Shown here: one piece after another, positions 1 through 64,000 of the stretch
Position numbering within the stretch: the first letter of the stretch is position 1
Layout: each line of letters opens with the position of its first letter
IMG/VR virus record: IMGVR_UViG_3300027710_000025
Location: 1 to 64,000 of that record
Length of the DNA stretch: 64,000 nucleotides
Strand: one strand, 5' to 3'
From: a virus
Translations under genes and position numbers: made by a program
The notes under the pieces: generated by a model
Database searches by the model: none
Told to the model about the DNA's origin: nothing
The model's input: only the letters and a program-made list of their open reading frames with translations

Positions 1-69
1 TGCGGCTTCGTTACATGCGTCTTGAACTGCGTCTGCGTTGAAAGTCTCTTTAGCGGCTACTGCGAACAT
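1..69 (-). CDS. Early protein, N-terminal fragment (runs off window)
   Basis: Only the first 23 codons are in the window, starting MFAVAAKETF. The ATG at 69-67 follows an AAGGAAA ribosome binding site and the early promoter at 102-130. No function can be assigned from so little sequence. Confidence 0.7.
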   Translation of the reverse strand, partial: MFAVAAKETFNADAVQDACNEAA

Positions 70-101
70 AGTGTTTCCTTTAGTGCGTTGTTGATGTATG
101 T

Positions 102-130
102 ATTATAACAAGGTTTTACCGGTCTGTCAA
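102..130 (-). promoter_or_regulatory. Sigma-70 early promoter
   Basis: TTGACA (130-125), 17-bp spacer, TATAAT (107-102). Drives the leftward gene starting at 69. Confidence 0.9.
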
Positions 131-378
131 CCTCTTTTGGTGTTGTATTTTCGCAACACTTTGCTGGCTTCGTCCATTGGGCTTAGGCCATCGTAGCATT
201 GTTCGACCACAGCCATCTTCATCAGGTCTACGATGGTTTCTGCTTCGGTTCGCAGTGCCCGAGTAGGCAGGCTACGGATAAACCCTTTGACAGCTTCTGC
301 GGACTGGCAGCTCCAGATCACATCTGCAAGGAACCTTTGGCGGGCGTTGAGCCCTTCGATTGTGAACTCAACTGACAT
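127..378 (-). CDS. Small early protein, 83 aa
   Basis: Unrecognised soluble protein with alternating hydrophobic and charged residues that look helical. It is the last gene of a three-gene unit. Its ATG overlaps the stop of the 27-aa gene upstream (TAATG), so translation is probably coupled. The 3' end touches the -35 box of the promoter at 102-130. Confidence 0.75.
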   Translation of the reverse strand: MSVEFTIEGLNARQRFLADVIWSCQSAEAVKGFIRSLPTRALRTEAETIVDLMKMAVVEQCYDGLSPMDEASKVLRKYNTKRG

Positions 379-461
379 TAGAACTCTCCCATGATGATCA
401 TTGCTAAACCCATAACGATGATGGGCATCATAACAATAGCTAGGTTGATGTAGGCCTGCAT
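378..461 (-). CDS. 27-aa membrane microprotein
   Basis: One hydrophobic helix fills nearly the whole product (MQAYINLAIVMMPIIV then more Ile/Met). It sits between two overlapping genes in the same unit: 1 base separates it from the stop upstream and TAATG joins it to the gene downstream. Small single-helix membrane proteins are common in T4-like early regions; the role is unknown. Confidence 0.6.
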   Translation of the reverse strand: MQAYINLAIVMMPIIVMGLAMIIMGEF

Positions 462-462
462 A

Positions 463-576
463 TTAAACTCCTGCGATGAAAGAAAGGGCAACCATGGTGT
501 AGATAGCCATCAACTGCACCAGACCGAAGTAGAACATGAAGTAAACTACAGTAACCAATCCAATCAATTTCAGCAT
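463..576 (-). CDS. 37-aa membrane microprotein
   Basis: Product MLKLIGLVTVVYFMFYFG and onward is almost entirely hydrophobic and likely one transmembrane helix. It is the first gene after the promoter at 602-630, with a good AAGGAGC site in the shared early leader. Function unknown. Confidence 0.65.
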   Translation of the reverse strand: MLKLIGLVTVVYFMFYFGLVQLMAIYTMVALSFIAGV

Positions 577-601
577 ATCAGCTCCTTGTTGCGATGTATG
601 T

Positions 602-630
602 ATTATAACAGGATTTGGTAACCCTGTCAA
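602..630 (-). promoter_or_regulatory. Sigma-70 early promoter
   Basis: TTGACA (630-625), 17-bp spacer, TATAAT (607-602). Followed by the shared early leader ending in AAGGAGC before the ATG at 576. Confidence 0.92.
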
Positions 631-638
631 CTGGCGGG

Positions 639-1028
639 TTAATAGCCGTAACCGTTGTCCTCGTCGTAGTGCTCCGACTCTTCGTACTCCTCATCGGTCA
701 TCATGTACTCGTCACTGTCTTCAAACAGCTCAGGATCTTTCAACATCTTGTTCACAGCCTTGACATCTACCTGACGGGCCAGGTCCTTCCACAGTTGGGC
801 TTCCAACTTGGCCAGTTTCTCATCAATGTGGGCTTGGATGGTCTTCATCATAGCATGATCTTGATTGGTGCCTACATTAGGAGCACACTCTTCGATCATG
901 TCAAAGGTCTCTTGAAAGCTCAGAGCCTTCTCACCAGAGTTCTTGTTGTAGGCTTTGCGGCTGGCACCCAGGAAGTTGATAGCATGTTGCAGTTCCATAG
1001 GGCGGATAAGATCGTGCCAATTATACAT
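639..1028 (-). CDS. Early protein, 129 aa, acidic C-terminus
   Basis: Unrecognised. The N-terminal half is helical and mixed in charge. The C-terminus from about residue 105 is very acidic and Tyr-rich (DEEYEESEHYDEDNGYGY), the kind of tail seen on DNA mimics and inhibitors, though nothing more specific supports that. Single gene between its own promoter (1058-1086) and that of the next gene. Confidence 0.75.
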   Translation of the reverse strand: MYNWHDLIRPMELQHAINFLGASRKAYNKNSGEKALSFQETFDMIEECAPNVGTNQDHAMMKTIQAHIDEKLAKLEAQLWKDLARQVDVKAVNKMLKDPELFEDSDEYMMTDEEYEESEHYDEDNGYGY

Positions 1029-1057
1029 GTGAGCTCCTTTTGTGTTAGTGTGTATGT

Positions 1058-1086
1058 ATTATAACAGCTTTTGGATAACCTGTCAA
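1058..1086 (-). promoter_or_regulatory. Sigma-70 early promoter
   Basis: TTGACA (1086-1081), 17-bp spacer, TATAAT (1063-1058), ahead of the gene starting at 1028. Confidence 0.92.
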
Positions 1087-1095
1087 CCACTAGGG

Positions 1096-1338
1096 TTAAT
1101 AGTCTTTCCGGTCGCCGAACTTCTCGTTGTAGTTGTAGCCAGCACCGTAGTCAGCGATCTCTTGCAGTGACATCTCGTTGCTTTCGATGCGTGGGCCGCT
1201 ATCACCGCCAACACCACCTTTGTGTGGAGTACGGATGCGACCGTAGTAGCTGTCAGCTGATCCACGATCAAATGGGCAACCGTGTGTGACAGTGTAGGTG
1301 CGACCGTTGTACTCTACTTTGAATGCTTCATCAATCAT
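1096..1338 (-). CDS. Small early protein, 80 aa
   Basis: Unrecognised. Starts MIDEAFKVEYNGRTYTV, a short beta-hairpin-like opening, followed by a Gly/Tyr-rich middle. Preceded by a GGAGCAG site and the promoter at 1365-1393. Single-gene unit. Confidence 0.7.
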   Translation of the reverse strand: MIDEAFKVEYNGRTYTVTHGCPFDRGSADSYYGRIRTPHKGGVGGDSGPRIESNEMSLQEIADYGAGYNYNEKFGDRKDY

Positions 1339-1364
1339 CTCTGCTCCTTAGTGTCTATGTATGT

Positions 1365-1393
1365 ATTATAACGTCAATCGATCTGGACGTCAA
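1365..1393 (-). promoter_or_regulatory. Sigma-70 early promoter
   Basis: TTGACG (1393-1388), 17-bp spacer, TATAAT (1370-1365). The -35 box lies inside the last codons of the upstream gene (1374-1571). Confidence 0.85.
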
Positions 1394-1571
1394 CCACTTT
1401 TCCGTCACGGAATACGAAGTAGAGATTCATGTTGCTGTAGTAGACCCAGATGCAGTCATTGCCTTCGGTCATTGTATAGTGTGTGACCTTGGGCCAGTGG
1501 CGGGTCATGTACTCTTCGACCAGGATGACCTCTAGTGGGTTCAGAGTGGGTTTGATTGTGATATTAGACAT
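1374..1571 (-). CDS. Small early protein, 65 aa
   Basis: Unrecognised. Begins MSNITIKPTLNPLEV and ends in a beta-rich stretch (YFVFRDGKVVDVQID). The start at 1571 is preferred because the ATG overlaps the end of the 70-aa gene upstream by 8 bases; a longer reading would run through that gene in another frame. Second gene of the unit from promoter 1807-1835. Confidence 0.7.
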   Translation of the reverse strand: MSNITIKPTLNPLEVILVEEYMTRHWPKVTHYTMTEGNDCIWVYYSNMNLYFVFRDGKVVDVQID

Positions 1572-1776
1572 GCTTGAACCGATCCATGAACTGATTGTTG
1601 ATGATGTCCATTTCTTCTTTGAACACATAGAAGTCTGTAGTAGGATCGTAGTACAGACCTTCCTTGACATCGTAGTACAGAACACGACCGGAGAAGTTGA
1701 ACGGACCTTCGAGTCCTGGGCGTGGACCATACTTGTCACGCATCATGTCCACTGTTTCCATTACGCGATATCCCAT
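1564..1776 (-). CDS. Small early protein, 70 aa
   Basis: Unrecognised; rich in Tyr, Asp and Met (for example VLYYDVKEGLYYDPTTD). First gene after promoter 1807-1835, with the shared AAGGAGC leader. Overlaps the following 65-aa gene by 8 bases. Confidence 0.72.
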   Translation of the reverse strand: MGYRVMETVDMMRDKYGPRPGLEGPFNFSGRVLYYDVKEGLYYDPTTDFYVFKEEMDIINNQFMDRFKHV

Positions 1777-1806
1777 ACTGTGCTCCTTGTTGCTGTCTAT
1801 GTATGT

Positions 1807-1835
1807 ATTATAACAGCTTTTGGATAACCTGTCAA
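1807..1835 (-). promoter_or_regulatory. Sigma-70 early promoter
   Basis: TTGACA (1835-1830), 17-bp spacer, TATAAT (1812-1807), ahead of the two-gene unit 1776 to 1374. Confidence 0.92.
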
Positions 1836-2059
1836 CCTTTAGGGGTATTCAGATTGTTCAGTGCTTGGAGATGCTCTGCTTTACTCAGTTCCAGATCGTA
1901 GATCATCTTGCCCAGGAAGCCGATTAGGATGATGCTGAACCCGATGCCCAGGATCACCAATGGCACGGTATTCAGCAGGATACCTGTACCTGCACCAACG
2001 ATCAGTGACAGACCAACCATCTTGGCCATGTTGCGGATTGCGATTTGTTTTGGAGTCAT
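1832..2059 (-). CDS. Small membrane protein, 75 aa
   Basis: Two predicted membrane helices (about residues 13-30 and 33-52) with a short basic N-terminus and a soluble C-terminal tail. No family recognised. The promoter upstream (2085-2113) has a weak -35 box. Confidence 0.7.
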   Translation of the reverse strand: MTPKQIAIRNMAKMVGLSLIVGAGTGILLNTVPLVILGIGFSIILIGFLGKMIYDLELSKAEHLQALNNLNTPKG

Positions 2060-2084
2060 TTTGTTTCCTTTGTTTCAATGGGAT

Positions 2085-2113
2085 ATTATAGCACAGATTC
2101 AGCGGATGGACAA
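2085..2113 (-). promoter_or_regulatory. Weak sigma-70 promoter
   Basis: TATAAT (2090-2085) with a poor -35 box TTGTCC (2113-2108) at 17 bp. It lacks the shared leader of the other early promoters. Confidence 0.5.
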
Positions 2114-2296
2114 CCGCTTGAACACTGCCATGATCTCAGGCTTGTTCATCATACGATCAAAAGCCTCCTGTGGGTTGTACCACTCGCCAGTCTTGCGGCA
2201 CTTCACCATGCCTTCTACATTGTTGGCAAAGTGCCCTTCACGCACACGGGCTTCCTTTTGCTGGAACTTGGCGATGGTCTTTTTGCTGAGTTTCAT
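2099..2296 (-). CDS. Small basic early protein, 65 aa
   Basis: Unrecognised. Starts MKLSKKTIAKFQQKEARVRE and is strongly basic, compatible with nucleic acid binding. The start at 2296 is chosen because the longer in-frame reading would translate the promoter itself (2322-2350). Confidence 0.72.
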   Translation of the reverse strand: MKLSKKTIAKFQQKEARVREGHFANNVEGMVKCRKTGEWYNPQEAFDRMMNKPEIMAVFKRLSIR

Positions 2297-2321
2297 GTGT
2301 GTTCCTTGTTGCGATGTATGT

Positions 2322-2350
2322 ATTATAACACCGTTTGGATAACCCGTCAA
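2322..2350 (-). promoter_or_regulatory. Sigma-70 early promoter
   Basis: TTGACG (2350-2345), 17-bp spacer, TATAAT (2327-2322), ahead of the gene starting at 2296. Confidence 0.88.
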
Positions 2351-2359
2351 CCACTAGGG

Positions 2360-2653
2360 TTACCAAGCCAACTCCTTTGCTGGGTAGGTGATCTTACCAT
2401 CGTACTCCCACTGGCTACGCTCGAAGTCTGTGAGGTAGTCGTTGGCTACGATCTCCCAACCGATGATGTGCTCGCGATAGAACTCGTTGTCCTGTTCAAT
2501 CTGAGGACGCAGGGCCATCACAGTTTCAGTGACACGGTTGAAGTCTTTGAACTTCTTGACCACGTAGTCCGAACCGCCTTTGGGCTTCCAGTGGGGCTCA
2601 TCAGCCGTGCCGTAGTTCTCGTACACTTGGGTGATAATCAGCAGTTTCGACAT
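2360..2653 (-). CDS. Early protein, 97 aa
   Basis: Unrecognised. Begins MSKLLIITQVYENYGTADEP, a motif familiar from small proteins of many myophages, with Trp-containing segments such as HWKPKGGSDYVVKKF. Second gene of the unit from promoter 2775-2803, after the 27-aa membrane gene, with its own AAGGAG site. Confidence 0.75.
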   Translation of the reverse strand: MSKLLIITQVYENYGTADEPHWKPKGGSDYVVKKFKDFNRVTETVMALRPQIEQDNEFYREHIIGWEIVANDYLTDFERSQWEYDGKITYPAKELAW

Positions 2654-2663
2654 AGTGTGCTCC

Positions 2664-2747
2664 TTAGAGTTTAGTGATGATCCAGCACTTGATAGCGAAG
2701 ATTGCCGCTACGATCAGTGTGGTTACGATAATTTCAGTGCCTGTCAT
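2664..2747 (-). CDS. 27-aa membrane microprotein
   Basis: MTGTEIIVTTLIVAAIFAIK then a short polar end: a single hydrophobic helix. It lies directly after promoter 2775-2803 with an AAGGAGC site, and the next gene starts 10 bases beyond its stop. Function unknown. Confidence 0.6.
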   Translation of the reverse strand: MTGTEIIVTTLIVAAIFAIKCWIITKL

Positions 2748-2774
2748 TGTGTGCTCCTTGCTGTCTATGTATGT

Positions 2775-2803
2775 ATTATAACAGCTTTTGGATACCCTGT
2801 CAA
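2775..2803 (-). promoter_or_regulatory. Sigma-70 early promoter
   Basis: TTGACA (2803-2798), 17-bp spacer, TATAAT (2780-2775), ahead of the 2747 and 2653 genes. Confidence 0.92.
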
Positions 2804-2815
2804 CCACTAGGGTCT

Positions 2816-3016
2816 TTACACTCTGCCGCGGTAGTCAGCAATCATGTACCAATCAGGAACAGTTGTAGCAGTGTTCCTAGCGTTGAAAGTGCTGACATAC
2901 TCACGGGCTTCTGCTTCGTTGTCAAAATACAACACTTCATCGACTTTGCTGCCCCAACCACGCTCGTACTCGATAAGGTCTACTCTGTAACCAACTGGGC
3001 GATCAATGCGGGCCAT
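2816..3016 (-). CDS. Small early protein, 66 aa
   Basis: Unrecognised. Begins MARIDRPVGYRVDLIEYERG and ends WYMIADYRGRV. The pattern of beta strands plus an acidic helix (FDNEAEAREYVSTFNARN) resembles small ferredoxin-like phage proteins. Its promoter (3049-3077) is unusual in having two 17-bp repeats directly upstream. Confidence 0.72.
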   Translation of the reverse strand: MARIDRPVGYRVDLIEYERGWGSKVDEVLYFDNEAEAREYVSTFNARNTATTVPDWYMIADYRGRV

Positions 3017-3048
3017 TTTGTCCTACCTTTCTTACTGGGTGAGTTTTA

Positions 3049-3077
3049 ATTATAACAAGGTTTTACCAACTTGTCAA
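3049..3077 (-). promoter_or_regulatory. Sigma-70 early promoter
   Basis: TTGACA (3077-3072), 17-bp spacer, TATAAT (3054-3049). Two direct repeats abut the -35 box on the upstream side. Confidence 0.9.
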
Positions 3078-3080
3078 CCG

Positions 3081-3120
3081 GAATACCAAAGTAGATTTAG
3101 GGTGAATACCAAAGTAGATT
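3081..3120. repeat. Two 17-bp direct repeats upstream of a promoter
   Basis: GAATACCAAAGTAGATT occurs at 3081-3097 and again at 3104-3120, start points 23 bp apart. A partial third copy (ACCAAAGTAC) lies near 3211-3220. The rest of 3121-3229 shows no gene. The position just upstream of the promoter at 3049-3077 suggests operator or activator sites. Confidence 0.65.
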
Positions 3121-3222
3121 CTTGTGGGTCTACGTGCGTCCAGCAGAAAAGAATTGCTGTACGCGGTTCAAGACCTGAAAAATGTGTACTATAGTTTATC
3201 TAAACAGCAAACCAAAGTACAC

Positions 3223-3263
3223 AAAAGGTGAGCCCTGCGATGCTTCACAGCAGGGCAGGGCTC
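3223..3263 (-). terminator. Strong hairpin terminator candidate
   Basis: Perfect 9-bp stem GAGCCCTGC (3263-3255) with GCAGGGCTC (3238-3230), 16-base loop, then a short U-rich run on the minus strand. It lies downstream of the HTH gene. Just before it (3265-3295) is a CCTGGG/CCCAGG hairpin whose GGGGGT can also pair with ACCCCC, a possible pseudoknot. Confidence 0.6.
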
Positions 3264-3314
3264 GGGGGTTTGCCTGGGACACTACCCCCAGGACTTAGGA
3301 GCGACTCTCAGTTT

Positions 3315-3584
3315 TTAAGCAAGGCCGAGAGCAAGAGCCTTGTAACCTGCGGCAATCAACTTGCGGCTTGGTTGACCCATCACATACTCTGTGACTTCAA
3401 CACCATTGCCTGCTTTGCGGTTGTTTGCATACACTGCGAAACCACTTTGACGAATGCGGCTGACTTCAGCTGTGACATTCTTGATACCGAAACGCTTTGC
3501 AGCCTGAGCAGGAGTTACTGCTTCGCCTGACTTCAATGCTGTGAATAGCTTACCGGTTTTGGTTTCTGGATTAATCGTTTTCAT
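3315..3584 (-). CDS. Helix-turn-helix protein, 89 aa
   Basis: Central segment VTPAQAAKRFGIKNVTAEVSR IRQSG (about residues 22-47, shown with a break) reads as a winged-helix or helix-turn-helix: 'TPAQAAKRFG' is the positioning helix and 'NVTAEVSRIR' the recognition helix. Similar small HTH proteins are frequent in phages. Start at 3584 is preferred for its AAGGAA site; the longer reading spans the promoter at 3628-3656. Likely DNA-binding regulator; target unknown. Confidence 0.75.
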   Translation of the reverse strand: MKTINPETKTGKLFTALKSGEAVTPAQAAKRFGIKNVTAEVSRIRQSGFAVYANNRKAGNGVEVTEYVMGQPSRKLIAAGYKALALGLA

Positions 3585-3627
3585 TTTAAGTTCCTTAATA
3601 GATACTGCTGTGCAGTTATTATCTATT

Positions 3628-3656
3628 ATAGACGCTTCGTACTGGTAAATCAAGCA
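3628..3656 (-). promoter_or_regulatory. Sigma-70 promoter
   Basis: TTGATT (3656-3651), 17-bp spacer, TATAAT (3633-3628), ahead of the HTH gene starting at 3584. It differs from the shared cassette in leader sequence. Confidence 0.75.
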
Positions 3657-3868
3657 CGAATTTTGCCAAACTCTCTGCCCACATAGTGTGCAATGAGTTC
3701 GCGTTGTATTTGGGTAATGAGATCACCGTGATCATCATTAACTACGAATCGAACTGGGCATCGTCCCCAAGCACCAGTCTTGTTGAAGTCTGCGAACCAT
3801 TTGCGATGTTCTCTATCTTTAGCGTCGAATACTACCCAGGGACGCCCGTGCAGTTGTAAGCGGCTCAT
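3650..3868 (-). CDS. Small early protein, 72 aa
   Basis: Unrecognised. Begins MSRLQLHGRPWVVFDAKDRE; contains a short HRKWFADFNKTGAWGRCPVRF segment with aromatic and basic residues. Overlaps the membrane protein gene upstream by 4 bases (ATGA), so the two are coupled. Confidence 0.75.
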   Translation of the reverse strand: MSRLQLHGRPWVVFDAKDREHRKWFADFNKTGAWGRCPVRFVVNDDHGDLITQIQRELIAHYVGREFGKIRA

Positions 3869-4083
3869 TTTGTGTTAGAAGTAGAATTAGGTTTAAACAA
3901 GAAGCTGAACAGGATAGAAAGACCCCAAGCCTGCAACCAAGTGACTTCGTTAACACCATCAATGGCACCCACGAAGCAACCGTTCCACAGCATGTAGACG
4001 GGCCAACTGAGCAAGAAGCTCAGGAACAAGAGACCTGCTACGCTGACCACGATAGCAAGGATCACAGTGATTAGTTTATCCAT
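3865..4083 (-). CDS. Small membrane protein, 72 aa
   Basis: Two hydrophobic segments: about residues 4-27, and a weaker amphipathic stretch near 48-62. Start at 4083 is preferred (ATG with AGGAG upstream); a TTG two codons earlier is less likely. No promoter is visible between it and the terminator at 4101-4146, so it may depend on read-through. Confidence 0.7.
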   Translation of the reverse strand: MDKLITVILAIVVSVAGLLFLSFLLSWPVYMLWNGCFVGAIDGVNEVTWLQAWGLSILFSFLFKPNSTSNTK

Positions 4084-4100
4084 ATTCAACTCCTAAGTGT

Positions 4101-4146
4101 AAAAAAATGCGGGATCCAGTTTTCTGACCGAGTACTAAGACCCCGC
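4101..4146 (-). terminator. Rho-independent terminator
   Basis: Stem GCGGG (4146-4142) with CCCGC (4113-4109) closing a long loop that has its own weak pairing, followed by seven T on the minus strand (4107-4101). It follows the stop of the 140-aa gene. Confidence 0.6.
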
Positions 4147-4152
4147 AGTAAA

Positions 4153-4575
4153 TCAGAATGGTGCGTCTTCTGCCGCATCCAACACTGCTTGGACTTCAGC
4201 TTTAGACTTTGCAGTTGCAGGCACTTTAGCCTTGGCCTTGATAGACTCCAGCGTAGGCTTGACTGCCTTCTTTGCAGTAGCTTTGACTGCCTTGACCTTC
4301 TCAACCTTGCCAGTTGACTTAGGTGCCTTGGGCTCACGCTTGCCCTGCTCTGCTTCTAGTGCAGCTCGGACTTCTTTGTTACCGTTGTCGAAGTTGATGC
4401 TCAACAGGTAAGTGACCACGTCCTCTTTGGTCATTGGGTGCTTCAACTCCAAGATATCAATATCAGTGTGACCGTTCTTGATCAAGACCTTAGTGCGGAG
4501 GCTATCATTGCAATAGCGAACTTTGAACTTGCCGTCCAGTTTAGAAACACCAGCGTGGGTAAAAGATTTAGACAT
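4153..4575 (-). CDS. Lys/Ala-rich early protein, 140 aa
   Basis: Residues 1-75 form a compact folded region (MSKSFTHAGVSKLDGKFKVR onward). Residues 80-125 are a Lys/Ala/Pro-rich low-complexity linker of the histone-H1 or nucleoid-protein type (KVEKVKAVKATAKKAVKP). An acidic helix ends the protein. This suggests nucleic acid binding through the tail, which is inference from composition. Single-gene unit from promoter 4632-4661. Confidence 0.78.
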   Translation of the reverse strand: MSKSFTHAGVSKLDGKFKVRYCNDSLRTKVLIKNGHTDIDILELKHPMTKEDVVTYLLSINFDNGNKEVRAALEAEQGKREPKAPKSTGKVEKVKAVKATAKKAVKPTLESIKAKAKVPATAKSKAEVQAVLDAAEDAPF

Positions 4576-4631
4576 GTTAACTCCTTTGTGTATGTGTGTA
4601 TGTCATCTGCGAACTGTTTCGCATTAATTAA

Positions 4632-4661
4632 ATTATAACACTGATTGGACGGCAGTGTCAA
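4632..4661 (-). promoter_or_regulatory. Sigma-70 early promoter
   Basis: TTGACA (4661-4656), 18-bp spacer, TATAAT (4637-4632). Confidence 0.85.
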
Positions 4662-4673
4662 CCGTTTTTTGGT

Positions 4674-4886
4674 TTAGGCACCGTAGTAGGGACTATAGAC
4701 TTCCTCCTGTGGCGTATCTGCCACACCCATTTCTGCCAGTTGCCCAAGCACCATCTCAATTGGGCACTCTAGCAGAGCGGCAATCATTTTGGCACTGTGC
4801 CCTTCAATGTACAGTTGCTCAATGTCATATGCCAAGTCACTCATTTTACTCATAGCCATTTCCTTTTTGCTTTTAAAGCCAGTCAT
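4674..4886 (-). CDS. Small early protein, 70 aa (59 if internal start)
   Basis: Helical protein whose middle (DIEQLYIEGHSAKMIAALLE) resembles a short helix-turn-helix of the sigma-like type, so it may bind DNA. The ATG at 4886 overlaps the stop of the gene upstream (TAATG) and has GAAGG nearby. An internal ATG at 4853 with an AAGGA site 8 bases upstream is an equally possible start. Confidence 0.7.
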   Translation of the reverse strand: MTGFKSKKEMAMSKMSDLAYDIEQLYIEGHSAKMIAALLECPIEMVLGQLAEMGVADTPQEEVYSPYYGA

Positions 4887-5302
4887 TAATATACGCCTTC
4901 TTCGTTCATGCGTTCAATAAGGCCCTGGGCCTCGCCCATTGTGACCCACTCACCGTCTGTGCTATAGCAACGAACAAACCATGTAGCCACGCCGTTGACG
5001 TTGCGGAGGATGTAGTCGTACTCTTCTTGCTGGCATTCAGCAAAATACTCAGCGACCGTTGCGTACTTGGCAATATCGCAGCTCTCGCCGCGTTGTGTAT
5101 AAGCAGTTTCTTTAGTGCCCTCAACAGTCTCGCTCAAGCTAGAGAAGCCGCCCAATGCCACCAATGCCTTTACTTTGAAAGGGTCCATGTAGTGTGTAGC
5201 AAGGATCTTGCCGTTGTTCTCCAAGTAGCCATCCCAGTGGCAATAAACTTGCTCTACTGTGCCGTCTGCGAACTCAAGTGCGATAGTGCTTCGTGTACCC
5301 AT
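4886..5302 (-). CDS. Conserved phage protein, 138 aa
   Basis: Opens MGTRSTIALEFADGTVEQVY followed by CHWDGYLENNGK, a signature of a protein family of unknown function common in myophages. The N-terminal half is beta-rich, with a 'C-HWDG' motif that could be an active or binding site. First gene of a two-gene unit from promoter 5335-5363. Confidence 0.8.
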   Translation of the reverse strand: MGTRSTIALEFADGTVEQVYCHWDGYLENNGKILATHYMDPFKVKALVALGGFSSLSETVEGTKETAYTQRGESCDIAKYATVAEYFAECQQEEYDYILRNVNGVATWFVRCYSTDGEWVTMGEAQGLIERMNEEGVY

Positions 5303-5334
5303 TTTCAGCTCCTAGTGTGTTTGTGTAAGTGTTA

Positions 5335-5363
5335 ATTATAGCAAGGATTTGCCAAACTGTCAA
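5335..5363 (-). promoter_or_regulatory. Sigma-70 early promoter
   Basis: TTGACA (5363-5358), 17-bp spacer, TATAAT (5340-5335). Confidence 0.92.
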
Positions 5364-5372
5364 CCAAAGACC

Positions 5373-5507
5373 TTACTTTTTGGCGGGCTTCTGTTTAGCT
5401 TCCAGTGCGGCGATCTTGCCGCTGTAGGCTTTGCCAGCAGTGTGGATCAGGCCAGTCTTAGTGAAAGTAATAGTGCCGCCGGTGCTCGAAGCGATAGTCT
5501 TTTGCAT
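5373..5507 (-). CDS. Small basic early protein, 44 aa
   Basis: Begins MQKTIASSTGGTITFTKTG and ends in a Lys-rich helix (IAALEAKQKPAKK). Preceded by AAGGAAC and promoter 5539-5567. No family recognised. Confidence 0.65.
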   Translation of the reverse strand: MQKTIASSTGGTITFTKTGLIHTAGKAYSGKIAALEAKQKPAKK

Positions 5508-5538
5508 TTCAGTTCCTTAGTGCGTTGTTGATGTATGT

Positions 5539-5567
5539 ATTATAACAGGGTTTGGCTATCTTGTCAA
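5539..5567 (-). promoter_or_regulatory. Sigma-70 early promoter
   Basis: TTGACA (5567-5562), 17-bp spacer, TATAAT (5544-5539). Confidence 0.92.
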
Positions 5568-5809
5568 GCCAATACCACTACACGGCGAACGGACTCTTTG
5601 TAGTCGCCGGTGTCTTCGTCGTAGCAGTCCTCGTCGTCAACGATCTTGTCCATGCGGTGGTAGTCGCTGAACTCCACAACACCTTCGTCAACACGGCTCA
5701 CGCTAGGAGCGACTTCAGTACGCCAGTGATCGCCATAGTTGTATGCAAAATGAACTTCTGCTTCCTGATCCAGGCATTGCAGTTGCTCGATAAGTTGTGC
5801 TACATTCAT
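5564..5809 (-). CDS. Acidic early protein, 81 aa
   Basis: Opens MNVAQLIEQLQCLDQEAEVHF, a small-protein opening often seen in phages, with a very acidic middle (IVDDEDCYDEDTGDYKESV) and a beta-strand end. Single-gene unit with AAGGAGC site. Function unknown. Confidence 0.75.
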   Translation of the reverse strand: MNVAQLIEQLQCLDQEAEVHFAYNYGDHWRTEVAPSVSRVDEGVVEFSDYHRMDKIVDDEDCYDEDTGDYKESVRRVVVLA

Positions 5810-5835
5810 TCTGTGCTCCTTGTTGCGATATATGT

Positions 5836-5864
5836 ATTATAACATCAGTCTTTGAAAAACACAA
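5836..5864 (-). promoter_or_regulatory. Early promoter with weak -35
   Basis: TATAAT (5841-5836) and the shared leader are intact, but the -35 box is TTGTGT (5864-5859). Confidence 0.7.
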
Positions 5865-6111
5865 CCAATACCCGACCATTTCGCTCAAGTACTGCATAGC
5901 CTGTGTCGCTGTGATCAGTGTTGGGATTTGACAACACTTTTTTAGCAATGATCTTGACACTACGCTCGTTGACGCTGTCGCTTACGTCATAGCCCGGGCC
6001 GTCTTCTGCTGCCCCGTGTGCTGTGTAGCTGTATTTGCCTGCACAGCCGCACATACAAGTCCCAGCCTTGCCCGAGTAAACTTTAGTGATACCGCCAATA
6101 TTGACTGACAT
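5845..6111 (-). CDS. Cys-motif early protein, 88 aa
   Basis: Carries a tight cysteine cluster GTCMCGCAGKYSYTAHG (about residues 17-33), a possible metal site. The C-terminal half has a helix-strand pattern ending VVFFKD. Related small Cys-motif proteins occur in other phages, but no function is known to me. Single-gene unit from promoter 6138-6166. Confidence 0.75.
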   Translation of the reverse strand: MSVNIGGITKVYSGKAGTCMCGCAGKYSYTAHGAAEDGPGYDVSDSVNERSVKIIAKKVLSNPNTDHSDTGYAVLERNGRVLVVFFKD

Positions 6112-6137
6112 ACTGTGCTCCTTGTTGCGATGTATGT

Positions 6138-6166
6138 ATTATAACAAAGATCTGTCCAAATGTCAA
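6138..6166 (-). promoter_or_regulatory. Sigma-70 early promoter
   Basis: TTGACA (6166-6161), 17-bp spacer, TATAAT (6143-6138). Confidence 0.92.
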
Positions 6167-6402
6167 GTGATGTTGGCAGTAACCCTATCCGCTGTAGGGT
6201 TATATTTGAGAAACATTTTGGCACTGTCAGTCCCGCCCAGTACTCTGTGGACAATGCTGTAGCAGAACTCACTGCCGTTGGTCATGCCCAGGAACTGTGC
6301 CCCCACAATGTCGTAGTCTTTGATCTTGTTGTCGACCGCAATGGCCTTAATGTGCTCAAGCGGAATGTCAATCATGTAGCGAACATTTTTTGCTGTGATC
6401 AT
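6163..6402 (-). CDS. Small early protein, 79 aa
   Basis: Unrecognised mixed alpha/beta protein opening MITAKNVRYMIDIPLEHIKA. Third gene of the unit from promoter 6952-6980; its ATG overlaps the stop of the 59-aa gene (ATGA). Confidence 0.75.
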   Translation of the reverse strand: MITAKNVRYMIDIPLEHIKAIAVDNKIKDYDIVGAQFLGMTNGSEFCYSIVHRVLGGTDSAKMFLKYNPTADRVTANIT

Positions 6403-6578
6403 TCTGCCTCCACCTTTGTTAGCATATCTCGTATGTCGTCTGCCGCGTATTCAATAGCACAGTGAGTCTCGTAGCACTCGTCGCTGGCACCCATTGCCGC
6501 TTGCATCATAGCGTCTGCATCGTCTAGCAATGCGATAGCCATTTTAAGGCGATCAATTTTTTCCTGCTTTGTTAGCAT
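6399..6578 (-). CDS. Small helical early protein, 59 aa
   Basis: MLTKQEKIDRLKMAIALLDD and onward: all helical, probably a coiled-coil hairpin. TAATG couples it to the gene upstream and ATGA to the gene downstream. Function unknown. Confidence 0.68.
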   Translation of the reverse strand: MLTKQEKIDRLKMAIALLDDADAMMQAAMGASDECYETHCAIEYAADDIRDMLTKVEAE

Positions 6579-6925
6579 TACACGGCCTCCAATACTGTGT
6601 TAAACTTAGCTTCCCACAGTGCAATAAACTCGTCTTCTACATCTAGCGACACATAGTTGTCCCCTTGCATACCCTGCTCGCTATAGCTAACAGCACACAA
6701 GCCCTGCTCAACTAAAAATGCATTAAGCTCGTGTAAAAACTCACTGTCTGTGTAAATGAGACCGTCTTTGTTTACATCCCAATCTGCTGTGTTAAAATAC
6801 ACGCACAGCTCGCCAAAGTCCTTGTCGTCTGCGACATAGCCCATTTGCATATCAACGATCTCTACTGCTTTTGCAGTACGCGACCAGTAGCCGTCGCCTG
6901 CTGTGTTAAAAATGACTGCTTGCAT
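6578..6925 (-). CDS. Early protein, 115 aa
   Basis: Acidic, aromatic-rich protein opening MQAVIFNTAGDGYWSRTAKA. First gene of a three-gene translationally coupled unit. No recognised domain. Confidence 0.75.
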   Translation of the reverse strand: MQAVIFNTAGDGYWSRTAKAVEIVDMQMGYVADDKDFGELCVYFNTADWDVNKDGLIYTDSEFLHELNAFLVEQGLCAVSYSEQGMQGDNYVSLDVEDEFIALWEAKFNTVLEAV

Positions 6926-6951
6926 AGTGTGCTCCTGTTTAGTGTAAGTGT

Positions 6952-6980
6952 ATTATAACGCAAAAGACGTACAGCGTCAA
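6952..6980 (-). promoter_or_regulatory. Sigma-70 early promoter
   Basis: TTGACG (6980-6975), 17-bp spacer, TATAAT (6957-6952), ahead of the unit 6925 to 6163. Confidence 0.88.
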
Positions 6981-6989
6981 CCAAAGACC

Positions 6990-7148
6990 CTACAGGTCCT
7001 CGGGATATACAACATCGTCGAGCTCGCAGGCAAGTGCGTTAAAAGCATTTTGTATGCGATCGTGCTCGTCGAGACCTACGATCTCTAGCATGTCTTGCAA
7101 CTGTAGCATGAGACTGTCGATTTGTTTTTTAGCTTGTTTAGCTTGCAT
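6990..7148 (-). CDS. Small helical protein, 52 aa (paralogue of 10882-11025)
   Basis: Contains SLMLQLQDML and IQNAFNALA, matching SLMLQMQDII and IQDAFNALA of the 47-aa protein at 10882-11025, so the two are paralogues. All helical and acidic. Preceded by AAGGAGC and promoter 7176-7204. Function unknown. Confidence 0.68.
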   Translation of the reverse strand: MQAKQAKKQIDSLMLQLQDMLEIVGLDEHDRIQNAFNALACELDDVVYPEDL

Positions 7149-7175
7149 GTCAGCTCCTTTTTAGTGTATGTGCGT

Positions 7176-7204
7176 ATTATAACACTAAAAAGAAACCCTG
7201 TCAA
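7176..7204 (-). promoter_or_regulatory. Sigma-70 early promoter
   Basis: TTGACA (7204-7199), 17-bp spacer, TATAAT (7181-7176). Confidence 0.92.
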
Positions 7205-7212
7205 CCGAAGGG

Positions 7213-7788
7213 TTATTCGTTAGTAGCCGACAGTCCATCGTCTAGATCGATGTCGAGATTCTCTTCTTCCCACTCTGCCATAGACTCTGAGATGCAGAAC
7301 ATCTCGTCCAACTCTTTAGGGAAGCACTCTGCAACCTCAGCCGCTGACATATCACTGTATTCGTAGTAGGAATCGATACCGTCTTCCCAAATGCCAGCAA
7401 AGCACATACCGGGCTCATAGTAGTAGAGCTTGACTGTAAAGCCCAGCTCAGTCAATCGCTCCATTGCTGTGATAGGAGGAGCCCAGGCACTGTCAAAGCC
7501 CGCGATCATCTTGCCGTCTTCTGTGATAGTAGGAGTACCGTAGTCATCTCCGCCCACATCCCACTTGGTGCCCCAATTGGCTACACAGAAGTCATACCAA
7601 GAACTGTATCCATACTTCTCCACCAGTAGGGCATTGGTTTCAAAGTTAGCAGTGGCCTCGCTGAGCTCTTTGGGCACTGGAATGAATTCGTGTAGGAACT
7701 CTCCGCGAATCATAGCGGCTTTGGCACGCTCGATCATTGCTGGGTCTTCGTGCTGGAGCTCCAGCGTATTGTTACACCAATTAGGCAT
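7213..7788 (-). CDS. Api92/YubB-like (DUF1281) protein, 191 aa
   Basis: Opens MPNWCNNTLELQHEDPAM, the signature of Api92-like proteins with a ferredoxin-like fold (DUF1281/YubB), widespread in phages and plasmids and of unknown function. Further family features are the conserved Trp/Asp-rich centre (NWGTKWDVGGDDY) and FDSAWAPPI. The acidic C-terminus is typical. The start at 7788 fits the family; an 11-residue extension is possible but lacks support. Overlaps the 60-aa gene upstream by 8 bases. Confidence 0.82.
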   Translation of the reverse strand: MPNWCNNTLELQHEDPAMIERAKAAMIRGEFLHEFIPVPKELSEATANFETNALLVEKYGYSSWYDFCVANWGTKWDVGGDDYGTPTITEDGKMIAGFDSAWAPPITAMERLTELGFTVKLYYYEPGMCFAGIWEDGIDSYYEYSDMSAAEVAECFPKELDEMFCISESMAEWEEENLDIDLDDGLSATNE

Positions 7789-7963
7789 TTTCCATCTCCT
7801 TGCGTTGAGCCACTTCGGCAATCAGTTCTGCGTCAGTGAAATTGTGATAACCTTTGAAGCCGTGCCCTAAGTAACTGTCTAACAGTTCAGGACCATTGGC
7901 ACATTCCATGATGTAGCGGAAGTCGCTGTCAATCAGGAAGTCAACCATTTCTTCTCTATCCAT
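7781..7963 (-). CDS. Small early protein, 60 aa
   Basis: Begins MDREEMVDFLIDSDFRYIME; a helical acidic protein without recognised family. Start at 7963 follows the AAGGAGC leader; an in-frame extension would translate the promoter. First of two genes, overlapping the Api92-like gene. Confidence 0.72.
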   Translation of the reverse strand: MDREEMVDFLIDSDFRYIMECANGPELLDSYLGHGFKGYHNFTDAELIAEVAQRKEMENA

Positions 7964-7988
7964 ATCAGCTCCTTGTTGCGATGTATGT

Positions 7989-8017
7989 ATTATGACAGGG
8001 AACAGTGTCCCTGTCAA
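7989..8017 (-). promoter_or_regulatory. Sigma-70 early promoter
   Basis: TTGACA (8017-8012), 17-bp spacer, CATAAT (7994-7989), one base off the consensus -10. Confidence 0.88.
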
Positions 8018-8021
8018 CCGC

Positions 8022-8288
8022 TTAGATAGCCTCGTCGTATTCGTAGAACTTGACCTTAGGGTCCAACGCCTTCAGTTGGATGGCGGCAGTCATCAACTCC
8101 TTGTAGCGGCGGTTGACTTCTGCACGGGGCAGTTCGCCATCGCAAGTAAGGTTCTCTGGGCTTAGAGCCGCATCAATCATATCTGCGACACGCTGACGAC
8201 CTTTGGCAGTTTGAATCTCATACTGCTCGCCTTTGAAGAATGAATTCCAGTGATTCTTCTGCTCAATGAACTTTGCTAGTGCTTTCAT
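8022..8288 (-). CDS. Small early protein, 88 aa
   Basis: Helical, mixed-charge protein opening MKALAKFIEQKNHWNSFFKG. No family recognised. Start at 8288 follows AAGGAGC; longer in-frame readings cross the promoter at 8316-8344. Confidence 0.75.
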   Translation of the reverse strand: MKALAKFIEQKNHWNSFFKGEQYEIQTAKGRQRVADMIDAALSPENLTCDGELPRAEVNRRYKELMTAAIQLKALDPKVKFYEYDEAI

Positions 8289-8315
8289 ACAGTGCTCCTT
8301 AGTGTGTAAGTGTGT

Positions 8316-8344
8316 ATTATAGCAGGAAAACAGGGGATTGTCAA
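8316..8344 (-). promoter_or_regulatory. Sigma-70 early promoter
   Basis: TTGACA (8344-8339), 17-bp spacer, TATAAT (8321-8316). Also marks the latest possible 3' end of the RNA encoded at 8345-8526. Confidence 0.92.
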
Positions 8345-8526
8345 CTACCCGTCGATCCGTCTTCGACGTTCGGTGTGTCAAACATTACGCCCTAGTGCCC
8401 CGTCAGCAACTCGTGTAAACTTTCGTTTACAACTGCCTTCATGCCCCACAGCAACCTGTCCCCGTCGGAACCTTTCGCTTGCTGTGGGCCCTAACGGACT
8501 AGGTAACCCTGTTTATTTCTTGCTAT
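8345..8526 (-). ncRNA. Structured non-coding RNA candidate with its own promoter
   Basis: A consensus promoter (8533-8561) fires into about 180 bases with no plausible reading frame. The minus strand folds into nested helices. The closing stem pairs UUAC (8506-8503) and CUAGU (8502-8498) with GUAA (8388-8385) and ACUAG (8396-8392). A 10-bp stem joins CCCACAGCAA (8488-8479) to UUGCUGUGGG (8454-8445) and encloses a GUUCC/GGGAC hairpin. A third hairpin is GUAAAC-GAAA-GUUUAC (8430-8415), with a GNRA loop. A CGUCGA/UCGACG hairpin follows near 8352-8370. I do not recognise the class. Confidence 0.7.
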
Positions 8527-8532
8527 GTGTCT

Positions 8533-8561
8533 ATTATAATAGGTTTTACCACTCTTGTCAA
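8533..8561 (-). promoter_or_regulatory. Sigma-70 promoter of the ncRNA
   Basis: TTGACA (8561-8556), 17-bp spacer, TATAAT (8538-8533). It lacks the shared AAGGAG leader seen at protein-coding units, consistent with a non-coding transcript. Confidence 0.9.
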
Positions 8562-8785
8562 CCAAGTGCTTTGTATAACCCTATGAGCGTTATGGTTACT
8601 CCTGTAACGTTAACAATGGTCTGTTGTTTATTTGCCACACGCAAACTCCACACCAAGAACAGTGCTCCGCCCATGCATCCGGCAATTAATTGTACAGTGT
8701 GCAGTTCTTTAAAGAAACTCATCGTGGTGTACATGACCATGAAGCAGGCAGTCCCTGCCCACTGTAGTACTTCATTCAACTTCAT
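8558..8785 (-). CDS. Small membrane protein, 75 aa
   Basis: Three hydrophobic stretches (about residues 10-26, 32-48, 56-73) suggest two or three membrane helices. It ends in LIGLYKALG. Last of three coupled genes from promoter 9338-9366; overlaps the 124-aa gene by 4 bases (ATGA). The -35 of the ncRNA promoter overlaps its stop codon. Confidence 0.72.
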   Translation of the reverse strand: MKLNEVLQWAGTACFMVMYTTMSFFKELHTVQLIAGCMGGALFLVWSLRVANKQQTIVNVTGVTITLIGLYKALG

Positions 8786-9156
8786 ACTTCAACACCCTCA
8801 CGCTCAATAGCTTCGTTCAACTCTGCGAACTTTCTGTATACACGATAGACCTCTGCTTTGGCTTCTGCCATTGCTTCAAAGATCATGTCCTCTGCCGTAC
8901 CGTCTTTGAGGCACTCCCGTGCATCTTCGTACAGGCAACCACCAAGGTAGGCACTGCCCAACTCAACACCTTCTGCCAGTACACGTACACGCAGCATGAA
9001 CCAATCGTATGTGTAGTCGTTGATCTTCTGCAGAATCTCTGCAATGTCTGACTCTTCGAACTGGCCACGTGGGTCCAAGTCCTCATATGTCTTGTCCACA
9101 ATGATCTCGTAGCCTTCACGCTCGTATGTTGCCAGGGTATCGTAGTCTCTTTGCAT
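8782..9156 (-). CDS. Early protein, 124 aa
   Basis: Helical acidic protein opening MQRDYDTLATYEREGYEIIV; no family recognised. The C-terminal half (AEAKAEVYRVYRKFAELNEA) looks like a coiled coil. Middle gene of the three-gene unit. Confidence 0.75.
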   Translation of the reverse strand: MQRDYDTLATYEREGYEIIVDKTYEDLDPRGQFEESDIAEILQKINDYTYDWFMLRVRVLAEGVELGSAYLGGCLYEDARECLKDGTAEDMIFEAMAEAKAEVYRVYRKFAELNEAIEREGVEV

Positions 9157-9165
9157 GTTCAGTCC

Positions 9166-9312
9166 TTATCGTGTTGCAGGTTTAACAATGATGTCGCAGG
9201 GGTAGCCATCGTGTTCGATCAGCCCTTTGCGTACATACCACAGCTCACAATTGCTGTCATAGAATACAGTGTCAATGACTTTGCCGTTGCGTATAACATC
9301 CCATGCTTTCAT
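9166..9312 (-). CDS. Small early protein, 48 aa
   Basis: MKAWDVIRNGKVIDTVFYDS followed by NCELWYVRKGLIEHDGYPC: a compact beta-hairpin pattern with two Cys. Related short 'W.V..NG..IDTV' proteins occur in other phages; function unknown. First gene of its unit, AAGGAGC site. Confidence 0.68.
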   Translation of the reverse strand: MKAWDVIRNGKVIDTVFYDSNCELWYVRKGLIEHDGYPCDIIVKPATR

Positions 9313-9337
9313 ATCAGCTCCTTGTTAGTGTAAGTGT

Positions 9338-9366
9338 ATTATAACACTGAACAGCCTCAGTGTCAA
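9338..9366 (-). promoter_or_regulatory. Sigma-70 early promoter
   Basis: TTGACA (9366-9361), 17-bp spacer, TATAAT (9343-9338). Confidence 0.92.
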
Positions 9367-9419
9367 CCCCTGCGAAGTGCCCGGGCGAGTTGCGGGGCCT
9401 AGTGGCAGGGATTGGCACT

Positions 9420-9632
9420 TCAGCAATCTGGGTCAAAGTCAGCCCACTCAGTGGCTTCGTCTACATCGTATTCGTCTTCATTATCGTCCTCACCGATCAA
9501 CAGATCGTTTGCAAGGCACATGTCTTTGACATCGTCCTCGCTCATGTAGGCCAATGCCATCTCAGCCACTGCCTCTGCAGAGATCAAACCCTCGTCCATC
9601 ATTGCGATCAGCTTTGAAGTGTATTCACGCAT
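9420..9632 (-). CDS. Acidic early protein, 70 aa
   Basis: N-terminal helical part (MREYTSKLIAMMDEGLISAE) followed by a strongly acidic tail (GEDDNEDEYDVDEATEWADF). No family recognised. Single-gene unit with AAGGAGC site. Confidence 0.72.
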   Translation of the reverse strand: MREYTSKLIAMMDEGLISAEAVAEMALAYMSEDDVKDMCLANDLLIGEDDNEDEYDVDEATEWADFDPDC

Positions 9633-9657
9633 ATCAGCTCCTTGTTAACATGTATGT

Positions 9658-9686
9658 ATTATAACACGGTTTTACCACAATGTCAA
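9658..9686 (-). promoter_or_regulatory. Sigma-70 early promoter
   Basis: TTGACA (9686-9681), 17-bp spacer, TATAAT (9663-9658). Confidence 0.92.
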
Positions 9687-9691
9687 CCAAA

Positions 9692-9705
9692 GACCCTTTC
9701 GGGTC
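9692..9705 (-). terminator. Short terminator-like hairpin abutting the next promoter
   Basis: GACCC-GAAA-GGGTC followed by TTT and then the -35 box of the next promoter. Similar hairpins lie at 10045-10063 and 10848-10864. Confidence 0.45.
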
Positions 9706-9710
9706 TAGGG

Positions 9711-9983
9711 TTAAGCCGTTTCCAGCATGTTAGCAGGCACTCTCCACAAGCCCTGACCAGTGCGGACTGTGACATACTTAATAGCAATCTTGTCCACAGT
9801 GCCCTGATAGGTCATGCCGTTCTTAGTACTAGTGAACTTCACAGCGGCACCCAGGCGAAGCGATCGTTTGGTTTGATCAGTAAGGCGTGCCCGGGCAAAC
9901 TTCACAGCATCAATGATTGAGCTGAGTTGTTCGTTAGTGAACTGGCCTGCGAGGATCTCTGCGTTAACAGTTTGAATAGACAT
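9711..9983 (-). CDS. Conserved phage protein with SH3-like C-terminus, 90 aa
   Basis: Residues 1-40 are helical. Residues 45-88 (GAAVKFTSTKNGMTYQGTV through WRVPANMLE) form a five-strand SH3/KOW-like pattern found in small phage proteins of unknown function. Single-gene unit from promoter 10010-10038. Confidence 0.75.
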   Translation of the reverse strand: MSIQTVNAEILAGQFTNEQLSSIIDAVKFARARLTDQTKRSLRLGAAVKFTSTKNGMTYQGTVDKIAIKYVTVRTGQGLWRVPANMLETA

Positions 9984-10009
9984 CGTTGCTCCTTAGTGTG
10001 TAAGCCTTA

Positions 10010-10038
10010 ATTATAGCTGGTTTTACCAACCTTGTCAA
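10010..10038 (-). promoter_or_regulatory. Sigma-70 early promoter
   Basis: TTGACA (10038-10033), 17-bp spacer, TATAAT (10015-10010). Confidence 0.92.
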
Positions 10039-10184
10039 CCAATGACCCTACTCATCATAGGGTTACTGCGAACCACCTTACGCCAATCCCACAGTGCTTG
10101 AACATAGGCACGGCGGCTCTGTGTAAACTTGGGATCTCGCTTTGCGGCCCAAATGACAAAGTTCATTCGTTCTACATTAGTCAT
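10035..10184 (-). CDS. Small basic early protein, 49 aa
   Basis: MTNVERMNFVIWAAKRDPKF and onward: basic, Trp-rich, helical. The ATG at 10184 overlaps the stop of the 93-aa gene (TGATG). Third gene of the unit from promoter 10812-10840. Confidence 0.68.
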   Translation of the reverse strand: MTNVERMNFVIWAAKRDPKFTQSRRAYVQALWDWRKVVRSNPMMSRVIG

Positions 10185-10465
10185 CACATGCTCCAATAGA
10201 GTTCGCTTGAAGGATCGCAACTGCGGGGAGTGTCATACGGGATCACAACATCAGCCCCAGTCATCAAGTTCTTGACCGTCTTCATCGCAGGGAACCACTC
10301 GAAGCGGAAGCCGTCTTCTGGCCTGTACAAGTCAAACATGTCTGCCACAGTTCGACGCATACCGTTGTCGTCAGTTGCTGTCCAAACTGTAGTTGAGTAT
10401 AGTCGTTCGCCAGTCTTACGACGACGATCTGCTTTATAGATATACAGTGTGTAATCTTGTTTCAT
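10184..10465 (-). CDS. Early protein, 93 aa
   Basis: Unrecognised. Opens MKQDYTLYIYKADRRRKTGE, basic in the first half. It starts 2 bases after the stop of the GIY-YIG-like gene with a GGAG site inside that gene's end. Confidence 0.72.
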   Translation of the reverse strand: MKQDYTLYIYKADRRRKTGERLYSTTVWTATDDNGMRRTVADMFDLYRPEDGFRFEWFPAMKTVKNLMTGADVVIPYDTPRSCDPSSELYWSM

Positions 10466-10466
10466 A

Positions 10467-10805
10467 TCAATCTCCTCTAATGTCGCTGTTCAAAGCGGGT
10501 TGCAGTTCGCGTCGTATACGCACTTCTTCTTTGTGTGCAGGGGCCTTGCCGCGTACAACTGCCAGCACACGAACAACGATCTCGCCCTTGTCGTTGAGTT
10601 CACGAAGTGCTTCGCACAAGAGCCAGTCCTTGCCTTCTGTCTTAGCACGATAGAAGTGCTTTGCGGCACGTGTCTTTGCGGACTTCAATGCAGTGCTCTC
10701 TGTCTTTGCAGTGACGCCAACGTAGGTCAAGCCGTTAACGTTAAGCTCATAGATCACATGATTGCGATCTGCTCTCTTTTTGCGATGTGTAAGTGTCTGT
10801 GTCAT
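10467..10805 (-). CDS. GIY-YIG-like nuclease domain protein, 112 aa
   Basis: Pattern 'VIYELNVNGLTYVGVT' (about residues 17-32) matches the two first strands of GIY-YIG domains. It is followed by basic helices (SAKTRAAKHFYRAK), a 'VVRVLAVV' strand and an 'HKEEVRIRRELQPALN' end where the family keeps a catalytic Glu and the P-x-LN motif. The GIY triplet itself is degenerate (IYE), so activity is uncertain. The ATG at 10805 lies only 6 bases after the -10 box, implying a leaderless mRNA unless an internal GTG (10757) is used. Confidence 0.65.
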   Translation of the reverse strand: MTQTLTHRKKRADRNHVIYELNVNGLTYVGVTAKTESTALKSAKTRAAKHFYRAKTEGKDWLLCEALRELNDKGEIVVRVLAVVRGKAPAHKEEVRIRRELQPALNSDIRGD

Positions 10806-10811
10806 GTATGT

Positions 10812-10840
10812 ATTATAACAAGGTTTTACCACTCTGTCAA
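10812..10840 (-). promoter_or_regulatory. Sigma-70 early promoter, start codon at predicted +1
   Basis: TTGACA (10840-10835), 17-bp spacer, TATAAT (10817-10812), then ACATAC and ATG. Confidence 0.9.
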
Positions 10841-10881
10841 CCAAAGACCCTACAGTGCATAGGGCCTTTGATTATATAATA

Positions 10882-11025
10882 TTAATCTTCTATATAATAA
10901 TCGTATGCACTAGCTAATGCATTAAATGCATCCTGTATGTCGACATTATCCTCATAATCCTCCATGATAATGTCTTGCATTTGCAACATTAAACTAGTAA
11001 GTTTCTCTTTAGTAGTTTCTGACAT
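10882..11025 (-). CDS. Small acidic helical protein, 47 aa (paralogue of 6990-7148)
   Basis: MSETTKEKLTSLMLQMQDII and IQDAFNALASAYDYY match the 52-aa protein at 6990-7148. Second gene after the 87-aa gene, with AAGGAGC upstream of the ATG at 11025. AT-richer than its paralogue. Confidence 0.65.
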   Translation of the reverse strand: MSETTKEKLTSLMLQMQDIIMEDYEDNVDIQDAFNALASAYDYYIED

Positions 11026-11041
11026 AATAGCTCCTTATTAA

Positions 11042-11305
11042 TTAAACAAACTCTACATAATCTGTACGCATAGTCTTTTTAGCTTGTGCTATAATGCGTT
11101 CTTTATCTGCTTGCAGTGTCTCGTAACTAATATCTCCGCTAACATAAGCACATTGTTTTTGTGTAGGGAATATGTGTACAATATCCCCATTATCTTTTTC
11201 TTTAATATGCACATTAAAAGCAAAGATAATCTTGTAAGTTTCTTTGTCTTTATAATAGATAATTTTAGCTTTTGCAGTGTTTGCAGTATAAACAGCTTTA
11301 GACAT
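11042..11305 (-). CDS. Small early protein, 87 aa
   Basis: MSKAVYTANTAKAKIIYYKD opening, then beta-rich segments (ETYKIIFAFNVHIKEKDNG) and a basic C-terminal helix. No family recognised. Start at 11305 follows AAGGAGC; the longer in-frame reading crosses the promoter at 11330-11358. Confidence 0.72.
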   Translation of the reverse strand: MSKAVYTANTAKAKIIYYKDKETYKIIFAFNVHIKEKDNGDIVHIFPTQKQCAYVSGDISYETLQADKERIIAQAKKTMRTDYVEFV

Positions 11306-11329
11306 AGAGCTCCTTGTTAACATGTGTGT

Positions 11330-11358
11330 ATTATAGCAAGGTTTTACCACTTTGTCAA
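11330..11358 (-). promoter_or_regulatory. Sigma-70 early promoter
   Basis: TTGACA (11358-11353), 17-bp spacer, TATAAT (11335-11330). Confidence 0.92.
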
Positions 11359-11400
11359 TAACTTTCTTTTTGTAGGGTCTTTCGTTGCGTATCAGCCACA

Positions 11401-11435
11401 CAAGAGAAAGCCCTGGGCCAAATACCTCCCAGGGC
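11401..11435 (-). terminator. Terminator of the tRNA/ncRNA transcript
   Basis: Perfect 8-bp stem GCCCTGGG (11435-11428) with CCCAGGGC (11417-11410), 10-base loop, followed by TTTCTCTT on the minus strand. Confidence 0.7.
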
Positions 11436-11649
11436 CTCCTCAGTACATGCTGGGGCAGGTCTCCCCACATGTCCCCATCCAGTTATTCCTGGGATTTCTC
11501 CCGAGCCCTAACACGCTTACTGCACGGTTCTGGATTCTCAGCAGTTGCGGCAGTCTACGACCTAGACCTCACCGTACCTACACAGTGCTCCCAGCCAGTA
11601 AGAACCTGCACCAGTTAATACGATTACCCTGCTGTTCTAGGGTTTAAAT
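11401..11649 (-). ncRNA. Structured RNA candidate downstream of the tRNA
   Basis: About 250 bases with no convincing gene, co-transcribed leftward with the tRNA. Helices on the minus strand include GUCUA/UAGAC, ACGGU/ACCGU, GGGA-GAAA-UCCC with a GNRA loop (near 11490-11501), a long ACAUGUGGGG/CCCCAGCAUGU hairpin (about 11431-11471) with one bulge, and the terminator stem. It could be a phage accessory RNA of the type found next to phage tRNAs, but the class is not recognised. Confidence 0.55.
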
Positions 11650-11727
<78 letters not shown>

Positions 11728-11739
11728 TGTCTATATGTA

Positions 11740-11768
11740 ATTATACAGTCACTTGCCTAAACTTGCAA
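11740..11768 (-). promoter_or_regulatory. Promoter of the tRNA
   Basis: TATAAT (11745-11740) with TTGCAA (11768-11763) at 17 bp, inside the 3' end of the glycosyltransferase gene. Predicted start about 6 bases before the mature tRNA 5' end. Confidence 0.7.
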
Positions 11769-12492
11769 CCGGAAAGTACTGCCAGTCTGATAACAGCACG
11801 GGAGTTAGATCCATCTTTGAGCGGCGGATGAACCACTTGTCACGATGCAGATCCAGGCCGTCCACTAGGTTAGCAAAGCAGCTATCAATTAGATACAGCG
11901 ACTCTGCACCTTCTATGACCTTTAGCCAGTCTACAGCATTATCAGTGAGCCCTTCTTGTATGTGTACTACTTGATAGCCCTGCTGTTCAGCATCTGACCA
12001 GTCTAGGTTCAAACTCTTGTCTGATCCTGCTGTGTGTACAACTATATACTTTGGGTTCTGGACTACTCTGTTATACAGTGATTCTTCTACAACGGGGTCA
12101 CGTGTAATGCACTCAGCCAGCCTCTGTTTATGCTTGAAAGGCACCCCCGCCACTGCATACTTGTATTGATCAAACTTCAGTATGGGGAATAGGTCCGGAT
12201 CTGATAGTTCGGGCATGTTGCTGAGGAACTGATACAAGCATACGATCTCATCGCACTCTCGGTACTTGAGATTGTTCATAGCATGGAAGTAAAAGAAGCT
12301 TCCATCCCGTGTTGTCTTAAGTGGGATCCAAGTTACCCAGGGAGCACACTGAGTCATTGTTGGGATAAACTCTTCACAGATGGGCCAGAGTACCTCATCA
12401 TAACCATTTTCCTTATAGTGTAAGGCAATGGGTAACGCGATGAATAGGTCTCCCAATCCTCGGCTCTGTATAATACCAATTCGTTTAGTCAT
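11749..12492 (-). CDS. Glycosyltransferase family 9-like protein, 247 aa
   Basis: N-terminal 'KRIGIIQSRGLGDLFIALPI' matches the heptosyltransferase-type GT-B opening, where a Gly-Leu-Gly-Asp loop starts the first Rossmann domain. The second half has 'YIVVHTAGSDKSLNLDWSDA' (start of the nucleotide-sugar domain) and 'LIDSCFANLVDGL', the usual late Asp/Ser site. At 247 residues it is shorter than cellular enzymes (about 320-350). It is the last leftward gene before the switch region and probably belongs functionally with the glycosylation genes on the other side. Confidence 0.75.
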   Translation of the reverse strand: MTKRIGIIQSRGLGDLFIALPIALHYKENGYDEVLWPICEEFIPTMTQCAPWVTWIPLKTTRDGSFFYFHAMNNLKYRECDEIVCLYQFLSNMPELSDPDLFPILKFDQYKYAVAGVPFKHKQRLAECITRDPVVEESLYNRVVQNPKYIVVHTAGSDKSLNLDWSDAEQQGYQVVHIQEGLTDNAVDWLKVIEGAESLYLIDSCFANLVDGLDLHRDKWFIRRSKMDLTPVLLSDWQYFPVASLGK

Positions 12493-12506
12493 TAGTTCAA
12501 TCTATT

Positions 12507-12519
12507 ACAACGGGGTCTT
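12507..12519. repeat. ACAACGGGGTCTT motif, copy 1
   Basis: Also at 12710-12722 and, with 12 matching bases, at 13043-13054. Copy 2 fills the spacer of the promoter at 12705-12733. Copy 1 lies just upstream of the glycosyltransferase start. Candidate operator. Confidence 0.55.
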
Positions 12520-12540
12520 ACTGTATATACACAGTGTTGA

Positions 12541-12666
12541 TTACTTGCTGGTGTTACGCATGATCTGCTCTAGTACACGATCACGATCACGCTGCTTATA
12601 TGCATGTGACTTATAGAAGAACACTGCAAAGAAGCCTATGAAGAAGCTCTTAAGTATCTGGCCCAT
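12541..12666 (-). CDS. 41-aa membrane microprotein
   Basis: MGQILKSFFIGFFAVFFYKS then a basic helix (HAYKQRDRDRVLEQIMRNTSK): one membrane helix with a charged cytoplasmic tail. First gene after the promoter at 12705-12733, with AAGGATAAC upstream. Confidence 0.6.
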   Translation of the reverse strand: MGQILKSFFIGFFAVFFYKSHAYKQRDRDRVLEQIMRNTSK

Positions 12667-12704
12667 TGTGTTATCCTTTCAAATCTACTTAGTGTATATA
12701 GTAT

Positions 12705-12733
12705 ATTATACAACGGGGTCTTGGTTTTGTCAA
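12705..12733 (-). promoter_or_regulatory. Sigma-70 promoter with motif in spacer
   Basis: TTGACA (12733-12728), 17-bp spacer containing AAGACCCCGTTG, TATAAT (12710-12705). Confidence 0.88.
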
Positions 12734-12777
12734 GAGAATAGTGGTGCAACTGTGGGCATACCGTGGCAGAACCGCAA

Positions 12778-12799
12778 CAGATCGGTGGCAGATCGGTGG
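12778..12799. repeat. Tandem 11-bp repeat
   Basis: CAGATCGGTGG at 12778-12788 and 12789-12799, head to tail with no spacer; iteron-like. Confidence 0.7.
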
Positions 12800-13119
12800 T
12801 GAAATGGTGAAGAAATGGTCTGCTTTTGATGCCTTTTTGGTGATTTTCAGGCGGAAAACTATGGTTTTTCCACGGTGATTTAAGCTAGAATTTTTTAGAA
12901 TGGTGTTGGGGATGAGAGGTATAGCTAGAATGGTGCCAACCCATATTTCATCATATTCTTACTGTAGTCCACCTTGCCCCACCTTAGCCACTGCCATCCA
13001 CTACTCTCTAATAGAACCCCCACAGTTCTTCCATCGGCCTTTACAACGGGGTCTAGTGTGTATATACTATAGTTGTTATATAGAGTATTCAAGTAGTTGC
13101 CAGTGACTAGATCAGTGTC

Positions 13120-13142
13120 TTATACACAGTCAGTTATACACT
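13120..13142 (+). promoter_or_regulatory. DnaA-box-like pair
   Basis: TTATACACA (13120-13128) fits the TTATNCACA box; TTATACACT (13134-13142) differs at the last base. Confidence 0.4.
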
Positions 13143-13149
13143 TAATTTA

Positions 13150-13157
13150 CTTAAATA
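13150..13157 (+). promoter_or_regulatory. T4-type late promoter
   Basis: CTTAAATA, 9 bases before the ATG at 13167. Confidence 0.6.
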
Positions 13158-13166
13158 TCTGTATAT

Positions 13167-13385
13167 ATGAACAAAGCACAGTTTCAAAAAGAGTTGTTAG
13201 CTTATACGCATAGTCTTTTAATACAGAGTCAATATGCGGATGCTGAACGCTCACAACAGTTATGCTATCAAATGGGCGTTCTTTTGAGTATGTTAACTGA
13301 CCTAGCTGATGCTGACTCATACAACTATAAACGGATCTTATACACAGTGTATCCGGAACTTAGACCTCCTGCCAAGCGAGGTTGA
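13167..13385 (+). CDS. Small helical protein, 72 aa
   Basis: First rightward gene. All-helical (MNKAQFQKELLAYTHSLLIQ onward), no recognised family. It directly follows a late promoter motif with a very short leader. The phosphomannomutase-like gene starts 31 bases after its stop. Confidence 0.7.
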   Translation: MNKAQFQKELLAYTHSLLIQSQYADAERSQQLCYQMGVLLSMLTDLADADSYNYKRILYTVYPELRPPAKRG

Positions 13386-13416
13386 TAACTATGAGTTCTT
13401 ATTGAGAGAACTATAT

Positions 13417-14097
13417 ATGAATTTTGTTTTTGATGTTGACGGTACACTGACACCTAGTAGAGCACAGATGGATCCTGAGTTTAAGCAGTGGTTTAAGAAT
13501 TGGATTAGACACCGGCCCGTGTATCTGGTCACTGGATCTGATTACGCTAAAACACTGGAACAGGTTGGTCGTGATCTTTGTGAATCAGTAACGGGTGTAT
13601 ATAACTGTGCTGCCAATCAACTGCATCGAAGTGGTGTTCAAGAGTATTCACAAGAGTTTACCTTATTACCCGAACAGAGAGGGTTCTTAGAAGGCCTATT
13701 GGCTGGATCACAATGGCCCATACGCACTGGCAATCACATAGAAGATCGAGGTGCTTTGGTTAACTTCAGCACAGTGGGTCGTGGTGCTGATTCGGCACAA
13801 AGGGCATTGTATTCAGCTTGGGATCGTTCTGTACAAGAACGCAGACGTTTAGCAGTGTTAATTGAAACTCGTTATCCCGAACTGAGTGCTACAGTAGCGG
13901 GTGAAACGGGCATTGACATATACCCACAGGGCCGGGACAAGAGCCAGATCTGTACAGATATTCGGGGCATTGTGTTCTTCGGGGATCAGACACAACCGGG
14001 TGGTAATGACTACACTATCAGTCAGCAGGCCCAAACAGTTCACACTGTCTCTTCGTGGTCTGATACTTGGGATATACTTCGAACCCAATATGCCTAA
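13417..14097 (+). CDS. Phosphomannomutase-like HAD enzyme, 226 aa
   Basis: Starts MNFVFDVDGTLTPSR: the DxDGT motif of HAD phosphotransferases, Asp6 nucleophile and Asp8 acid/base. Later segments follow the eukaryotic alpha-PMM (HAD IIB cap) layout: TGVYNCAANQLHRSG, FSTVGRG, 'GIDIYPQGRDKSQI' (PMM: D-[IV]-P-x-GxDK) and 'FGDQTQPGGNDYTI' (PMM: FGDxTxPGGNDxEI). The family interconverts mannose-6-P and mannose-1-P, feeding GDP-mannose. It heads the modification island and overlaps the next gene by 8 bases. Substrate is inferred. Confidence 0.82.
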   Translation: MNFVFDVDGTLTPSRAQMDPEFKQWFKNWIRHRPVYLVTGSDYAKTLEQVGRDLCESVTGVYNCAANQLHRSGVQEYSQEFTLLPEQRGFLEGLLAGSQWPIRTGNHIEDRGALVNFSTVGRGADSAQRALYSAWDRSVQERRRLAVLIETRYPELSATVAGETGIDIYPQGRDKSQICTDIRGIVFFGDQTQPGGNDYTISQQAQTVHTVSSWSDTWDILRTQYA

Positions 14098-15571
14098 AGC
14101 AGAGTGTGTGATCTTATGGAGTGATCAAAGCTGGACAGATCAGTCTAATGAGATCAGCAGATCGCTGAATGCGGGCTATCAAAAGAGCCTGGGTCCCTAT
14201 TTGATCAGCAGTGCATTAAGGGATCAGGGCTATGCTACTCAAGTGGTTAATATCAGCTACATGACCTGGGATCAGCTGTGGGCACAGGTAGAACCCCTAT
14301 TGGATCGAGATACACTGTGGGTAGGAGTCAGCACTACATTTGCCGTTAGAGGCCTGTTTGGGCTGATGACCCTGAAATCGGATTGGCGACAGATCATGCA
14401 GTTCATGGCCCGTGTACGCACAGTGAGTCCCCGGTGTCAGTTTGCCGCTGGTGGCTACTTCTCGGGAGTATGGACTAAATTGGGCTGGTGGGTGTTTAAA
14501 AATCACAGTGACGAAAGCATACTAGCGTGGACAGATCATTTGGCCGGCAAGAACCCCTTATGGACCCATACCAATCGCATCATAGAGGGCAATCATAACG
14601 AGTTGTTTAAGACTCGTGTACACACATGGCACGATGTAAGTCGGGGTGAAGCCCTGCCCTTGGAGATCAGCAGGGGATGCAGATTCAAGTGTGCGTTCTG
14701 TAGGTTTAGCCTAAATGGCCGGGCCAAGAACGATTATCTACGTGACCCCCAGTGTATTAGGCGAGAGCTGGAGTCAAACTACGCACAATGGGGTACCACA
14801 CGCTATACCCTAGCAGATGACACTTTTAACGAAAGCACAGAAAAGCTGGAAGCCATATGGCTAGCAGTAAAAGACCTTGAGTTCAGGGTCAGCTTCTCTG
14901 CATACATACGTGCTGACCTATTGGAAAGCCACCCTGAGCAGATTAGCTTGTTACGTGATCTGGGCATTGAGAACGCTATGTTTGGCATAGAGAGCTTGAA
15001 CCCCCGCAACGGGCCCATAATTGGCAAAGCCCGTGACCCCCAGCGTACCATAGACTTTATTGCAGAGCTGAGAACCCAACACTGGCCCGGCGTGGGTCTG
15101 CACTCGGGATTCATATTGGGACTGCCCTGGGATCGACCTGAGTCCTCGGGTGCTGAGCTAGCAGAATGGGCTGTGAGTGAACAATGCCCCCTGCACAGTG
15201 TCAGCATAGAATCACTGAACATCATACGTCCCGCATGGCGTAAGTTCTGGAGCGAAAACAACACCCTGAGCCTGTTTGATGCCGATGCCGAGAAGTATGG
15301 GTATCTGTGGCTAGACCCCCGTGAGCAAGAGTGGACTAACAGTAATACGGGTATGAGTTTAACACAGGCCTATTTGGACAGCTACCGTGCTATGGAGAAG
15401 ATCTACCATCATGCTGATCAGCATAGGGTAGCGGGTTTTGCATTTAACCGATTCATTAATTTGGGCATACCCGAGTCAGTGTTGACTACCCAGACCATCA
15501 AGCAGATCAGCCAGCAGTGGGATTTACCCGAACTGACTCGGCAGCGTCATTGGCTTTGCTCTAGCTCTTGA
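14090..15571 (+). CDS. B12-binding-type radical SAM protein, 493 aa
   Basis: N-terminal 150 residues have the Rossmann-like pattern of cobalamin-binding domains (for example TLWVGVSTTFAV). The radical SAM core follows: 'ISRGCRFKCAFCRFS' gives Cys197, Cys201 and Cys204 for the 4Fe-4S cluster, then 'LADDTFNE' and 'MFGIESLNP', typical strand motifs. This architecture is used for methylations and ring or C-C chemistry; the substrate here is unknown. Start at 14090 overlaps the preceding stop. Base composition is GC-richer than the genes after 18.5 kb. Confidence 0.85.
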   Translation: MPKAECVILWSDQSWTDQSNEISRSLNAGYQKSLGPYLISSALRDQGYATQVVNISYMTWDQLWAQVEPLLDRDTLWVGVSTTFAVRGLFGLMTLKSDWRQIMQFMARVRTVSPRCQFAAGGYFSGVWTKLGWWVFKNHSDESILAWTDHLAGKNPLWTHTNRIIEGNHNELFKTRVHTWHDVSRGEALPLEISRGCRFKCAFCRFSLNGRAKNDYLRDPQCIRRELESNYAQWGTTRYTLADDTFNESTEKLEAIWLAVKDLEFRVSFSAYIRADLLESHPEQISLLRDLGIENAMFGIESLNPRNGPIIGKARDPQRTIDFIAELRTQHWPGVGLHSGFILGLPWDRPESSGAELAEWAVSEQCPLHSVSIESLNIIRPAWRKFWSENNTLSLFDADAEKYGYLWLDPREQEWTNSNTGMSLTQAYLDSYRAMEKIYHHADQHRVAGFAFNRFINLGIPESVLTTQTIKQISQQWDLPELTRQRHWLCSSS

Positions 15572-15696
15572 ATAGCCACTTGCAGTTGAAATATGTTGGC
15601 CAACAGTTCTGCACTGGGCTCTTGATTGTATGCTAATTGCAGTTCGGCTAGATTAGTCTGTAACATCAGTAAATGAGTTTGATTTTTTGTGTCCAT
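15547..15696 (-). CDS. Small coiled-coil protein, 49 aa
   Basis: MDTKNQTHLLMLQTNLAELQ then AELLANIFQLQVAIQELEQ: heptad-like leucines. It lies opposite and overlaps the end of the radical SAM gene by 25 bases. A late promoter motif (15702-15709) ends exactly 5 bases before the ATG. Confidence 0.5.
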   Translation of the reverse strand: MDTKNQTHLLMLQTNLAELQLAYNQEPSAELLANIFQLQVAIQELEQSQ

Positions 15697-15701
15697 GCAG
15701 A

Positions 15702-15709
15702 TATTTATT
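15702..15709 (-). promoter_or_regulatory. Late promoter, leaderless type
   Basis: AATAAATA then TCTGC then ATG (15696): the start codon falls on the predicted +1. Confidence 0.65.
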
Positions 15710-15710
15710 T

Positions 15711-15718
15711 GGTAAATA
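15711..15718 (+). promoter_or_regulatory. Late promoter
   Basis: GGTAAATA, 15 bases before the ATG at 15734 with AGGGAG between; back-to-back with the minus-strand late motif. Confidence 0.6.
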
Positions 15719-15733
15719 CGCAGGGAGATAATA

Positions 15734-15922
15734 ATGGCAGGATTCTTTTCAGGTACAGGTAACACCAGTGAGTTAGGCAGAGTAGCTCGTGCTCTGTATG
15801 GCTACGGCTTGGGCACACAGGTAGGCTTGTACTCGCCCTGCTGGACTTACTACGGGGGCGGGGCCAGTAACGTGCAACTCAGTGCGTCATTCGCTGGACG
15901 CTATTATCCCGGTTCTTACTAA
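15734..15922 (+). CDS. Small Gly/Tyr-rich late protein, 62 aa
   Basis: MAGFFSGTGNTSELGRVARA followed by Gly/Tyr/Ser-rich sequence ending GRYYPGSY. Late promoter and an AGGGAG site precede it. Short Gly-rich late proteins are usually virion components; no family recognised. Confidence 0.65.
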   Translation: MAGFFSGTGNTSELGRVARALYGYGLGTQVGLYSPCWTYYGGGASNVQLSASFAGRYYPGSY

Positions 15923-15952
15923 TCAAGAACTTATCTAACAGTTAACTTGGGC

Positions 15953-15960
15953 GTTAAATA
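15953..15960 (+). promoter_or_regulatory. Late promoter
   Basis: GTTAAATA upstream of the gene at 15981; leader contains AAAGGAG. Confidence 0.6.
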
Positions 15961-15980
15961 CACCAAAGGAGACTCTATCC

Positions 15981-16487
15981 ATGGATATGACAATTGTGAC
16001 TCGACTATTATCGGGTCAATGCACTAAACAAACTCGCTGGGAATTCGTTAATTTTGTTCTAGAAGAACACGGTGAATTTAAAGGTCGTGCTGCCCAGGCA
16101 GTATTAGCACGCCGCAGACAAATACAAGACCTATTAGAACACACTGCCCAAGCAAGCCTACGTACTGATCTAGTCAATGAAGCTGTTCAGCTAGATGAAT
16201 GGTTGGATCGGCACACTGAACAAGAGCTTGCAGACATGCTGGCCACTATTGAAGATCAGGAAGCTGACTATTGGGCAGAGCGTCTAGGGCGTGAAGCTGC
16301 TGTGGATCTAATGAGCCAGGGCAAAGTCAGCAAAGAAGTTATGAGCCGTGCAGTATTACTCAGCGAAGAAGGCTATCGAAAATTTGCTGAAACTTGCGGC
16401 AGTATCAGCTACGTGATCAGCACTACTTCTAAAGAAGTAGAGATGTCTCAGGGCTATGCCACAATGCCAGAGGGTATGCCAAGATGA
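15981..16487 (+). CDS. Helical late protein, 168 aa
   Basis: All-helical, charged protein (MDMTIVTRLLSGQCTKQTRW onward) with coiled-coil potential at about residues 45-115. Strong AAAGGAG site. Overlaps the following glycosyltransferase gene by 4 bases. Function unknown; could be a virion or scaffold component. Confidence 0.75.
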   Translation: MDMTIVTRLLSGQCTKQTRWEFVNFVLEEHGEFKGRAAQAVLARRRQIQDLLEHTAQASLRTDLVNEAVQLDEWLDRHTEQELADMLATIEDQEADYWAERLGREAAVDLMSQGKVSKEVMSRAVLLSEEGYRKFAETCGSISYVISTTSKEVEMSQGYATMPEGMPR

Positions 16488-17224
16488 GCTTACTTAAGAA
16501 AGCACTCAAGACTCAGTCCCATACACCTGCGGCTGACACAGAACAAACCGCCGCACCTGCGGAAAAACGTGAGTCAAAACCTGTATCAGATAAAGAAATT
16601 CGTCTAGCAGTATGTGTACCCTGCAGAGAAATGATACATTCAGTGTTCAGCCACAACCTACATAGTCTATTGAACTATAATTGGAACAAGGGCATTGATA
16701 CCAAAGTGTTTTACAATATGGGCACCCTGTTGCAAAATCAACGCGAAAGCCTAGTCAGTGCTGCTCGTAGTTGGGCAGCTACTCATATCTTATGGTTAGA
16801 CTCAGATATGAGCTTTCCGTTCTATACAGCCTACAAACTGTTAGATCACGATCAGCCTATTGTGGCGGGCAACTATGTTACTCGTCAGATGCCCTACAAA
16901 ACTGTGGCCTATACTGAAATTGGGGGAAACTGGGATCAGTTCCTCAAACACAACAAAGACACCGCTATCAGCAAAGATCTATTAGAAGTAGAAGCAATGG
17001 GCATGGGCTGTATGCTGACTGATATCACAGTGTTTGACAAATTGCAGCATCCTTACTTTCCTGTAACTTGGAGCCCGGAGTCACAAGATTATCTAGGTGA
17101 AGACATTAATTTCTGTACTGCTGCTCGTGCAGCTGGTTATAAAATTCAAGTAGATGATATATTAAGTCGCCAGCTAACACATATTGGTGCATTTGCGTTT
17201 GGACACGATCTAGTACAAAATTAA
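16484..17224 (+). CDS. GT-A glycosyltransferase, 246 aa
   Basis: Residues 40-60 'RLAVCVPCREMIHSVFSHNL' begin a GT2-type nucleotide-sugar fold; 'ILWLDSDMSF' supplies the DxD metal site (Asp106, Asp108); 'LGEDINFCTAARAAGYKIQVD' is the acceptor-side ED motif common to GT2 enzymes. The first 35 residues are a flexible Ala/Pro/Thr linker. It probably adds sugar to a virion or host-surface acceptor; the sugar is unknown. Confidence 0.8.
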   Translation: MSLLKKALKTQSHTPAADTEQTAAPAEKRESKPVSDKEIRLAVCVPCREMIHSVFSHNLHSLLNYNWNKGIDTKVFYNMGTLLQNQRESLVSAARSWAATHILWLDSDMSFPFYTAYKLLDHDQPIVAGNYVTRQMPYKTVAYTEIGGNWDQFLKHNKDTAISKDLLEVEAMGMGCMLTDITVFDKLQHPYFPVTWSPESQDYLGEDINFCTAARAAGYKIQVDDILSRQLTHIGAFAFGHDLVQN

Positions 17225-17226
17225 AT

Positions 17227-17234
17227 TATAAATA
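17227..17234 (+). promoter_or_regulatory. Late promoter, perfect TATAAATA
   Basis: Ahead of the structural protein at 17265; the leader carries TTAGGA. Confidence 0.75.
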
Positions 17235-17264
17235 ACAAGTTACATTTAATTTAGGAATTTATCT

Positions 17265-18116
17265 ATGGCCGGCTCAGGAGTCTTTCCAAAAACAGCTTCA
17301 CTTGATATTATATATCAAGGCGACTATAACACTATTCAATCTACCATCAACGGAGTATTGAGTACTTATTATGGGCAGACTCCTCTCAGCAGTCAAATAT
17401 CGGCTAATCCTGTGATCGCAGCACCTGCGTGGGATAATCTACGTTTAGATATCAACAAGTGCTACAAACATATCACTAATACAGATAGTACCATTCTTGA
17501 TGTTGATCCTCAAGACATTATCCTAGCAGGTGATGCCAACGCTTATAAGGTCGCTGCTGACTATTGTGAAACAAACAAGGCCACTGTGGCTGCTGGGCAA
17601 TTAACTTCCAATGTTAACTCAAATTCTAGTAGTGCAACTTGGAACGGAATTCGTATCTTCAAGACAACTTATAGTTGGACTGGTGCAGACGCAGCTAATT
17701 ATTGGTTCAATTTGGGTGGCAGTTTTGTAGTGGCCATAGATGGATCAAATGGTCTTGGCACTGCAAAAGATAACATGTGGCTGACTATTATAAACTCAAT
17801 GCCCGATCAGACTTACAGTAATACCCAGTGGGATGCAGGTGCAAGCATTGATCTTATTTCTTATGGCACTATCGGATCAGTCTACTCCGAAAACTATGCC
17901 AGGATTGAGATTCAAAAAATCAGTGCTACGCAATTAGATGTAACTGTCACACTCAATGACGCGGATACGGGTGACCAACAAAATGCTAGTCCAACTCCGG
18001 GTCTTCCGGTTGATGAAAACGTCGATGTTGACGTGTCTGCTAGCGTCACTAGATACAGCAGCTTTGACAGCATTGTTGCACCAGCAGTTACAGTAACTCC
18101 TGTTTCTAACTTCTAA
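17265..18116 (+). CDS. Putative virion structural protein, 283 aa
   Basis: Ser/Thr/Asn/Gly-rich, low in Lys and Cys, beta-rich, with typical virion composition. Opens MAGSGVFPKTASLDIIYQGD. A perfect late promoter precedes it and it forms its own small unit between enzyme genes. It might be a substrate of the neighbouring modification enzymes, but that is speculation. Confidence 0.7.
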   Translation: MAGSGVFPKTASLDIIYQGDYNTIQSTINGVLSTYYGQTPLSSQISANPVIAAPAWDNLRLDINKCYKHITNTDSTILDVDPQDIILAGDANAYKVAADYCETNKATVAAGQLTSNVNSNSSSATWNGIRIFKTTYSWTGADAANYWFNLGGSFVVAIDGSNGLGTAKDNMWLTIINSMPDQTYSNTQWDAGASIDLISYGTIGSVYSENYARIEIQKISATQLDVTVTLNDADTGDQQNASPTPGLPVDENVDVDVSASVTRYSSFDSIVAPAVTVTPVSNF

Positions 18117-18161
18117 TTCAAGATTAGTTCCCAACAGCTAATTTTTAAGATAATTAGCTGT

Positions 18162-18500
18162 ATGGAAACACTTGATCAACAATTAGAAGCGGCACTGAGT
18201 TTTGCCCAATATCAAACAACTCTTAATCAACAACGTCGGCTGCTAAAAGAACAGTTCGAAACAGACACTGTAGTGGCCTATAATGGTGGACTGTTTAAAG
18301 TAACACAAGAATGGCTAGCTAGCATTGACAAAGAATCAAATTGGATACTAGATATGAATCGTAATCCAGTTATGATTGCCAACCCTAATGAGCTTTATGA
18401 ACTGGCTCGAACTGCTTATCAAACAGCACTAGCCGAATATGGCGATGCATATCAGCAACTTCGTCGCCAGCGTAGTGTTAAATCCTTAACTGATCTATGA
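18162..18500 (+). CDS. Conserved T4-like phage protein, 112 aa
   Basis: Helical N-terminus (METLDQQLEAALSFAQYQTT), then 'DTVVAYNGGLFKVTQEWLAS' and a C-terminal helix rich in Arg/Gln. Similar proteins occur in T4-like marine phages beside structural genes; role unknown. Overlaps the next gene by 4 bases and opens the long coupled array to 28727. Confidence 0.7.
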   Translation: METLDQQLEAALSFAQYQTTLNQQRRLLKEQFETDTVVAYNGGLFKVTQEWLASIDKESNWILDMNRNPVMIANPNELYELARTAYQTALAEYGDAYQQLRRQRSVKSLTDL

Positions 18501-19300
18501 GCAAGGGTGTATTACTTTTTGCACACAATAACGAGCAAGTGGACTACGGGCTCATGGCCTATTGGTGTGCTACTAGGGTAACTAAACATTTAGGAGTCGG
18601 TGTAACATTAGTTACAGACTCGGCCACTGTTGGCGGACTTGATACTAATGTTGTAGGATGGCGTAGTGCTTTTGAATATGTTATCATTCAAGAAAGCCAT
18701 GCTACACAGACCAAGCGGTATGGTAGTGTTACTAATCAATTAACATTCCATAACTTAGATCGCATAGATGCTTACTCACTTACTCCTTACGATGAAACAA
18801 TAGTAATGGATACTGATATTGTGATTCAAACCTCCGCATTGTCTAAATTGTGGGGATCTGAGAATGACTTTGTGGTATGTGATTGCAGTACTGACCTGTA
18901 CGGACAAACAACAGATGAATTTAAATGGGTAAGTGATCGAAGTATTAAATTCTACTGGGCTACTATATTCTACTTTAAGCGGACTGAATCTGCTGAATTG
19001 TTTTTTGATGTTTGCAAATGGTGTAAGGTAAACTATAGATGGCTCAGTCATGTATACGAACTTCCAGCCGGCCCTATACGGAATGACTTCATTTGGAGCA
19101 TAGCCTTACATACATTAAATCATTCAGCACCTACAATACCGCACAACCTACTACACAGTAATTTTGAAGATAGATTATTAGATATGTCGGATACCGCTGT
19201 TAAATTTTTAACACCTACAGGACTATGCAAGGTTAACGCAGATGTACATGTGTTTAACAAATTTGATTTATTAGAACAAATCAACAAGGAGTTAGTATGA
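18497..19300 (+). CDS. GT-A glycosyltransferase-like protein, 267 aa
   Basis: Opening strand 'KGVLLFAHNNEQVDYGLMAY', then 'LTPYDETIVMDTDIVI' with Asp105 and Asp107 as the DxD metal site of a GT8-like fold. Later 'FYWATIFYFKRTESAELFFDVC' matches its neighbour at 19297, showing the two arose by duplication. ATGA overlap on both sides. Donor and acceptor unknown. Confidence 0.75.
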   Translation: MSKGVLLFAHNNEQVDYGLMAYWCATRVTKHLGVGVTLVTDSATVGGLDTNVVGWRSAFEYVIIQESHATQTKRYGSVTNQLTFHNLDRIDAYSLTPYDETIVMDTDIVIQTSALSKLWGSENDFVVCDCSTDLYGQTTDEFKWVSDRSIKFYWATIFYFKRTESAELFFDVCKWCKVNYRWLSHVYELPAGPIRNDFIWSIALHTLNHSAPTIPHNLLHSNFEDRLLDMSDTAVKFLTPTGLCKVNADVHVFNKFDLLEQINKELV

Positions 19301-20073
19301 CTAAAGGTTATCTAGTTATGGCCCAAGGCGAACAGTATGCTAGACAAGCAGAAGCATTAGCGAAGAGTATATCGTCTACACAGTCTTGCATTAGTCGTCT
19401 AAGTGTTATTACTGATCAAGAAGTTGATCATAGTTTATTTGATCAAGTAATCGCATTGCCTGTTGACCTTGCACCTGATGCTAAATGGAAAATTGAAAAC
19501 CGTGTTCAGTTTTATGATCTAACTCCGTATGATGAAACAGTCATATTAGACAGTGATATGCTATTCTTATCGGACGTTAGTCATTGGTGGACACATTTAG
19601 ACAAGTACGAATTATTATTAACTGACAAGGTAAAAACATATAGGGGAGAATGGGTGGGTGCAAATAATCCTTATCGATTTGCTTTTACAATTCACAAGCT
19701 GCCTAATGTATATTCTGCATTCACTTACTTTAAAAAGACCCAGTTGACTGCTGAGTTCTTTACATTAATAAAACAGATTGTACTAAATTGGGATACATGG
19801 ATTTATAGATACACTCCAGATTATATACAAAAGTCTCCTTCTATTGATCTTGCAATGGCTATTGCAGTTGACATCATGGGAATAAATGAAGAAGTTATTA
19901 GCAAAGAACAATTTCCTACATTTACCCACATGAAAGGAAAAATACAAGGATGGAGAAGTGGAGTCGACGATTGGACTGCTGTCGTCGATACTTACTATTC
20001 AGAAGACGGATTACGATTAAACTCTCACCTCCAGACTGGAATACTACATTATGTTAAGAAAGATTTTGTATGA
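19297..20073 (+). CDS. GT-A glycosyltransferase-like protein, 258 aa
   Basis: Paralogue of 18497-19300: 'YDLTPYDETVILDSDMLFL' gives DxD at Asp85/Asp87, and 'VYSAFTYFKKTQLTAEFFTL' aligns with the upstream enzyme. Basic C-terminus. Coupled by ATGA to both neighbours. Confidence 0.75.
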   Translation: MTKGYLVMAQGEQYARQAEALAKSISSTQSCISRLSVITDQEVDHSLFDQVIALPVDLAPDAKWKIENRVQFYDLTPYDETVILDSDMLFLSDVSHWWTHLDKYELLLTDKVKTYRGEWVGANNPYRFAFTIHKLPNVYSAFTYFKKTQLTAEFFTLIKQIVLNWDTWIYRYTPDYIQKSPSIDLAMAIAVDIMGINEEVISKEQFPTFTHMKGKIQGWRSGVDDWTAVVDTYYSEDGLRLNSHLQTGILHYVKKDFV

Positions 20074-20615
20074 TTGTATATTATGATCCAGAGAATGGAA
20101 ATCTATTAGGAATGTCTTATAAGATTGATCCTGCAAAAACACAACACCATTTTGAAACGTTTGATCCTATTGCAGAAAAGATATTTCTAGGACAAGAAAA
20201 AATAACAAGATATTATGCAGTTGTTAAATCGGGACCTTCTCGGCAAGGTTTTTTAAAATTAAAACACTCTAACAATTCTAATATCAATAATAATAAAAAT
20301 AGAATTGTTAAAATTAAACAAAATTTAGATTCTGCTGAACTAACTGTTGCTCAAGATACTGTGACAAAAACAGTAACGCTGAGTATCCTACCATCTACTC
20401 TGGCATGGTGGGAATTAGACCAGTTTTACTCTAAGAAAAAATGTATAATAGTTGCATGTGCGTTGAATAATCCGTTTGTGCCTTATTGGTCTAAATCTTT
20501 TAGCTATACAGACTTTGAGACTGATATTGTTATTCCGTATACGGGCTCTGATAACATAACTTTTTATACCACTAGACTATTTGATTCATATAAACATGAA
20601 GTTAAACCTATCTGA
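20070..20615 (+). CDS. Unknown late protein, 181 aa
   Basis: Beta-rich protein opening MIVYYDPENGNLLGMSYKID with an Asn/Lys-rich low-complexity patch at about residues 67-85. No family recognised. Embedded in the glycosyltransferase array with overlaps on both sides (20 bases with the next gene). Confidence 0.75.
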   Translation: MIVYYDPENGNLLGMSYKIDPAKTQHHFETFDPIAEKIFLGQEKITRYYAVVKSGPSRQGFLKLKHSNNSNINNNKNRIVKIKQNLDSAELTVAQDTVTKTVTLSILPSTLAWWELDQFYSKKKCIIVACALNNPFVPYWSKSFSYTDFETDIVIPYTGSDNITFYTTRLFDSYKHEVKPI

Positions 20616-21519
20616 AATAGACTGCATCTTTCTAAGCTACGATGAACCAAATGCTGATAAGAACTGGGCAGACTTATTAAACAAAGCACCTTGGGCTAAA
20701 CGTGTTCACGGAGTTAAAGGCAGCGATGCTGCTCACAAAGCCTGTGCCGCATTAAGCGAAACAGATCAGTTTATTACGGTAGATGCAGACAACATTGTTG
20801 ATGCAGAATTCTTTAACATATCAATTGATACAGATAAGTTACCTAAAAAAGAGCAGACACAATTAAGTTGGGCAGGCCGTAATACTATCAATGGATTAGT
20901 CTATGGCAATGGTGGATTGAAATGCTGGACTAAGGACTTCGTGTTGAATATGCGAACACACGAAGATGCAGACACAGGCACTAACCAAGTAGACTTCTGC
21001 TGGCAAGACAATTATGTGCAAATGGCTGACTGCTATTCTACTGTGCATAATAATGCCAGCTCATTACAAGCATGGCGTGCAGGTTTCCGTGAAGGAGTTA
21101 AGATGACACTTAATCGAGGACTACGACAAGAGCTGTTACATCCAAAACGTCAACTAGGAGATAGAAACTATCGTAGATTGATAATGTGGTGTTCGGTAGG
21201 ACAAGATGTAGCAAACGGAATTTGGGCTATTCACGGTGCAAGACTAGGCTGCTATATGACCAATTGCACTGATTGGGACTATATACAGGTTAGAGATTTT
21301 GAATACCTAACAGAATACTTTAATAATAATGTTGCTAATTTGTCTGAGGAGATGTTACAATCTAGTAGTGTCACTCTCGGCAACGACTTACGATCTAAAT
21401 TGAATTTACCAGTTGCAGACTTAGATGCTACGCAGAGCAAGTTCTTTAAGGAAGTTTGGATCAATCCCTCTAGGACAAACACCGCACTTACCGAACGAGA
21501 AGTTACCTGGGATTTATGA
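20596..21519 (+). CDS. Phage glycosyltransferase-like protein, 307 aa
   Basis: Signature 'IFLSYDEPNADKNWADLL' then 'RVHGVKGSDAAHKACA' and 'FITVDADNIVDAEFF', a phage family that looks like a GT-A fold with DxD (DADN). The homologous block recurs in the C-terminal half of the next gene. The family appears in T4-like aquatic phages; biochemical role not established. ATG at 20596 is preferred over an upstream TTG. Confidence 0.7.
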   Translation: MKLNLSEIDCIFLSYDEPNADKNWADLLNKAPWAKRVHGVKGSDAAHKACAALSETDQFITVDADNIVDAEFFNISIDTDKLPKKEQTQLSWAGRNTINGLVYGNGGLKCWTKDFVLNMRTHEDADTGTNQVDFCWQDNYVQMADCYSTVHNNASSLQAWRAGFREGVKMTLNRGLRQELLHPKRQLGDRNYRRLIMWCSVGQDVANGIWAIHGARLGCYMTNCTDWDYIQVRDFEYLTEYFNNNVANLSEEMLQSSSVTLGNDLRSKLNLPVADLDATQSKFFKEVWINPSRTNTALTEREVTWDL

Positions 21520-22700
21520 TTATAATAGACAAAGATAAAGTACAGTCAGTTGCATGGAAGGATGATCCTGCCACTTATGATCAACGACTGCATCAACTAG
21601 GCCAGGGATTTGATGAATTTATTATTGTCAATCCTATATTTGATGATTGGATACTAGACTATGTCAATACTGACTTATCGGCAGATCATTGTATCATGTG
21701 GACCAAGAAGGACAAATGGATTGCTAAAAAGTTTAAAGGCACATGGACTCCTGCTGATGGATGGCGGGTAATTGAGTGTGACTTTAAAGTTGCAAAGGTA
21801 AATGAGTTCGATCTAGCAGAAGAGTTTAATCCTGACATTCCCGCCAACTTGTTCAAACCAATTACACAATCAATTGAACCAGAGGATTATAATTTAGAGC
21901 ATGTGTGGTATCTAGATCCTAAGTACTTTCCCGGAGATAAGATTTGGGTTAAGAAAATACGTGCGTGTGAGCATCCTATGGGCATTAAGGATATGGGATA
22001 TGTTACTCCCGAGATACTTGACGAACTTGATGTAGTGTTTATAAGCTATGACGAATCTAACGCAGATGCTAATTGGAATAAAGTATTAAATCGAGTTCCT
22101 TTTGCACAACGAGTACACGGAGTCAAGGGAATATTTGAAGCACACAAGGCAGCAGCCGAACTAGCACAGACTGATATGTTTTGGGTAGTAGACGGTGATG
22201 CAGATTTGTTAGATGATTGGCATTTCAATTATCAGCCAAACATATTCAATAGAGAGTGTGTGCATGTTTGGCCTAGCCGTAACGCAGTTAACGGTTTAGA
22301 ATACGGATATGGGGGTGTAAAATTATTTCCTAGAAAACTATTGCTAGATGCACAGACATGGAATGTTGACTTGACTACTGGATTAGGTACAAAATTAAAA
22401 GTGATGAAACGAGTTAGCAACATTACTGCATTCAACACTGATCCTTTTAGCACATGGCGTAGTGCATTTAGAGAATGTGCTAAACTTGCCGCCGGCACTA
22501 TTAAGAATCAGATAGATGATGAAACTACGCTTAGATTAGACACTTGGTGCAGTGTGGCGTCGGGAGACTTTGGCGAGTTTGCAATCCTTGGAGCAACAGC
22601 AGGTAAACAATACGGAGAAGAGCATAGATCAAACTCTACTGCGTTACGATTAATAAACAACCGTACATGGTTGAAAGAGAAATTCAATGAACAAATTTGA
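21516..22700 (+). CDS. Phage glycosyltransferase-like protein, 394 aa
   Basis: Residues 1-165 are a separate N-terminal domain ending near 'WYLDPKYFPGDKIW'. Residues 170-390 repeat the preceding family: 'VVFISYDESNADANWNKVLN', 'RVHGVKGIFEAHKAA', 'FWVVDGDADLLDDW' and 'WPSRNAVNGLEYGYGG'. It is a domain-extended paralogue of 20596-21519. The N-terminal domain may select the acceptor. Confidence 0.7.
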   Translation: MIIIDKDKVQSVAWKDDPATYDQRLHQLGQGFDEFIIVNPIFDDWILDYVNTDLSADHCIMWTKKDKWIAKKFKGTWTPADGWRVIECDFKVAKVNEFDLAEEFNPDIPANLFKPITQSIEPEDYNLEHVWYLDPKYFPGDKIWVKKIRACEHPMGIKDMGYVTPEILDELDVVFISYDESNADANWNKVLNRVPFAQRVHGVKGIFEAHKAAAELAQTDMFWVVDGDADLLDDWHFNYQPNIFNRECVHVWPSRNAVNGLEYGYGGVKLFPRKLLLDAQTWNVDLTTGLGTKLKVMKRVSNITAFNTDPFSTWRSAFRECAKLAAGTIKNQIDDETTLRLDTWCSVASGDFGEFAILGATAGKQYGEEHRSNSTALRLINNRTWLKEKFNEQI

Positions 22701-24006
22701 AAAAGATATAGAGCAGATAATGCCTACCTTCTGTGCTATACCCTTTGTTAGTATGGTAGTTAATACAGACGCAACCGTACAGCCCTGCTGTCTTATGCAA
22801 CGCAATACACACAGGCTAAAAGATGCTAACGGAAAAGTACTTACCATAAATGAAAAATTGTCTGATTCATGGAATTCTAATGAAATGAAGTTTATTAGAA
22901 CAGAGATGATATCTGGCAATAAATTAGTAGGATGTAATGTCTGCTACTTACAAGAAAGCAGTGGCCGCACCAGCAACCGTCAGTATGCTAATTCTGAATG
23001 GAGTAACAAACTAGGAGATAAGCATATGTTTGATCTAGTTGACAAAGCAGTGTTAACTGGTGGCGAACTTGATTACAGTCTTGCTTACTTAGATTTACGA
23101 CTAGGTAATTTGTGTAATCTAAAATGTAGAATGTGTAGTCCTTTCAACAGTAGTCAGATTGCTAAAGAGCATATAGAATTAGAAAAGAAAGATCCGGAAT
23201 ATAAAGCAGTATGGGCAAAGAGTTTTGGTTTCTTTGACAAACGAATTAATGAAGTTCAATCCTGGTTTGAAAGAGATTTCTTGTGGGATCAAATCATTGA
23301 TCTTATTCCTTCTTTAAAGAAAGTTTACATGACTGGAGGAGAGCCTACACTCATTCAGAACAACTTTAAATTTATGGAAGAATGTATCCGTAAAGGTCGC
23401 AGAGACATTGTATTGTTCTTTAACACTAACTGCACTAATGTAAACAAGAAGTTCACTAGTCTAATCGGACAGTTTGGCAGAGTTAATATCAATGCCAGCA
23501 TTGACGGTGTAGGTAGTGTGAACGATTATATTAGGAGTCCTAGCCATTGGGAACAGATTAATGGGAATGTAGAAACATTAGCACAAATGCCTAATGTTCA
23601 TTTAGGAATAACTCCCACAGTACAGGTGTATAATGTGTTTAATCTTGTTGATACATTAAAATGGGTTGATCAGCTTAATTCCAAATATAAGAAAAGTATA
23701 TTCGTTGACTTCTTAATAAATGTACATCCTGTTCATCTGTCTGTAACAATTCTACCAGACAGCATTAGGAACAAGGTAGCAAATGATTTAATAGAATACA
23801 AAAATACTTACTTAAACTCTCGTAGCCCTGAGTTAACAGTTAACAGTGTTAACGGCATTATAGGTTTATTGCAAAAACCAAGAGCAGCTGACTGGCAAGA
23901 GCAGCTGTCTCGATTTAAAACTTATACACACTCATTAGATGTTGAAAGAGGTCAAAGCCTTAGATCTATCAGTGCAGAACTAGCGGACTTAATCAATGAA
24001 GAGTAA
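22687..24006 (+). CDS. Radical SAM protein with extra N-terminal cysteines, 439 aa
   Basis: Radical SAM cluster motif 'CNLKCRMC' at Cys143, Cys147 and Cys150, followed by 'YMTGGEPTLIQ' (the GGEP motif binding SAM). Before it, Cys16, Cys34, Cys35, Cys83 and Cys86 form a SPASM/Twitch-like pattern placed at the N-terminus instead of the usual C-terminus, suggesting a second Fe-S cluster. SPASM/Twitch enzymes modify peptides or sugars. Paralogous to the next gene, which it overlaps by 11 bases. Confidence 0.85.
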   Translation: MNKFEKDIEQIMPTFCAIPFVSMVVNTDATVQPCCLMQRNTHRLKDANGKVLTINEKLSDSWNSNEMKFIRTEMISGNKLVGCNVCYLQESSGRTSNRQYANSEWSNKLGDKHMFDLVDKAVLTGGELDYSLAYLDLRLGNLCNLKCRMCSPFNSSQIAKEHIELEKKDPEYKAVWAKSFGFFDKRINEVQSWFERDFLWDQIIDLIPSLKKVYMTGGEPTLIQNNFKFMEECIRKGRRDIVLFFNTNCTNVNKKFTSLIGQFGRVNINASIDGVGSVNDYIRSPSHWEQINGNVETLAQMPNVHLGITPTVQVYNVFNLVDTLKWVDQLNSKYKKSIFVDFLINVHPVHLSVTILPDSIRNKVANDLIEYKNTYLNSRSPELTVNSVNGIIGLLQKPRAADWQEQLSRFKTYTHSLDVERGQSLRSISAELADLINEE

Positions 24007-25231
24007 AACATTTTGTATCTTACCCTGGACACACATTGCTACCTACACCGATGGCAGTGCATTACTATGCTGTGTGTCTGGAAGCGAACCTAACCTAAAT
24101 CTAAACAAACTGTCTTTGCAAGAAGTTTGGAACAGTGATCACTTTAAGTCAGCAAGGAAGAATATGTTGCAGGGTATCCCTGTTAAGAACTGTTCAGCCT
24201 GTTATAAAGAAGAACAGGTAGGAATACACAGTCATCGACAGATTGAAAATCACATATGGAAAGGTAAGCTAGGGGAAGACTACATCAACGAGCTTGTGGC
24301 CAGTACTAACGAAGACGGCTCCCTAGACAGAGATTGGATCACACTTGATCTAAGACTAGGTAATACCTGTAATCTACAATGTGTTATGTGCCGACCTATT
24401 GACTCTAGTAAATGGGTAAAACATGCAACCATTCTAAAACAAGAACTTACTACAGAAGCCAAATGGGATTGGAAACACAAAGTTGATAACTATTCTACAA
24501 ATAACTTTGAATGGTACAAAGACGATAAGTTCTTAGAAGACTTTTACAGTGCTGCAACAGACATTAAACATATTATATTTGGTGGGGGCGAACCTTTGTA
24601 TATTAAAGAGCACAAGGAGATACTGACTAGATTAGTAGAGTCTGGTGCAAGTAAAAACATTGACTTGCGTTATCACACCAACGGTACTATCTACGATAAA
24701 GAAGTAGTTGAGTTATGGACTAAGTTTAAGTATGTAGACATTATGATCAGCATTGATGGCGGCAAAGAGATCAATGACTATATTAGATATCCTGCCGACT
24801 GGGACACAATTGAACGTAATCTACATCTGTATGACAACACTCCTGCTAACATTGATATTAAAATACTATGTACAGTACAGGCATTAAACATTTATTATCT
24901 ACCTGAGTTTGCTGATTGGTTGCTGATGCAGAACTATAAAAAGATCAGCAAACCTAGACTGGATGGTATTTTTCATACCGGCACACTGCATTATCCTCAG
25001 TACCTATGCACTAAGGTATTGCCTAAACACACAAAGGCCAAAGTTGCTGAAAAGATATATCGATATGCGGAACAGCACACAGACAATCCTGCTATTCAAC
25101 GATTAACAAAAATGATAGACTTTATGAACAGTGAAGACTGGAGCAGTAAATTAGATCAAACTGTTGAATACATTAATAAGTTAGATTCCCTACGATCTAC
25201 TAACAGCGAGTTTTTTAAGAAGTTACTATGA
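23996..25231 (+). CDS. Radical SAM protein with extra N-terminal cysteines, 411 aa
   Basis: Same plan as its neighbour: N-terminal Cys7, Cys25, Cys26, Cys66 and Cys69, then 'CNLQCVMC' (Cys125, Cys129, Cys132) and 'FGGGEPLYIK'. 'DIMISIDGGKEINDYIRYP' parallels 'NINASIDGVGSVNDYIRSP' of the first. The two probably work in sequence or as a pair on related substrates. Substrate unknown. Confidence 0.85.
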   Translation: MKSKTFCILPWTHIATYTDGSALLCCVSGSEPNLNLNKLSLQEVWNSDHFKSARKNMLQGIPVKNCSACYKEEQVGIHSHRQIENHIWKGKLGEDYINELVASTNEDGSLDRDWITLDLRLGNTCNLQCVMCRPIDSSKWVKHATILKQELTTEAKWDWKHKVDNYSTNNFEWYKDDKFLEDFYSAATDIKHIIFGGGEPLYIKEHKEILTRLVESGASKNIDLRYHTNGTIYDKEVVELWTKFKYVDIMISIDGGKEINDYIRYPADWDTIERNLHLYDNTPANIDIKILCTVQALNIYYLPEFADWLLMQNYKKISKPRLDGIFHTGTLHYPQYLCTKVLPKHTKAKVAEKIYRYAEQHTDNPAIQRLTKMIDFMNSEDWSSKLDQTVEYINKLDSLRSTNSEFFKKLL

Positions 25232-26178
25232 AAGATACATTTTTAGAAGTTAAGATTAAAGATAAGTTTGATCAATATCATTATATAACATATAAGATTC
25301 AAAAATCGCACCTTGCAGCCCGATGGTTAGGTTTAACAAATTTAAATTTAAATAATCCTAAATATTCTCTTACCAGTGTGCTTAATAATAGGACCGTGTT
25401 AGATGTTCCTGAAATAACACAGCAAATTAACAATATTGTTTTAAAAATAAATCAGCTCTACGACAAGGTACTTCCTACCTATGAAGTAATTGATAATCCT
25501 AAATTAAATTACCTCCATGAAGAGTTTGAAATATTTGGAGAACGATACGATGAATTAAAAATGTCTAGAAAGTTTAGTTACGAACTTGAACAGACTTTTT
25601 TTGCATTAAATGAACATATTCATATGTGCGAAGATGCTATGATTACTGAACCTACCTCATGGGGAGGTTTCGGAATACTGTATGATATATTACCACTTGG
25701 TATGCATCTTAATATAATAGAGTCAGATAGGTTATTGCTTGAAACTGGTTTCACTTGGGGAAGATTATATCTAGGATATAATACATTAGGCAAAGATTGG
25801 TTAACGGTGTGTAAAGATAATGATGTAGAGGTGATTGTAAGAGATATGGTCAAGCCTCAAAAACGTTTTGCAGCCGAAGCTTGGTTAAACTTTAATATTG
25901 ACCAACAAGAACATAATAGAGTATCGTCATTTATTAATTGGTGCAACTCTTTGCCATTTGATGTACGCAAGAAAGTTCCTTTTAACAGTTTAAATCAATT
26001 ATCATTAGGAAGATTTCCTATAGGTGATATTGTCATTGACGATGCGTTTTTAAAGATTGATTCTAATCCCGACCACTGGAAAAGTTATAGACACAAATGT
26101 AAGCAAGAATGGAATCATAAAGTTCTAACTACATTTAGATCTGTTGAAGATATTAGAATATATGAACAAGACGATTGA
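25228..26178 (+). CDS. Unknown protein partnered with radical SAM pair, 316 aa
   Basis: AT-rich gene; mixed alpha/beta protein opening MKDTFLEVKIKDKFDQYHYI. No family recognised. It is coupled (ATGA) to the second radical SAM gene and overlaps the following hydroxylase-like gene by 17 bases, so it may serve the same pathway, as carrier, substrate-binding or accessory subunit. Confidence 0.75.
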   Translation: MKDTFLEVKIKDKFDQYHYITYKIQKSHLAARWLGLTNLNLNNPKYSLTSVLNNRTVLDVPEITQQINNIVLKINQLYDKVLPTYEVIDNPKLNYLHEEFEIFGERYDELKMSRKFSYELEQTFFALNEHIHMCEDAMITEPTSWGGFGILYDILPLGMHLNIIESDRLLLETGFTWGRLYLGYNTLGKDWLTVCKDNDVEVIVRDMVKPQKRFAAEAWLNFNIDQQEHNRVSSFINWCNSLPFDVRKKVPFNSLNQLSLGRFPIGDIVIDDAFLKIDSNPDHWKSYRHKCKQEWNHKVLTTFRSVEDIRIYEQDD

Positions 26179-26833
26179 AACATTTTTATTAGAGCACGAA
26201 CACAAGACGTGGCGGCCAACTGATGAGCTTCCTATTAATATATGGAATAGCGATTGGCCGTGGGCTCCTATTTTTGCAACCGTGGATCAACAAACGATTA
26301 ATGAAGAGTTAAGAAAAGTAGAGCACTTCTTTGTTCCGCATAGAGATAAAGATAAAATTAACAGTTACGGACATGAAGGTTGGTCTGCATTAACTCTGCA
26401 TGGTTTAGATTATGACAAGACAGAAAACTACGATAGATACGGACACACTGATGAAAGCAAATATAGATGGACAGAAGTTTGCGACTACTGCCCTTATATT
26501 GTTAATTTAATAAAGGGCTTGCCGTTTTTAAGTTACGGACGAGTTCGTATTATGAAGTTATCAGCAGGTGGATATATAATGCCACATGTAGACGGTCCTG
26601 GAAGAATATTTGGTCCTTTAAATTTTGCATTAACACAGCCCGAGGGATGCAGATTTGTTTTTAAAGATATCGGTACTGTGCCTTTTAAAGTAGGCAGAGG
26701 TTTTATGTTAGATATTGGTCGAGAGCATATTGTTATTAACGAATCTAGTGAAGATAGATATCACATTATTATTCATGGCAGACCTACTGCGGCAATAACT
26801 AATTTGATAGCAGAATCAATTAAACAGTTATGA
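26162..26833 (+). CDS. Aspartyl/asparaginyl hydroxylase-like 2OG-Fe(II) oxygenase, 223 aa
   Basis: Shows the double-stranded beta-helix pattern: 'MPHVDGPGR' (first His and Asp ligands), 'LNFALTQPEGCRFVF', 'GRGFMLDIGREHIVINESSEDRYHI', where the His of REH is the second iron His and the Arg of EDR binds 2-oxoglutarate. This fits the AspH-like family. Start at 26162 (ATG) inside the end of the preceding gene. Substrate presumably a product of the same array. Confidence 0.8.
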   Translation: MNKTIETFLLEHEHKTWRPTDELPINIWNSDWPWAPIFATVDQQTINEELRKVEHFFVPHRDKDKINSYGHEGWSALTLHGLDYDKTENYDRYGHTDESKYRWTEVCDYCPYIVNLIKGLPFLSYGRVRIMKLSAGGYIMPHVDGPGRIFGPLNFALTQPEGCRFVFKDIGTVPFKVGRGFMLDIGREHIVINESSEDRYHIIIHGRPTAAITNLIAESIKQL

Positions 26834-28185
26834 ACATAGTACAGGGCAGATTTGAAAATAACATAGACCTTGCAGTCTGTATATTTCCATCTGACATGTT
26901 AAAACATGATCAGTTAAAAGATACCATGACTGATTATACTACATTTTATGCACATCGATTAGAACAGATAAGTTCTAAGTTAGATATCGTATATGCAGAC
27001 AGTATTGATCAAGGCTTAACAAACTATAGTCAATATAAACATATCTTGTTTATGGCAGCAGGAGTTAGGATATACGATGCAAGTATTATCTTAGAGATTG
27101 TTGAAGAAATTGAAAAACATCCTAACTATCTAGCCGCAGCACATATATTAGAATGGAAAGAAAATTGGTACGAACTGCATCATCAATTTGTATTAGTTAA
27201 TACAGATAATTGGAATAAGATAGGCAAACCTGCATTTGGCAACTGGCAATCTAATACAGAAGAATTAGTAGTAGTTGAACGTAGCGTAGAAAACTTTCAC
27301 GACGATTATACTCCGTTATGGATCAAAGATACTGGTCGCAGACATCTCCAACATCATAATAAGCAAGGATGGAACTTTATTGATAAAGGCCTACGTGCAG
27401 GTTTAGATATAATTAACTGGAATCAAAGTATTAGAAACAAGCGGACTTATTACTATCCAGAAACCAACAGTACAGCATTTTTTAAATCATACAAGACTAA
27501 AACATTAGATCCTACTGTGATTAATTTTAATCAGAAAAGATTAATTAGTGAAATGTCTGCCGGTGTTAGTAATCAAATATGGGCAATTAATAGTGAACAT
27601 ATGTATATCCGAAATGCTGGCAAGACTTACGATATTGTAGCATTGCCTGCCAGCGGATTTAAGTATCTAGATATCTTTAAATCAAAAGCATTATCTCCAT
27701 CAGGCGAGATAATCATTTATGATTACAATCAGTTATCTCTCAATTGGATCTACCATATATACAGTTCTAGTTCAATGGACATTAAGGAATTAGTTACTAC
27801 CTTTCCTCATCGTAAACATTTAAAATGGTTTGGGTATAACAATACAAACATAATTGTCAACGGAGAATTAGCAGACGGATTCGTTGAAAGTTTTAAAGTA
27901 ACTAAAGATTATTTTAATGGCAAGTTTGATCAGTATCTAACACAGTTTAGAAACAGCCCTGTTAGGTTTATCAAAACTGATTTGATATACAATTATCTTA
28001 ATCTATTAAATGAAATAGGAGATAGTCGTTGCTTATTTCATATTTCTAATATCTATGCTACTGACTTTCTAGTCAGTACAATAGGTCTAAAAAATGCAGA
28101 CAGGTTATTTGATCGATTCACAGCTATCTTGCATCCTAACACAAAGATAGTAGGACATACTCCTAAAGGAAAGTTTTTAACATGA
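26830..28185 (+). CDS. Unknown two-domain protein, 451 aa
   Basis: N-terminal 200 residues resemble a glycosyltransferase-like fold ('YKHILFMAAGVRIYDASIIL' in the place of a DxD strand). The C-terminal half ('FKYLDIFKSKALSPSGEIIIYD', 'VRFIKTDLIYNYLNLLNEI') looks like a methyltransferase-type Rossmann domain. Neither assignment is secure. Coupled by ATGA on both sides. Confidence 0.7.
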   Translation: MNIVQGRFENNIDLAVCIFPSDMLKHDQLKDTMTDYTTFYAHRLEQISSKLDIVYADSIDQGLTNYSQYKHILFMAAGVRIYDASIILEIVEEIEKHPNYLAAAHILEWKENWYELHHQFVLVNTDNWNKIGKPAFGNWQSNTEELVVVERSVENFHDDYTPLWIKDTGRRHLQHHNKQGWNFIDKGLRAGLDIINWNQSIRNKRTYYYPETNSTAFFKSYKTKTLDPTVINFNQKRLISEMSAGVSNQIWAINSEHMYIRNAGKTYDIVALPASGFKYLDIFKSKALSPSGEIIIYDYNQLSLNWIYHIYSSSSMDIKELVTTFPHRKHLKWFGYNNTNIIVNGELADGFVESFKVTKDYFNGKFDQYLTQFRNSPVRFIKTDLIYNYLNLLNEIGDSRCLFHISNIYATDFLVSTIGLKNADRLFDRFTAILHPNTKIVGHTPKGKFLT

Positions 28186-28727
28186 ATATAGACAAGGACG
28201 CATTCAGTAGCGGACAGATTGGCAGCAAGATTTGGTTATGTGAAGAATTAGAAAAGACAGGGTGGCAGTCTGACTTTACTTACATATACGGAGGCTGGCA
28301 CGGTATTACTGCATTCTTGTTATTAAGCAGGGGTAAATTTGAAGTTAATAGAATACGCAGTATTGATATTGATCCTAATGCAGAACCTATTGCCGATATG
28401 ATTAATGAAAACTGGGTATGGCAGGAGTGGAAGTTTAAAGCATTCACTAACGATTGTAATAACTTTGAACCTATATATGGAGACCTAGTTATTAACACTA
28501 GCACAGAGCATTTTGATAACATGACTTGGTTTGATCGAATTCCTAAAGGTACTCGAGTGGTACTGCAAGGAAATAATATGCCGCATGAGGATCATGTGAT
28601 ACATACAGAAACGTTATCGGACTTTATTGAACATTACCCGCTATCAGAATCTGTGTTTACAGGAGAAAAAGAATTTGTATATCCTACTTGGAAGTTTTCT
28701 CGCTACATGATCATAGGTGTTAAATAA
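28182..28727 (+). CDS. Class I SAM methyltransferase-like protein, 181 aa
   Basis: 'FTYIYGGWHGITAFLLLS' occupies the SAM-binding loop position (motif I), 'RIRSIDIDPNAEPIADMI' is the acidic end of strand 2, and 'GDLVINTSTEHFDNM' corresponds to motif IV. Short for a methyltransferase, without an obvious substrate domain. Its stop codon is part of the next late promoter motif. Confidence 0.75.
   Translation: MNIDKDAFSSGQIGSKIWLCEELEKTGWQSDFTYIYGGWHGITAFLLLSRGKFEVNRIRSIDIDPNAEPIADMINENWVWQEWKFKAFTNDCNNFEPIYGDLVINTSTEHFDNMTWFDRIPKGTRVVLQGNNMPHEDHVIHTETLSDFIEHYPLSESVFTGEKEFVYPTWKFSRYMIIGVK
28719..28726 (+). promoter_or_regulatory. Late promoter, near-leaderless type
   Basis: GTTAAATA, overlapping the methyltransferase stop, then AATT and ATG at 28731. 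Confidence 0.55.
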
Positions 28728-28730
28728 ATT

Positions 28731-29270
28731 ATGTTTATTAAAAAACTTGAATTAACTGCTGACAGTGATCTAATGCGTAGCGGGTTAGATAGTGTGTTAA
28801 CTATGACACAATGGGGAACTGAAAATCAAATTGGACTTTCCCATCGCCCGGGTGCTAACAATTTATGGAAAGATTGTGTAGGCAGTTTATACGACAGAGA
28901 AACAGGACTTGATATTGCAAACGAGCAAGAATTTACAGAGTTAAATTCAAATGTTCCAGAGTACATACAATCTAAATTAGAAGAGCTCGCAACACTTGAA
29001 AACATAAAATTGGGTAGAATAAGAATTATGCGTCTTATGCCCAAGACCGGGCTATCAGTTCATGCAGATACTTCAGTTAGATATCATTATGTACTGCAAA
29101 CTAATCCACATGCGTATATTGCACATACTTTTCATGCAGGCAATGTTAGTGCATTGTGTTTTCACATTCCAGCAGATAACAACTTTTATAAAGTCGATAC
29201 TACTAAGCATCATTTTGTATACAACGGAGGGCAAGAGCCCAGAATTCATCTAGTAGTTTGCCCTATTTAA
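28731..29270 (+). CDS. 2OG-Fe(II) hydroxylase-like protein, 179 aa
   Basis: 'IRIMRLMPKTGLSVHADTSV' carries the HxD pair, 'TKHHFVYNGGQEPRIHLVV' the distal His and the Arg for 2-oxoglutarate. Same AspH-like pattern as 26162-26833 but more divergent. Possible leaderless mRNA (late motif ends 4 bases before ATG). Confidence 0.72.
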   Translation: MFIKKLELTADSDLMRSGLDSVLTMTQWGTENQIGLSHRPGANNLWKDCVGSLYDRETGLDIANEQEFTELNSNVPEYIQSKLEELATLENIKLGRIRIMRLMPKTGLSVHADTSVRYHYVLQTNPHAYIAHTFHAGNVSALCFHIPADNNFYKVDTTKHHFVYNGGQEPRIHLVVCPI

Positions 29271-29274
29271 CTAC

Positions 29275-29282
29275 GATAAATA
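29275..29282 (+). promoter_or_regulatory. Late promoter, leaderless type
   Basis: GATAAATA, then TACAC, then ATG at 29288. Confidence 0.7.
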
Positions 29283-29287
29283 TACAC

Positions 29288-29776
29288 ATGAATATCTACA
29301 TAGTTGTTAAGAAATATACCCTGTCTGAATTTGCAGATGCCACATATTGGGGGCAATTTAATTTATTAACTGGGCTCCCGTTATCTGACGATCAATTTTT
29401 AAAGTTGATTAACTTCTATTCTACAATAGATAGTTACCGAAATTTTGTAATGAATAGTTTGTCTTTTGCTGACGGACAAGGCTATAAGTTTGTGTCTACC
29501 GCAAACTCTTCAGTAGTCTATTCTTACTTTGCAGTGTTAGATTTAGCAGCAATACCAAATATTGTAAAAAATGGATTAGAATACGAAACATTTGCCACAG
29601 CACGAGATTCGCTATTTGCAGAGTTAGGATGGACTAGCCTACAAGAACGTGTAACAACCGCAGAAGTGACCTTTGATAAAACTACTAATCAATTCGTAGG
29701 TATTCCCAGTAGCTATGAAGAAATTGCTCAGTTATACGAGATTTCTACAGAATTAGAAACAACCCTAGGAACTTGA
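29288..29776 (+). CDS. Unknown late protein, 162 aa
   Basis: Opens MNIYIVVKKYTLSEFADATY; helical core and Thr/Tyr-rich segments. No family recognised. The ATG at 29288 is exactly 5 bases after the late promoter box and no Shine-Dalgarno is visible; an upstream reading would start inside the preceding gene. Confidence 0.7.
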   Translation: MNIYIVVKKYTLSEFADATYWGQFNLLTGLPLSDDQFLKLINFYSTIDSYRNFVMNSLSFADGQGYKFVSTANSSVVYSYFAVLDLAAIPNIVKNGLEYETFATARDSLFAELGWTSLQERVTTAEVTFDKTTNQFVGIPSSYEEIAQLYEISTELETTLGT

Positions 29777-29777
29777 A

Positions 29778-30455
29778 ATGAGCGACCCAATTTATTTTAT
29801 ATGTGCTACTCCGGGCAGTTCTGGAAATTCTTTAGTCAGAATGTTTAGAACAGTTATTGAAACAACATCGGCACTGACTCCTACTACATTTTTACAGACG
29901 CCTGTTAGTCCCATGACTCCCGAATTTTGGTTTGATAATGTTGACCCGGGCACAAACCAAGTAGTATATGTTCCGTATCGCCCAAACTATGCAAAACTCA
30001 GAGAGAGATTCCCAGGATGCAAAATTGTAGTAATGACACATTTGCTAACTGAGTGTAACAGTCTTGCGTTAAGCCTTTGGGAAGGCTTTTATAAGAACGC
30101 ATACGAATTTGGTGCAGAACCATTTTTTAGACAAATATTAGAAACACACAGTCACTTATTTTCTAGCACCACATTAACGCCCGATCAGCTATCCAATAAA
30201 GAAATTAACACCTTTGTAAAGATAGTTGCATACGAAAAATTGTTAGATGGATTTCATTGTTTAACAATCCCCAACGATCCTGACGTTATTGAAATTAGCC
30301 ACAAAGATTTCTATTACAATAGACCGCAAGTAAGAAGTCAAATAGAAGCTTTTACAGGCTCAGCGTTTCGTCAAGCAGAAATTGATGTATATGATCAGAT
30401 AGCAGAGGCACACATCAATAGTTTCTTTAAAACTTCCTCGCTATTCTTGCGATAA
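29778..30455 (+). CDS. Sulfotransferase-like P-loop protein, 225 aa
   Basis: 'PIYFICATPGSSGNSLVRMF' at the N-terminus resembles the 5'-phosphosulfate loop of PAPS sulfotransferases (strand, then P-x-S-G-[ST]). 'LRERFPGCKIVVMTH' and 'DPDVIEISHKDFYYN' fit later strands of the fold. The catalytic His and 3'-phosphate site are not obvious, so the family call is tentative. Last gene of the modification island, followed by a sigma-70 promoter. Confidence 0.6.
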   Translation: MSDPIYFICATPGSSGNSLVRMFRTVIETTSALTPTTFLQTPVSPMTPEFWFDNVDPGTNQVVYVPYRPNYAKLRERFPGCKIVVMTHLLTECNSLALSLWEGFYKNAYEFGAEPFFRQILETHSHLFSSTTLTPDQLSNKEINTFVKIVAYEKLLDGFHCLTIPNDPDVIEISHKDFYYNRPQVRSQIEAFTGSAFRQAEIDVYDQIAEAHINSFFKTSSLFLR

Positions 30456-30494
30456 ACCGGTTTTACCATAAAAATCTGTCAAAATCACCAGATC

Positions 30495-30524
30495 TTGACA
30501 GTGTTCTAGCCTTTGTGCTATAAT
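30495..30524 (+). promoter_or_regulatory. Sigma-70 promoter in the late block
   Basis: TTGACA (30495-30500), 18-bp spacer, TATAAT (30519-30524), ahead of the cell wall hydrolase. Confidence 0.85.
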
Positions 30525-30558
30525 TATTCTTACAACTTTAAAAAAGGAGGGCATACCA

Positions 30559-31161
30559 ATGTCTAAACTACTAAACCTAGTAGCTACAACAGTAATAGGC
30601 CTGATGTTTTTATCAAGTAGCGTAGCGGCTGCAGACGATATTAGCACCAGCAAATTGGATCAGAAAGAACTTATGTGTCTAGCACGTAACATCTTTTATG
30701 AATCCGGCAGTGAATCAGAGAAGGGCAAAATTGCCGTTGGAATGGTTACACTAAACAGAACCGAGCATCCTGCGTTTCCCCGCACAGTATGCGAAGTAGT
30801 TAAACAGAAAACAGTTTTTGAAAAACCTAGACAGATTAAGACTATTCGAGAAGTCACTACTGGCTGGGGCATATGGAAGAAAACTGAACAACACACAGAA
30901 GTCCAAACGGTGGTAGACAAACGAGTTGTTTGCCAGTTTAGTTGGGTATGTGCAATTACTAAGCGTATCAAAGATACTGATCAACGATGGATTGAGAGTT
31001 TAGCAGTAGCACGTAGTTTACTCACAGGTGAATACGAGCATTATAAGCAGGAAATGGGCGACTGGCTATATTTTCATTCAACTTACGTAAATCCAAGATG
31101 GCATAACTTAAAGAGAGAAGCTAGAGTCGGAGGACATATCTTCTACGTTGAGAAACGATAA
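30559..31161 (+). CDS. Secreted SleB-type cell wall hydrolase, 200 aa
   Basis: N-terminal signal peptide (MSKLLNLVATTVIGLMFLSS, Ala-rich end near residue 25) targets the periplasm. The mature part matches the Hydrolase_2/SleB family: 'LARNIFYESGSESEKGKIAV' with the catalytic Glu, 'MVTLNRTEHPAFPRTVCEVV', 'CQFSW' and the final 'HIFYVEK'. It cleaves peptidoglycan glycan strands and is a likely lysis enzyme; being secreted, it may not need a holin. AAGGAGGG site and its own sigma-70 promoter. Confidence 0.88.
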   Translation: MSKLLNLVATTVIGLMFLSSSVAAADDISTSKLDQKELMCLARNIFYESGSESEKGKIAVGMVTLNRTEHPAFPRTVCEVVKQKTVFEKPRQIKTIREVTTGWGIWKKTEQHTEVQTVVDKRVVCQFSWVCAITKRIKDTDQRWIESLAVARSLLTGEYEHYKQEMGDWLYFHSTYVNPRWHNLKREARVGGHIFYVEKR

Positions 31162-31164
31162 ATA
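31157..31164 (+). promoter_or_regulatory. Late promoter, leaderless type
   Basis: GATAAATA, overlapping the preceding stop, then AGTTG and ATG at 31170. Confidence 0.7.
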
Positions 31165-31169
31165 AGTTG

Positions 31170-31394
31170 ATGCGAGCATTTGAATTTATAACTGAGAAAA
31201 CAGACCCTAAAGTGTGTCGTAGTCCTAAAAGACTAGGCAGGAGTGATCATAACTCTTGTGTTAGTCAGGGACTACGCCCACATCAAAGTAAAGGGAAAGG
31301 CCATACTGATGGCCACGGTAACTATCTAAAAGGCCGTAAAGCTAAGTCAGTGCAATACGGCGGTGCTGTAAAAGATTACGACGGTAAATCTTGA
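31170..31394 (+). CDS. Basic protein with capsid-targeting-like N-terminus, 74 aa
   Basis: Opens MRAFEFITEKTD, resembling the T4 internal-protein targeting peptide (MKTYQEFIxE), with I-T-E matching the gp21 prohead protease site (L/I-x-E). The remainder is strongly basic and Gly/His/Lys-rich (SKGKGHTDGHGNYLKGRKAK), as expected for a DNA-binding internal head protein. Likely packaged in the capsid; inference from motif and charge. Confidence 0.65.
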   Translation: MRAFEFITEKTDPKVCRSPKRLGRSDHNSCVSQGLRPHQSKGKGHTDGHGNYLKGRKAKSVQYGGAVKDYDGKS

Positions 31395-31639
31395 GCAGTT
31401 TCTTTTCTAATAAGCTCGGCTAGCACAGTTACTGCATCTCCGACTTTAGTGAACTTCAACAGTTCTCTATCTTTAACTTCAATTTTGTAAGTATCTTCGA
31501 TATTGATAACCATTTCAAAAATACTAAGACTGTCGACTCCTAAGTCTTTTTCCAATTCGACATGATCTTCTAATCTTGCTCGATCCATTAAAAAAGACTT
31601 GGCCATAATGTCTTTGATTTGTTCTTCTAAATTTTCCAT
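31376..31639 (-). CDS. acpP: Acyl carrier protein, 87 aa
   Basis: Four-helix ACP pattern with 'DLGVDSLSIFEMVINIEDTY': Ser37 of DSL is the 4'-phosphopantetheine site, followed by the acidic helix II that docks partner enzymes. The length is normal. Start at 31639 is preferred (MENLEEQIKDIMAKSF); it sits 1 base after the stop of the iron-sulfur carrier gene. Opposite strand to its neighbours; overlaps the 74-aa gene tail to tail by 19 bases. It may feed the desaturase at 49997 or subvert host lipid synthesis. Confidence 0.85.
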   Translation of the reverse strand: MENLEEQIKDIMAKSFLMDRARLEDHVELEKDLGVDSLSIFEMVINIEDTYKIEVKDRELLKFTKVGDAVTVLAELIRKETAQDLPS

Positions 31640-31640
31640 A

Positions 31641-31967
31641 TTATATCCTAAATGATTCTCCGCATCCACAACGATCTCGTTCGTTTGGATTTCTAAATTC
31701 AAATCCTTCGTTCAATCCGTTACGTACATAATCTACAGTCATATTCTGCATATACGGCAGATGCTGTTGACTGACTAATACTACAAAGTCTTTTTGAGCA
31801 AAGTTGATTACACCCACTTCGTGAACGTATTCGTCTACATATTCTAACACATATGCCAGTCCAGAGCAACCAGTTGTCTTTACACCAATTCGAATCCCGA
31901 CACCCTTGCCACGCTTTTTGAGCTGGGTTGTTACTTTGTTAATAGCCGGTTCTGTGAAGGTGATCAT
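31641..31967 (-). CDS. A-type iron-sulfur carrier (IscA/ErpA family), 108 aa
   Basis: Family pattern 'TGCSGLAYVLEYVDEY' with Cys34, and the C-terminal 'CGCGESF' with Cys100 and Cys102: all three cluster-binding cysteines are present. Such carriers deliver 4Fe-4S clusters. Three radical SAM enzymes are encoded upstream, so supplying their clusters is a reasonable role, though NrdA-linked or host enzymes are alternatives. Forms a two-gene unit with the ACP. Confidence 0.88.
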   Translation of the reverse strand: MITFTEPAINKVTTQLKKRGKGVGIRIGVKTTGCSGLAYVLEYVDEYVHEVGVINFAQKDFVVLVSQQHLPYMQNMTVDYVRNGLNEGFEFRNPNERDRCGCGESFRI

Positions 31968-31975
31968 GTTGTGTA

Positions 31976-31983
31976 CTTAAATA
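31976..31983 (+). promoter_or_regulatory. Late promoter
   Basis: CTTAAATA, 22 bases before the GTG at 32006. Confidence 0.5.
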
Positions 31984-32005
31984 AAACACTATTTACAGAT
32001 TACAA

Positions 32006-33172
32006 GTGTTCGACAAAAATATTGCAACTAAATTCGGGCATTGGTCAGTGGGCGACAACAACTTTAATGATAAGTTTGAAGCCGCTATCTTTGCATCAAA
32101 GAATAAACAAAAGCTCAACTTTGAATTTAATAATAACATTTGGGATCAGTTTGACCTCAGTATGTTGGGCAAACTTGATCTAAAGACTCTTTATAAATTA
32201 CGAGCACAACAGATACGGGACAAATATGATCGTGTGGTATTATATTTTTCCGGTGGCTCGGACAGTACAAATATACTCGATACATTTATAGACAACAATA
32301 TTAAATTAGATTGCATATATGTCAGATGGCCGTTTGAAGTATTAGATACTAGTCTACATCAAGCCAACACTCGAGATAAGTCTGCATTCAATTTTAACAG
32401 CGAATGGGACTTTGCAGTCAAGCCAAAGTTAGACTGGATAGCCAAACATAGACCAGATATAAAAATAGAATTAAAAAAGTTCTCGGGACTTACTGATCAT
32501 TTGAATTTTCAAGATAGGGGATTTGAAGGGATCAACAGCCATTATAGTCCAGTTAATATTATTAGAAAAACCACATACAGCGAGTTTGAAAGAGACAGTA
32601 TTGATAAAGGATTTACAGTTGCACAAGTATCTGGTATAGATAAACCTATGTTGCATCAGGACATTAACGGCAACGTTACTATGCGATTTGTAGATGACTT
32701 CTTTCACACTATGACAGCATCACCTTTTAATCCCTACGGTGTTGAATTCTTTTATTGGACAGTTGACATGCCCGAATTAGCTTATGAAATGGCCTATAGG
32801 GTGTTCCAATATTATCAAGTTAATCGAGATAAGCGACATGTAGTACCCGGAGTATTATATCAACAAATGAGCAAAGAAATTAAACATGCCTGTAGAGAAA
32901 TATTCTTTCAGGATGTAAAATTAATATGTTATCCTTCCTGGGACCCTAGCACATTTCAAACTGAAAAACCAAAGCACCCTTTTAGAATAGATAAAGACTT
33001 TTGGTTTTTTAAAAGTTCAGAATTTGAAAAGACTAAAACCGTATGGGATTATCATTATGCTTCAAGACTAAATGAAGTAACTGATTCACTTTGCGAGTTT
33101 GACCCTACAGGTAAAAAAACAGGTCTAATGACAACAACAACTAAATCTTTTAAATTAGGCAAATGGCAATGA
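32006..33172 (+). CDS. PP-loop ATP pyrophosphatase-like protein, 388 aa
   Basis: 'DRVVLYFSGGSDSTNILDTF' contains the SGGxDS PP-loop of N-type ATP pyrophosphatases (asparagine synthetase, TilS, QueC relatives), at about residues 82-90. No N-terminal amidotransferase domain. The long C-terminal part is unrecognised. It probably adenylates a carboxylate or carbonyl. The start is GTG without a clear Shine-Dalgarno. ATGA overlap with the Bug-family gene. Confidence 0.75.
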   Translation: MFDKNIATKFGHWSVGDNNFNDKFEAAIFASKNKQKLNFEFNNNIWDQFDLSMLGKLDLKTLYKLRAQQIRDKYDRVVLYFSGGSDSTNILDTFIDNNIKLDCIYVRWPFEVLDTSLHQANTRDKSAFNFNSEWDFAVKPKLDWIAKHRPDIKIELKKFSGLTDHLNFQDRGFEGINSHYSPVNIIRKTTYSEFERDSIDKGFTVAQVSGIDKPMLHQDINGNVTMRFVDDFFHTMTASPFNPYGVEFFYWTVDMPELAYEMAYRVFQYYQVNRDKRHVVPGVLYQQMSKEIKHACREIFFQDVKLICYPSWDPSTFQTEKPKHPFRIDKDFWFFKSSEFEKTKTVWDYHYASRLNEVTDSLCEFDPTGKKTGLMTTTTKSFKLGKWQ

Positions 33173-33951
33173 AACAATTTTTATTATTATGTATTTTTAT
33201 GTTCTGTAATTCAGTAATGGCACAGTGGCAACCTGCCAGCACTGTTAAAGTTATTGTGCCTTTCCCTCCGGGTGGGGGTGTAGATGCTACCTATAGAAAA
33301 ATAGAAAAGTATGCACAGCAACAGGGTGTTAATATGATCCCTGAATACCATCCCGGTGCAGAGGGTGTAGTAGGAATGAACGCAGCCGCAACTCAGTCAA
33401 AAGATGGCAACGTATTAATAATTACCACTACCGAAGTTGCCGCATCCAAAGACAGCACTGCTAAAAGGTTTAATTCTCTAACTGACTTTGAATATATTAC
33501 AGGAATAAGATCCAGTATATTTTATCTAGTATCAAACTCTAGTGATAAACATATATTCGGTTTTAATGCACCTACACAAAAAGAATTAATACTGCAATAT
33601 ATAGAAGAAAATAAAATTAAGGATTATCTATTGGTACCCTATAAAAGTGCAGGACAAATGACAGTGGATATCATTAACGGAAGCATTTCTAGAATCATAG
33701 TTCCCGGAGTAATTATTAATCAGCAGGTAGAATCTGATAAAGTTAAATTACTTAAAAAGATAATCGGACCTGGGGAGTTTATAGTTATCGCACCTAGTGG
33801 AATAAACAGTGAATCAAAAAAGTACTGGGATAATTTTTTCAAGGGATATTTAAACAGTGAACAGGCAAGGAAAGATGCAGAAGCTGACCTAACCATTCTT
33901 AGAACATTTAGCTCTGATCGAATTAAAAATAATGTAGCAAAACAATTATGA
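33169..33951 (+). CDS. Bug/TctC-family periplasmic solute-binding protein, 260 aa
   Basis: Signal peptide MKQFLLLCIFMFCNSVMAQ (cleavage near residue 19), then the family hallmark 'VKVIVPFPPGGGVDATYRKI' and 'YHPGAEGVVGMNAAA' (typical: RPGAGGxxGAxxVA). These proteins bind carboxylates in the periplasm, for tripartite tricarboxylate transporters or signalling, and are hugely expanded in Burkholderiales. The phage copy is somewhat shorter than the usual 300-330 residues. No transporter subunits are nearby. Acquired from a host is the simplest origin. Confidence 0.85.
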   Translation: MKQFLLLCIFMFCNSVMAQWQPASTVKVIVPFPPGGGVDATYRKIEKYAQQQGVNMIPEYHPGAEGVVGMNAAATQSKDGNVLIITTTEVAASKDSTAKRFNSLTDFEYITGIRSSIFYLVSNSSDKHIFGFNAPTQKELILQYIEENKIKDYLLVPYKSAGQMTVDIINGSISRIIVPGVIINQQVESDKVKLLKKIIGPGEFIVIAPSGINSESKKYWDNFFKGYLNSEQARKDAEADLTILRTFSSDRIKNNVAKQL

Positions 33952-34193
33952 AATATATTGCACTCAAACACAAAACTGTAAATTTACCAGCCAAAGGGCA
34001 ATTTGAAATTGATGCCGAGAGCGACAGCATCATTTTAGTACCAGAAGAGGGTAGTAAGATTTACTTACATTGGAAAACAGATACAGGTAAGTTAGCGGCC
34101 ACTTACACAATGACCTTTCCAACCAAAATTGAGGGCAAGGTCACAATGATCAACGCATTAGACAAGCCTACTACAGTTAAAACTATTTGGTAA
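33948..34193 (+). CDS. Small beta-rich protein, 81 aa
   Basis: MKYIALKHKTVNLPAKGQFE and onward: beta-strand periodicity, no signal peptide, no recognised family. Coupled by ATGA to the Bug-family gene. Confidence 0.7.
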   Translation: MKYIALKHKTVNLPAKGQFEIDAESDSIILVPEEGSKIYLHWKTDTGKLAATYTMTFPTKIEGKVTMINALDKPTTVKTIW

Positions 34194-34201
34194 AATCATA
34201 C

Positions 34202-34230
34202 TTGACAAACATACAAAATGGCTGTATAAT
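34202..34230 (+). promoter_or_regulatory. Consensus sigma-70 promoter of the ligase/IF-1 unit
   Basis: TTGACA (34202-34207), 17-bp spacer, TATAAT (34225-34230). Leader of about 25 bases before the ATG at 34261. Confidence 0.92.
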
Positions 34231-34260
34231 TAACACATTAAACAGCACAGAAAGCCGTTA

Positions 34261-34587
34261 ATGGAAGCACTTAAAGAAGTCACAGATTGGGGTTCGAGCA
34301 CTGCCTGCAACCACACATACCTGCTTGACGGCACTAATCTAGTTGCCTACATCAAATATGGTGACCGAGCACCTTTCTACTTTAAGAATCCAATCAAAGG
34401 ATTCGACAAGCGTGGCCGCAAGTTTGAAGCAGTTAAACCTAATCCATTTACTGTAAAGAAACAGTCCAATACAATTGCTGTGCAAGGCAGCAAAGGTCAA
34501 ACCTATTATGTAGATCCAGAAGCAAAGACATGTACTTGCTCTGGCTTTCAATTCCGTGCAAAATGTAAACATTTGGAGACAGTATGA
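34261..34587 (+). CDS. SWIM-type zinc finger protein, 108 aa
   Basis: C-terminal 'CTCSGFQFRAKCKHLE' is a CxC...CxH SWIM zinc site (about residues 90-105). The N-terminal part has 'CNHTYLLDGTNLVAYIKYGD'. SWIM domains bind DNA or proteins and often accompany repair enzymes; here it is coupled (ATGA) to DNA ligase and may assist it. Confidence 0.8.
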   Translation: MEALKEVTDWGSSTACNHTYLLDGTNLVAYIKYGDRAPFYFKNPIKGFDKRGRKFEAVKPNPFTVKKQSNTIAVQGSKGQTYYVDPEAKTCTCSGFQFRAKCKHLETV

Positions 34588-35876
34588 GTAATTGCGATCG
34601 AGTAATCCGTAGCTTAGAAGAACATCCAAGCCGCCTAAACAAAGAAGCAATCATTGAAGCTGAACGAGGTAACACTGAACTGCTTGAAGGCTTCCAATTG
34701 GCCTTAAGTCCATTTATCACCTTTGGTGTTAAGAAGGTACCTAGCCACAGTGGTCCAGATGGACAAGGCTTACCGTGGGTAGCTTTTAAAGAGCTGTGCG
34801 AATTGTTACGCACACGACAACTTACCGGCGATGACGCACGTTCTGCAATTGAACTAGCATTAAGTGCAAGCACACAGACACAATGGAATGATTGGTATCG
34901 TCGTATCCTTATTAAGGATCTTCGTTGTGGAGTCAGTGAAAAGACCATTAACAAAGTTGTTAAGAATGCCGTGCCACTGTTTGAGTGCATGTTGGCACAC
35001 GATGGTGCCAATCACGAAAGCAAAGTCTCCGGCAAGAAATTGCTAGAGCCAAAGTTAGATGGTGTTCGTGTACTGACTATTGTAGACTGTGAAGCTCGTA
35101 CAGTTGTGCAATACAGCCGCAATGGTAAAGAATTAGTTAACTTTCCGCACATCACTGAAGGACTGCTAGCACACATTGACGACTTTGATCGTAGCTTTGT
35201 GTTGGACGGTGAGATCATCAGCACTAGTTTTCAAGCATTGATGAAGCAGGTACATCGTAAGAGTGATGCCGATGCCAGCGATGCTGTGTTGATGTTGTTT
35301 GACATGCTGCCTCTTAGCGAATTCAAAGCAGGAAAGAGTACACTTGGACAGAAGCGTAGGACTGCTTTCTTAAAACAGTTCAAAGCTACATTTGACAAAG
35401 TTGGCAACGTTGGTCTTGTTCCGCAAGTTGAAGTAGACTTAGATACTGCAATAGGCGAAATGCAGTTTGTTGCCTTTAATAAAGAAGCACTTAAGAACAA
35501 CTACGAAGGCATTATGATTAAAGATCTTGATGCCAAATATGTATGCAAACGTCATGTAGCTTGGCTCAAACAAAAACCATTTATCGAAGTATCCCTGGAG
35601 GTTACAAATGTTGAAGAAGGTACTGGCCGCAATGAAGGTCGACTGGGAGCGTTGGTCTGTTCCGGTATTGACGACGGAAAGACGATTGTCGTCAATGTTG
35701 GTAGTGGCTTTAGCGATAGTGATCGAATTGAGTTTTGGGCTGATCGTGATAGCGTCATTGGTCAAATTGTAGAAGTTCGAGCAGATGCTATTACACAAAA
35801 TCAAGACGGCACATACAGTTTGCGGTTCCCTCGCTTCCTGCGATTCCGTGGATTTAAAGCAGGAGAAAAGATTTGA
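34584..35876 (+). CDS. ATP-dependent DNA ligase, 430 aa
   Basis: Motif I 'LLEPKLDGVRVL' with Lys157 as the adenylated residue. N-terminal DNA-binding part contains 'RRILIKDLRCGVSEKTIN', typical of phage ligases. Later 'FVLDGEIIS' (motif III), 'YEGIMIKDLDAKY' (motif IV) and 'WLKQKPFIEVSLEV' (motif V) are in order, then an OB-fold end. It seals nicks in replication and repair, like T4 gp30. Confidence 0.93.
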   Translation: MSNCDRVIRSLEEHPSRLNKEAIIEAERGNTELLEGFQLALSPFITFGVKKVPSHSGPDGQGLPWVAFKELCELLRTRQLTGDDARSAIELALSASTQTQWNDWYRRILIKDLRCGVSEKTINKVVKNAVPLFECMLAHDGANHESKVSGKKLLEPKLDGVRVLTIVDCEARTVVQYSRNGKELVNFPHITEGLLAHIDDFDRSFVLDGEIISTSFQALMKQVHRKSDADASDAVLMLFDMLPLSEFKAGKSTLGQKRRTAFLKQFKATFDKVGNVGLVPQVEVDLDTAIGEMQFVAFNKEALKNNYEGIMIKDLDAKYVCKRHVAWLKQKPFIEVSLEVTNVEEGTGRNEGRLGALVCSGIDDGKTIVVNVGSGFSDSDRIEFWADRDSVIGQIVEVRADAITQNQDGTYSLRFPRFLRFRGFKAGEKI

Positions 35877-36121
35877 CTCTGCCAGACGAACGCTATCGGG
35901 CAGTAGTTCAGACTCAACGATTCCTATTAAGGTTGTTGACTACTCCTAGAATTCCTAAGGCTGTCAAAGATGAGGCTCGATGGTGTTTGCGGCATTACCC
36001 TAGCGAATATGATATGAAACAGGCGGCCGAAAATTGCCCCAGTGTATTTCAGGAACGGATGGAGCCATTGTACCGTATGGTTAAACAGTACGATCAAGAT
36101 AAGGAAAATACAGATGATTAA
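35873..36121 (+). CDS. BPSL0761-like protein, 82 aa
   Basis: 'MTLPDERYRAVVQTQRFLLR' and 'ARWCLRHYPSEYDMKQAAE' recall the BPSL0761 family of small helical proteins found mainly in beta- and gammaproteobacteria; function unknown. The start is TTG, overlapping the ligase stop (TTGA) with AGGAG 7 bases upstream, which decides it. Confidence 0.75.
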   Translation: MTLPDERYRAVVQTQRFLLRLLTTPRIPKAVKDEARWCLRHYPSEYDMKQAAENCPSVFQERMEPLYRMVKQYDQDKENTDD

Positions 36122-36302
36122 AGATGGAAGTAAGTGGGGTGATGGAATCGACAAGGTGTTCATTGTGCTTCATAGCGTAGAACAAAATGGACACACGTGG
36201 ATCCACTATCGTTCCGAAAAAGTTGACGAAACAGGCACTCCAAAAGAATATAGCTGTTATCAAGAAAGTTTTCTAAGCCGCTTTAGGCCTTTACCAGAAT
36301 GA
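36114..36302 (+). CDS. Small protein, 62 aa
   Basis: MIKDGSKWGDGIDKVFIVLH and a beta-rich 'WIHYRSEKVDETGTPKEYSC' segment; no recognised family. Overlaps the preceding gene by 8 bases and the next by 4, with AAGGAAA upstream. Confidence 0.7.
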   Translation: MIKDGSKWGDGIDKVFIVLHSVEQNGHTWIHYRSEKVDETGTPKEYSCYQESFLSRFRPLPE

Positions 36303-36523
36303 CCTATCACTCGTATAAACATGATGTTAAAACAATTAGGCCCGGAGATCCTTTGTGGCATATAAAATCCAAATTAGTTATTACGCCCAGAGCTGGATTC
36401 GAAATATCCGAGAAGTGCCCGGCAGAGTACAGGGCTATTTTGAACACCTGTATGTCAAACGGTTGGTTAAAACCCGTGGCGTACTTAAAAGGATCAGAAG
36501 CAACAATGGAGTACCTAAAATGA
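36299..36523 (+). CDS. Small protein, 74 aa
   Basis: MTYHSYKHDVKTIRPGDPLW; basic, mixed alpha/beta. No family recognised. Coupled by ATGA on both sides in the ligase unit. Confidence 0.7.
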   Translation: MTYHSYKHDVKTIRPGDPLWHIKSKLVITPRAGFEISEKCPAEYRAILNTCMSNGWLKPVAYLKGSEATMEYLK

Positions 36524-36765
36524 TAGAAAAAGCAGCAGTCAAAGATCTATTCTATGGCGGAGTTATGGAAATTTTAAGTAATCGACATTACTACTATCAC
36601 AGCAGTATTGGATCTGAATACAGCCATTTTACTGATGTAGGCAAAGAAGCTATGGAAGTTTATTTGAACAATATGGCAGGGCTTATGTTCAAGGCCGAGG
36701 AAGCTAGCTTAAATAAGCGAGCTAAAGATCTAGTGATCAACGGCCTAAAAGGAGAGAAAGTTTAA
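36520..36765 (+). CDS. Small protein, 81 aa
   Basis: [20 protein letters not shown] onward; helical with Tyr/His-rich '[17 protein letters not shown]'. No recognised family. The start at 36520 is preferred over a longer reading because it overlaps the preceding stop as ATGA. Confidence 0.72.
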
Positions 36766-36767
36766 TC

Positions 36768-36986
36768 GTGGCAAAAGAAGACCAAATTAGCATGATGGGC
36801 AAAGTAGAAGAAGTTCTGCCCAATGCTATGTTTAGAATTAAGTTAGAAAACGACCATACGGTCCTTGGACACATCTCGGGCAAGATGCGTCAACACAAAA
36901 TCCAAATCCTACTTGGTGACACAGTTAGAGTCGAAATGAGCCCATATGACTTAACTCGTGCTCGTATTGCATATCGAGAGCGATAA
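36768..36986 (+). CDS. infA: Translation initiation factor IF-1
   Basis: 72 residues, the exact size of bacterial IF-1, aligning without gaps to the E. coli protein as I remember it. Identical landmarks include MAKED at the start, 'LPN.MFR..LEN.H', 'HISGKMR' and 'PYDL..ARI.YR.R' at the end. IF-1 is an OB-fold protein that occupies the ribosomal A site during initiation. GTG start with AAAAGGAGAG upstream, two bases after the preceding stop. Last gene of the sigma-70 ligase unit, directly before a terminator. Phage copies are rare. Confidence 0.95.
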
Positions 36987-37010
36987 TGCAGTCTTAAAAC
37001 ACAGCCAATA

Positions 37011-37034
37011 AAAAAGGCCCCGGAGGGCCTTTTT
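37011..37034. terminator. Bidirectional terminator
   Basis: AAAAAGGCCC-CGGA-GGGCCTTTTT. Ends the IF-1 unit on the plus strand and the HNH gene on the minus strand, whose stop overlaps it. Confidence 0.9.
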
Positions 37035-37554
37035 ATTCTTGTATACCTAAGTATATCTTCCAGTCGTCGTGCTTGACGTCGAATGGCATTTTCCTACGGC
37101 GGTCCACAAGTTCCCAGTAAGTGGGCTTGTGAGGCTTATGCTTGGGCACAATCTTCTTGTTGTTACCTTTGTTAGCATTGCAAGTACCACAGGCACAGAC
37201 TGTATTTTCAAACGTAGTCTTACCACCGTGCGAAGTTGGCAACACGTGGTCCAAAGTAGCTGTTCGCTTGTTCACTTCTGTTCCACAATATTGGCAAGAA
37301 TAGCCGTCACGCAAGAACACGTTCTGCTTGGAATAGCGAATAGTGCTCTTAGGTTTCATATACTCAGTCAGCATTAGTACCGAGGGAACTTTAGTTTCCC
37401 AATTTGCAGAGTGAACAACCCAATCGTCATACCAGCTCAATACAACGGCCTTTTCCAAAACCATGTATCGAATCGCATCTTGCCAGTTGATAATGCTAAC
37501 TGGCAATAGGCAGACTGGCTGTGCGTCAGAGTTTAAAAGTAGTACATCGCTCAT
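37033..37554 (-). CDS. HNH endonuclease, 173 aa
   Basis: 'CQYCGTEVNKRTATLDHVLP' with 'TSHGGKTTFENTVCACGTCN' gives the HNH core: first CxxC, the DH catalytic pair, Asn, second CxxC, then 'NKGN'. N-terminal 60 residues (MSDVLLLNSDAQPVCLLPVS) are typical of a T4-like and cyanobacterial HNH family. Late motif 6 bases upstream of the ATG. It may be involved in packaging, host DNA attack or homing; which is not clear. Confidence 0.88.
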   Translation of the reverse strand: MSDVLLLNSDAQPVCLLPVSIINWQDAIRYMVLEKAVVLSWYDDWVVHSANWETKVPSVLMLTEYMKPKSTIRYSKQNVFLRDGYSCQYCGTEVNKRTATLDHVLPTSHGGKTTFENTVCACGTCNANKGNNKKIVPKHKPHKPTYWELVDRRRKMPFDVKHDDWKIYLGIQE

Positions 37555-37560
37555 AATGAG

Positions 37561-37568
37561 TATTTATT
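37561..37568 (-). promoter_or_regulatory. Late promoter, near-leaderless type
   Basis: AATAAATA, then CTCATT, then ATG at 37554. Confidence 0.65.
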
Positions 37569-37616
37569 GTGGTTTACATAGCATATATTATAACATTGAT
37601 TGGTAAAAAATGCAAC

Positions 37617-37904
37617 CTATATCTTGCTGACATTTATGTCGCTATCCGCTGACAGTTTCCAAATTTGTCTACGCTCCACACCTCTCTTTTGTGCAAACTG
37701 TTTTGGATTGCAATTTGAACAGACATGGTAATAGTCATTGCTAGTTCTTTTCTTACTCATCTTTCCTTGATCTCTTTCAAACAAGGACTGGCAGTTGTCG
37801 CATTGAATTACTAATATTGTTTTTGTTCTAGTATATGCATGTGACTTATTATGCTTACTGGGCCTAGTATATTCTGTGGAAATTTTTTTAGTTTGTATCA
37901 GCAT
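37617..37904 (-). CDS. Zinc-ribbon protein, 95 aa
   Basis: 'CDNCQSLFERDQ' and 'HVCSNCNPKQFAQKRGVERR' form a two-CxxC zinc ribbon (about residues 35-66) resembling the zinc-finger part of phage homing endonucleases. No catalytic domain is present, so it is either a DNA-binding remnant or a small independent protein. Late motif 4 bases before the ATG. Confidence 0.68.
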   Translation of the reverse strand: MLIQTKKISTEYTRPSKHNKSHAYTRTKTILVIQCDNCQSLFERDQGKMSKKRTSNDYYHVCSNCNPKQFAQKRGVERRQIWKLSADSDINVSKI

Positions 37905-37908
37905 TGAA

Positions 37909-37916
37909 TATTTACA
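37909..37916 (-). promoter_or_regulatory. Late promoter, near-leaderless type
   Basis: TGTAAATA, then TTCA, then ATG at 37904. Confidence 0.5.
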
Positions 37917-37936
37917 TTTGGATTATAAAAATCCAA

Positions 37937-37944
37937 ACTAAATA
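37937..37944 (+). promoter_or_regulatory. Late promoter
   Basis: ACTAAATA upstream of the collagen-like fibre gene at 37982. Confidence 0.55.
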
Positions 37945-37981
37945 CCAGTATAACTAGCTAAGACGCTAACCTGGACAAAAA

Positions 37982-40063
37982 ATGAGCAATATATTCAATT
38001 CATTCGGTGCTGTATCCACATTAACTGATGCAACAGTGTTTCCCGTAGTGCAAAACGGGCAGACTAAGAAAGCCACAGGTGCCGACCTAAAGAGTTTTAT
38101 CGGGTCTATTGGTGCAAGTGGTGCTGGCAGTATTGGTGCAACAGGTGCAACTGGTCCTGCAGGAGTTGACGGTGCAACAGGTGCTGCGGGTGTAAATGGT
38201 GCAACAGGTGCAACTGGTCCTGCAGGAGTTGACGGTGCAACAGGTGCTGCGGGTACAAATGGATCTACAGGTGCAACAGGTGCTCAAGGGGCCACTGGGC
38301 CAGCAGGCCCAACAAATACAGCAACTACTGCCACTTTAGGTGGAATTATTGTTGGCCATAATCTTTCTGTAACTACAGCAGGTACATTAAGTGCTATTAC
38401 CAGTGTTGTAGGAGATGTTGCTCCTGCTAACCCAGTAGAAGGTGATATGTGGTGGGATAGCGTTTTGGGACGCAGCTTTACATACTTTGACGGGCTTTGG
38501 GTTGAATCAAGCCCTAACTTAGGTGCGGTAGGCCCTGCAGGTGCAACAGGTGCCGGAGCTACGGGTGCAACAGGTCCTGCAGGAGTAGATGGTGCAACTG
38601 GTGCAACAGGTTTACTAGGAAGCACCGGTGCAACTGGGCTAGTTGGTTCTACAGGTATTCAAGGTGCTACAGGTATTCAAGGTGCTACAGGACAATCTGG
38701 CAGCACAGGTGCTACAGGTTATCAGGGAACCACAGGTGCTACAGGCCCGCAAGGTATTAGCATAGTATTGATTGGTAGCACAGATACTGTTACTACAGCC
38801 ACAGTTGGCCTAGGAGAAATAGGTCAAGGGTGGATTAACACTACAGACGGTGATGTTTATTTTTGGAATACATTAACCACACTTTGGGAAAACATTGGAC
38901 CTATTGTTGGGCCACAAGGTGGCCCTGGCCCGTTAGGTGCAACTGGTATGGAAGGTGCTACTGGTGCTACAGGACCTGCCGGAGAAGTTGGTGCAACCGG
39001 GTTAGATGGTGCAACTGGTTTTACAGGTAATAATGGTGCTACTGGTGCTACTGGTCCTGCTGGAGAAGTCGGTGCTACAGGCCTTACAGGACCGGACACA
39101 TACACTCCACTTACTCCAACAGATTGGCAAGGTAGTCCAACAGTAGCAACATTTACAGCAGGTCTAGACGAACTAGCTAGCAGAACAGTATCACTTGAAG
39201 ACAGCAAGGATAGACTAACCACAGGTAGTTACAGCGTAGTTTTAGGTGCAGATGGTGTACTGACATTACCTGGCGGCAATACTCGTATTGGTGATGTTTA
39301 TGGTGCTGGTAATGATGTTATTGCAGGCAGTACCGGCACCGCAGTAGGCGTTCTTACCCAAGGCACGGGCGGATATGCTGCCTTACAATGGATAGGTGAC
39401 ACTACTACATCAACTACCAACGCAGCAGCGGTGATTGTTAATAGTCCTTTCTCAGCAAGTAGCGGCACTGTACAAATAGCAACAGGAGCAGTTAATGGAC
39501 CAGTAACAGATAATATTTGGGAATTTGGTTCAACTGGAACATTAACCGCTCCGGGACATATCCTACCCAGCACTGACCTGGCCTATGACTTAGGTAGTAC
39601 TAGCAGTCAGTGGCGTAGTATCCATGTGGGTACAGGCACAATTTACATTGGTGGCGTAGCACTTGGAGTTAACCAAGACAACTATGTCACAGTTGACGGC
39701 AATCCTATTATCACGGTAACTACTAGCGGTAGTATATCTGTACAAGGTGACACTAACCTCATCTTGGGCAGTGTAGTAATAAGTGACACAGCACCAGACG
39801 CAACTACACCTGGATCACAATGGTTCAATACCGTGGAAGCCCGTACTTATGTGGCCTACAACGAACAGTGGGTTGATAGCAGTCCTACTGTATTAGCACC
39901 GCCAGACACCAATCCTACGCTTGAATCAGTGACATTCAACGATGCTACTGTACAGACCACAGCTTGGACAGGTACTTATAGTTACGACGACTTAACAGAC
40001 AAGCCTGTTGCTCCTACATTTGTAGGCGGCGGTGGTGCTAACACTTGGCTAACAGCAGAGTAA
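37982..40063 (+). CDS. Collagen-like tail fibre protein, 693 aa
   Basis: Short N-terminal attachment domain, then three Gly-X-Y blocks (about residues 44-109, 181-258, 310-371) dominated by GAT, GPA and GVD triplets, which form trimeric collagen-like rods. Between them sit '[21 protein letters not shown]'-like modules (broken here at 20), repeated again near residues 620-650. The C-terminal part is beta-rich. Probably a host-recognition fibre. The DNA repetition here is codon repetition of the triplets. Confidence 0.9.
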
Positions 40064-40071
40064 GGTAAATA
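40064..40071 (+). promoter_or_regulatory. Late promoter, leaderless type
   Basis: GGTAAATA, then TGACT, then ATG at 40077. Confidence 0.6.
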
Positions 40072-40076
40072 TGACT

Positions 40077-40277
40077 ATGGCAATAATATTTCCCACAGAT
40101 CCCGCTCTAGGGCAGGAATTCCTAGCAGACAACGGTGTTACATACAATTGGATGGGCACACATTGGTCAAATAAAATACCAACGGCAGCAGGAACAGCAC
40201 ACTATACAGCAGTTGGCGGATTTGCCAACACTGAAACTTTTAACAGCACCCTAGACGGTGGTAACGGAGCACAATAA
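40077..40277 (+). CDS. Small fibre-associated protein, 66 aa
   Basis: 'MAIIFPTDPALGQEFLADNG' then 'VTYNWMGTHWSNK' is the same domain that opens the protein at 46126 (FPPNPQPGDTYVAPNGYTYTWDG), a baseplate- or fibre-attachment module. It may be a detached adaptor. An ATG at 40071 with AAGG upstream is an alternative start; 40077 matches the family and lies 5 bases after the late box. Confidence 0.72.
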   Translation: MAIIFPTDPALGQEFLADNGVTYNWMGTHWSNKIPTAAGTAHYTAVGGFANTETFNSTLDGGNGAQ

Positions 40278-40279
40278 AA

Positions 40280-43200
40280 ATGACAACAAGAATCAAACTA
40301 CGCAGAGACACAGCCGCTAACTGGCTTGACTCAAACCCAATTTTAGCCGCAGGTGAGCCTGGCTTAGAAACAGACACTGGCAAAGTCAAATACGGTGACG
40401 GCGTCTCGGCCTGGGCACTGCTACCACATGCCGGTAGTGATACCCTTGACGATCAAGGCAATGTCGTAATCACAGCAGGTAGCACAGAGCATTGGATTGC
40501 TACACAGCGTAGAGAAGATTATAACACTGAACCACGCGGTCAGCGTTATGACAGCCAGGGCAATCTATATGCGTTGACTAAATCTGAGGCTGGTCAAGGA
40601 TTTTCAGTTGCAGTTATTACCAAATACACAGCCACTGGTTCAGTTGCTTGGCAAAAGTCCTTTACTGATGTTTTTCCAACAGCATTGGCAGTAGACAGCA
40701 GTGACAGTGCTTATATTACTCTAGGAAGATCAGAAGCACCGGTAGTTGCAGTGGTCAAGTTCAGTACCGCAGGTGCTATACAGTGGCAAAAAAACTACGA
40801 CATTGGTCCGGTTATGTCATTCGATGCCTACTTAGAAGAAAAGAGTTCTAGTACAATGGCCCTGGCAGTTACAGGAGTAACAGGAGAAATTCCAGCACCA
40901 AATCTTGTTTTGGTAATGGAGATCAGTAGCACAGATGGGTCGGTACAAATCAAGAAACAACTGGCACTTGCTGAAGAAGATCAGGTAGTAGCAGTTACAG
41001 GCATCGATGTTGACGGCGACCAAAATGTCTATGTCACTGGTTATTATTATGATGCTGTCAATGACGGTAAGAACAAGATGTTCATTGAAAAACTAGATGA
41101 AGATCTAGATCGCATATGGTCAAAGAGTCTAGAAACTGATAACAGTTATGATATGGCGGGCGGTGACTGTGCCAGTGACGCACTGGGCAATGTCTATGCT
41201 GTGGGCACATACCTAGTTGATACGGTCAATAGTGTCAACGGAACTAGCGATAGAACCGCAGCCGTATTAGTTAAATTAAACTCCAGCGGTGTTGTACAGT
41301 GGACTCGTAGGATTTCAGGACCCTGCAACAATATTGTTGCAGGCCTAACAGCCACTGCCACTGGCGATGTTTATCTATCTTCTGTGACATTTGTTGTTAA
41401 TGCTACCGGAAACCTTGCTCAAGAAAGTGAACTTGAGCAAGAAGGATATGGCAGCAGAAAAATACTTGTGGCACGCTATAACACCCAAGGTGCTGTTATT
41501 TGGCAACGCTATGTTGATGTAGCACAGATAGACGAAGAGGACTTTGACGGTGGCGATTATGGCATTGGACAGGCTGTGGCAGTATTTGGTGACAAGTTTG
41601 CGGTCAGCGGTTATGGCCGTAGTACAAATAGTGGTCCAACAGCCTATGGCGGTTCAGCAGATCAAGAAGCAGATTATTTTATAGTACAGTTGCCCACAGA
41701 TGGAACAGAACTGACCATAGGTGATCTATCATTTACCGAAAGCCGTATTCCTGGACGCTTTGTCACACACGAAGCATCTAACAGTCCTTTGGTCATTGCC
41801 AACTACTCTGAAACAATTCTAGCAGAAGACGCTGAACTAACAACAGACACTAACGCTCGGGTGTCCAACCGTATTGTCAACAGCGAGTCCTATCAGTATA
41901 AGTTTGGTGCTGATGGCACATTGACTGTGCCCAACGATGGCGACATTAAGTTGACACAGTCGCAGGTAGGCTACTTTATGGCTGTGGGCAAGACCTACAA
42001 CGATGACAACGACATTATGGCTCGTGCTACCGCAGTGGACTCGTTTGGTAATCTGTATCTTGCTGGTCAAGACAGTGATCGAGATCAACCATTTGTAATG
42101 AAGATCTCGCCAGAAGGCGACAGACTGTGGAGTGTTACCATTGAGGATGATGATGATGGTGACGGTGGTTGGGCTTGGGCCGTTAGCGTACATCCTACCA
42201 CCGGTAATATCATGGTCTTGGCTGAAATGTATGGCGAATACGACTATAGTATTTTAGTCACCGTGGATCAGGACACTGGTCGTATTTTAGATCACGAAAA
42301 GTTTAGCGATTCTACTGCTGATGTTACGCTACATGACATGGCCTGGACCAGTACTGGAACTTATGTGTTGGCAGGAGAAAAACAAGGTGAGTTCGCTGAC
42401 GAACTTGAGGTAGTTCCGCAATCTGGCAGTACCACAGGCACAATCCTTATATTAAGAAGTGCTGTTGATGTTGAGCCAAGCACTAGTTGGCAGATTGGCG
42501 GTACAGGATTTAGCGTATTTGAAAGTATTGCTAACATTGAACGCTACACAGGTCTAACTGGTACTACACAAGAAGGTAGTGGTGCCACATTTGACATCAT
42601 TAACAACGGCAATGGAACTTATAGTGCTAGTGTTGTTAATGGTGGCTCTAACTATCTACCAGGACACAAGATCAAGATTTTAGGTACAAGTTTAACAGGT
42701 GCTGAAAATACTAGCACATTTACTAGTGGTGCTGAATATACAGCTGGACAAGTAAATTTTGCTGGTACCGGTGGTATTTTTGCTCCTTGGTATGTTGGCG
42801 TTAACTCCGCACTTACAAGTATTACATCATTAATAACCACAGGAACAACGCTTACACTTACAGTCGGTGGTGCGACTACATCAACTAGTGTGGTTACTGT
42901 TGGAGAATTTGAAGGGAACGCACTGTATGAAGTTGGTGATCTTAGTTTCTTTGGAACTAGCGGTACAAGCATTGACAGTATTACTGTAGGCAATGGTACT
43001 TACGGTACTGGAGCAACACCTGCTAACGACATCATCCTCACAGTGGCTGCTGCGGATGCGGGTGTTATTACTCTTGTAACTAACAGCGGAACAGCCGCAG
43101 GAACTTTTGGTGCTACTGCTACTGCGGTAACAGGTACTAACTACGAAGTAGGTAGTGGATTTGAACTTACATTTGAAAGTTCAAGATACAGTAACCTTTA

Positions 43201-44743
43201 CACTGACTACAACTACTCCAATATCACTAACCAAGGTTCTAACTATGTAGAAAATGATATCATTGTTATCGCAGGAACAAGCCTAGGCGGAACAAGCCCA
43301 GCAAACGATCTAACTGTGAGAGTATATGCGTCAGGTGGCACAGTTGGATATGTTAACGAATTCTCAGGTACCAGCCAATCAACAACTTGGAAGTTTGAAA
43401 CAACTACACAGGTTGATTTTGCTGGCACAGGTACCTGGAATATTACCTATCCATTGAGCGAAGAATCTGTGTTGATTACTCCTTCATGGCAGCGTACTTT
43501 TGGTACATTGGTCAACTACTCAGATAGAATCGGTTCTGTAGCATTAGACACTGGTAACAACATCATTGCTGTGGGTATGGCTGCTGGTGAAATATCGACC
43601 AGTACTACTACTATTCGAGATCTTGCCGTAGTCTATAAGTTTAACAGCGAAGGTACTCTACTGTGGACTCGTCAACTCAACGAAGTCAACGACGATTGCT
43701 ATGCTAGAAGTGTGGTAACCATCGGTACAGACATCTATGTCACACACTTTAGTACTGATGACGGAGACACAGTAGTTACTAAACTAGATGCCAGTGGTAA
43801 CATCAAATGGCAGCGTATAACCAACAGCGATGACGACACCTGTATTGCTCGCACAGCCGACGGTGATCTGATAGTAATCTCTGAAGCCTACTACAATTTT
43901 GCCGACGATGATGGTATTAAAATAATCAGATTCAGTCCTAATGGCGAAGTTGTTTACAAGCGTTGGTTAACGGCCACTACCAATGACGATACCTGGTTGG
44001 CCACACCTCGTGGATTGACTACAGATGCCCACAGTTTCTATATTGGTGCGTATTTTAGTACTGACGACTATGAATCAGGATTAGCAGTTCGACTACCCCT
44101 AGACGGTTCAGGCACAGGCGAACACGGTTCATTCAGTTATGTCGATGTCAATAACGAAACCAGTAACTGGCTGTCAACTGGCATTGAAGACGAAAACTTT
44201 ACTGTTGGAGAACTTGATCTAGAATCCGAAAACAACTATGCCGGTCCGTTGGCCGACGGCAACCATCCCTACATCAACACTGGAACCACAGTCACAGTGA
44301 GCATGGGTGATTTCTATGTTGACAGTTACTACCCAGGGTTGACTGTGGAACCTGTTCGTGATACAGATGGTGGCAGTATTGTGTTTGCCGATGGCTCAAA
44401 GCAGAGCACCAGTGCTACAGACATTCCGCAACGCATTTATACTGGACAGCGTTATACATTGAGTATGAAAGATCGCGGACATCACATCCTATGCGACAGA
44501 TCCGACGACAATATTGTAATCCCTTACAACGCTCGTGTTCCTTTTCCTATAGGCACTGTGATTACCATTGTTAATAGAAGCAGCGATACTATCAACATTA
44601 GTAAAGAAGGCGGTAGTATTGAAGTAATGTTGGCCGGTGATGGGTTCTATAGTTATTTCGACCTAGCACCATACGGTGTTGCTACACTGCTAAAGATCGG
44701 CATTGAGTCTTGGATGATTTCCGGCAATGTTAGCCCAGACTAA
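40280..44743 (+). CDS. Giant tail fibre/adhesin, 1487 aa
   Basis: Residues 1-55 'TRIKLRRDTAANWLDSNPIL' with 'AAGEPGLETDTGKVKYGDG' are the common phage fibre N-terminal domain. Residues 60-500 and 560-740 and 1080-1330 contain repeated 'D..GN.Y....' blade-like units (SBBP/NHL type) suggesting beta-propellers; the middle has repeated 'G.NY..ND.I.I.GTSLGG' units. The C-terminal part ends with a short sandwich domain. The largest gene in the window, likely receptor-binding. Confidence 0.88.
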   Translation: MTTRIKLRRDTAANWLDSNPILAAGEPGLETDTGKVKYGDGVSAWALLPHAGSDTLDDQGNVVITAGSTEHWIATQRREDYNTEPRGQRYDSQGNLYALTKSEAGQGFSVAVITKYTATGSVAWQKSFTDVFPTALAVDSSDSAYITLGRSEAPVVAVVKFSTAGAIQWQKNYDIGPVMSFDAYLEEKSSSTMALAVTGVTGEIPAPNLVLVMEISSTDGSVQIKKQLALAEEDQVVAVTGIDVDGDQNVYVTGYYYDAVNDGKNKMFIEKLDEDLDRIWSKSLETDNSYDMAGGDCASDALGNVYAVGTYLVDTVNSVNGTSDRTAAVLVKLNSSGVVQWTRRISGPCNNIVAGLTATATGDVYLSSVTFVVNATGNLAQESELEQEGYGSRKILVARYNTQGAVIWQRYVDVAQIDEEDFDGGDYGIGQAVAVFGDKFAVSGYGRSTNSGPTAYGGSADQEADYFIVQLPTDGTELTIGDLSFTESRIPGRFVTHEASNSPLVIANYSETILAEDAELTTDTNARVSNRIVNSESYQYKFGADGTLTVPNDGDIKLTQSQVGYFMAVGKTYNDDNDIMARATAVDSFGNLYLAGQDSDRDQPFVMKISPEGDRLWSVTIEDDDDGDGGWAWAVSVHPTTGNIMVLAEMYGEYDYSILVTVDQDTGRILDHEKFSDSTADVTLHDMAWTSTGTYVLAGEKQGEFADELEVVPQSGSTTGTILILRSAVDVEPSTSWQIGGTGFSVFESIANIERYTGLTGTTQEGSGATFDIINNGNGTYSASVVNGGSNYLPGHKIKILGTSLTGAENTSTFTSGAEYTAGQVNFAGTGGIFAPWYVGVNSALTSITSLITTGTTLTLTVGGATTSTSVVTVGEFEGNALYEVGDLSFFGTSGTSIDSITVGNGTYGTGATPANDIILTVAAADAGVITLVTNSGTAAGTFGATATAVTGTNYEVGSGFELTFESSRYSNLYTDYNYSNITNQGSNYVENDIIVIAGTSLGGTSPANDLTVRVYASGGTVGYVNEFSGTSQSTTWKFETTTQVDFAGTGTWNITYPLSEESVLITPSWQRTFGTLVNYSDRIGSVALDTGNNIIAVGMAAGEISTSTTTIRDLAVVYKFNSEGTLLWTRQLNEVNDDCYARSVVTIGTDIYVTHFSTDDGDTVVTKLDASGNIKWQRITNSDDDTCIARTADGDLIVISEAYYNFADDDGIKIIRFSPNGEVVYKRWLTATTNDDTWLATPRGLTTDAHSFYIGAYFSTDDYESGLAVRLPLDGSGTGEHGSFSYVDVNNETSNWLSTGIEDENFTVGELDLESENNYAGPLADGNHPYINTGTTVTVSMGDFYVDSYYPGLTVEPVRDTDGGSIVFADGSKQSTSATDIPQRIYTGQRYTLSMKDRGHHILCDRSDDNIVIPYNARVPFPIGTVITIVNRSSDTINISKEGGSIEVMLAGDGFYSYFDLAPYGVATLLKIGIESWMISGNVSPD

Positions 44744-44752
44744 GGAGACACT

Positions 44753-45676
44753 ATGCCTATATCACAGATATTAATGACAGCAGGCTCCGCCGGTGGCGGT
44801 AGTCCTCCAGCAGACTTCACTGTCGAATGGTGGCAGAAGGTTGAAAACAACAACAACAATCCGCGTCCTTGGTCAGTGGGTCTATATCCTACACAACAGT
44901 TGGCTATAAGTTACGAAAGTGGTCTCAATGACTACTTTTGGGTTAATGACAATTCTGTCAACAATACTGCACAGAGTCACATTGGAGCAGGGTGGCGTCA
45001 TATAGCCTATGTGCGTAGTAGCGGTGTGATCCGAGGCTACATCAACGGCACACAATATACTCCAGACTTTGTCAGCACCGAACGGATAACTGGAACCAAT
45101 GTACCATTATATGTGGGTACCGGTGAAACAGGTGCGGGCACCTACAAGGGCTATATTACCAATCTACACATTATGAAAGGTGTGGCCAAATACACCAGTC
45201 AATTTACACCATCAACAACGCCTGTACAACTTGCTACGGGTTCGGTGTTCTTACTGCCCGCATTGAATCAAAATAGTGAGTTTTATAATAGTGCCGAAAC
45301 AGCAGTAGGATTTGAAACAGGATCGGTAACTTGGAGCAGTGACACACCATTTACTACGACAGAAGGTCCTTACATACAACTAAGCAATCAGTCGTCTACT
45401 AATATGATTGATTTCTCCGGCAGCAACTACAACAGTGATCTATTAAATGTCAAGGCAGGGTGGACAGTCAGCGACGGTGCTGGCCAAACAGGCACAGTGA
45501 CCAGTGATGCCGTTGATATAGGCAACTACATTAGAATTGGTGTAAGTTTTACTCCAGCCGCTGGTATCTATACTTGGACATTTACACAGCCATCACCGGG
45601 TGGCAGTTTATATTTTGACGGCTCTAGTTATCTCAACTATGGTGCTAGTGCGTACTGGGCAATAGATGCTCCGTGA
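44753..45676 (+). CDS. LamG/concanavalin-like fibre protein, 307 aa
   Basis: 'FTVEWWQKVENNNNNPRPWS' to 'GWRHIAYVRSSGVIRGYING' and 'YKGYITNLHIMKGVAKYTSQ' is a laminin-G/concanavalin lectin fold (residues 20-165). A second beta-sandwich follows, ending 'LYFDGSSYLNYGASAYWAID', the opening of another LamG repeat, so the protein may be a truncated double-LamG. Carbohydrate-binding fibre tip is the likely role. Confidence 0.82.
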   Translation: MPISQILMTAGSAGGGSPPADFTVEWWQKVENNNNNPRPWSVGLYPTQQLAISYESGLNDYFWVNDNSVNNTAQSHIGAGWRHIAYVRSSGVIRGYINGTQYTPDFVSTERITGTNVPLYVGTGETGAGTYKGYITNLHIMKGVAKYTSQFTPSTTPVQLATGSVFLLPALNQNSEFYNSAETAVGFETGSVTWSSDTPFTTTEGPYIQLSNQSSTNMIDFSGSNYNSDLLNVKAGWTVSDGAGQTGTVTSDAVDIGNYIRIGVSFTPAAGIYTWTFTQPSPGGSLYFDGSSYLNYGASAYWAIDAP

Positions 45677-46098
45677 TGCTAGACCTACCTAGAGATCTTG
45701 CTGAACAGATACAACATCGGCGTGATCTAGATCCCCGTGATAGAGGAACGAGAGGCTGGCAGAGTAAACCTTACACTGACCAGCCTTTTCCATGGTTTGA
45801 CAGTGTATATAGGGCTGTGGAAGCACAGGAAGGCCCAATAGATAGTTGGTGGTTTAATGTAAACACACCGGGCGAATATACAGGTTGGCACAGTCACAGT
45901 CGTTGGGCACGAGTAGGTGTACTGTATGTACAGGTTCCTGCGGGTGATATAGAGTTTAAGCAGGGTGGAGCATATTGGACAGAAACTCCTAAACCTGGTG
46001 ATTTACTAGTATTTCCCGGAGATTTAGAGCATAGAGTTAAACCTAACACTAGCACTGACATAAGAATTAGTGTAGCATTCAACTTTAAGAAACGGTAA
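45676..46098 (+). CDS. 2OG-Fe(II) oxygenase-like protein, 140 aa
   Basis: 'WWFNVNTPGEYTGWHSHSRW' provides the first iron His, 'VLYVQVPAGDIEFKQGG' and 'PKPGDLLVFPGDLEHRVKPN' the second strand and distal His, 'DIRISVAFNF' the Arg for 2-oxoglutarate. Matches the short phage 2OG-Fe(II) oxygenase family (2OG-FeII_Oxy_5). It sits among fibre genes; its start overlaps the LamG gene stop. Confidence 0.8.
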   Translation: MLDLPRDLAEQIQHRRDLDPRDRGTRGWQSKPYTDQPFPWFDSVYRAVEAQEGPIDSWWFNVNTPGEYTGWHSHSRWARVGVLYVQVPAGDIEFKQGGAYWTETPKPGDLLVFPGDLEHRVKPNTSTDIRISVAFNFKKR

Positions 46099-46101
46099 AT
46101 A
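46094..46101 (+). promoter_or_regulatory. Late promoter
   Basis: GGTAAATA, overlapping the preceding stop, 24 bases before ATG 46126. Confidence 0.55.
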
Positions 46102-46125
46102 CAGCAATAATTTCAGGATACAAAC

Positions 46126-47307
46126 ATGGCTTTAAGTTTTCCACCAAATCCCCAACCGGGCGATACCTACGTAGCTCCTAACGGCTATACTTATACATGG
46201 GACGGTACTAAGTGGTACGTATCTAGTAGCGGAACAAGTAGTGGCGGATCTGGTCCTTTTGTTGTCAAAGACGAAGGCAATATTGTAAACACAACCACTA
46301 CAATACTTAATTTTGTGGGTAATGCAATTACTGCAACCAGCACAGGATCACAGGTTAACATCACAGTTTCTGCACAGGATTTAACAACTGCAACTACTGC
46401 AACATTAGGCGGCGTTAAGATCGGAACAGGAATTAGTATTACCAGTAGCGGAACTATCAGCGTAAGAGAAGGACTGCAATATTGGACAGAAAGTAAAACT
46501 GTAGTAGACAGCAGTCAAACAGCAGTGGTCAGCCTAATTGTTACCGGTACACAGACTAATATAGATGCAGTATTAAAAGCACAAGGATTAGGGGCTGTAG
46601 CCAACGACGACACAGGAAATAAGCGTGGCGAATACGCAGTTGACTGGCAGAGAATTAGAAGCACAACAGATCAAGTAGCTAGTGGCAATTTTTCTGTTAT
46701 TGGTGGCGGCAGCTTTAATCAGGCCACAGGATTACACAGCGTAGTCGTTGGGGGCAATAATAATACAGCTGATGCAGACTATGCATTGGTATTAGGCGGA
46801 GTTAACGGTAATGCTAGAGGCATTAAAGGTGCTGTGATTGTACCTCACTATGCCACAGGCGGACAGAGCAATTCAAGCGGTAAGATTCAAACAGGTCATT
46901 ACCTACTAGGTGGCAATACTGTATTAAGTGCTAGCCCAGTAGACTTGACCACAGACGGTTCGGGTAACATAGATGCAACTAATCAGATCACACTGGTTGA
47001 CAATTCGGCAATCTACTTCTCGGGCACAATTATTGCAAAAGAATTGTATCCTACAGCAAATCCAGAAATTGTAGTTTGGGATCTAAAAGGCACAGTGTAT
47101 AGAAATGCAGGCAATAGCACTACTAACTTATTGTCAATTGTGAACCCAACAGTGGTTAACGGCAATACTGCAACCACATGGCAAGTCAGTGTTACTACCG
47201 AAAACAATATTGGATGCTTATTAGTACAGGTACAGGGGCCTAGCGACAAACAAATTCGTTGGGTAGCCAAGATAGAAACAATTGAACTAGCTGATGCAGG
47301 AATGTAA
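46126..47307 (+). CDS. Tail fibre protein with YadA-like head repeats, 393 aa
   Basis: N-terminal attachment module (MALSFPPNPQPGDTYVAPNG), a linker, then 'ASGNFSVIGGGSFNQATGLH' and 'VVVGGNNNTADADYALVLGG', repeats of the trimeric autotransporter (YadA) head type, and a beta-rich C-terminal domain. Probable trimeric fibre. Confidence 0.82.
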   Translation: MALSFPPNPQPGDTYVAPNGYTYTWDGTKWYVSSSGTSSGGSGPFVVKDEGNIVNTTTTILNFVGNAITATSTGSQVNITVSAQDLTTATTATLGGVKIGTGISITSSGTISVREGLQYWTESKTVVDSSQTAVVSLIVTGTQTNIDAVLKAQGLGAVANDDTGNKRGEYAVDWQRIRSTTDQVASGNFSVIGGGSFNQATGLHSVVVGGNNNTADADYALVLGGVNGNARGIKGAVIVPHYATGGQSNSSGKIQTGHYLLGGNTVLSASPVDLTTDGSGNIDATNQITLVDNSAIYFSGTIIAKELYPTANPEIVVWDLKGTVYRNAGNSTTNLLSIVNPTVVNGNTATTWQVSVTTENNIGCLLVQVQGPSDKQIRWVAKIETIELADAGM

Positions 47308-47310
47308 ATA
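47303..47310 (+). promoter_or_regulatory. Late promoter, leaderless type
   Basis: TGTAAATA, then ACACT, then ATG at 47316. Confidence 0.7.
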
Positions 47311-47315
47311 ACACT

Positions 47316-47687
47316 ATGGAATTCTTAAAATCTCTAACTAAAAAACCTGTGGTACGTGAAAGCATCAGCTACGAAGATGCACTGTTAGCACGTTTGGAAA
47401 AAGAAGCTGACCGTGCAGCCAACATTGATAAAGTTGACACTGTTACTATGGACGTTCCGTTATTAATTCGTGTGTTTGAACTGGTTCGTGAAGATGTAAA
47501 AACAGACATGGACCTGCATAATCTTGTTGAAAGGCTGTTATCCATTAAAGACAAAGGCACACTCACAATGGCAGATTACGAAACAGTCAGTGCTGCCCAA
47601 AGTAGCCCAGATTCGGGTCAGATGCCCAAGCAAGACGAAAGTGTTGACGTGAGCATGTTAAAAATGTTAGCAGGGATTAAACGATGA
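47316..47687 (+). CDS. Conserved T4-like late protein, 123 aa
   Basis: 'VTMDVPLLIRVFELVREDVK' and 'TDMDLHNLVERLL' are conserved in small late proteins of T4-like aquatic phages; role unknown. The C-terminus is polar and ends 'VSMLKMLAGIKR'. First gene of a four-gene coupled virion unit. Confidence 0.78.
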   Translation: MEFLKSLTKKPVVRESISYEDALLARLEKEADRAANIDKVDTVTMDVPLLIRVFELVREDVKTDMDLHNLVERLLSIKDKGTLTMADYETVSAAQSSPDSGQMPKQDESVDVSMLKMLAGIKR

Positions 47688-48007
47688 AAGCTAGCGATAT
47701 CATTAGAGAATTATTATGTCTTATTGATATAATTGACGGAAAACAACAAGTTTCAGTAGCACCTGCACCTGAAATAACAGCAGTAGATCTAACACCTGCT
47801 ACTGAACTAGACGATGGGCCTCGTAGATTTAAACAGATCTTCGACATCCTGTCCGCTGAACGTAGTCAACAATACGACAACAGCCCTGCAGAAGTAATTG
47901 CAGGTATTGCCAGTGTAACAACTGACGCAGGCGGCAACGTCAAACACCCAGCTGATCTAAGAGTAAAAGATCCCAGCATGTATCCAAATTATCAAGGACC
48001 AAATTAA
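47684..48007 (+). CDS. Late protein, 107 aa
   Basis: Helical start (MKASDIIRELLCLIDIIDGK), Pro/Ala/Thr linker, then 'RRFKQIFDILSAERSQQYDN' and an 'HPADLRVKDPSMYPNYQG' end that recurs in T4-like phage virion genes. Coupled on both sides. Confidence 0.75.
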   Translation: MKASDIIRELLCLIDIIDGKQQVSVAPAPEITAVDLTPATELDDGPRRFKQIFDILSAERSQQYDNSPAEVIAGIASVTTDAGGNVKHPADLRVKDPSMYPNYQGPN

Positions 48008-48315
48008 TGAGCCAATATTTTACACCGTTTCGTATCGACGAAGCCAGCACCGCAACAAACACAGTCAAGTATCAGACTGTTACATTAACAGCAGGTGCAG
48101 TCAGTACCAGTACCGCAATTACATCTAGACGTATTGCTATCTCCAACGGAGCAAGCCCTGCGTTTATAGCATTTGGTGCAACACCAGTAGTCAGCACCAG
48201 CACAGGATTGCTAGTTCCTGCTAATACTTGTTTAACATTTAACTTCAAGAGCGGCGATAAAGTTGCGTTAATATCTGCATCAAACTCTGCCGTTAGCATT
48301 ATTGATCTAGATTAA
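48007..48315 (+). CDS. Small virion protein, 102 aa
   Basis: Ser/Thr/Ala-rich beta protein (MSQYFTPFRIDEASTATNTV onward) with 'RRIAISNGASPAFIAFG' pattern typical of phage decoration or fibre-base proteins. TAATG overlaps at both ends. Confidence 0.72.
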   Translation: MSQYFTPFRIDEASTATNTVKYQTVTLTAGAVSTSTAITSRRIAISNGASPAFIAFGATPVVSTSTGLLVPANTCLTFNFKSGDKVALISASNSAVSIIDLD

Positions 48316-49148
48316 TGGCACAAGAGATTCGTCAGAATACCACTAACTACCAGCATCCCCACGAACCTAACCTATTGAACGTCCATAAGGCTATGGACTA
48401 TAACACTGACGGTAAGCCTGAACTGCGTGTTACTAACAGTTTAAGTTTAACCAGTGCTCCATGGTACTTACAAGTATCAAGAGGATTAGTTACTGGTGCT
48501 CGAAATGTATTCAAAGCAGGATACAATCCTAGTATTGCTAACAACACAGAAGAAAGCATATGGAGTCATAGTGTTGCTTATCCTTGGGCGTCCTGGGGAG
48601 CAGGTGGCACACTAAGTTGTGTTAGTTCCAGTGCTAGTGATACTGGAACATTATACATTACAGGATTAAAAGCCAGCGACTGGACTGAAGTAACAGAACT
48701 AGTAACAATGACAGGAACGACTCCTGTAGTTACTACTAATAGTTTTATACGTATCAACAGTTTGTCCTACAGTGGAAGTGATACCAACGTTGGTGAGATA
48801 CACACATATAGAAACGGCGGAGTAGTAGGCTATGTCGGAGCGGGTGAAGGGCAAGGCCAAATGGCTCAGTACACTGTACCTGCTGGATATACCGCATACT
48901 TGTTAAATGGTAGTACTAACATAGGCAAAGGTAACGACGGCTTTGGTAAGTTCAAGTATCGTATATACGGCGGATCATTCCAAACAGCCATAACATTCCT
49001 ACTGTTTCAATCTACGTTTGATTATACATTTGACGCACCATTAGCCCTGCCAGAAAAGACTGACTTAGATGTTACATTACTAGCAAGTGTATCTGGTACT
49101 GCCGCCGGTTGTGCTTACAGTTTAATTTTGATACAGAACGTACTATAA
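48315..49148 (+). CDS. Virion structural protein, 277 aa
   Basis: 'AQEIRQNTTNYQHPHEPNLL' and 'YLQVSRGLVTGARNVFKAGY' with 'EESIWSHSVAYPWASW' match a structural protein conserved in T4-like cyanophages and their relatives. Beta-rich, no enzymatic motif. End of the unit started at 47316. Confidence 0.82.
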   Translation: MAQEIRQNTTNYQHPHEPNLLNVHKAMDYNTDGKPELRVTNSLSLTSAPWYLQVSRGLVTGARNVFKAGYNPSIANNTEESIWSHSVAYPWASWGAGGTLSCVSSSASDTGTLYITGLKASDWTEVTELVTMTGTTPVVTTNSFIRINSLSYSGSDTNVGEIHTYRNGGVVGYVGAGEGQGQMAQYTVPAGYTAYLLNGSTNIGKGNDGFGKFKYRIYGGSFQTAITFLLFQSTFDYTFDAPLALPEKTDLDVTLLASVSGTAAGCAYSLILIQNVL

Positions 49149-49151
49149 ATA
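49144..49151 (+). promoter_or_regulatory. Late promoter, perfect TATAAATA
   Basis: Overlaps the preceding stop; the leader to 49178 contains AAAAGG. Confidence 0.72.
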
Positions 49152-49177
49152 TTAGCACTTAATAAAAGGTATTTAAA

Positions 49178-49624
49178 ATGAAGAAATTATTAGCATTATT
49201 ATTGTTAGTCCCAGTACTAGCATTTGCACAAAAAACACCAAAGGGTGTTACGTATGACGCACAGATTTTAAGAGTAAGCGATGGCGACACAGTTGTTATC
49301 GCAGCACCCTTTCTACCTGCACCGCTCAAGCCAGAATTGGCTGTCAGAGTCTTTGGGGTTGACACACCCGAAAAAGGATTCCGTGCTCAGTGCCCTTCAG
49401 AAGCACAGCGTGGGGAAGCAGCATCCGCTTTCACTAAAAATGCAATTGCCCAAGCAGCCGCACAAGGCGGAAAGTTTCAAGCAACACTTTATGGATGGGA
49501 TAAGTTTGGTGGTCGTGTACTCGGTGACATTTTAATTAACGGACAAAGTCTACGTGCTGGATTAATTGCCAACGGCTTTGCACGTGAATACTACGGCGAA
49601 GCTAAACAAAGCTGGTGCCAATGA
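49178..49624 (+). CDS. Exported thermonuclease (SNase family), 148 aa
   Basis: Signal peptide MKKLLALLLLVPVLAFAQ. The mature domain keeps the SNase catalytic set: 'VSDGDTV' (Ca2+ Asp), 'RVFGVDTPEK' (Arg, Asp, Thr, Glu) and 'GGRVLGDI' (second Arg). It would degrade DNA or RNA in the periplasm or medium, perhaps competing phage DNA or debris after lysis. Coupled to two small genes downstream. Confidence 0.9.
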   Translation: MKKLLALLLLVPVLAFAQKTPKGVTYDAQILRVSDGDTVVIAAPFLPAPLKPELAVRVFGVDTPEKGFRAQCPSEAQRGEAASAFTKNAIAQAAAQGGKFQATLYGWDKFGGRVLGDILINGQSLRAGLIANGFAREYYGEAKQSWCQ

Positions 49625-49716
49625 AACAATTCCTAAATGATATCATTGAAGGGCTAGCAAGGTTCGGATGCGGACTAGCCGGACTTCCTTATCCAGCGGA
49701 TTATCCTGATGAGTAA
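49621..49716 (+). CDS. 31-aa protein
   Basis: MKQFLNDIIEGLARFGCGLA then GLPYPADYPDE; ATGA overlap with the nuclease stop and 8-base overlap with the next gene suggest a real coupled gene. No function recognised. Confidence 0.5.
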   Translation: MKQFLNDIIEGLARFGCGLAGLPYPADYPDE

Positions 49717-49897
49717 TGGCTATTACAATTTTTGGAAAGTAAAGAAAGAGCAGCCTAAATTCAGTGAAATGGAATTAGCACTGATGGAGGGCGGGCACAG
49801 CATAGAAAAACCTAAGAAAGAGACTTACTCATTTATCAAGTCTCTTACTGGTAAAGAACCCACCTTAGGGCCCGTTGTCGTAACGGTTAAGGCTTAG
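49709..49897 (+). CDS. Small late protein, 62 aa
   Basis: MSNGYYNFWKVKKEQPKFSE with a polar Lys/Glu-rich body and 'LGPVVVTVKA' end. No family recognised. Third gene of the nuclease unit. Confidence 0.65.
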   Translation: MSNGYYNFWKVKKEQPKFSEMELALMEGGHSIEKPKKETYSFIKSLTGKEPTLGPVVVTVKA

Positions 49898-49996
49898 GCC
49901 TAGGCGTCCGGATGAATAAGACTGTACCCCGTCAGTGTACGCTGGAGAAAGTAACCAGCAATAATACGCTAACTGTAATTGTGAGATAACTACACT
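49898..49996 (+). other. Leader region with hairpins before the desaturase
   Basis: 99 bases without a gene. GCTGG/CCAGC (near 49943-49961) and GTAC/GTAC hairpins can form. No late or sigma-70 promoter is obvious, so it may be an untranslated spacer of a longer transcript. Confidence 0.35.
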
Positions 49997-50740
49997 ATGT
50001 TCACATTAACTAGAAATTCACTAATAGTATTTCAAATACTAGCACACCTTTCATTTTTTATACTGCTTTACTACGGTACACTAGCACAATGGGCTATTGC
50101 GGCAGGATTGTATCTTTTCTTTGCTACCATCGGCGGCACAGTAACTTACCATAGATTACTAACTCACAGATCGTTTAAAGCACCTAAGTGGTTTGAGTAT
50201 TTTGGTACAGTAGTTGGATCCATTGGCGGCGGCGGATCCAGTTTAGGATGGGTAGCTGTGCATAGAGAGCACCACAAATTCACTGATCAAGAAAAAGACC
50301 CTCATAGCCCCTGGATTAAAGGATTTTTTAGAGTCCAATTCCTAAGCATGTTTGAGGTTCCTAATATTCGATATGTTCCTGATCTGTTGCGTTCTAAATT
50401 CCACATGTGGATGCATCATTACTACTGGCTAGTAAATTTAATTTATATCACCGTCATCTGCCTAATTGATCCGTTTGCTATTATCTATGCATACTTTGTT
50501 CCTACATTATTTGTATGGCATGCCGGCAGCTTTACCAATACAGTAAATCATTCTCTAGGATATCAAAATTTTGACACAGGTGATCGCAGCACTAATAATC
50601 TTATCACAGGATATCTAATTGCCGGAGAAGGTTGGCATAACAATCATCATGCTCGTGCAAGCGATCCGCAGTTCGGCAAGAAGTGGTGGGAATTTGATTT
50701 AGGTTGGCAAGTAATTAAGCTCGTGAAAAAGGACTCCTAG
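49997..50740 (+). CDS. Acyl delta-9-type fatty acid desaturase, 247 aa
   Basis: Three membrane desaturase His boxes: HRLLTH (residues 52-57), HREHH (89-93) and 'GWHNNHHA' (214, 217, 218), plus 'NTVNHSLGY'. Four hydrophobic segments fit a membrane di-iron enzyme. The family inserts a cis double bond in acyl-CoA, acyl-ACP or lipid-linked chains. The phage also carries an ACP. It could change membrane fluidity during infection. Followed by a terminator. Confidence 0.9.
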   Translation: MFTLTRNSLIVFQILAHLSFFILLYYGTLAQWAIAAGLYLFFATIGGTVTYHRLLTHRSFKAPKWFEYFGTVVGSIGGGGSSLGWVAVHREHHKFTDQEKDPHSPWIKGFFRVQFLSMFEVPNIRYVPDLLRSKFHMWMHHYYWLVNLIYITVICLIDPFAIIYAYFVPTLFVWHAGSFTNTVNHSLGYQNFDTGDRSTNNLITGYLIAGEGWHNNHHARASDPQFGKKWWEFDLGWQVIKLVKKDS

Positions 50741-50751
50741 GAGTCCTTTTT
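50726..50751. terminator. Bidirectional terminator
   Basis: AAAAAGGACTCC-TA-GGAGTCCTTTTT: perfect stem with T runs in both directions, closing the desaturase and serving the leftward gene at 50787. Confidence 0.9.
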
Positions 50752-50786
50752 ACATCTAAAATTATTTTTGGCTATGCCTTAATATA

Positions 50787-51062
50787 TTATTTTTTATTAG
50801 ATGCACCTGCATTGACAAAACTATACATTTTTTCAGCAGTTTCTAAAACTTTTTCAAGTCCTGGATAACTTGGCATTTCTACCTTGCTAACGATTTGACC
50901 AGTCTTCTCATCGCGAGTAGCAGTCATTTCCCAGCCTTGGAATTTAGCATGGAAGTCTTCTTGTACTAGGCTTTTTGCCATGCCCAAGATGTCTGTACGG
51001 ATTTCATAACCGTTCTTGTTGAATTTAACTTCTGGTAGCTTTGGGGTTTCAAAATTTGACAT
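50787..51062 (-). CDS. Conserved T4-like phage protein, 91 aa
   Basis: 'FNKNGYEIRTDILGMAKSLV', 'HAKFQGWEMTATRDEKTG' and 'MPSYPGLEKVLETAEKMYSF' belong to a small protein conserved in T4-like aquatic phages; role unknown. AGGAG site upstream of ATG 51062. Two overlapping promoters (sigma-70 and late) precede it. Confidence 0.78.
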   Translation of the reverse strand: MSNFETPKLPEVKFNKNGYEIRTDILGMAKSLVQEDFHAKFQGWEMTATRDEKTGQIVSKVEMPSYPGLEKVLETAEKMYSFVNAGASNKK

Positions 51063-51114
51063 ATTATTCTCCTTGTGTGTAATGTCTGTGTAAACAGCAA
51101 CTTTGCTGTCTATA

Positions 51115-51122
51115 TATTTATT
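51115..51122 (-). promoter_or_regulatory. Late promoter overlapping a sigma-70 -10 box
   Basis: AATAAATA (51122-51115) directly downstream of TATAAT (51125-51120). Confidence 0.55.
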
Positions 51123-51148
51123 ATACATAGACTGCCTATGTATAGCAA
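51120..51148 (-). promoter_or_regulatory. Sigma-70 promoter with internal inverted repeat
   Basis: TTGCTA (51148-51143), 17-bp spacer, TATAAT (51125-51120). The 9-bp inverted repeat at 51122-51144 spans it. Confidence 0.6.
51122..51144. repeat. Perfect 9-bp inverted repeat
   Basis: TATACATAG-ACTGC-CTATGTATA, lying between the -35 and -10 boxes; an operator-like arrangement, or a weak terminator of the hydrolase gene upstream. Confidence 0.65.
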
Positions 51149-51154
51149 ATGATT

Positions 51155-51724
51155 TTAGAACTTTTTTGTTCGTTCCTGAATGATAGTAATTGCTTGTTCG
51201 CTGAGAACCACTTCATAATGATTATATTCTATTTCTATTAGTTCCATATCAGCGTGATGGCGTTGGCTAGCAATACTAACAACACCGTCATTGGGCTCTG
51301 TCATGAAAGCACTTTGACCCTTTACAGTGACTATGTTAGTCCATGGATGTTGAATCTTAATTTTGTTAGCCTGCTTCATTACCCAACTGCTAGGACCAAT
51401 GTCACGCATTAGTCTGCTGAATGGCAAGAAATACTTTGCATAATCAGCTACTTCTGCCCCACCATACGGAGTACTGATAGTAACAGCACCTAATACTTGT
51501 TTGGGTATAGCATTGGCAATATGTAGGGCATATATTCCGCCTAGACTATGTGCAACAAATGCAATATCTTTAACATTTTTTAGTTCTGACAACATGTCTT
51601 TGAGATTGTTTTCAAAACCGTTGCGGCTGTCGTAGTTGATATCTATACCGCTACCAATTTTATTTCTAATATAGTTGAAGCTTTCGCTAGTGGCATTGGC
51701 CCCGTGAATATACACCAAGTTCAT
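51155..51724 (-). CDS. Alpha/beta hydrolase (PGAP1/lipase-like), 189 aa
   Basis: 'MNLVYIHGANATSESF' oxyanion loop, 'IAFVAHSLGGIYALHIAN' with the nucleophile Ser in AHSLGG, 'TEPNDGVVSIASQ' for the Asp and 'YNHYEVVLS' for the His: a full catalytic triad. Esterase or lipase of the PGAP1-like type, seen in other T4-like phages. Substrate unknown; lipid or surface deacylation are possible. Late box 5 bases before ATG, no leader. Confidence 0.85.
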   Translation of the reverse strand: MNLVYIHGANATSESFNYIRNKIGSGIDINYDSRNGFENNLKDMLSELKNVKDIAFVAHSLGGIYALHIANAIPKQVLGAVTISTPYGGAEVADYAKYFLPFSRLMRDIGPSSWVMKQANKIKIQHPWTNIVTVKGQSAFMTEPNDGVVSIASQRHHADMELIEIEYNHYEVVLSEQAITIIQERTKKF

Positions 51725-51729
51725 GCCAA

Positions 51730-51737
51730 TATTTATT
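51730..51737 (-). promoter_or_regulatory. Late promoter, leaderless type
   Basis: AATAAATA, then TTGGC, then ATG at 51724. Confidence 0.7.
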
Positions 51738-51855
51738 AGTTTCCGTATATGGCTTTAGCTTCTTCGATTTTACCTTGACGAGCAAGAATGGAGGCAGCAC
51801 GAGCTTGACCAATGCTTAGGCAAATTTCGTATAATGTGTTTAAAAAGTTTTTCAT
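51736..51855 (-). CDS. Small late protein, 39 aa
   Basis: MKNFLNTLYEICLSIGQARA then ASILARQGKIEEAKAIYGN: amphipathic helices. Short proteins with the 'ARAAxxLxRxGxxEEA' pattern recur in T4-like phages. Coupled by ATGA to the 58-aa gene upstream; AAGGAATC upstream. Confidence 0.62.
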   Translation of the reverse strand: MKNFLNTLYEICLSIGQARAASILARQGKIEEAKAIYGN

Positions 51856-52028
51856 AGGTAAGATTCCTTTTGGGAGTTAAATTGTCGGATATAGTTTTCC
51901 AACTGTGCGGCATCGGTAATGCCTTTGGTACTTAGATATTGATCTAAGCGAGTTTGATAGCTAGACCCTGGGAACATTTCGGATAGACGTTCCAACATGG
52001 CTAGCATTTTTTCTGATATGTACTTCAT
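51852..52028 (-). CDS. Small late protein, 58 aa, DUF3563-like
   Basis: MKYISEKMLAMLERLSEMFP then 'YQTRLDQYLSTKGITDAAQL' and 'ENYIRQF' resemble the DUF3563 pattern (a helix, then LDxYL...D..xLE..), a family known from betaproteobacteria and phages; the match is tentative. First of two coupled genes behind a late motif. Confidence 0.6.
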   Translation of the reverse strand: MKYISEKMLAMLERLSEMFPGSSYQTRLDQYLSTKGITDAAQLENYIRQFNSQKESYL

Positions 52029-52073
52029 ATTTTTCCTGTGTGTTAATGTGTAGTACTCATGGTTTCTACTGAG

Positions 52074-52081
52074 TATTTAGT
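52074..52081 (-). promoter_or_regulatory. Late promoter
   Basis: ACTAAATA ahead of the gene starting at 52028; leader about 45 bases with AGGAA. Confidence 0.5.
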
Positions 52082-52155
52082 AAGTATATGCTGCGACCGC
52101 ACAAATTACAAGGTTTTAATACACCAATAAGTGTGCTATACTTGTTAACACATAC

Positions 52156-52163
52156 GCTAAATA
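52156..52163 (+). promoter_or_regulatory. Late promoter
   Basis: GCTAAATA ahead of the GTG at 52183; AAAAAGGA between. Confidence 0.55.
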
Positions 52164-52182
52164 TTAAAAAGGATTTACCACT

Positions 52183-52479
52183 GTGAAGAGAAACACTCGT
52201 AGTCTACTAGAAGAACTAAACGATATTGCAGTTAAAAAAGATACTGAAGCAGTTATCGAAAGTCGTGCCACACATGTGATAGACAGTGCTATCAATTTGA
52301 TTCAGTCTATCAAAGAAAACTTTGATCCCGAAACTGCATACGAACTAGAGCGTAGACTGTTAAACAGTATCAAAGCCGCAGATCCTGCTAAATTTACACG
52401 TGGTATACGCAAACTACGTGACAGTAAAGAAACAGCCAAGACTCTGAAGCTAGTCGAAGGCGATGTCAAAGATGACTGA
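52183..52479 (+). CDS. Conserved T4-like phage protein, 98 aa
   Basis: 'MKRNTRSLLEELNDIAVKKD' and 'ESRATHVIDSAINLIQSIKE' with 'ERRLLNSIKAADPAKFTRGI' form a helical protein conserved in T4-like aquatic phages next to head genes; a prohead core or head-assembly role is plausible. GTG start with AAAGGA upstream. Confidence 0.75.
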   Translation: MKRNTRSLLEELNDIAVKKDTEAVIESRATHVIDSAINLIQSIKENFDPETAYELERRLLNSIKAADPAKFTRGIRKLRDSKETAKTLKLVEGDVKDD

Positions 52480-52513
52480 TTTTTGGGCATATCAGGCGTT
52501 TTTTTTAAATCGG

Positions 52514-52521
52514 ACTAAATA
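52514..52521 (+). promoter_or_regulatory. Late promoter
   Basis: ACTAAATA; the leader to 52573 contains a GCTCC/GGAGC hairpin (52532-52546) and TAAGGAG. Confidence 0.6.
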
Positions 52522-52572
52522 AAATTACAATGCTCCTGAGCGGAGCTTGGCATTACGATTAAGGAGATTATT

Positions 52573-52956
52573 ATGCCTGGTATTAATAGAATTCACGGTG
52601 GAGTTACAGCAGAATTTCTGATGAGTGCTTACCAACAAACATTTATCAAGATCACTGGAACTGGTATTGGTACAGCTGACAGCGTAAACGGTACAACTGG
52701 TGCTATCACTGATGGGAACTTCAGCAAGTCCATCCGTGCTATCCAAACTATCGCTACAACAAGCTGGATTGGCCCACGTGCTGATAACGGTTTTGTAATT
52801 ATGGTTGACGGTGCAACAGCTCAGCCTACTGGTCCAGCTTATGACACAGACAGCAGCCCAACATTTGCTGAACGTCTAGCAGCAGTGCTAGATGCAGCTA
52901 CTGGCGTAACAACTACTGTTGTTGTTCCTGGTATGTTAGCAGCTAACGTATCTTAA
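52573..52956 (+). CDS. Putative abundant virion protein, 127 aa
   Basis: MPGINRIHGGVTAEFLMSAY then Thr/Ala/Gly-rich sequence ending VVVPGMLAANVS. Composition, strong AAGGAG site, structured leader and dedicated terminator point to a highly expressed structural or decoration protein. No family recognised. Confidence 0.72.
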   Translation: MPGINRIHGGVTAEFLMSAYQQTFIKITGTGIGTADSVNGTTGAITDGNFSKSIRAIQTIATTSWIGPRADNGFVIMVDGATAQPTGPAYDTDSSPTFAERLAAVLDAATGVTTTVVVPGMLAANVS

Positions 52957-52976
52957 TTCGTTAAGTTACACGAGAC

Positions 52977-53003
52977 AAGGGAGTTTTTACTCCCTTTTCT
53001 TTT
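52977..53003 (+). terminator. Rho-independent terminator
   Basis: AAGGGAG-TTTTTA-CTCCCTT followed by TTCTTTT. Ends the 52573 gene. Confidence 0.8.
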
Positions 53004-53006
53004 GAC

Positions 53007-53014
53007 TATAAATA
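53007..53014 (+). promoter_or_regulatory. Late promoter, perfect TATAAATA
   Basis: 22 bases before ATG 53036, directly after the terminator. Confidence 0.75.
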
Positions 53015-53035
53015 TCTACATAAAGTAGGTACATA

Positions 53036-53458
53036 ATGCAAGTAATTGAAATAAAAACTCTAATCGATATCACCGATACAGGAGTACGCAGACCTAGTCA
53101 AGGAACACAGCAACAAGGCGATCAATTTAAAAATTGGATCACATTAAAGCAGTGCGTGGAATTACGCAGCGTAGTAGAGTACGACCAAGTACCAACAGTT
53201 GACACTGTGGATATTAAGGGCCTGGGATTTGGCAGAGTATACAAAGGTAAGCACTCTGTATGGACATGGAGACTGCGACCAGACCGCGACGGCATTTATG
53301 CAGACTCAACTGGTCCAATTGGCAGCTTACTTGGAGATATCGACCAAGTGCCAATTATTCAAAAGTTAACCGAAACTATAAATATAGACAAGCCGGTTTT
53401 TGATCTAACGGATCCGGAGTTTAAAAATACAACTATCAAATTGCTAGGTAGTGATTAA
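53036..53458 (+). CDS. Conserved T4-like late protein, 140 aa
   Basis: 'MQVIEIKTLIDITDTGVRRP', 'QGDQFKNWITLKQCVELRSV' and 'KGKHSVWTWRLRPDRDGIYA' are typical of a late protein in T4-like aquatic phages; role unknown. No enzymatic motif. Confidence 0.78.
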   Translation: MQVIEIKTLIDITDTGVRRPSQGTQQQGDQFKNWITLKQCVELRSVVEYDQVPTVDTVDIKGLGFGRVYKGKHSVWTWRLRPDRDGIYADSTGPIGSLLGDIDQVPIIQKLTETINIDKPVFDLTDPEFKNTTIKLLGSD

Positions 53459-53482
53459 ACAATTTAGATAGGAAAATCAACA

Positions 53483-53860
53483 ATGGGGAAAGTTATTAAC
53501 ATGCCTACTCAAGCAGAAAGACTGAGCGTAGTCGAAACAAAGGTGCACCATGTGAACGAAAAGCTCGACGATTTAAAAGTAGACGTAAAGGAAATGCACG
53601 ACTGCCTTGACAATACTCGAGATACAGTACTTGCACAGTTAAATGTGATGACTGATGAGTATCGTACTAATGCCTCTAAATATTATGAACACGCTAATCA
53701 GCTGAACGATAAACAATCTGCACAGCACGAAGAGCTGGCCGGTAAGATTGATGAATTAGAAAAATTTAAAAACAAATGGACATATATGTTACTAGGCGGT
53801 GCAGCCGTGCTAGGTTGGGTAACTGGCCATATAGATAAAATTGCGAGCTTCGTAAAATGA
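53483..53860 (+). CDS. Coiled-coil protein with C-terminal membrane helix, 125 aa
   Basis: Long heptad-rich helix (residues 10-95) followed by 'WTYMLLGGAAVLGWVTGHI', one transmembrane helix. The layout is that of XhlA-like or holin-accessory proteins, so a lysis role is possible but unproven. Overlaps the next gene by 4 bases. Confidence 0.72.
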   Translation: MGKVINMPTQAERLSVVETKVHHVNEKLDDLKVDVKEMHDCLDNTRDTVLAQLNVMTDEYRTNASKYYEHANQLNDKQSAQHEELAGKIDELEKFKNKWTYMLLGGAAVLGWVTGHIDKIASFVK

Positions 53861-54423
53861 GAGCTAGAGAATTCCTACTCAAAGAAGCAGAGCCCACATT
53901 GGCAGATGCATTAAGAGCTGCCGCTGCACAGCAACAGGCAGCACAGCAGCCTAAACTAGGACAGCCTACAGATCCTAATGCAGTTAAACAAGGAGTAGGA
54001 GCACAGCCCGCACAAGGTTCTGCTAGTCCAACTCAGGTTACTCCGGGCGGTACACAACCTGCTGCAAAGAAACCAATGGGCATCGGACAGTCGTTTATTT
54101 CCGGATTAACCAAAGGCAAAGCTGATAGTTTAGGAGGTGTTGCTAGCATGGCAAAGCAGGGTATTAAAAATGCGGCTGCAAATCAACTAGGACTTAGGGG
54201 TACTGTAAACGCAATGGGTGGTCAACAAGCAGCAGCACCTATGCAAAAGCCAGAAGATTTAGGAATGGCACTAAAGCCGGGACAGACTATAGACTTACCT
54301 AATGTGGGCAAAATTAAAGTAACTAAGAGTGGACCGCAGGGTATTGAACTGGATACTAGTCAAGCAACCAGCATCGGAGTACCTAAGTTGACATTGAATC
54401 CTAAAGACTTACTACAAAAATGA
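53857..54423 (+). CDS. Putative capsid-targeted internal protein, 188 aa
   Basis: Opens MRAREFLLKEAEPT, like a T4 capsid-targeting peptide, with L-K-E as a possible gp21 cleavage site. Residues 20-130 are Gln/Ala/Pro/Gly low complexity; the end has a small beta domain 'LKPGQTIDLPNVGKIKVTKS'. A head-internal or scaffold protein is inferred. Confidence 0.68.
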   Translation: MRAREFLLKEAEPTLADALRAAAAQQQAAQQPKLGQPTDPNAVKQGVGAQPAQGSASPTQVTPGGTQPAAKKPMGIGQSFISGLTKGKADSLGGVASMAKQGIKNAAANQLGLRGTVNAMGGQQAAAPMQKPEDLGMALKPGQTIDLPNVGKIKVTKSGPQGIELDTSQATSIGVPKLTLNPKDLLQK

Positions 54424-54626
54424 AAATAGTTCAACTTTTAGATGTTGCCATGCCACTTACTAACGAAGAACATAACTTCTTAGAAAACCACACAGGTAAA
54501 ATTAGAATTACAGGTCTAACAGAACGTGATCAGGTTGTTGCCAGAAATCTAGTGCGTAAAGGAATTTACGAAATAAGTAACGATAATGAACACATTTTCA
54601 AAACGTCAAATGAAAAAAATTCCTGA
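54420..54626 (+). CDS. Small late protein, 68 aa
   Basis: MKIVQLLDVAMPLTNEEHNF then 'ITGLTERDQVVARNLVRKG' and 'YEISNDNEHI': a winged-helix-like layout (helix, helix, beta wing) seen in T4-like phage small proteins. Overlaps the next gene by 41 bases in another frame. Confidence 0.7.
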   Translation: MKIVQLLDVAMPLTNEEHNFLENHTGKIRITGLTERDQVVARNLVRKGIYEISNDNEHIFKTSNEKNS

Positions 54627-55071
54627 TAGAGTATTCAGCAAGTTTGAAACTCTGGCCAAACGTGTGCTACACGATCTCAAAGCCAAAGGGCATATTATCC
54701 CAATACAACAAGCTGACGGATCTATTAAATTTGAAAAATTTCTTGTAACAAAGAACAAAGACGGACTGTATTCTGTGTCTGGCAGCAATATTGTTTACCG
54801 AGAAAATCTTAATCTCCCACAATCTGCTGCACTAATCGCAAACGATCTAGCATTGGGCAGAATACAAGATACTAAGATTATAGAATTAGACCGAGATTAC
54901 GGATTTAAGCTGTTCGAAGAAGAGCTATATCAGCAGGCTAGCAAGCGTAAGAAGATTACACTGGACCAGTCAATTTTTTACGAAACACGATGCAGTATTG
55001 CAAAAACACAAAAAGATGCCCTAAAAACCCGCATCTTAAGATCCTTTAAGAAATTAATTGATATCACATAA
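54586..55071 (+). CDS. Late protein, 161 aa
   Basis: Basic protein: 'RVFSKFETLAKRVLHDLKAK', 'GLYSVSGSNIVYRENLNLPQ' and 'LELDRDYG'-like segments; conserved in T4-like phages, function unknown. Start could also be the ATG at 54610; neither has a clear Shine-Dalgarno. Confidence 0.72.
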   Translation: MNTFSKRQMKKIPDRVFSKFETLAKRVLHDLKAKGHIIPIQQADGSIKFEKFLVTKNKDGLYSVSGSNIVYRENLNLPQSAALIANDLALGRIQDTKIIELDRDYGFKLFEEELYQQASKRKKITLDQSIFYETRCSIAKTQKDALKTRILRSFKKLIDIT

Positions 55072-55074
55072 ATA
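55067..55074 (+). promoter_or_regulatory. Late promoter
   Basis: CATAAATA, overlapping the preceding stop, 26 bases before ATG 55101. Confidence 0.6.
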
Positions 55075-55100
55075 ATAGATATAACTTTTTTGGAAATGCC

Positions 55101-56666
55101 ATGAAGACAACCGATTTTAATCAACACACCAGTTCTCATAAATTGAATGAGAACCTATACAAAAAGTTCGGCGTAAAAGTCGACTTTAACAAGTATAGCA
55201 GAGAGCAATTAGAAGATGCTCGTAATAAAATTCGTACTGAAATTCATCAGTTAGAAGCTAAGAGCAATTTTAATGATCTTTTAACTAATGAAACTTATCA
55301 GAAGAACAAACAACTAGTGGGACTGCTAAACACTCGCATTAAAGAAATGCTAGGTGAAAGTATTAGAGTTATGGAACGTAAGTTGTCTGGTGTAGAAAAG
55401 AAAGTAGCTGAAAAGTTTGATCCATTGAAGCATGTCAAGAATCCTACTAAAGGTGAGAAGGATGCTGCTAAGGATGTCAAGCGTGGTAGCTATGCAGATC
55501 GTGCAGCTATGCTAAGGTCAGCAGAAGCTGATGGTCGTTTAAAAGACCAAAAAGTTAAAGAAGGCGAAAAAACAGAAGGCAACGCATTTGGTGCAGCAGT
55601 TCGTAAAGCCAAGTCAGACGGTATTCAAAAGGGCGAAAAAGTTAAAGTCGGCGGAAAAGAATACGCAGTTAAAGAAGGCGACAAACAAACAATGAGTCGT
55701 GCAGCTAAAGGGCACGAAAAATACGGTAAAGACGGCATGGCAGCATTAGCCAAGGCCGGCAAAGAAGGCAAGGATCTTGACAAGATCCGTAATAAGTATG
55801 ACAAGTATGATGAAGCAGTTGAGGAAGGTTTCCCAACTGTAGCAGATGCTAAAGCTCGTGCAGAAAAAGAAAAGACTACTGGCAAGTTTGACAAGAAGCA
55901 GACTAGCACAGGCACAGTCTACACTCGCAAGTCTAATACATTCACTGATGGCGGAGATGACAGCGATGTCAAGAAAGCCAAAAAGTCCGCTAAGGTCAAA
56001 GAAGGTTCTAAGAATCTTCCAGGCAATCAAGAAAAGATTGATGCCGATCACGATGGTAAGATTGAAAAGAGCGACTTAGCTAAATTACGTGCAGGAAAGA
56101 AAAAGATGAAAGAAAGCCAACATAGAAAAAACGTTAAACTAGTTAACGAAAGTATTCGTAGATTAATCAACGAAGACGAAGAAGGTAAAGCCAAAGCTAT
56201 TACAGCCGGCACCGATATGGTCAACGACTTTACCAGTTGGATGACTCGTGTGGGTCAATATCAGACAAAGAGCATGATTGAGTTAGCTGACGCTATCCGT
56301 GCTAACATGGGTCAAGAGCAAGCTGAAACATTTAAGGGTGCAGTTGCTCCTGCTTTAGAAACAGCTCTAAACACATTAACACAAGCACGTGAGCAACTAA
56401 GCAATGCAGTTGCTGTGTTAGCAGGCGAGTCAAGCCCAATGGATACAATGGGTGCAGAGATGGGTGGCGACATGGGCGGTGCAGAAGCTGGCATGGACAG
56501 TATGAATGCAGGTAACGAAGAAGTTCCAATGGATGACGAATTCGGTGCAGCAGATGCAGCATCGGGTGGTGCAGAAATGGCCGGCCGTGAAATGCGTGAA
56601 AGCCGCAGATTGTTTGCTGCCAAACTAAACGAAGCACACAGCATCATTGCAAGACTATCTAAATGA
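55101..56666 (+). CDS. Lys/Ala/Glu-rich structural protein with EF-hand loop, 521 aa
   Basis: Helical N-terminus (residues 1-110), a long Lys/Gly/Ala low-complexity region (115-320), and a C-terminal helical part (345-521) with a Met/Gly-rich stretch. 'DADHDGKIEKSD' (about residues 313-324) is a canonical 12-residue EF-hand/dockerin-type Ca2+ loop with D1, D3, D5, G6, I8 and D12. Likely a head-internal or scaffold-like protein. AT the start, 'HKLNEN' offers an L-N-E prohead-protease site. Confidence 0.75.
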   Translation: MKTTDFNQHTSSHKLNENLYKKFGVKVDFNKYSREQLEDARNKIRTEIHQLEAKSNFNDLLTNETYQKNKQLVGLLNTRIKEMLGESIRVMERKLSGVEKKVAEKFDPLKHVKNPTKGEKDAAKDVKRGSYADRAAMLRSAEADGRLKDQKVKEGEKTEGNAFGAAVRKAKSDGIQKGEKVKVGGKEYAVKEGDKQTMSRAAKGHEKYGKDGMAALAKAGKEGKDLDKIRNKYDKYDEAVEEGFPTVADAKARAEKEKTTGKFDKKQTSTGTVYTRKSNTFTDGGDDSDVKKAKKSAKVKEGSKNLPGNQEKIDADHDGKIEKSDLAKLRAGKKKMKESQHRKNVKLVNESIRRLINEDEEGKAKAITAGTDMVNDFTSWMTRVGQYQTKSMIELADAIRANMGQEQAETFKGAVAPALETALNTLTQAREQLSNAVAVLAGESSPMDTMGAEMGGDMGGAEAGMDSMNAGNEEVPMDDEFGAADAASGGAEMAGREMRESRRLFAAKLNEAHSIIARLSK

Positions 56667-57028
56667 GATTGTTTGAAGTTGCGGACTCGTTTGCTAGTGA
56701 TCTAGAAATGGTCTTAAGGAATCAAATGGGGCGTAGTGATTCAAAGAATTCTACGCTTAAACTCACTTGGCCTGCTTTGTCAAACATGATGAAGAACATG
56801 GGTTACGGTGAAATTGATTCAAAAGGATTCCAGAAAATATTCGACGGTAATCCTTCGCTACAGGCCATTGTTCGCAACTTTAATGATACTGGAATCATTG
56901 TGTCGACTAAAGTCGACAATCCAGATGCTGAAGCCCAAGGTGGCGAAACGCCTGAACCAGGTGGCCAGACAGTTGATCAAATGGCCAGCTCCGCAGCCAA
57001 TCAATTCCTTAACAGTCCGCTTTCTTAA
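56663..57028 (+). CDS. Conserved T4-like late protein, 121 aa
   Basis: 'MRLFEVADSFASDLEMVLRN', 'LTWPALSNMMKNMGYGEIDS' and 'GFQKIFDGNPSLQAIVRNF' belong to a small protein conserved in T4-like cyanophages and relatives; role unknown. Overlaps the preceding gene by 4 bases and the opposite-strand gene by 20. Confidence 0.8.
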   Translation: MRLFEVADSFASDLEMVLRNQMGRSDSKNSTLKLTWPALSNMMKNMGYGEIDSKGFQKIFDGNPSLQAIVRNFNDTGIIVSTKVDNPDAEAQGGETPEPGGQTVDQMASSAANQFLNSPLS

Positions 57029-57557
57029 TCAACAGGCTGTCTAGTACAGTTTGATAATCATGATCGAGCCATTGGTAAGAAAAGAATTTTCTAATTTTTA
57101 ATTTAGGCTTATGAACACTGTGCGGTCTACTTACATTTAATAAGTAGGCCGTATTTTTTTCTGCACTAAATCTACAACGTTCAGTAAGCTGGTCTAAGTG
57201 AAAGACGTTTTCCCCTTGTTCTTTAATGTTGCTTAGATGTTGCGTCTTGTCTGTTTCGTCGAAGAACACAGTAGAAGACTCGTCCGTTTGAAAATACCAA
57301 TTCAAGTTGCAGCCTACTCCTAAATCTTTATGAGGTTGTAAATACCCTCTCCCAACAATTTCAGAATAGAATACTCGAGTAGGCGGTATACTCGATATTG
57401 GAGTTGAGTGTAGACTTTTAAATAATTCTATGTTATTAATTTTGTAAAGAAAAATAATAACATCTGGATAGCCATATTGGAATGCTAGCGGTCCTTTTAA
57501 TTGCTCGTAGTCGAATGGTTTGAGTTCAAACTCGAATTTTTGAAAATAGTCTTGCAT
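57009..57557 (-). CDS. 2OG-Fe(II) oxygenase-like protein, 182 aa
   Basis: 'GYLQPHKDLGVGCNLNWYFQ' carries the HxD iron pair, 'LLNVSRPHSVHKPKLKIRKF' the distal His and Arg. Similar in plan to the AspH-like proteins at 26162 and 28731. Start at 57557 behind a perfect late promoter; longer readings run into the divergent promoter of the exonuclease gene. Confidence 0.68.
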   Translation of the reverse strand: MQDYFQKFEFELKPFDYEQLKGPLAFQYGYPDVIIFLYKINNIELFKSLHSTPISSIPPTRVFYSEIVGRGYLQPHKDLGVGCNLNWYFQTDESSTVFFDETDKTQHLSNIKEQGENVFHLDQLTERCRFSAEKNTAYLLNVSRPHSVHKPKLKIRKFFSYQWLDHDYQTVLDSLLIKKADC

Positions 57558-57564
57558 TGGCAAA

Positions 57565-57572
57565 TATTTATA
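57565..57572 (-). promoter_or_regulatory. Late promoter, perfect TATAAATA, near-leaderless
   Basis: Ends 7 bases before ATG 57557. Confidence 0.75.
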
Positions 57573-57581
57573 GTCCTTTAT

Positions 57582-57610
57582 TTGCGTTATGATAAAAACT
57601 GTTGTATAAT
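57582..57610 (+). promoter_or_regulatory. Sigma-70 promoter in the late block
   Basis: TTGCGT (57582-57587), 17-bp spacer, TATAAT (57605-57610); the ATG of the exonuclease follows 7 bases later, so this mRNA is nearly leaderless. Confidence 0.7.
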
Positions 57611-57617
57611 TAATACT

Positions 57618-58316
57618 ATGATTTATACTCCACCACCTTTTGTAGAACACGTACAATATAAACCTTGCCAACAAATAAATGACCCTGTAACCCGTAAGAG
57701 AGTTTACCTAACACCTGACGGAGAAAAAACACCAAGTGTTACAACGATCCTTAGTGCTACTAAAGATCAAACGCATTTAATTGAATGGCGTAAGAGAGTT
57801 GGTGAAGAAAATGCTGCACAGATAACTAAAGAAGCTTCTGGGATCGGTACAGCTATGCATAATAACTTAGAAAGATTCCTTGCTGGACTAGAGCGTCAGC
57901 CGGGCAACAATCTGGTGCATGTACAGGCCAATAAGATGGCCAATGTTATCATTGAGCAGGGATTAAAAGATGTTAACGAAGTTTGGGCAATGGAGCAGAG
58001 TCTGTACTTCCCGGGACTATATTCGGGTACTACTGACCTAGTAGCAGTGTACAAAGGTAATCCTAGTGTATGTGACTATAAACAGACTAACAAACCTAAG
58101 AAAGCAGAATGGGTTGAAGATTACTTCTTGCAGCTAATGGCTTATATTTTAGCACATAACGAAGTCTATGGGACAGACATTCGTGAAGGGCATGTATTCA
58201 TGTGCAGTCGCGATCTACAATATCAACAATTCGATCTAACACCAGATAACTTTAACAAATACCAAGACATGTGGCTAGCTAAAGTTGAAGACTACTACGT
58301 TAATTACTACAAGTGA
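57618..58316 (+). CDS. PD-(D/E)XK exonuclease, 232 aa
   Basis: 'GLYSGTTDLVAVYKGNPSVC' then 'DYKQTNKPKKAEW' give the D...(D)xK catalytic pair of RecB-like nucleases (about residues 141-162), and 'DYFLQLMAYILAHNEVYG' the Q-containing helix. N-terminal 'TPSVTTILSATKDQTHLIEW' is typical of T4-like phage exonucleases. Role in DNA recombination or host DNA turnover. Start at 57618 fits the promoter and family. Confidence 0.85.
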   Translation: MIYTPPPFVEHVQYKPCQQINDPVTRKRVYLTPDGEKTPSVTTILSATKDQTHLIEWRKRVGEENAAQITKEASGIGTAMHNNLERFLAGLERQPGNNLVHVQANKMANVIIEQGLKDVNEVWAMEQSLYFPGLYSGTTDLVAVYKGNPSVCDYKQTNKPKKAEWVEDYFLQLMAYILAHNEVYGTDIREGHVFMCSRDLQYQQFDLTPDNFNKYQDMWLAKVEDYYVNYYK

Positions 58317-59038
58317 AAGCCGAAGACATCGTCTATACTCCGTTAGATTTACCCTGTTGTCCAGAAATTGATCTAGACAGGCTAACGGCATGGATGACAC
58401 AGGTATACCCGCAGAAACATCTACTGCAACAAACTGGAAACTATCTCATTGCAGGTATTAATGAAAAAGATGTATTCCCTTGGGAAGTAGTATGGGCAAA
58501 AGCATTAGATTGGCAGTCTAATTTTGATAAAGAATTTCCTGAGTTAGTAAATTATATTGTTAACGATTGGGGCATCCCTGAAAACGAAATAGTTGCAATG
58601 ACACTGTTACCTAAACGTGCAAGTGCTGTGTCAAAGGAGTTTTGGCACAGCGATCTTGATAAGCTAGGACTACGCTTCTATATAAGTTTTGAAAATAGAG
58701 AACAGGACAAGTTGTTGTTCAAAAAGACATTAAGCAGCGAATGCAAAGAAGAAAATCTATTTAGAACATTTCAAACAGATGCAGGTCTTGAACATACTGT
58801 ACATACTGCACATATACTAGGCGATCGTCAACCTTATTATTTGAATAACTATCTAGCAGCACACAACGTAAAGAATACCAGTGCTGATAGACGAATAGCT
58901 GTGATTGTTGCAACTTCCTACGAAGTTAACCAACAGAGCAAATTAAAATCTAAAATAAATGATTTAATAGTAGCAAGTGCTCAAAAATATCACCAGCAGG
59001 CTATATTTTGGCATGACTGGTCTGATGCAATTTCTTGA
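58313..59038 (+). CDS. 2OG-Fe(II) oxygenase-like protein, 241 aa
   Basis: 'SKEFWHSDLDKLGLRFYISF' supplies HxD, and 'YYLNNYLAAHNVKNTSADRR' the distal His and Arg. GTG start overlapping the exonuclease stop (GTGA). It is the fifth hydroxylase-like protein in the window; substrate unknown. Confidence 0.65.
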   Translation: MKAEDIVYTPLDLPCCPEIDLDRLTAWMTQVYPQKHLLQQTGNYLIAGINEKDVFPWEVVWAKALDWQSNFDKEFPELVNYIVNDWGIPENEIVAMTLLPKRASAVSKEFWHSDLDKLGLRFYISFENREQDKLLFKKTLSSECKEENLFRTFQTDAGLEHTVHTAHILGDRQPYYLNNYLAAHNVKNTSADRRIAVIVATSYEVNQQSKLKSKINDLIVASAQKYHQQAIFWHDWSDAIS

Positions 59039-59460
59039 CCATTAAGCCACATTCTTTTTACTTTGGCAAAGTCTAATTCAGTATCTGTACTGTCACATAC
59101 TCGAAGTTGATCAGTAGTCCAATCCATAATATCAGTACAGGTTAACAGTTGAGCAGACATTGCTCTGTACTCGTTGCTGAATATAACTTTTTCTAAAAAC
59201 TCATATATGTCAGTAGATCCTACACATACAAAACCTTCAAGAGATTGATCATTTTCCACAAAAAATGTCATGGGATAGACATCGTTTTCGTCAAAATTTG
59301 TCAAAATTCTATATCTAACCTGCTGACTAACTGTCAAGTAGTTACGCAGTAGCTCTTGCTCATTGTCAGTTAAAGATAGTTCTAAAAATTTAGTAGGATT
59401 GCTAAAATAGCTAGAATCTACCCTAGGGCTAAAGTTGATGCGTCTTATAAAGTAAAACAT
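58990..59460 (-). CDS. Late protein, 156 aa
   Basis: 'MFYFIRRINFSPRVDSSYFS', 'LSLTDNEQELLRNYLTVSQQ' and 'FDENDVYPMTFFVENDQSLE'; mixed alpha/beta, no recognised family. Converges tail to tail with the preceding gene (49-base overlap). The ATG at 59460 lies 8 bases after a late box; an ATG at 59466 would precede the predicted +1. Confidence 0.7.
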   Translation of the reverse strand: MFYFIRRINFSPRVDSSYFSNPTKFLELSLTDNEQELLRNYLTVSQQVRYRILTNFDENDVYPMTFFVENDQSLEGFVCVGSTDIYEFLEKVIFSNEYRAMSAQLLTCTDIMDWTTDQLRVCDSTDTELDFAKVKRMWLNGQEIASDQSCQNIACW

Positions 59461-59468
59461 TATCATAG

Positions 59469-59476
59469 TATTTATT
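59469..59476 (-). promoter_or_regulatory. Late promoter, near-leaderless
   Basis: AATAAATA, 8 bases before ATG 59460. Confidence 0.6.
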
Positions 59477-59504
59477 TCCCAGGGTAGTCAAACCTAAACG
59501 ACAT

Positions 59505-59512
59505 GATAAATA
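59505..59512 (+). promoter_or_regulatory. Late promoter
   Basis: GATAAATA, 22 bases before ATG 59535; AGGAATG between. Confidence 0.65.
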
Positions 59513-59534
59513 CCCTTATACTAGGAATGTTACC

Positions 59535-61166
59535 ATGGCTGTTATTCAGATTTCAAAAATTCAATTACGTAGAGGGCAGACTGCTGAGCAGGGCATGCCT
59601 CAGCTAGCCAGCGGAGAAATGGGCTGGTCAGTTGACGAGCAGCGACTATTCATTGGCAACGGCAGTGTTGCAGAAGGTGCTCCTGCGGTAGGCAATACAG
59701 AAGTTCTTACTGAAGCAAGAATGTTTGATTTATTGAGCACGGGCAAGTTTACAGCAACTAACTATACCTATGTTGGCCACACTATTACTGCAACTATCAC
59801 AGGAGTTTTAGGGGCAAACTTTCCAGTAGTGCGTACACTGCAAGAAAAACTAGACGACTCTGTTAGTATGTTTGATTTTGGCGTAGCAGATAAAACTGAC
59901 TGCACAGCCAAGTTCCAAAAAGCAATTGATGAAATTTATTTAAGGTCCTTTGATAAGACATTACCGAAGAGTCGTGTTCCTGTTAATGTTCCTGCAGGTA
60001 CTTACTATGTAACCGGTACAGTGTATTTGCCACCGTATGTAACTCTAGTAGGTGCAGGTATTGATAAGACTGTGATTCGTTCCATCGGTACAGGTAACAC
60101 AACTATTTTTGAAACTATCGGCGGCGACAGTACTCCAAGTGTGCGAGTCACGGGAACAAATATTGTTTCTCCTAACAATCCAAGACAAATTAAAATTTCT
60201 GGAATGACCTTGGAACATACTGGCACAATGTTGACTACTCAGACAACTCCTATGATTGTGTTAAACTATGCAGCAGACACAACAATCTCTGATATTAAAT
60301 TCTTAGGTACATATGTATCTGGTGCTACTGCAACCACAGTTAATTCTGCGATCGAGTTAGGATATCTCAGCAAAGACTTAACTATCGAACACTGCCATTT
60401 TGAAGATTTATCTTACCCTGTTATTTCTAATTGGAATGTGAGCGATGTTAAGATCGTGAACAATACTTTTGATACCTTGTATCAAGGTATCACACTGTCC
60501 AATGCATTAACAACATCCAGTGGAAGGAACATTGGACCGATTCGTGTAGATATTCAAGAAAACAAATTTATCAACATTGAACGTCAAGGTATCTTTGTAG
60601 GTGCAAACACTTCAACCAACAATCAGATCAACAGTGAAAATAATCACTTTATTAATGTTGGTAACAACGGCAACGGAGATGCTGACCCTGCACACCCAAT
60701 CATTACTTTTGCCAGCCATGGCAATAGTTCAACCAATGACAACTTTGAGCGTCTATGGTACATGCAGACCACAGTATTAGACACTCCTCAATACGAGATC
60801 ATTGAAGGTACTGCCCAGGTCAGATTAAAGTTCACAGACAGACAACCTTTACCAGAAAGCACCAGTACTCAAACTTTATTGAAGATACCTTACAATTCCA
60901 CAGTTACCAGTGTGACTATTGATTACACTTTGGAAAAAGCTGGATTGGCAAGAAAAGGCACATTAAGCGTAGTGGCCAGTGATGTGGGCGTTTCTTATAA
61001 AGACTCATATGCTGTAGCGGGCAGCAGTGACGGCGATGTGGTATTCTCCGCTGCCTTTTTGGATCACGGACCGGTTGATCGCAACGATACATTGACTGTA
61101 CAATATACTAATCCTGTTGCTGCTGGCACAGGTACTGTAATTTTTAACGTAGCGTATTACCGATAA
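59535..61166 (+). CDS. Beta-helix tailspike protein, 543 aa
   Basis: Residues 1-50 'AVIQISKIQLRRGQTAEQGM' with 'PQLASGEMGWSVDEQRLFIG' are the common fibre N-terminal domain. 'SVSMFDFGVADKTDCTAKFQ' with 'KAIDEIYLRS' opens a pectate-lyase-like right-handed beta-helix (residues 110-420, with the usual 'NVPAGTYYVTGTVYLPPYVT' and repeating 'I.NN.F' turns). The C-terminal beta-sandwich ends the protein. Host polysaccharide binding or depolymerisation is likely; catalytic residues not identified. Confidence 0.85.
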   Translation: MAVIQISKIQLRRGQTAEQGMPQLASGEMGWSVDEQRLFIGNGSVAEGAPAVGNTEVLTEARMFDLLSTGKFTATNYTYVGHTITATITGVLGANFPVVRTLQEKLDDSVSMFDFGVADKTDCTAKFQKAIDEIYLRSFDKTLPKSRVPVNVPAGTYYVTGTVYLPPYVTLVGAGIDKTVIRSIGTGNTTIFETIGGDSTPSVRVTGTNIVSPNNPRQIKISGMTLEHTGTMLTTQTTPMIVLNYAADTTISDIKFLGTYVSGATATTVNSAIELGYLSKDLTIEHCHFEDLSYPVISNWNVSDVKIVNNTFDTLYQGITLSNALTTSSGRNIGPIRVDIQENKFINIERQGIFVGANTSTNNQINSENNHFINVGNNGNGDADPAHPIITFASHGNSSTNDNFERLWYMQTTVLDTPQYEIIEGTAQVRLKFTDRQPLPESTSTQTLLKIPYNSTVTSVTIDYTLEKAGLARKGTLSVVASDVGVSYKDSYAVAGSSDGDVVFSAAFLDHGPVDRNDTLTVQYTNPVAAGTGTVIFNVAYYR

Positions 61167-61169
61167 TTT

Positions 61170-61604
61170 ATGTTCAACCTATCTCCGGATGAGAGATTGA
61201 GTGCCTGGGCCGATCACAGGCACAGTCTCGACTCTTCAGAAAATCCCTTAGAAACACTAATTGAGTTTTGGGATCACCCTCCATATGTTCCTTTCAATAG
61301 GAATGTAGATCCGTATAATCAACGTAGCTGGCCTACTCCTTGGGAAATCCTTATTGAAAACAAATATGACGATTTTACCAAAGTATTAATGATAGCCTGG
61401 ACATTAAAGTTAACTGCCACGTTTAAAGACAGCAAGATAGAGATAAAAACATATACAGATGCACACAGATCCAGGCAGTACAATCTAGTGTTCATCAATG
61501 ATGAGTTTGTTATTAACTACACAGATAATGGTATAAACACACCTAGCGACATCCCCGAGTCATTTCAACTAGAAAATCTAATTGAAGTACAGAGGCCTAG
61601 GTAA
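61170..61604 (+). CDS. Conserved T4-like phage protein, 144 aa
   Basis: 'FNLSPDERLSAWADHRHSLD', 'ETLIEFWDHPPYVPFNRNVD' and 'PYNQRSWPTPWEILIENKYD' are nearly invariant in a small protein of T4-like aquatic phages usually near replication or nucleotide genes. Function unknown. Confidence 0.85.
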   Translation: MFNLSPDERLSAWADHRHSLDSSENPLETLIEFWDHPPYVPFNRNVDPYNQRSWPTPWEILIENKYDDFTKVLMIAWTLKLTATFKDSKIEIKTYTDAHRSRQYNLVFINDEFVINYTDNGINTPSDIPESFQLENLIEVQRPR

Positions 61605-61607
61605 ATA
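61600..61607 (+). promoter_or_regulatory. Late promoter
   Basis: GGTAAATA overlapping the preceding stop; leader of about 60 bases to nrdA. Confidence 0.5.
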
Positions 61608-61671
61608 TCACTCTAAGTAGAAAAAAGAAAAGCGGGCTCTCGGGCCACAAAATAAAAACAACAGGTGGACA

Positions 61672-64000
61672 ATGACTATTCAAGTAGTTAAACGTAGTGG
61701 ACAGCGAGTTCCACTAGATATTTCAAAAATACAAAGACAAGTAGCATTTAGCTGCCACGGAATAGATGGTGTAAGTCCGTCTATGATCGAGATCAAAGCA
61801 CAATTAGAATTCCACGATGGCATGACCACCAATACAATTGACGAATTGCTGTTAAAGGCAATGGTTGATCTAATTGATGAATCTGAGAATCCGGAAATAA
61901 ATCATACCAACTATCAATACGTAGCAGGACGCCAGCGTCTAAGTATGTTGCGTAAAGAAGTATACGGTGATTACGAGCCACCTAAATTATTCAACATCGT
62001 TAAGAAGAATGTTGAGTTAGGCATGTACACTAGCGAACTGCTAGATTGGTACACAGAAGACGAATGGAACATTATTGATCTATTCATTGACCATGCAAAA
62101 GACGAACAGTACACATTTGCTGCCATTGCACAGTTAGCTGAAAAGTATCTAGTACAGAATCGTGCCACTAACACAATATACGAAACGCCACAAGTACGTT
62201 ATGCAGTTGCCGCCGCCACAGCATTCCATTCCGAACCTAAAGATGTTAGACTAAAGTGGGTAAAAGAATACTACGAATGTGCCAGGGACGGCCACTTTAC
62301 GCTAGCCACACCTGTTCTCGCCGGTCTAGGCACAACCACTAAACAGTTTAGTAGTTGTGTTCTTATCAGCACTGACGATACACTGGACAGTATCTTCGCA
62401 TCAGGCGAAATGATGGCCAAATATGCTTCAAAACGAGCCGGTATTGGTCTCGAAATTGGCAGAATCAGACCGTTAGGTGCTCCTATTCGCAACGGTGAGA
62501 TCAAGCATACTGGAATGATTCCTTTCTTGAAGAAATGGTTCGCAGATTTACGTTCATGCTCACAAGGCGGTATCCGCAATGCCAGTTGCACAGTGACATA
62601 TCCTATTTGGCACGCTCAGTTTGAAGATCTTATTGTACTAAAGAATAATCAAGGTACTGAAGAAAATCGTGTGCGTCAAATGGATTACTCAGTTGTAGTT
62701 AACAAGATGTTTTGGAATCGCTACAAGCACAACGAAAACATTACATTCTTTGATCCTAACGAAGTTCCTGACCTACATCGAGCATTTTATCGCGACTCTA
62801 CAGAGTTTGAGAAGTTATACTTACAGTATGAACAAGATAAGACAAAAAAGAAAAAAGTCCTACCCGCCGCAGAAGTGTTTAAAAACGGCATACTTAAAGA
62901 GCGTACGGATACTGGAAGAATCTACTTTGTCAACATTGACAACGTCATCAACCAAGGCCCGTTCGATACAACTCTTGACCCGATATATCAATCAAATCTC
63001 TGCCAAGAAATTCTCTTGCCCACCCGACCTTTTCAACGCATTGAAGACCCGGAGGGCAGAATTGCTCTTTGCACTCTTGGATCAATAAACTGGGGTGCAT
63101 TCCGTAACCCGCAAGATATGCGTAAGGCCTGCAGGGTATTGGTACGTAGTCTAAGCAACTTACTAAACTATCAAGACTTCCTAAGTATTCAAAGCAAGTT
63201 AGCCAACACAGACTTTGAACCATTAGGTGTTGGTATTACTAACTTAGCCTACTGGCATGCCAAGCGTAGTTTCAAATATGGTGAAGCTGAAGCACTAGCA
63301 GAAGTCAAACGTTGGATGGAACATCAAGCATACTATCTTACTGAAACAAGTGTCGAGCTTGCCCAAGAGCGTGGGCCATGCGGACGTAGTCAGCACACTT
63401 ATTACGGTAAGGGAGTGTTTCCTTGGGAACGTAGAAATCCGGGAGTTAACGAACTAACAGACTTTACTCCCAGTATGGATTGGGAGCCGTTACGTGAACG
63501 TATGAAAAAATATGGTATTCGTAATGCTACCTTGATGGCCGTGGCACCGGTTGAGTCCAGCTCAGTTGTGTTAAACTCCACCAACGGAATTGAAATGCCG
63601 ATGGAATTGATTTCTGTAAAGGAATCGAAAGCTGGATCGTTTGTACAGGTCGTGCCAGAGTACAGACGTTTAAAGAATCGTTATCAGATGATGTGGGAAC
63701 AGACCGACTGTGTTGATTACCTGAAGACAGCCGCAGTATTAGCAGCTTACATTGATCAATCATTGAGCACTAACACATTCTATAATCCAGCACACTTTGC
63801 TAACGGTAAAGTTCCTGCTACATTGATTGCTAAGAACTTGATGCTTGCATACAAGTGGGGCATTAAGACCATTTATTATAGTCTAATTAATAAGGTAGGT
63901 GCCAAGACTAACGTCACTGCAACTACACAGGTTAATGGTATAAACGGATTTGCAATTAATGCAGCAGACAATGTTATCATTTATGATGACGCCGATTGCG
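61672..64000 (+). CDS. nrdA: Ribonucleotide reductase large subunit (class Ia), partial
   Basis: Starts MTIQVVKRSGQRVPLDISKI with an AGGTGG site and runs open to the window end (776 codons). ATP-cone at residues 1-95. Redox Cys229 in 'FSSCVLIS'. 'NLCQEILLP' and 'ALCTLGSINW' provide the thiyl-radical loop (Cys, Glu, Cys). It makes deoxynucleotides with an NrdB partner, presumably just downstream. Close to the full length of NrdA (about 760-780 residues). Confidence 0.95.
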   Translation, partial: MTIQVVKRSGQRVPLDISKIQRQVAFSCHGIDGVSPSMIEIKAQLEFHDGMTTNTIDELLLKAMVDLIDESENPEINHTNYQYVAGRQRLSMLRKEVYGDYEPPKLFNIVKKNVELGMYTSELLDWYTEDEWNIIDLFIDHAKDEQYTFAAIAQLAEKYLVQNRATNTIYETPQVRYAVAAATAFHSEPKDVRLKWVKEYYECARDGHFTLATPVLAGLGTTTKQFSSCVLISTDDTLDSIFASGEMMAKYASKRAGIGLEIGRIRPLGAPIRNGEIKHTGMIPFLKKWFADLRSCSQGGIRNASCTVTYPIWHAQFEDLIVLKNNQGTEENRVRQMDYSVVVNKMFWNRYKHNENITFFDPNEVPDLHRAFYRDSTEFEKLYLQYEQDKTKKKKVLPAAEVFKNGILKERTDTGRIYFVNIDNVINQGPFDTTLDPIYQSNLCQEILLPTRPFQRIEDPEGRIALCTLGSINWGAFRNPQDMRKACRVLVRSLSNLLNYQDFLSIQSKLANTDFEPLGVGITNLAYWHAKRSFKYGEAEALAEVKRWMEHQAYYLTETSVELAQERGPCGRSQHTYYGKGVFPWERRNPGVNELTDFTPSMDWEPLRERMKKYGIRNATLMAVAPVESSSVVLNSTNGIEMPMELISVKESKAGSFVQVVPEYRRLKNRYQMMWEQTDCVDYLKTAAVLAAYIDQSLSTNTFYNPAHFANGKVPATLIAKNLMLAYKWGIKTIYYSLINKVGAKTNVTATTQVNGINGFAINAADNVIIYDDADC

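What the first reader, a model, noticed from the sequence alone, without database searches (positions are those of the whole stretch)
13417..30455. A 17-kb modification island: PMM, radical SAM, glycosyltransferases, hydroxylases, methyl- and sulfotransferase-like genes
From 13417 to 30455 there are about 17 enzymes or enzyme-like genes on one strand, and most junctions between 18162 and 28185 overlap by 4-20 bases. The set can make an activated sugar (PMM), add several sugars (five GT-A-like proteins plus a GT9-like protein across the switch), and then oxidise, methylate or sulfate the product. This is far more chemistry than typical virion or DNA glucosylation. A decorated virion protein or phage-made surface glycan or peptide is the simplest reading. 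The part after about 18.5 kb is AT-richer than the part before, hinting at stepwise acquisition.
Basis: partly seen in the sequence, partly recalled or inferred. Interest (0 to 1): 0.78.

Follow-up and report, generated by a model that had tools for sequence, protein, structure and literature searches.

The report
Phage tail-protein glycan island, radical enzymes
A 17-kb gene block in an uncultured aquatic phage pairs a probable tail protein with sugar-adding enzymes and with unusual radical, hydroxylating and methylating enzymes, so the phage may dress its own particle (or its host's surface) with an exotic, swappable sugar-based coat; blocks of this type are common in aquatic phages, and no function has been reported for them.

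Summary
The island is real. From 13417 to 30455, 21 plus-strand ORFs (one 62-aa ORF was missed) keep the same order in phage contigs at about 90, 70 and 60% protein identity, under purifying selection. There are three radical SAM enzymes, not one; two belong to the NCBI family NF033640. PMM, two GT8-like glycosyltransferases, two Asp/Asn-hydroxylase-type oxygenases and a GT-A-fold protein with a possible methyltransferase half are supported. The sulfotransferase and GT9 calls are not. It is not one unit. A core cassette, u283-u112-GT-GT-u181-GT(-GT), recurs in many phages without radical SAM genes. u283 is homologous to PA5oct gp360, annotated as MS-detected beside the tail fibre genes. The tailoring genes recur as arrays of about 5 NF033640 copies in many viral contigs. 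Relatives with the same flanks can carry nucleotide-sugar epimerases instead. T4-type late-promoter motifs precede the 62-aa ORF, u168 and u283, and no island protein has a membrane segment. Best reading: a late-expressed cytosolic pathway that glycosylates and tailors a tail protein or its glycan, at a swap locus. Host-surface modification remains the main rival. Pelagimyophage 'host recognition clusters' with glycosyltransferases and radical SAM cassettes are the closest prior art. The substrate is unproven.

The parts
13417..14097 (+). Phosphomannomutase-like HAD enzyme (PMM)
   Evidence: PF03332 81 bits, cut-off 22.4; phrog_29277; DVDGT motif intact
14090..15571 (+). rSAM1: radical SAM enzyme, probably with a B12-binding N-terminus
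   Evidence: PF04055 4e-13; best NCBIfam hits are B12-type radical SAM families, all far below cut-off; CRFKCAFC motif; start
   Evidence: 39-94% identical in 7 other distinct island sequences, just upstream of u168; outside this clade's island not found; GTAAATA 22 nt upstream
15981..16487 (+). u168, unknown
   Evidence: weak phrog_1409 hit; NTAAATA in 6/6 upstream regions
16484..17224 (+). GTa1, putative GT-A glycosyltransferase
   Evidence: phrog_1574 3e-27 (unknown) and weak phrog glycosyltransferase hits; relatives in cyanophages and groundwater phages, some annotated glycosyltransferase
17265..18116 (+). u283: virion/tail-associated protein, likely acceptor or partner
   Evidence: hhalign 99.6%, E 1e-23 to PA5oct gp360, HMM 3.9e-37; gp360 noted ESI-MS/MS beside tail fibre genes; TATAAATA at 17227
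18162..18500 (+). u112, small partner protein of u283
   Evidence: directly after u283 in nearly all cassettes
18497..19300 (+). GTa2, GT8/glycogenin-like glycosyltransferase
   Evidence: profile A6 to glycogenin 1e-6; invariant DxD
19297..20073 (+). GTa3, GT8/glycogenin-like glycosyltransferase
   Evidence: profile A6
20070..20615 (+). u181, fast-evolving partner protein of the GT cassette
   Evidence: in the same slot in about 30 loci
20596..21519 (+). GTa4, putative GT2-like transferase
   Evidence: some family members match Pfam GT2 models at E 0.001-0.007, below cut-off
21516..22700 (+). GTa5, paralogue of GTa4
   Evidence: reciprocal tblastn and HMM hits
22687..24006 (+). rSAM2, twitch-domain radical SAM (NF033640)
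   Evidence: 361 bits, cut-off 170
23996..25231 (+). rSAM3, twitch-domain radical SAM (NF033640)
   Evidence: 382 bits, cut-off 170; 96% identical in nearest relative, dN/dS 0.02
25228..26178 (+). u316, phage-only fold with conserved LH..FE, LNxxIHxxE and YNTLGK motifs
   Evidence: AlphaFold pLDDT 93.5; no PDB fold match below E 0.03; significant BFVD matches are all phage proteins
26162..26833 (+). AspH1, Asp/Asn beta-hydroxylase-type 2OG oxygenase
   Evidence: PF05118 48 bits, cut-off 22.6; HxD...H kept in 132/135 homologues
26830..28185 (+). u451: N-terminal GT-A domain, C-terminal half probably methyltransferase-like
   Evidence: AlphaFold pLDDT 91; Foldseek to majastridin, LH3, COLGALT1, PBCV-1 capsid GT, and weaker to NNMT
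28182..28727 (+). MT181, putative class I methyltransferase
   Evidence: no Pfam or NCBIfam match; motif reading only; family in 80 of 99 loci
28731..29270 (+). AspH2, second Asp/Asn beta-hydroxylase-type 2OG oxygenase
   Evidence: PF05118 31.5 bits, cut-off 22.6
29288..29776 (+). u172, fast-evolving, unknown
   Evidence: 64.5% identity against about 90% for most enzymes
29778..30455 (+).
   Evidence: no significant family or PDB match
17227..17234 (+). TATAAATA, T4-type late promoter motif before u283
   Evidence: NTAAATA enriched upstream of u283 and u168 families
31641..31967 (-). HesB/IscA-type Fe-S protein, possible supplier for the radical SAM enzymes (accessory)
   Evidence: PF01521 61 bits

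Best explanation
The island is a late-expressed, cytosolic modification module of a T4-like phage, in two layers. Layer 1 is a core cassette (u283-u112-GT8-GT8-u181-GT-GT) that glycosylates the tail-associated virion protein u283, or a glycan carried by it. Layer 2 is an exchangeable tailoring cassette: two here, up to about eleven elsewhere, twitch-domain radical SAM enzymes, two AspH-type oxygenases, a GT-A/methyltransferase-like protein, MT181 and u316. It oxidises, methylates or rearranges the sugars or acceptor residues, with PMM supplying sugar phosphate. The cassette sits at a swap locus, so related phages carry different chemistry. Shown here: gene content, intact catalytic motifs, conservation, linkage to a virion-protein family, late-type promoter motifs, no membrane proteins, and the swap. 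Inferred: that u283 is the acceptor, that the radical SAM substrate is a sugar or a residue of u283, and that the benefit is altered receptor binding or shielding.
For: u283 is homologous to PA5oct gp360, annotated ESI-MS/MS beside the long tail fibre genes. In L239-L262-type phages the cassette follows genes with tail/virion PHROG hits and is not joined to a radical SAM array. The order u283-u112-g-g-181-G is kept across very divergent loci. Late-type NTAAATA: 6/6 u168 upstreams (0.8 expected) and 14/37 u283 upstreams (4.2 expected), but 1/36, 1/38 and 1/31 for GTa2, GTa3 and u451. No island protein has a membrane-like or signal segment. GT8/glycogenin-like profile; u451 fold resembles protein-acting GTs, including the PBCV-1 capsid GT, LH3 and COLGALT1. 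Array neighbours elsewhere: UDP-Glc/GDP-Man dehydrogenase, NAD epimerase, DegT aminotransferase, carbamoyltransferase. Same-flank relative L210 carries three NAD epimerases/dehydratases instead. Motifs intact: CxxxCxxC in 354/355 full-length radical SAMs, HxD...H in 132/135 AspH. Non-enzyme proteins evolve fastest.
Against: No glycan, modified residue or activity has been seen. Linkage to u283 is genomic only. Radical SAM arrays also occur without u283 nearby (L049-L061 and others) and on Bdellovibrionota contigs up to 0.9 Mb, so u283 cannot be their only substrate. The main structural block of the relative G001 lies elsewhere in the contig. Several GT and MT calls are weak. The NTAAATA motif is also frequent before some AspH2-family genes (20/53).
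Confidence: 0.5

Rival explanations
1. The enzymes alter the host's surface glycan (LPS O-chain or capsule) during infection, to block superinfection or keep progeny from binding debris; u283 is only a neighbouring tail gene.
For: PMC7029224 proposes this for pelagimyophage GT8-rich host recognition clusters. Nucleotide-sugar enzymes accompany the arrays. Similar arrays lie on bacterial contigs, some with GTa4/5-type genes.
Against: No flippase, polymerase, lipid-carrier transferase or any membrane protein in the island. Late-type promoter motifs. Constant pairing of the GTs with u283-u112.
Confidence: 0.27
2. The radical SAM and AspH enzymes modify a peptide or protein directly (RiPP-like chemistry: epimerisation, C-methylation, beta-hydroxylation), with p62 or a short virion protein as substrate; the GTs finish the product.
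For: A conserved 62-aa ORF lies beside rSAM1. Weak local similarity of the twitch enzymes to peptide maturases such as PapB. AspH family acts on Asp/Asn/Arg residues (established knowledge).
Against: p62 is found only in this clade, whereas the radical SAM arrays are far wider. It shows no recognised leader/core layout. No PqqD-type recognition protein was seen among the island hits.
Confidence: 0.13
3. The island hypermodifies phage DNA.
For: T4 itself glucosylates its DNA (established knowledge).
Against: No nucleotide hydroxymethylase or TET/JBP-type oxygenase was found in the island; the GTs are GT8/GT-A type; the oxygenases are AspH-type.
Confidence: 0.03

Closest known systems
Pelagimyophage 'host recognition cluster' (HRC), PMC7029224
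   Same: T4-like aquatic phages; hypervariable island with tail fibres, GT8-type glycosyltransferases and added radical SAM cassettes.
   Different: There the genes were listed, GTs assigned to LPS, radical SAM unexplained; freshwater members lacked LPS and radical SAM genes. Here a conserved tail-protein/GT core, u316, u451 and dual AspH are defined, and the island is not shown to lie between VrlC and gp14.
NF033640 twitch domain-containing radical SAM family (NCBIfam)
   Same: rSAM2 and rSAM3 are members.
   Different: The family model names no substrate; here it is put in a context: phage arrays with GTs, AspH, MT181, u316 and u451.
Chlorovirus PBCV-1 self-encoded capsid glycosylation (A064R), PMC9614988
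   Same: Virus-encoded, mostly soluble GTs plus methyltransferases build an atypical glycan on a virion protein; GT and MT fused in one protein; u451's GT domain matches the PBCV-1 GT fold.
   Different: Eukaryotic virus, capsid N-glycan, no radical SAM in the passages read; fold similarity only.
Mycobacteriophage virion glycosylation (Freeman et al. 2023, as cited in PMC12619734)
   Same: Glycans sit on capsid and tail tube proteins.
   Different: No radical SAM or AspH tailoring is mentioned in the passage read; the original paper is not held.

Membership tests
NF033640 twitch radical SAM | score above curated cut-off 170 | tested here: met
   361 and 382 bits
NF033640 twitch radical SAM | CxxxCxxC cluster motif and N-terminal twitch cysteines | tested here: met
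   invariant in alignment A4; 354/355 full-length homologues keep CxxxCxxC
Eukaryotic-type phosphomannomutase PF03332 | score above gathering cut-off | tested here: met
   81 bits against 22.4
Asp/Asn beta-hydroxylase PF05118 | score above cut-off and HxD...H iron site | tested here: met
   48 and 31.5 bits against 22.6; motif
GT8 (GTa2/GTa3) | profile similarity to GT8 enzymes and DxD motif | tested here: met
   glycogenin 1e-6, DxD invariant; Pfam itself gave no hit
GT9 (11749-12492, minus) | match to a GT9 model or structure | tested here: not met
   no hit in Pfam, PHROGs or PDB profile; fold not tested
Sulfotransferase (29778-30455) | match to a sulfotransferase model or structure | tested here: not met
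   none; fold not tested
Pelagimyophage HRC | GTs, radical SAM and tail-type genes in one variable island | tested here: met
Pelagimyophage HRC | position between VrlC and neck gene gp14 | tested here: inconclusive
   in G001 the island is at 123-141 kb, structural genes (read by eye) at about 22-87 kb; ends of the record undefined
Phage virion glycosylation system | glycan present on a virion protein | not testable with these tools
   needs mass spectrometry
RiPP pathway | precursor peptide with leader and core | tested here: inconclusive
   only p62 qualifies by size; clade-limited

The most novel reading that the evidence does not exclude
A widespread class of aquatic phages builds chemically unique, radical-tailored glycans (or residues) on its own tail proteins, with exchangeable arrays of twitch-domain radical SAM enzymes working behind a fixed tail-protein/GT8 cassette and a phage-only protein fold (u316): a bacteriophage counterpart of chlorovirus self-glycosylation with radical chemistry.
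Probability: 0.35. Interest if true: 0.85.

Novelty: new variant of a known kind. Interest (0 to 1): 0.62.

Why it matters
Radical SAM cassettes have been noted in marine phage host-recognition islands without a function. If true, tail-surface chemistry would be an exchangeable, host-range-like trait, and a source of new sugar- or protein-modifying enzymes.

Tried and rejected
Alternative genetic codes: no gain; the apparently gene-poor 1-11 kb holds small minus-strand ORFs, some conserved in G001. Close DNA match in named phages: none. u283 and p62 themselves in named phages: none; a divergent u283 relative found the PA5oct family. u112 relative L041 in phages: none. u316 relative in phages: none. 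PDB sequence profiles of u316, u451, MT181, GTa4, GTa1, GT9-like and ST225: nothing significant. Foldseek of u316 against PDB: nothing. Profile comparison of GTa4 with GTa1 or GT8, and of u451 with MT181: no relation. u112 alignment was too variable to scan with. DNA hypermodification rejected for lack of the required enzymes. Recent stepwise acquisition from GC rejected because the relative shows the same step.
Full report
What it is in. The window is 64 of 71.3 kb of an IMG/VR virus record. No near DNA relative is in named phages. A 151-kb relative (G001, IMGVR 3300034117_000713) carries the whole island and, judged by eye from its ORFs, T4-like replication, packaging, sheath and baseplate genes. 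The host is unknown.

Check of the observation. Twenty contiguous plus-strand ORFs run from 13417 to 30455, tightly overlapped between 18162 and 28185. One more, p62 (15734-15922), lies in the 409-base gap after rSAM1. It is conserved in seven other distinct island sequences and nowhere else that was searched. PMM, two AspH-type oxygenases and three radical SAM enzymes are clear; two of the latter are NF033640 members. GTa2/GTa3 are GT8/glycogenin-like. GTa4/5 are only weakly GT2-like through relatives. The sulfotransferase and GT9 labels are unsupported. The GC step is shared by G001, so it is old.

Conservation. The genes are collinear in L003/L004 (about 90% aa), L006 (about 70%), and L007, L035, L036 and L115 (about 50-75% for most genes); p62, PMM and rSAM1 lie partly outside some of these stretches, and u172 is missing from the last group. 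Between the window and G001, dN/dS is 0.02-0.11 for enzymes and 0.14-0.17 for u283, u112, u181 and u172. One contig, L009, is a mosaic: rSAM3 is 97% identical over the part present while its neighbours are mostly 37-75%.

Two layers. In the 99 loci anchored on radical SAM, u316 or u451, the radical SAM family occurs in 96, AspH in 79, MT181 in 80, GTa4/5 in 59, u316 in 49 and u451 in 47; some contigs are counted more than once because they were fetched with several queries. In 61 loci over 15 kb that carry them, there are 2-11 radical SAM copies, mean 4.9. A separate MT181-anchored scan shows the cassette u283-u112-g-g-181-G-G without a radical SAM array next to it in many phages (L239-L262), directly after genes with tail/virion PHROG hits. 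So the GT cassette belongs with u283, and the radical SAM set is an add-on. L207, L210 and L224 share the flank MT181-SleB-FeS-ligase-HNH (ligase 71-73%) but have no radical SAM genes in the held stretch. In L210 the place holds three NAD epimerases/dehydratases and an oxygenase. Array neighbours elsewhere include UDP-glucose/GDP-mannose dehydrogenase, epimerase, DegT aminotransferase and carbamoyltransferase.

The virion link. u283 has no direct hit in phages, but a family member (L041) hits PA5oct-group jumbo phages. The u283 alignment aligns to PA5oct gp360 at 99.6% probability, E 1e-23, and the u283 HMM hits it at 3.9e-37. The GenBank record notes ESI-MS/MS for gp360, in a row with structural proteins and the long tail fibre distal subunit. 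I did not read the primary proteomics paper. In G001 u283 has a glycine-rich C-terminal extension. Late promoter-like NTAAATA lies before p62, u168 and u283 and before downstream genes that include the collagen-like tail fibre gene TF1; the motif is enriched before u168 and u283 families and depleted before the GTa2, GTa3 and u451 families. This argues for late operon expression; promoter activity itself is not shown.

Chemistry. u451 folds confidently (pLDDT 91) with GT-A matches that include the PBCV-1 capsid glycosyltransferase and the collagen hydroxylysine glycosyltransferases; NNMT-type methyltransferases appear lower in the list, consistent with a Rossmann-like C-terminal half. The output does not say which half they match, so the methyltransferase part is an inference. 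PBCV-1 A064R, a fused GT-GT-MT, is the nearest 'works like' case; this is analogy, not membership. u316 is a confident model (93.5) with no PDB relative and only phage relatives in BFVD. No island protein has a membrane segment, so the pathway looks cytosolic and cannot by itself export or polymerise a lipid-linked glycan.

Verdict. The gene-level facts are firm. The inference that the acceptor is u283 or another virion component is about an even bet, ahead of host-surface modification. Similar islands were listed in pelagimyophages, so the kind is known; the fixed tail-protein/GT core with a swappable radical SAM tailoring set is, as far as the paper searches here show, not described.

Noticed in passing
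window 1-11640: Looks gene-poor but holds small overlapping minus-strand ORFs, some conserved in G001:110263-122922; short sequences (e.g. 5505-5568, 11308-11360) recur at several places in relatives and may be promoters.
   Followed up: partly
window 15734-15922: Conserved 62-aa Gly/Tyr-rich ORF specific to this island's clade; virion peptide or modified precursor.
   Followed up: partly
L127-L203, e.g. L156/L168: Bdellovibrionota contigs (up to 0.9 Mb) carry arrays of the same radical SAM family, some with AspH and u451 relatives; function unknown.
   Followed up: partly
window 25228-26178 (u316): Phage-only fold with conserved His/Asn/Glu motifs, confident model, no PDB relative; a relative by fold in Agrobacterium phage Atu_ph07.
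   Followed up: partly
L009:7177-7758: Mosaic island: rSAM3 97% identical to the window while neighbours are mostly 37-75%, pointing to recombination inside the island.
   Followed up: no
L285 (Vibrio phage K566), L286 (KVP40): Cultured vibriophages carry NF033640-like radical SAM genes (five in the K566 stretch, two in the KVP40 stretch plus a weak third), in KVP40 close to a PF00534 GT-type gene; possible laboratory models.
   Followed up: partly
window 31376-33951: Acyl carrier protein and HesB-type Fe-S protein on the minus strand, a PP-loop (SGGSDS) protein and a TctC-like binding protein in a phage; the last two diverge faster than neighbours.
   Followed up: no
window 37982-40063 and 45673-46098: Collagen-like tail fibre rich in G-A-T triplets, and a 2OG oxygenase (PF13759) between tail genes; possible further hydroxylation or glycosylation targets.
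   Followed up: no
window 49997-50740: Fatty acid desaturase (PF00487) among late genes.
   Followed up: no

Follow-up and report, generated by a model that had tools for sequence, protein, structure and literature searches.

The 64,000-nucleotide stretch of viral DNA analysed here (hereafter the window) encodes, at positions 36768-36986 of the plus strand, a genuine and intact translation initiation factor IF-1 (infA) of 72 amino acids, read from a GTG start to a TAA stop. The gene sits in a neighbourhood conserved across a lineage of T4-like phages, and its product represents a variant in which residue 46, basic in every cellular IF-1 of our sample, has become Gln. This change, located at the modelled contact with A1492 and A1493, looks new for a phage lineage; neither the residue 46 change nor the T4-like ligase/IF-1 block was described in the literature searched, which comprised the main texts of open-licence papers.

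The window encodes a complete IF-1

The first-pass annotation, made from the sequence alone, had claimed a complete 72-residue IF-1 with HISGKMR and PYDL motifs. Translation of the ORF at 36768-36986 showed both motifs, and the profile searches agreed with the claim: the protein matched TIGR00008 (infA) over its full length with 111.3 bits (cut-off 61.15) and PF01176, likewise over its full length, with 89.4 bits (cut-off 30.2), scores that place the match far above chance. It also aligned over its entire length with the phage family PHROG 30201 (2.8e-29), whose entry is listed as of unknown function, whereas the window member is an IF-1. An AlphaFold model built with 43 relatives (pLDDT 86) showed a five-strand OB fold, with strands at residues 7-17, 21-26, 31-36, 52-57 and 64-70 and, between strands 3 and 4, the short helix (residues 38-42) that the IF-1 fold requires. 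This model superimposed on the 30S-bound IF1 of E. coli (9fco_I), to which the window protein is 60% identical, with TM scores of 0.94/0.96 and an rmsd of 0.8, and on Thermus IF1 (1hr0_W) with a TM score of 0.92. Profile scores and superposition on 30S-bound IF1 together identify the ORF product as IF-1. Bacterial IF-1s (infA, TIGR00008; 9fco, 1hr0, 2n3s) share with the window protein its length, the OB fold and residues K39, R41, R66 and R70, at about 60-70% identity and with the window protein above the curated family cut-off; in contrast to them, the window gene starts with GTG and is coded within a phage early-type unit.

The gene is carried by a lineage of T4-like phages

The window is part of a 71,313-bp virus record in IMG/VR, a fragment that carries RNR, ligase and a match to a virion structural protein. 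A syntenic sister contig of 151 kb (G008), with nucleotide identities of 84.3% across 11.5 kb and 82.5% across 12.4 kb, contains T4-type genes for the portal (Portal_T4, 2.7e-109), the major head protein (phrog_138), tail sheath, gp15 and the large terminase subunit, and also encodes a DnaB-like helicase and a RecA-like protein. Judged by its structural gene matches, G008 is a T4-like myovirus. Among the 80 viral IF-1 loci that one scan gave, a conserved block emerged, made up of an ATP-dependent DNA ligase near IF-1 (71 loci), a convergent HNH endonuclease gene (69 loci) and a small ORF directly before IF-1, named here orfX (56 loci). Contigs of the lineage, most of them fragments, are between a few kb and 354 kb long. 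Set against the 200-kb limit for the complete genome of a huge phage, relatives have record lengths of up to 207-354 kb, the window record 71 kb and G008 151 kb; these records are classed as linear and may be fragments. As regards cultivated relatives, the ligase was at best about 35% identical to that of any GenBank phage listed, and orfX had no match among the phages listed; the lineage that carries the ligase/IF-1 block therefore appears to be uncultivated.

The claim that the IF-1 gene is carried by a phage held, since the outcomes that had been set against it, host contamination and a chimeric assembly, are excluded by synteny in many independent virus contigs. Some IF-1 matches labelled as phage are indeed contaminants. 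One of them, the contig of Acinetobacter phage MD-2021a (L171, CAKLQH020000005.1), was considered as a phage precedent and rejected, because the stretch concerned is bacterial chromosome (truA, leuBCD, infA) in a mislabelled record. For the window gene, the same ligase/IF-1/HNH block recurs in many independent virus contigs with IF-1 identities of about 61-100%, T4-like structural genes lie on the sister contig, the best cellular match in the scans made reaches about 70% identity and the flanks are phage genes, all of which leaves contamination or a chimera a next to negligible probability. As these scans gave no cellular IF-1 nearer than that, a recent acquisition from a host was likewise rejected. 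In trees built without columns 42-46 the lineage still clustered, but these trees could not assign it to a bacterial group. The further assertion that phage IF-1s are rare and reported mostly from very large phages stood in part: IF1 in huge phages has indeed been published (Al-Shayeb 2020, PMC7162821, main text), but the window gene is no isolated case and belongs to the conserved genes of a large T4-like lineage.

Several other genes of the window deserve mention. A dense early-promoter, takeover-type region on the minus strand (130-12733) holds about 17 perfect TTGACA-17-TATAAT promoters before small ORFs. It is followed by an operon-like run (13309-31161) that encodes a phosphomannomutase-type protein, several radical SAM proteins (B12-type at 13901, twitch-domain NF033640 family at 22687, SPASM at 23996) and a cell wall hydrolase (30559). 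The stretch 31639-31985, most of which is spanned by a small minus-strand ORF (31641-31967), recurs over up to 350 bp in many related phage loci with 67-83% identity and in either orientation, and is possibly mobile. A collagen-repeat fibre-like protein (37982) is encoded beside a 1487-aa protein (40280-44743) that has SBBP beta-propeller repeats and resembles a Leptospira lipoprotein family, and a fatty acid desaturase gene (49997-50740; PF00487, 5e-16) is a possible auxiliary metabolic gene.

IF-1 is the last gene of a conserved sigma-70-type unit

IF-1 had been described as the last gene of a sigma-70 unit with DNA ligase, and this arrangement was recovered. A sigma-70-type promoter found by motif match, with a perfect TTGACA-17-TATAAT (34202-34230, plus strand), precedes the unit, and an intrinsic-terminator-like hairpin followed by a T-rich tract (37011-37034, plus strand) ends it. 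On the same strand, the promoter is followed by a 108-aa ORF with a weak SWIM zinc-finger match (34261-34587; Pfam PF04434, 3.7e-5), which occurs in 9 of the 80 related loci, by the ligase (34584-35876; phrog_114, 1e-95), by short ORFs without known family that are missing from most relatives (35873-36523) and by orfX (36520-36765), whose 81-aa product has no known family. The HNH endonuclease gene (37033-37554, minus strand; Pfam HNH_5, 2e-13), third member of the conserved block, converges on the unit. Almost every ligase-linked viral locus has a promoter with at most one mismatch to TTGACA/TATAAT ahead of the ligase, at a distance of about 60-70 nt, or more where the SWIM ORF intervenes; the arrangement of the unit is therefore conserved. 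The same perfect motif recurs in the takeover-type region at the left of the window, and analogy with T4 early promoters suggests that the IF-1 unit is transcribed early by the host RNA polymerase.

A Shine-Dalgarno-like AGGAG, read from the sequence, is located at 36750-36754 (plus strand), 13 nt before the GTG. GTG is the IF-1 start codon in 56 of 60 members of the lineage; the neighbouring genes start with ATG (ligase 33/33, HNH 34/35, counting only loci whose alignment reaches residue 1), as do 61 of 80 viral IF-1s outside the lineage. In 47 of 56 loci, 0-2 nt separate the stop codon of orfX from the IF-1 start codon behind it, a spacing that suggests coupling of IF-1 translation to that of orfX. 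It is also conceivable that IF-1 regulates its own synthesis through start-codon selection.

Comparison of coding sequences indicated that IF-1 is under strong purifying selection. Between the window and G008 genes there are 8 synonymous changes and no nonsynonymous one, and pN/pS values to further relatives were 0.09-0.35. Between the same two contigs, protein identity is 100% for IF-1, 72% for orfX and 63% for the ORF at 32006, and orfX, with a pN/pS of 0.34 against G008, evolves faster than IF-1.

Residue 46 distinguishes the phage lineage from cellular IF-1s

A ten-residue segment of the window protein, overlooked in the first-pass annotation, deviates from the bacterial KMRxxYIRIL: the window IF-1 carries Q42, K44 and Q46, where bacteria mostly have K/M, an aromatic residue and R/K. 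We compared these positions with those of 142 cellular IF-1s (128 distinct) from Pseudomonadota, Bacillota, Verrucomicrobiota, the phylum of a Magasanikbacteria genome and others. Position 46 was basic in all 142 (107 Arg, 35 Lys), whereas 59 of the 60 distinct ligase-linked viral sequences had a non-basic residue there (53 Gln, 6 Thr, with a single Lys); these counts refer to sequences and not to evolutionary events. The change was kept in IF-1 proteins down to about 62% identity to that of the window. Position 44 was K/R in 59/60 of the lineage and aromatic, mostly F/Y, in most cells, and position 42 was Gln in 58/60 of the lineage and in 0/142 cells. The 30S-interface residues K39 (or R), R41, K/R64, R66 and R70 were kept in the window protein and in nearly all its relatives. 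In a model of Clostridioides difficile IF1, R41 and R46 are set against the flipped-out A1492 and A1493 (PMC10913371), the R46 contact being that of a docked model of another species' factor. With Gln instead of a basic residue at 46, the window protein still passes the family cut-offs. Because the family models do not demand it, a basic residue 46 is, on sequence comparison, a conserved and not a defining feature of IF-1, and Q46 marks a variant.

The residue 46 change in the lineage was probably one ancestral event, retained since. Several independent losses were considered and are not claimed: parsimony counted 9 changes on a poorly resolved 265-row tree, but a single clade was not rejected by the AU test (p 0.84). 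Viral IF-1s without ligase carry mostly R/K46, with Asn in the Phosso-like ones and Glu, Thr or Gln in a few. In viruses as a whole the basic residue may thus have been lost more than once (Phosso-like Asn; Glu or Thr elsewhere), although trees with only 67 columns cannot prove independence and do not settle the number of changes. Loci outside the lineage, such as L188, L197 and L356, also lack the aromatic residue 44, some of them with Asn, Thr or Glu at 46.

Proposed function and alternative explanations

The reading that we favour, and hold to be reasonably probable, is that an early-expressed phage IF-1 displaces or supplements the host IF-1 on the 30S and makes altered contacts with the decoding centre. 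According to this proposal, a functional IF-1 would be passed down in a lineage of large T4-like myoviruses, and the consensus host sigma-70 promoter would direct early co-transcription of ligase, the small unknown protein and IF-1, the last being made by coupled translation from its GTG start. The phage factor would then occupy the A site of the host 30S as host IF-1 does, replacing or outcompeting it. Its hold on the decoding centre would differ from that of the host factor because Gln/Thr takes the place of Arg/Lys at residue 46 and a basic residue that of an aromatic one at 44; during infection, this altered hold would make initiation efficient on a different set of start sites or mRNAs. 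We infer the timing of expression, the binding to 30S, the competition and the mRNA bias, and the use of phage IF-1 to steer initiation, put forward by the first-pass annotation, is plausible. Against this reading, loss of the basic residue could merely weaken binding, Q46 could match a host with a different decoding centre or uS12, and the R46 contact derives from docking of a foreign factor. Tentatively, the proposal could be extended: the lineage may use a specialised IF-1 (R46 to Q/T, aromatic 44 to K/R) with which early 30S complexes favour phage mRNAs by start-site choice, sometimes together with phage bS21.

The phage protein could also act just like that of the host and simply raise the ratio of IF-1 to ribosomes, the changes at 42-46 being neutral or compensatory, with position 44 taking over the basic charge of position 46. 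Since higher levels of IF1, together with IF3, bias the choice of mRNAs for initiation in cold shock (PMC6511846), dosage alone could matter, and both the intact remaining interface and the nearly invariant basic residue 44 of the lineage are in line with this explanation. However, position 46 is basic in all cellular IF-1s sampled, including those with Arg44 (18) or Lys44 (5), which indicates that a basic 44 alone does not free residue 46 in cells; we consider a plain dosage supplement rather unlikely. Loss of a residue that contacts the decoding bases and an apparent early promoter would also suit an antagonist, that is, an altered IF-1 that fills 30S A sites, fails at a later step (release, subunit joining) and lowers host initiation as a form of shutoff. 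A long-term inhibitor would block phage translation too, and an otherwise native-like sequence under strong purifying selection fits an active factor better, so that this role seems quite improbable. IF1 is a member of the S1/CspA-like OB-fold group, and the gene is co-transcribed with a DNA ligase instead of translation genes, both of which would be compatible with a moonlighting RNA-binding protein (RNA chaperone or antiterminator) without a role in the 30S A site. Almost the full set of 30S-interface residues is kept at the positions conserved in bacteria, and this, together with 60% identity and a TM score of 0.94 to a 30S-bound IF1, makes such a function highly improbable.

Of 35 IF-1 virus records, 13 also carry a gene for another translation component, ribosomal protein bS21; it was not found in the 71-kb record of the window or in G008, both of them fragments, and a search of 24 records for IF3 as a partner gave none. 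These absences mean little because the records may be fragments. The only tRNA (11650-11727, anticodon CAU) was considered as an initiator partner of the phage factor and ruled out because its 1-72 end is paired and the GGG/CCC anticodon stem is absent.

Comparison with known phage systems

Phage control of host initiation has been suspected from the presence of bS21, IF1 and IF3 genes, and its mechanism has been little tested. The lineage described here provides a factor of 72 residues in which a modelled ribosome contact is altered by one sharply defined change, so that the question of whether a phage initiation factor changes what ribosomes initiate on becomes directly testable. The IF1 of huge phages (PMC7162821) and translation initiation factor 1A, whose gene is one of those conserved in Jug gut phages (PMC12363816), are likewise phage-encoded initiation factors, thought in the main texts of these reports to redirect host translation. 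Unlike those cases as presented there, the window IF-1 can be assigned to a single T4-like lineage that has its own residue signature and a conserved gene neighbourhood; the main-text passages retrieved from the two reports make no mention of the residue 46 change. Sinorhizobium phage Phosso (PV764938), an isolated phage of 469 kb, has an annotated IF-1 that is 58% identical and also carries a non-basic residue 46 (Asn), but its neighbourhood differs, with MutT-like and Clp-like genes and no ligase annotated beside it. Phage bS21 (PMC6375957, PMC9723584) is, like IF-1, a 30S component tied to initiation that phages replace; in contrast, expression of bS21, a ribosomal protein, has been linked to the late phase, whereas the window IF-1 lies behind an early-type promoter.
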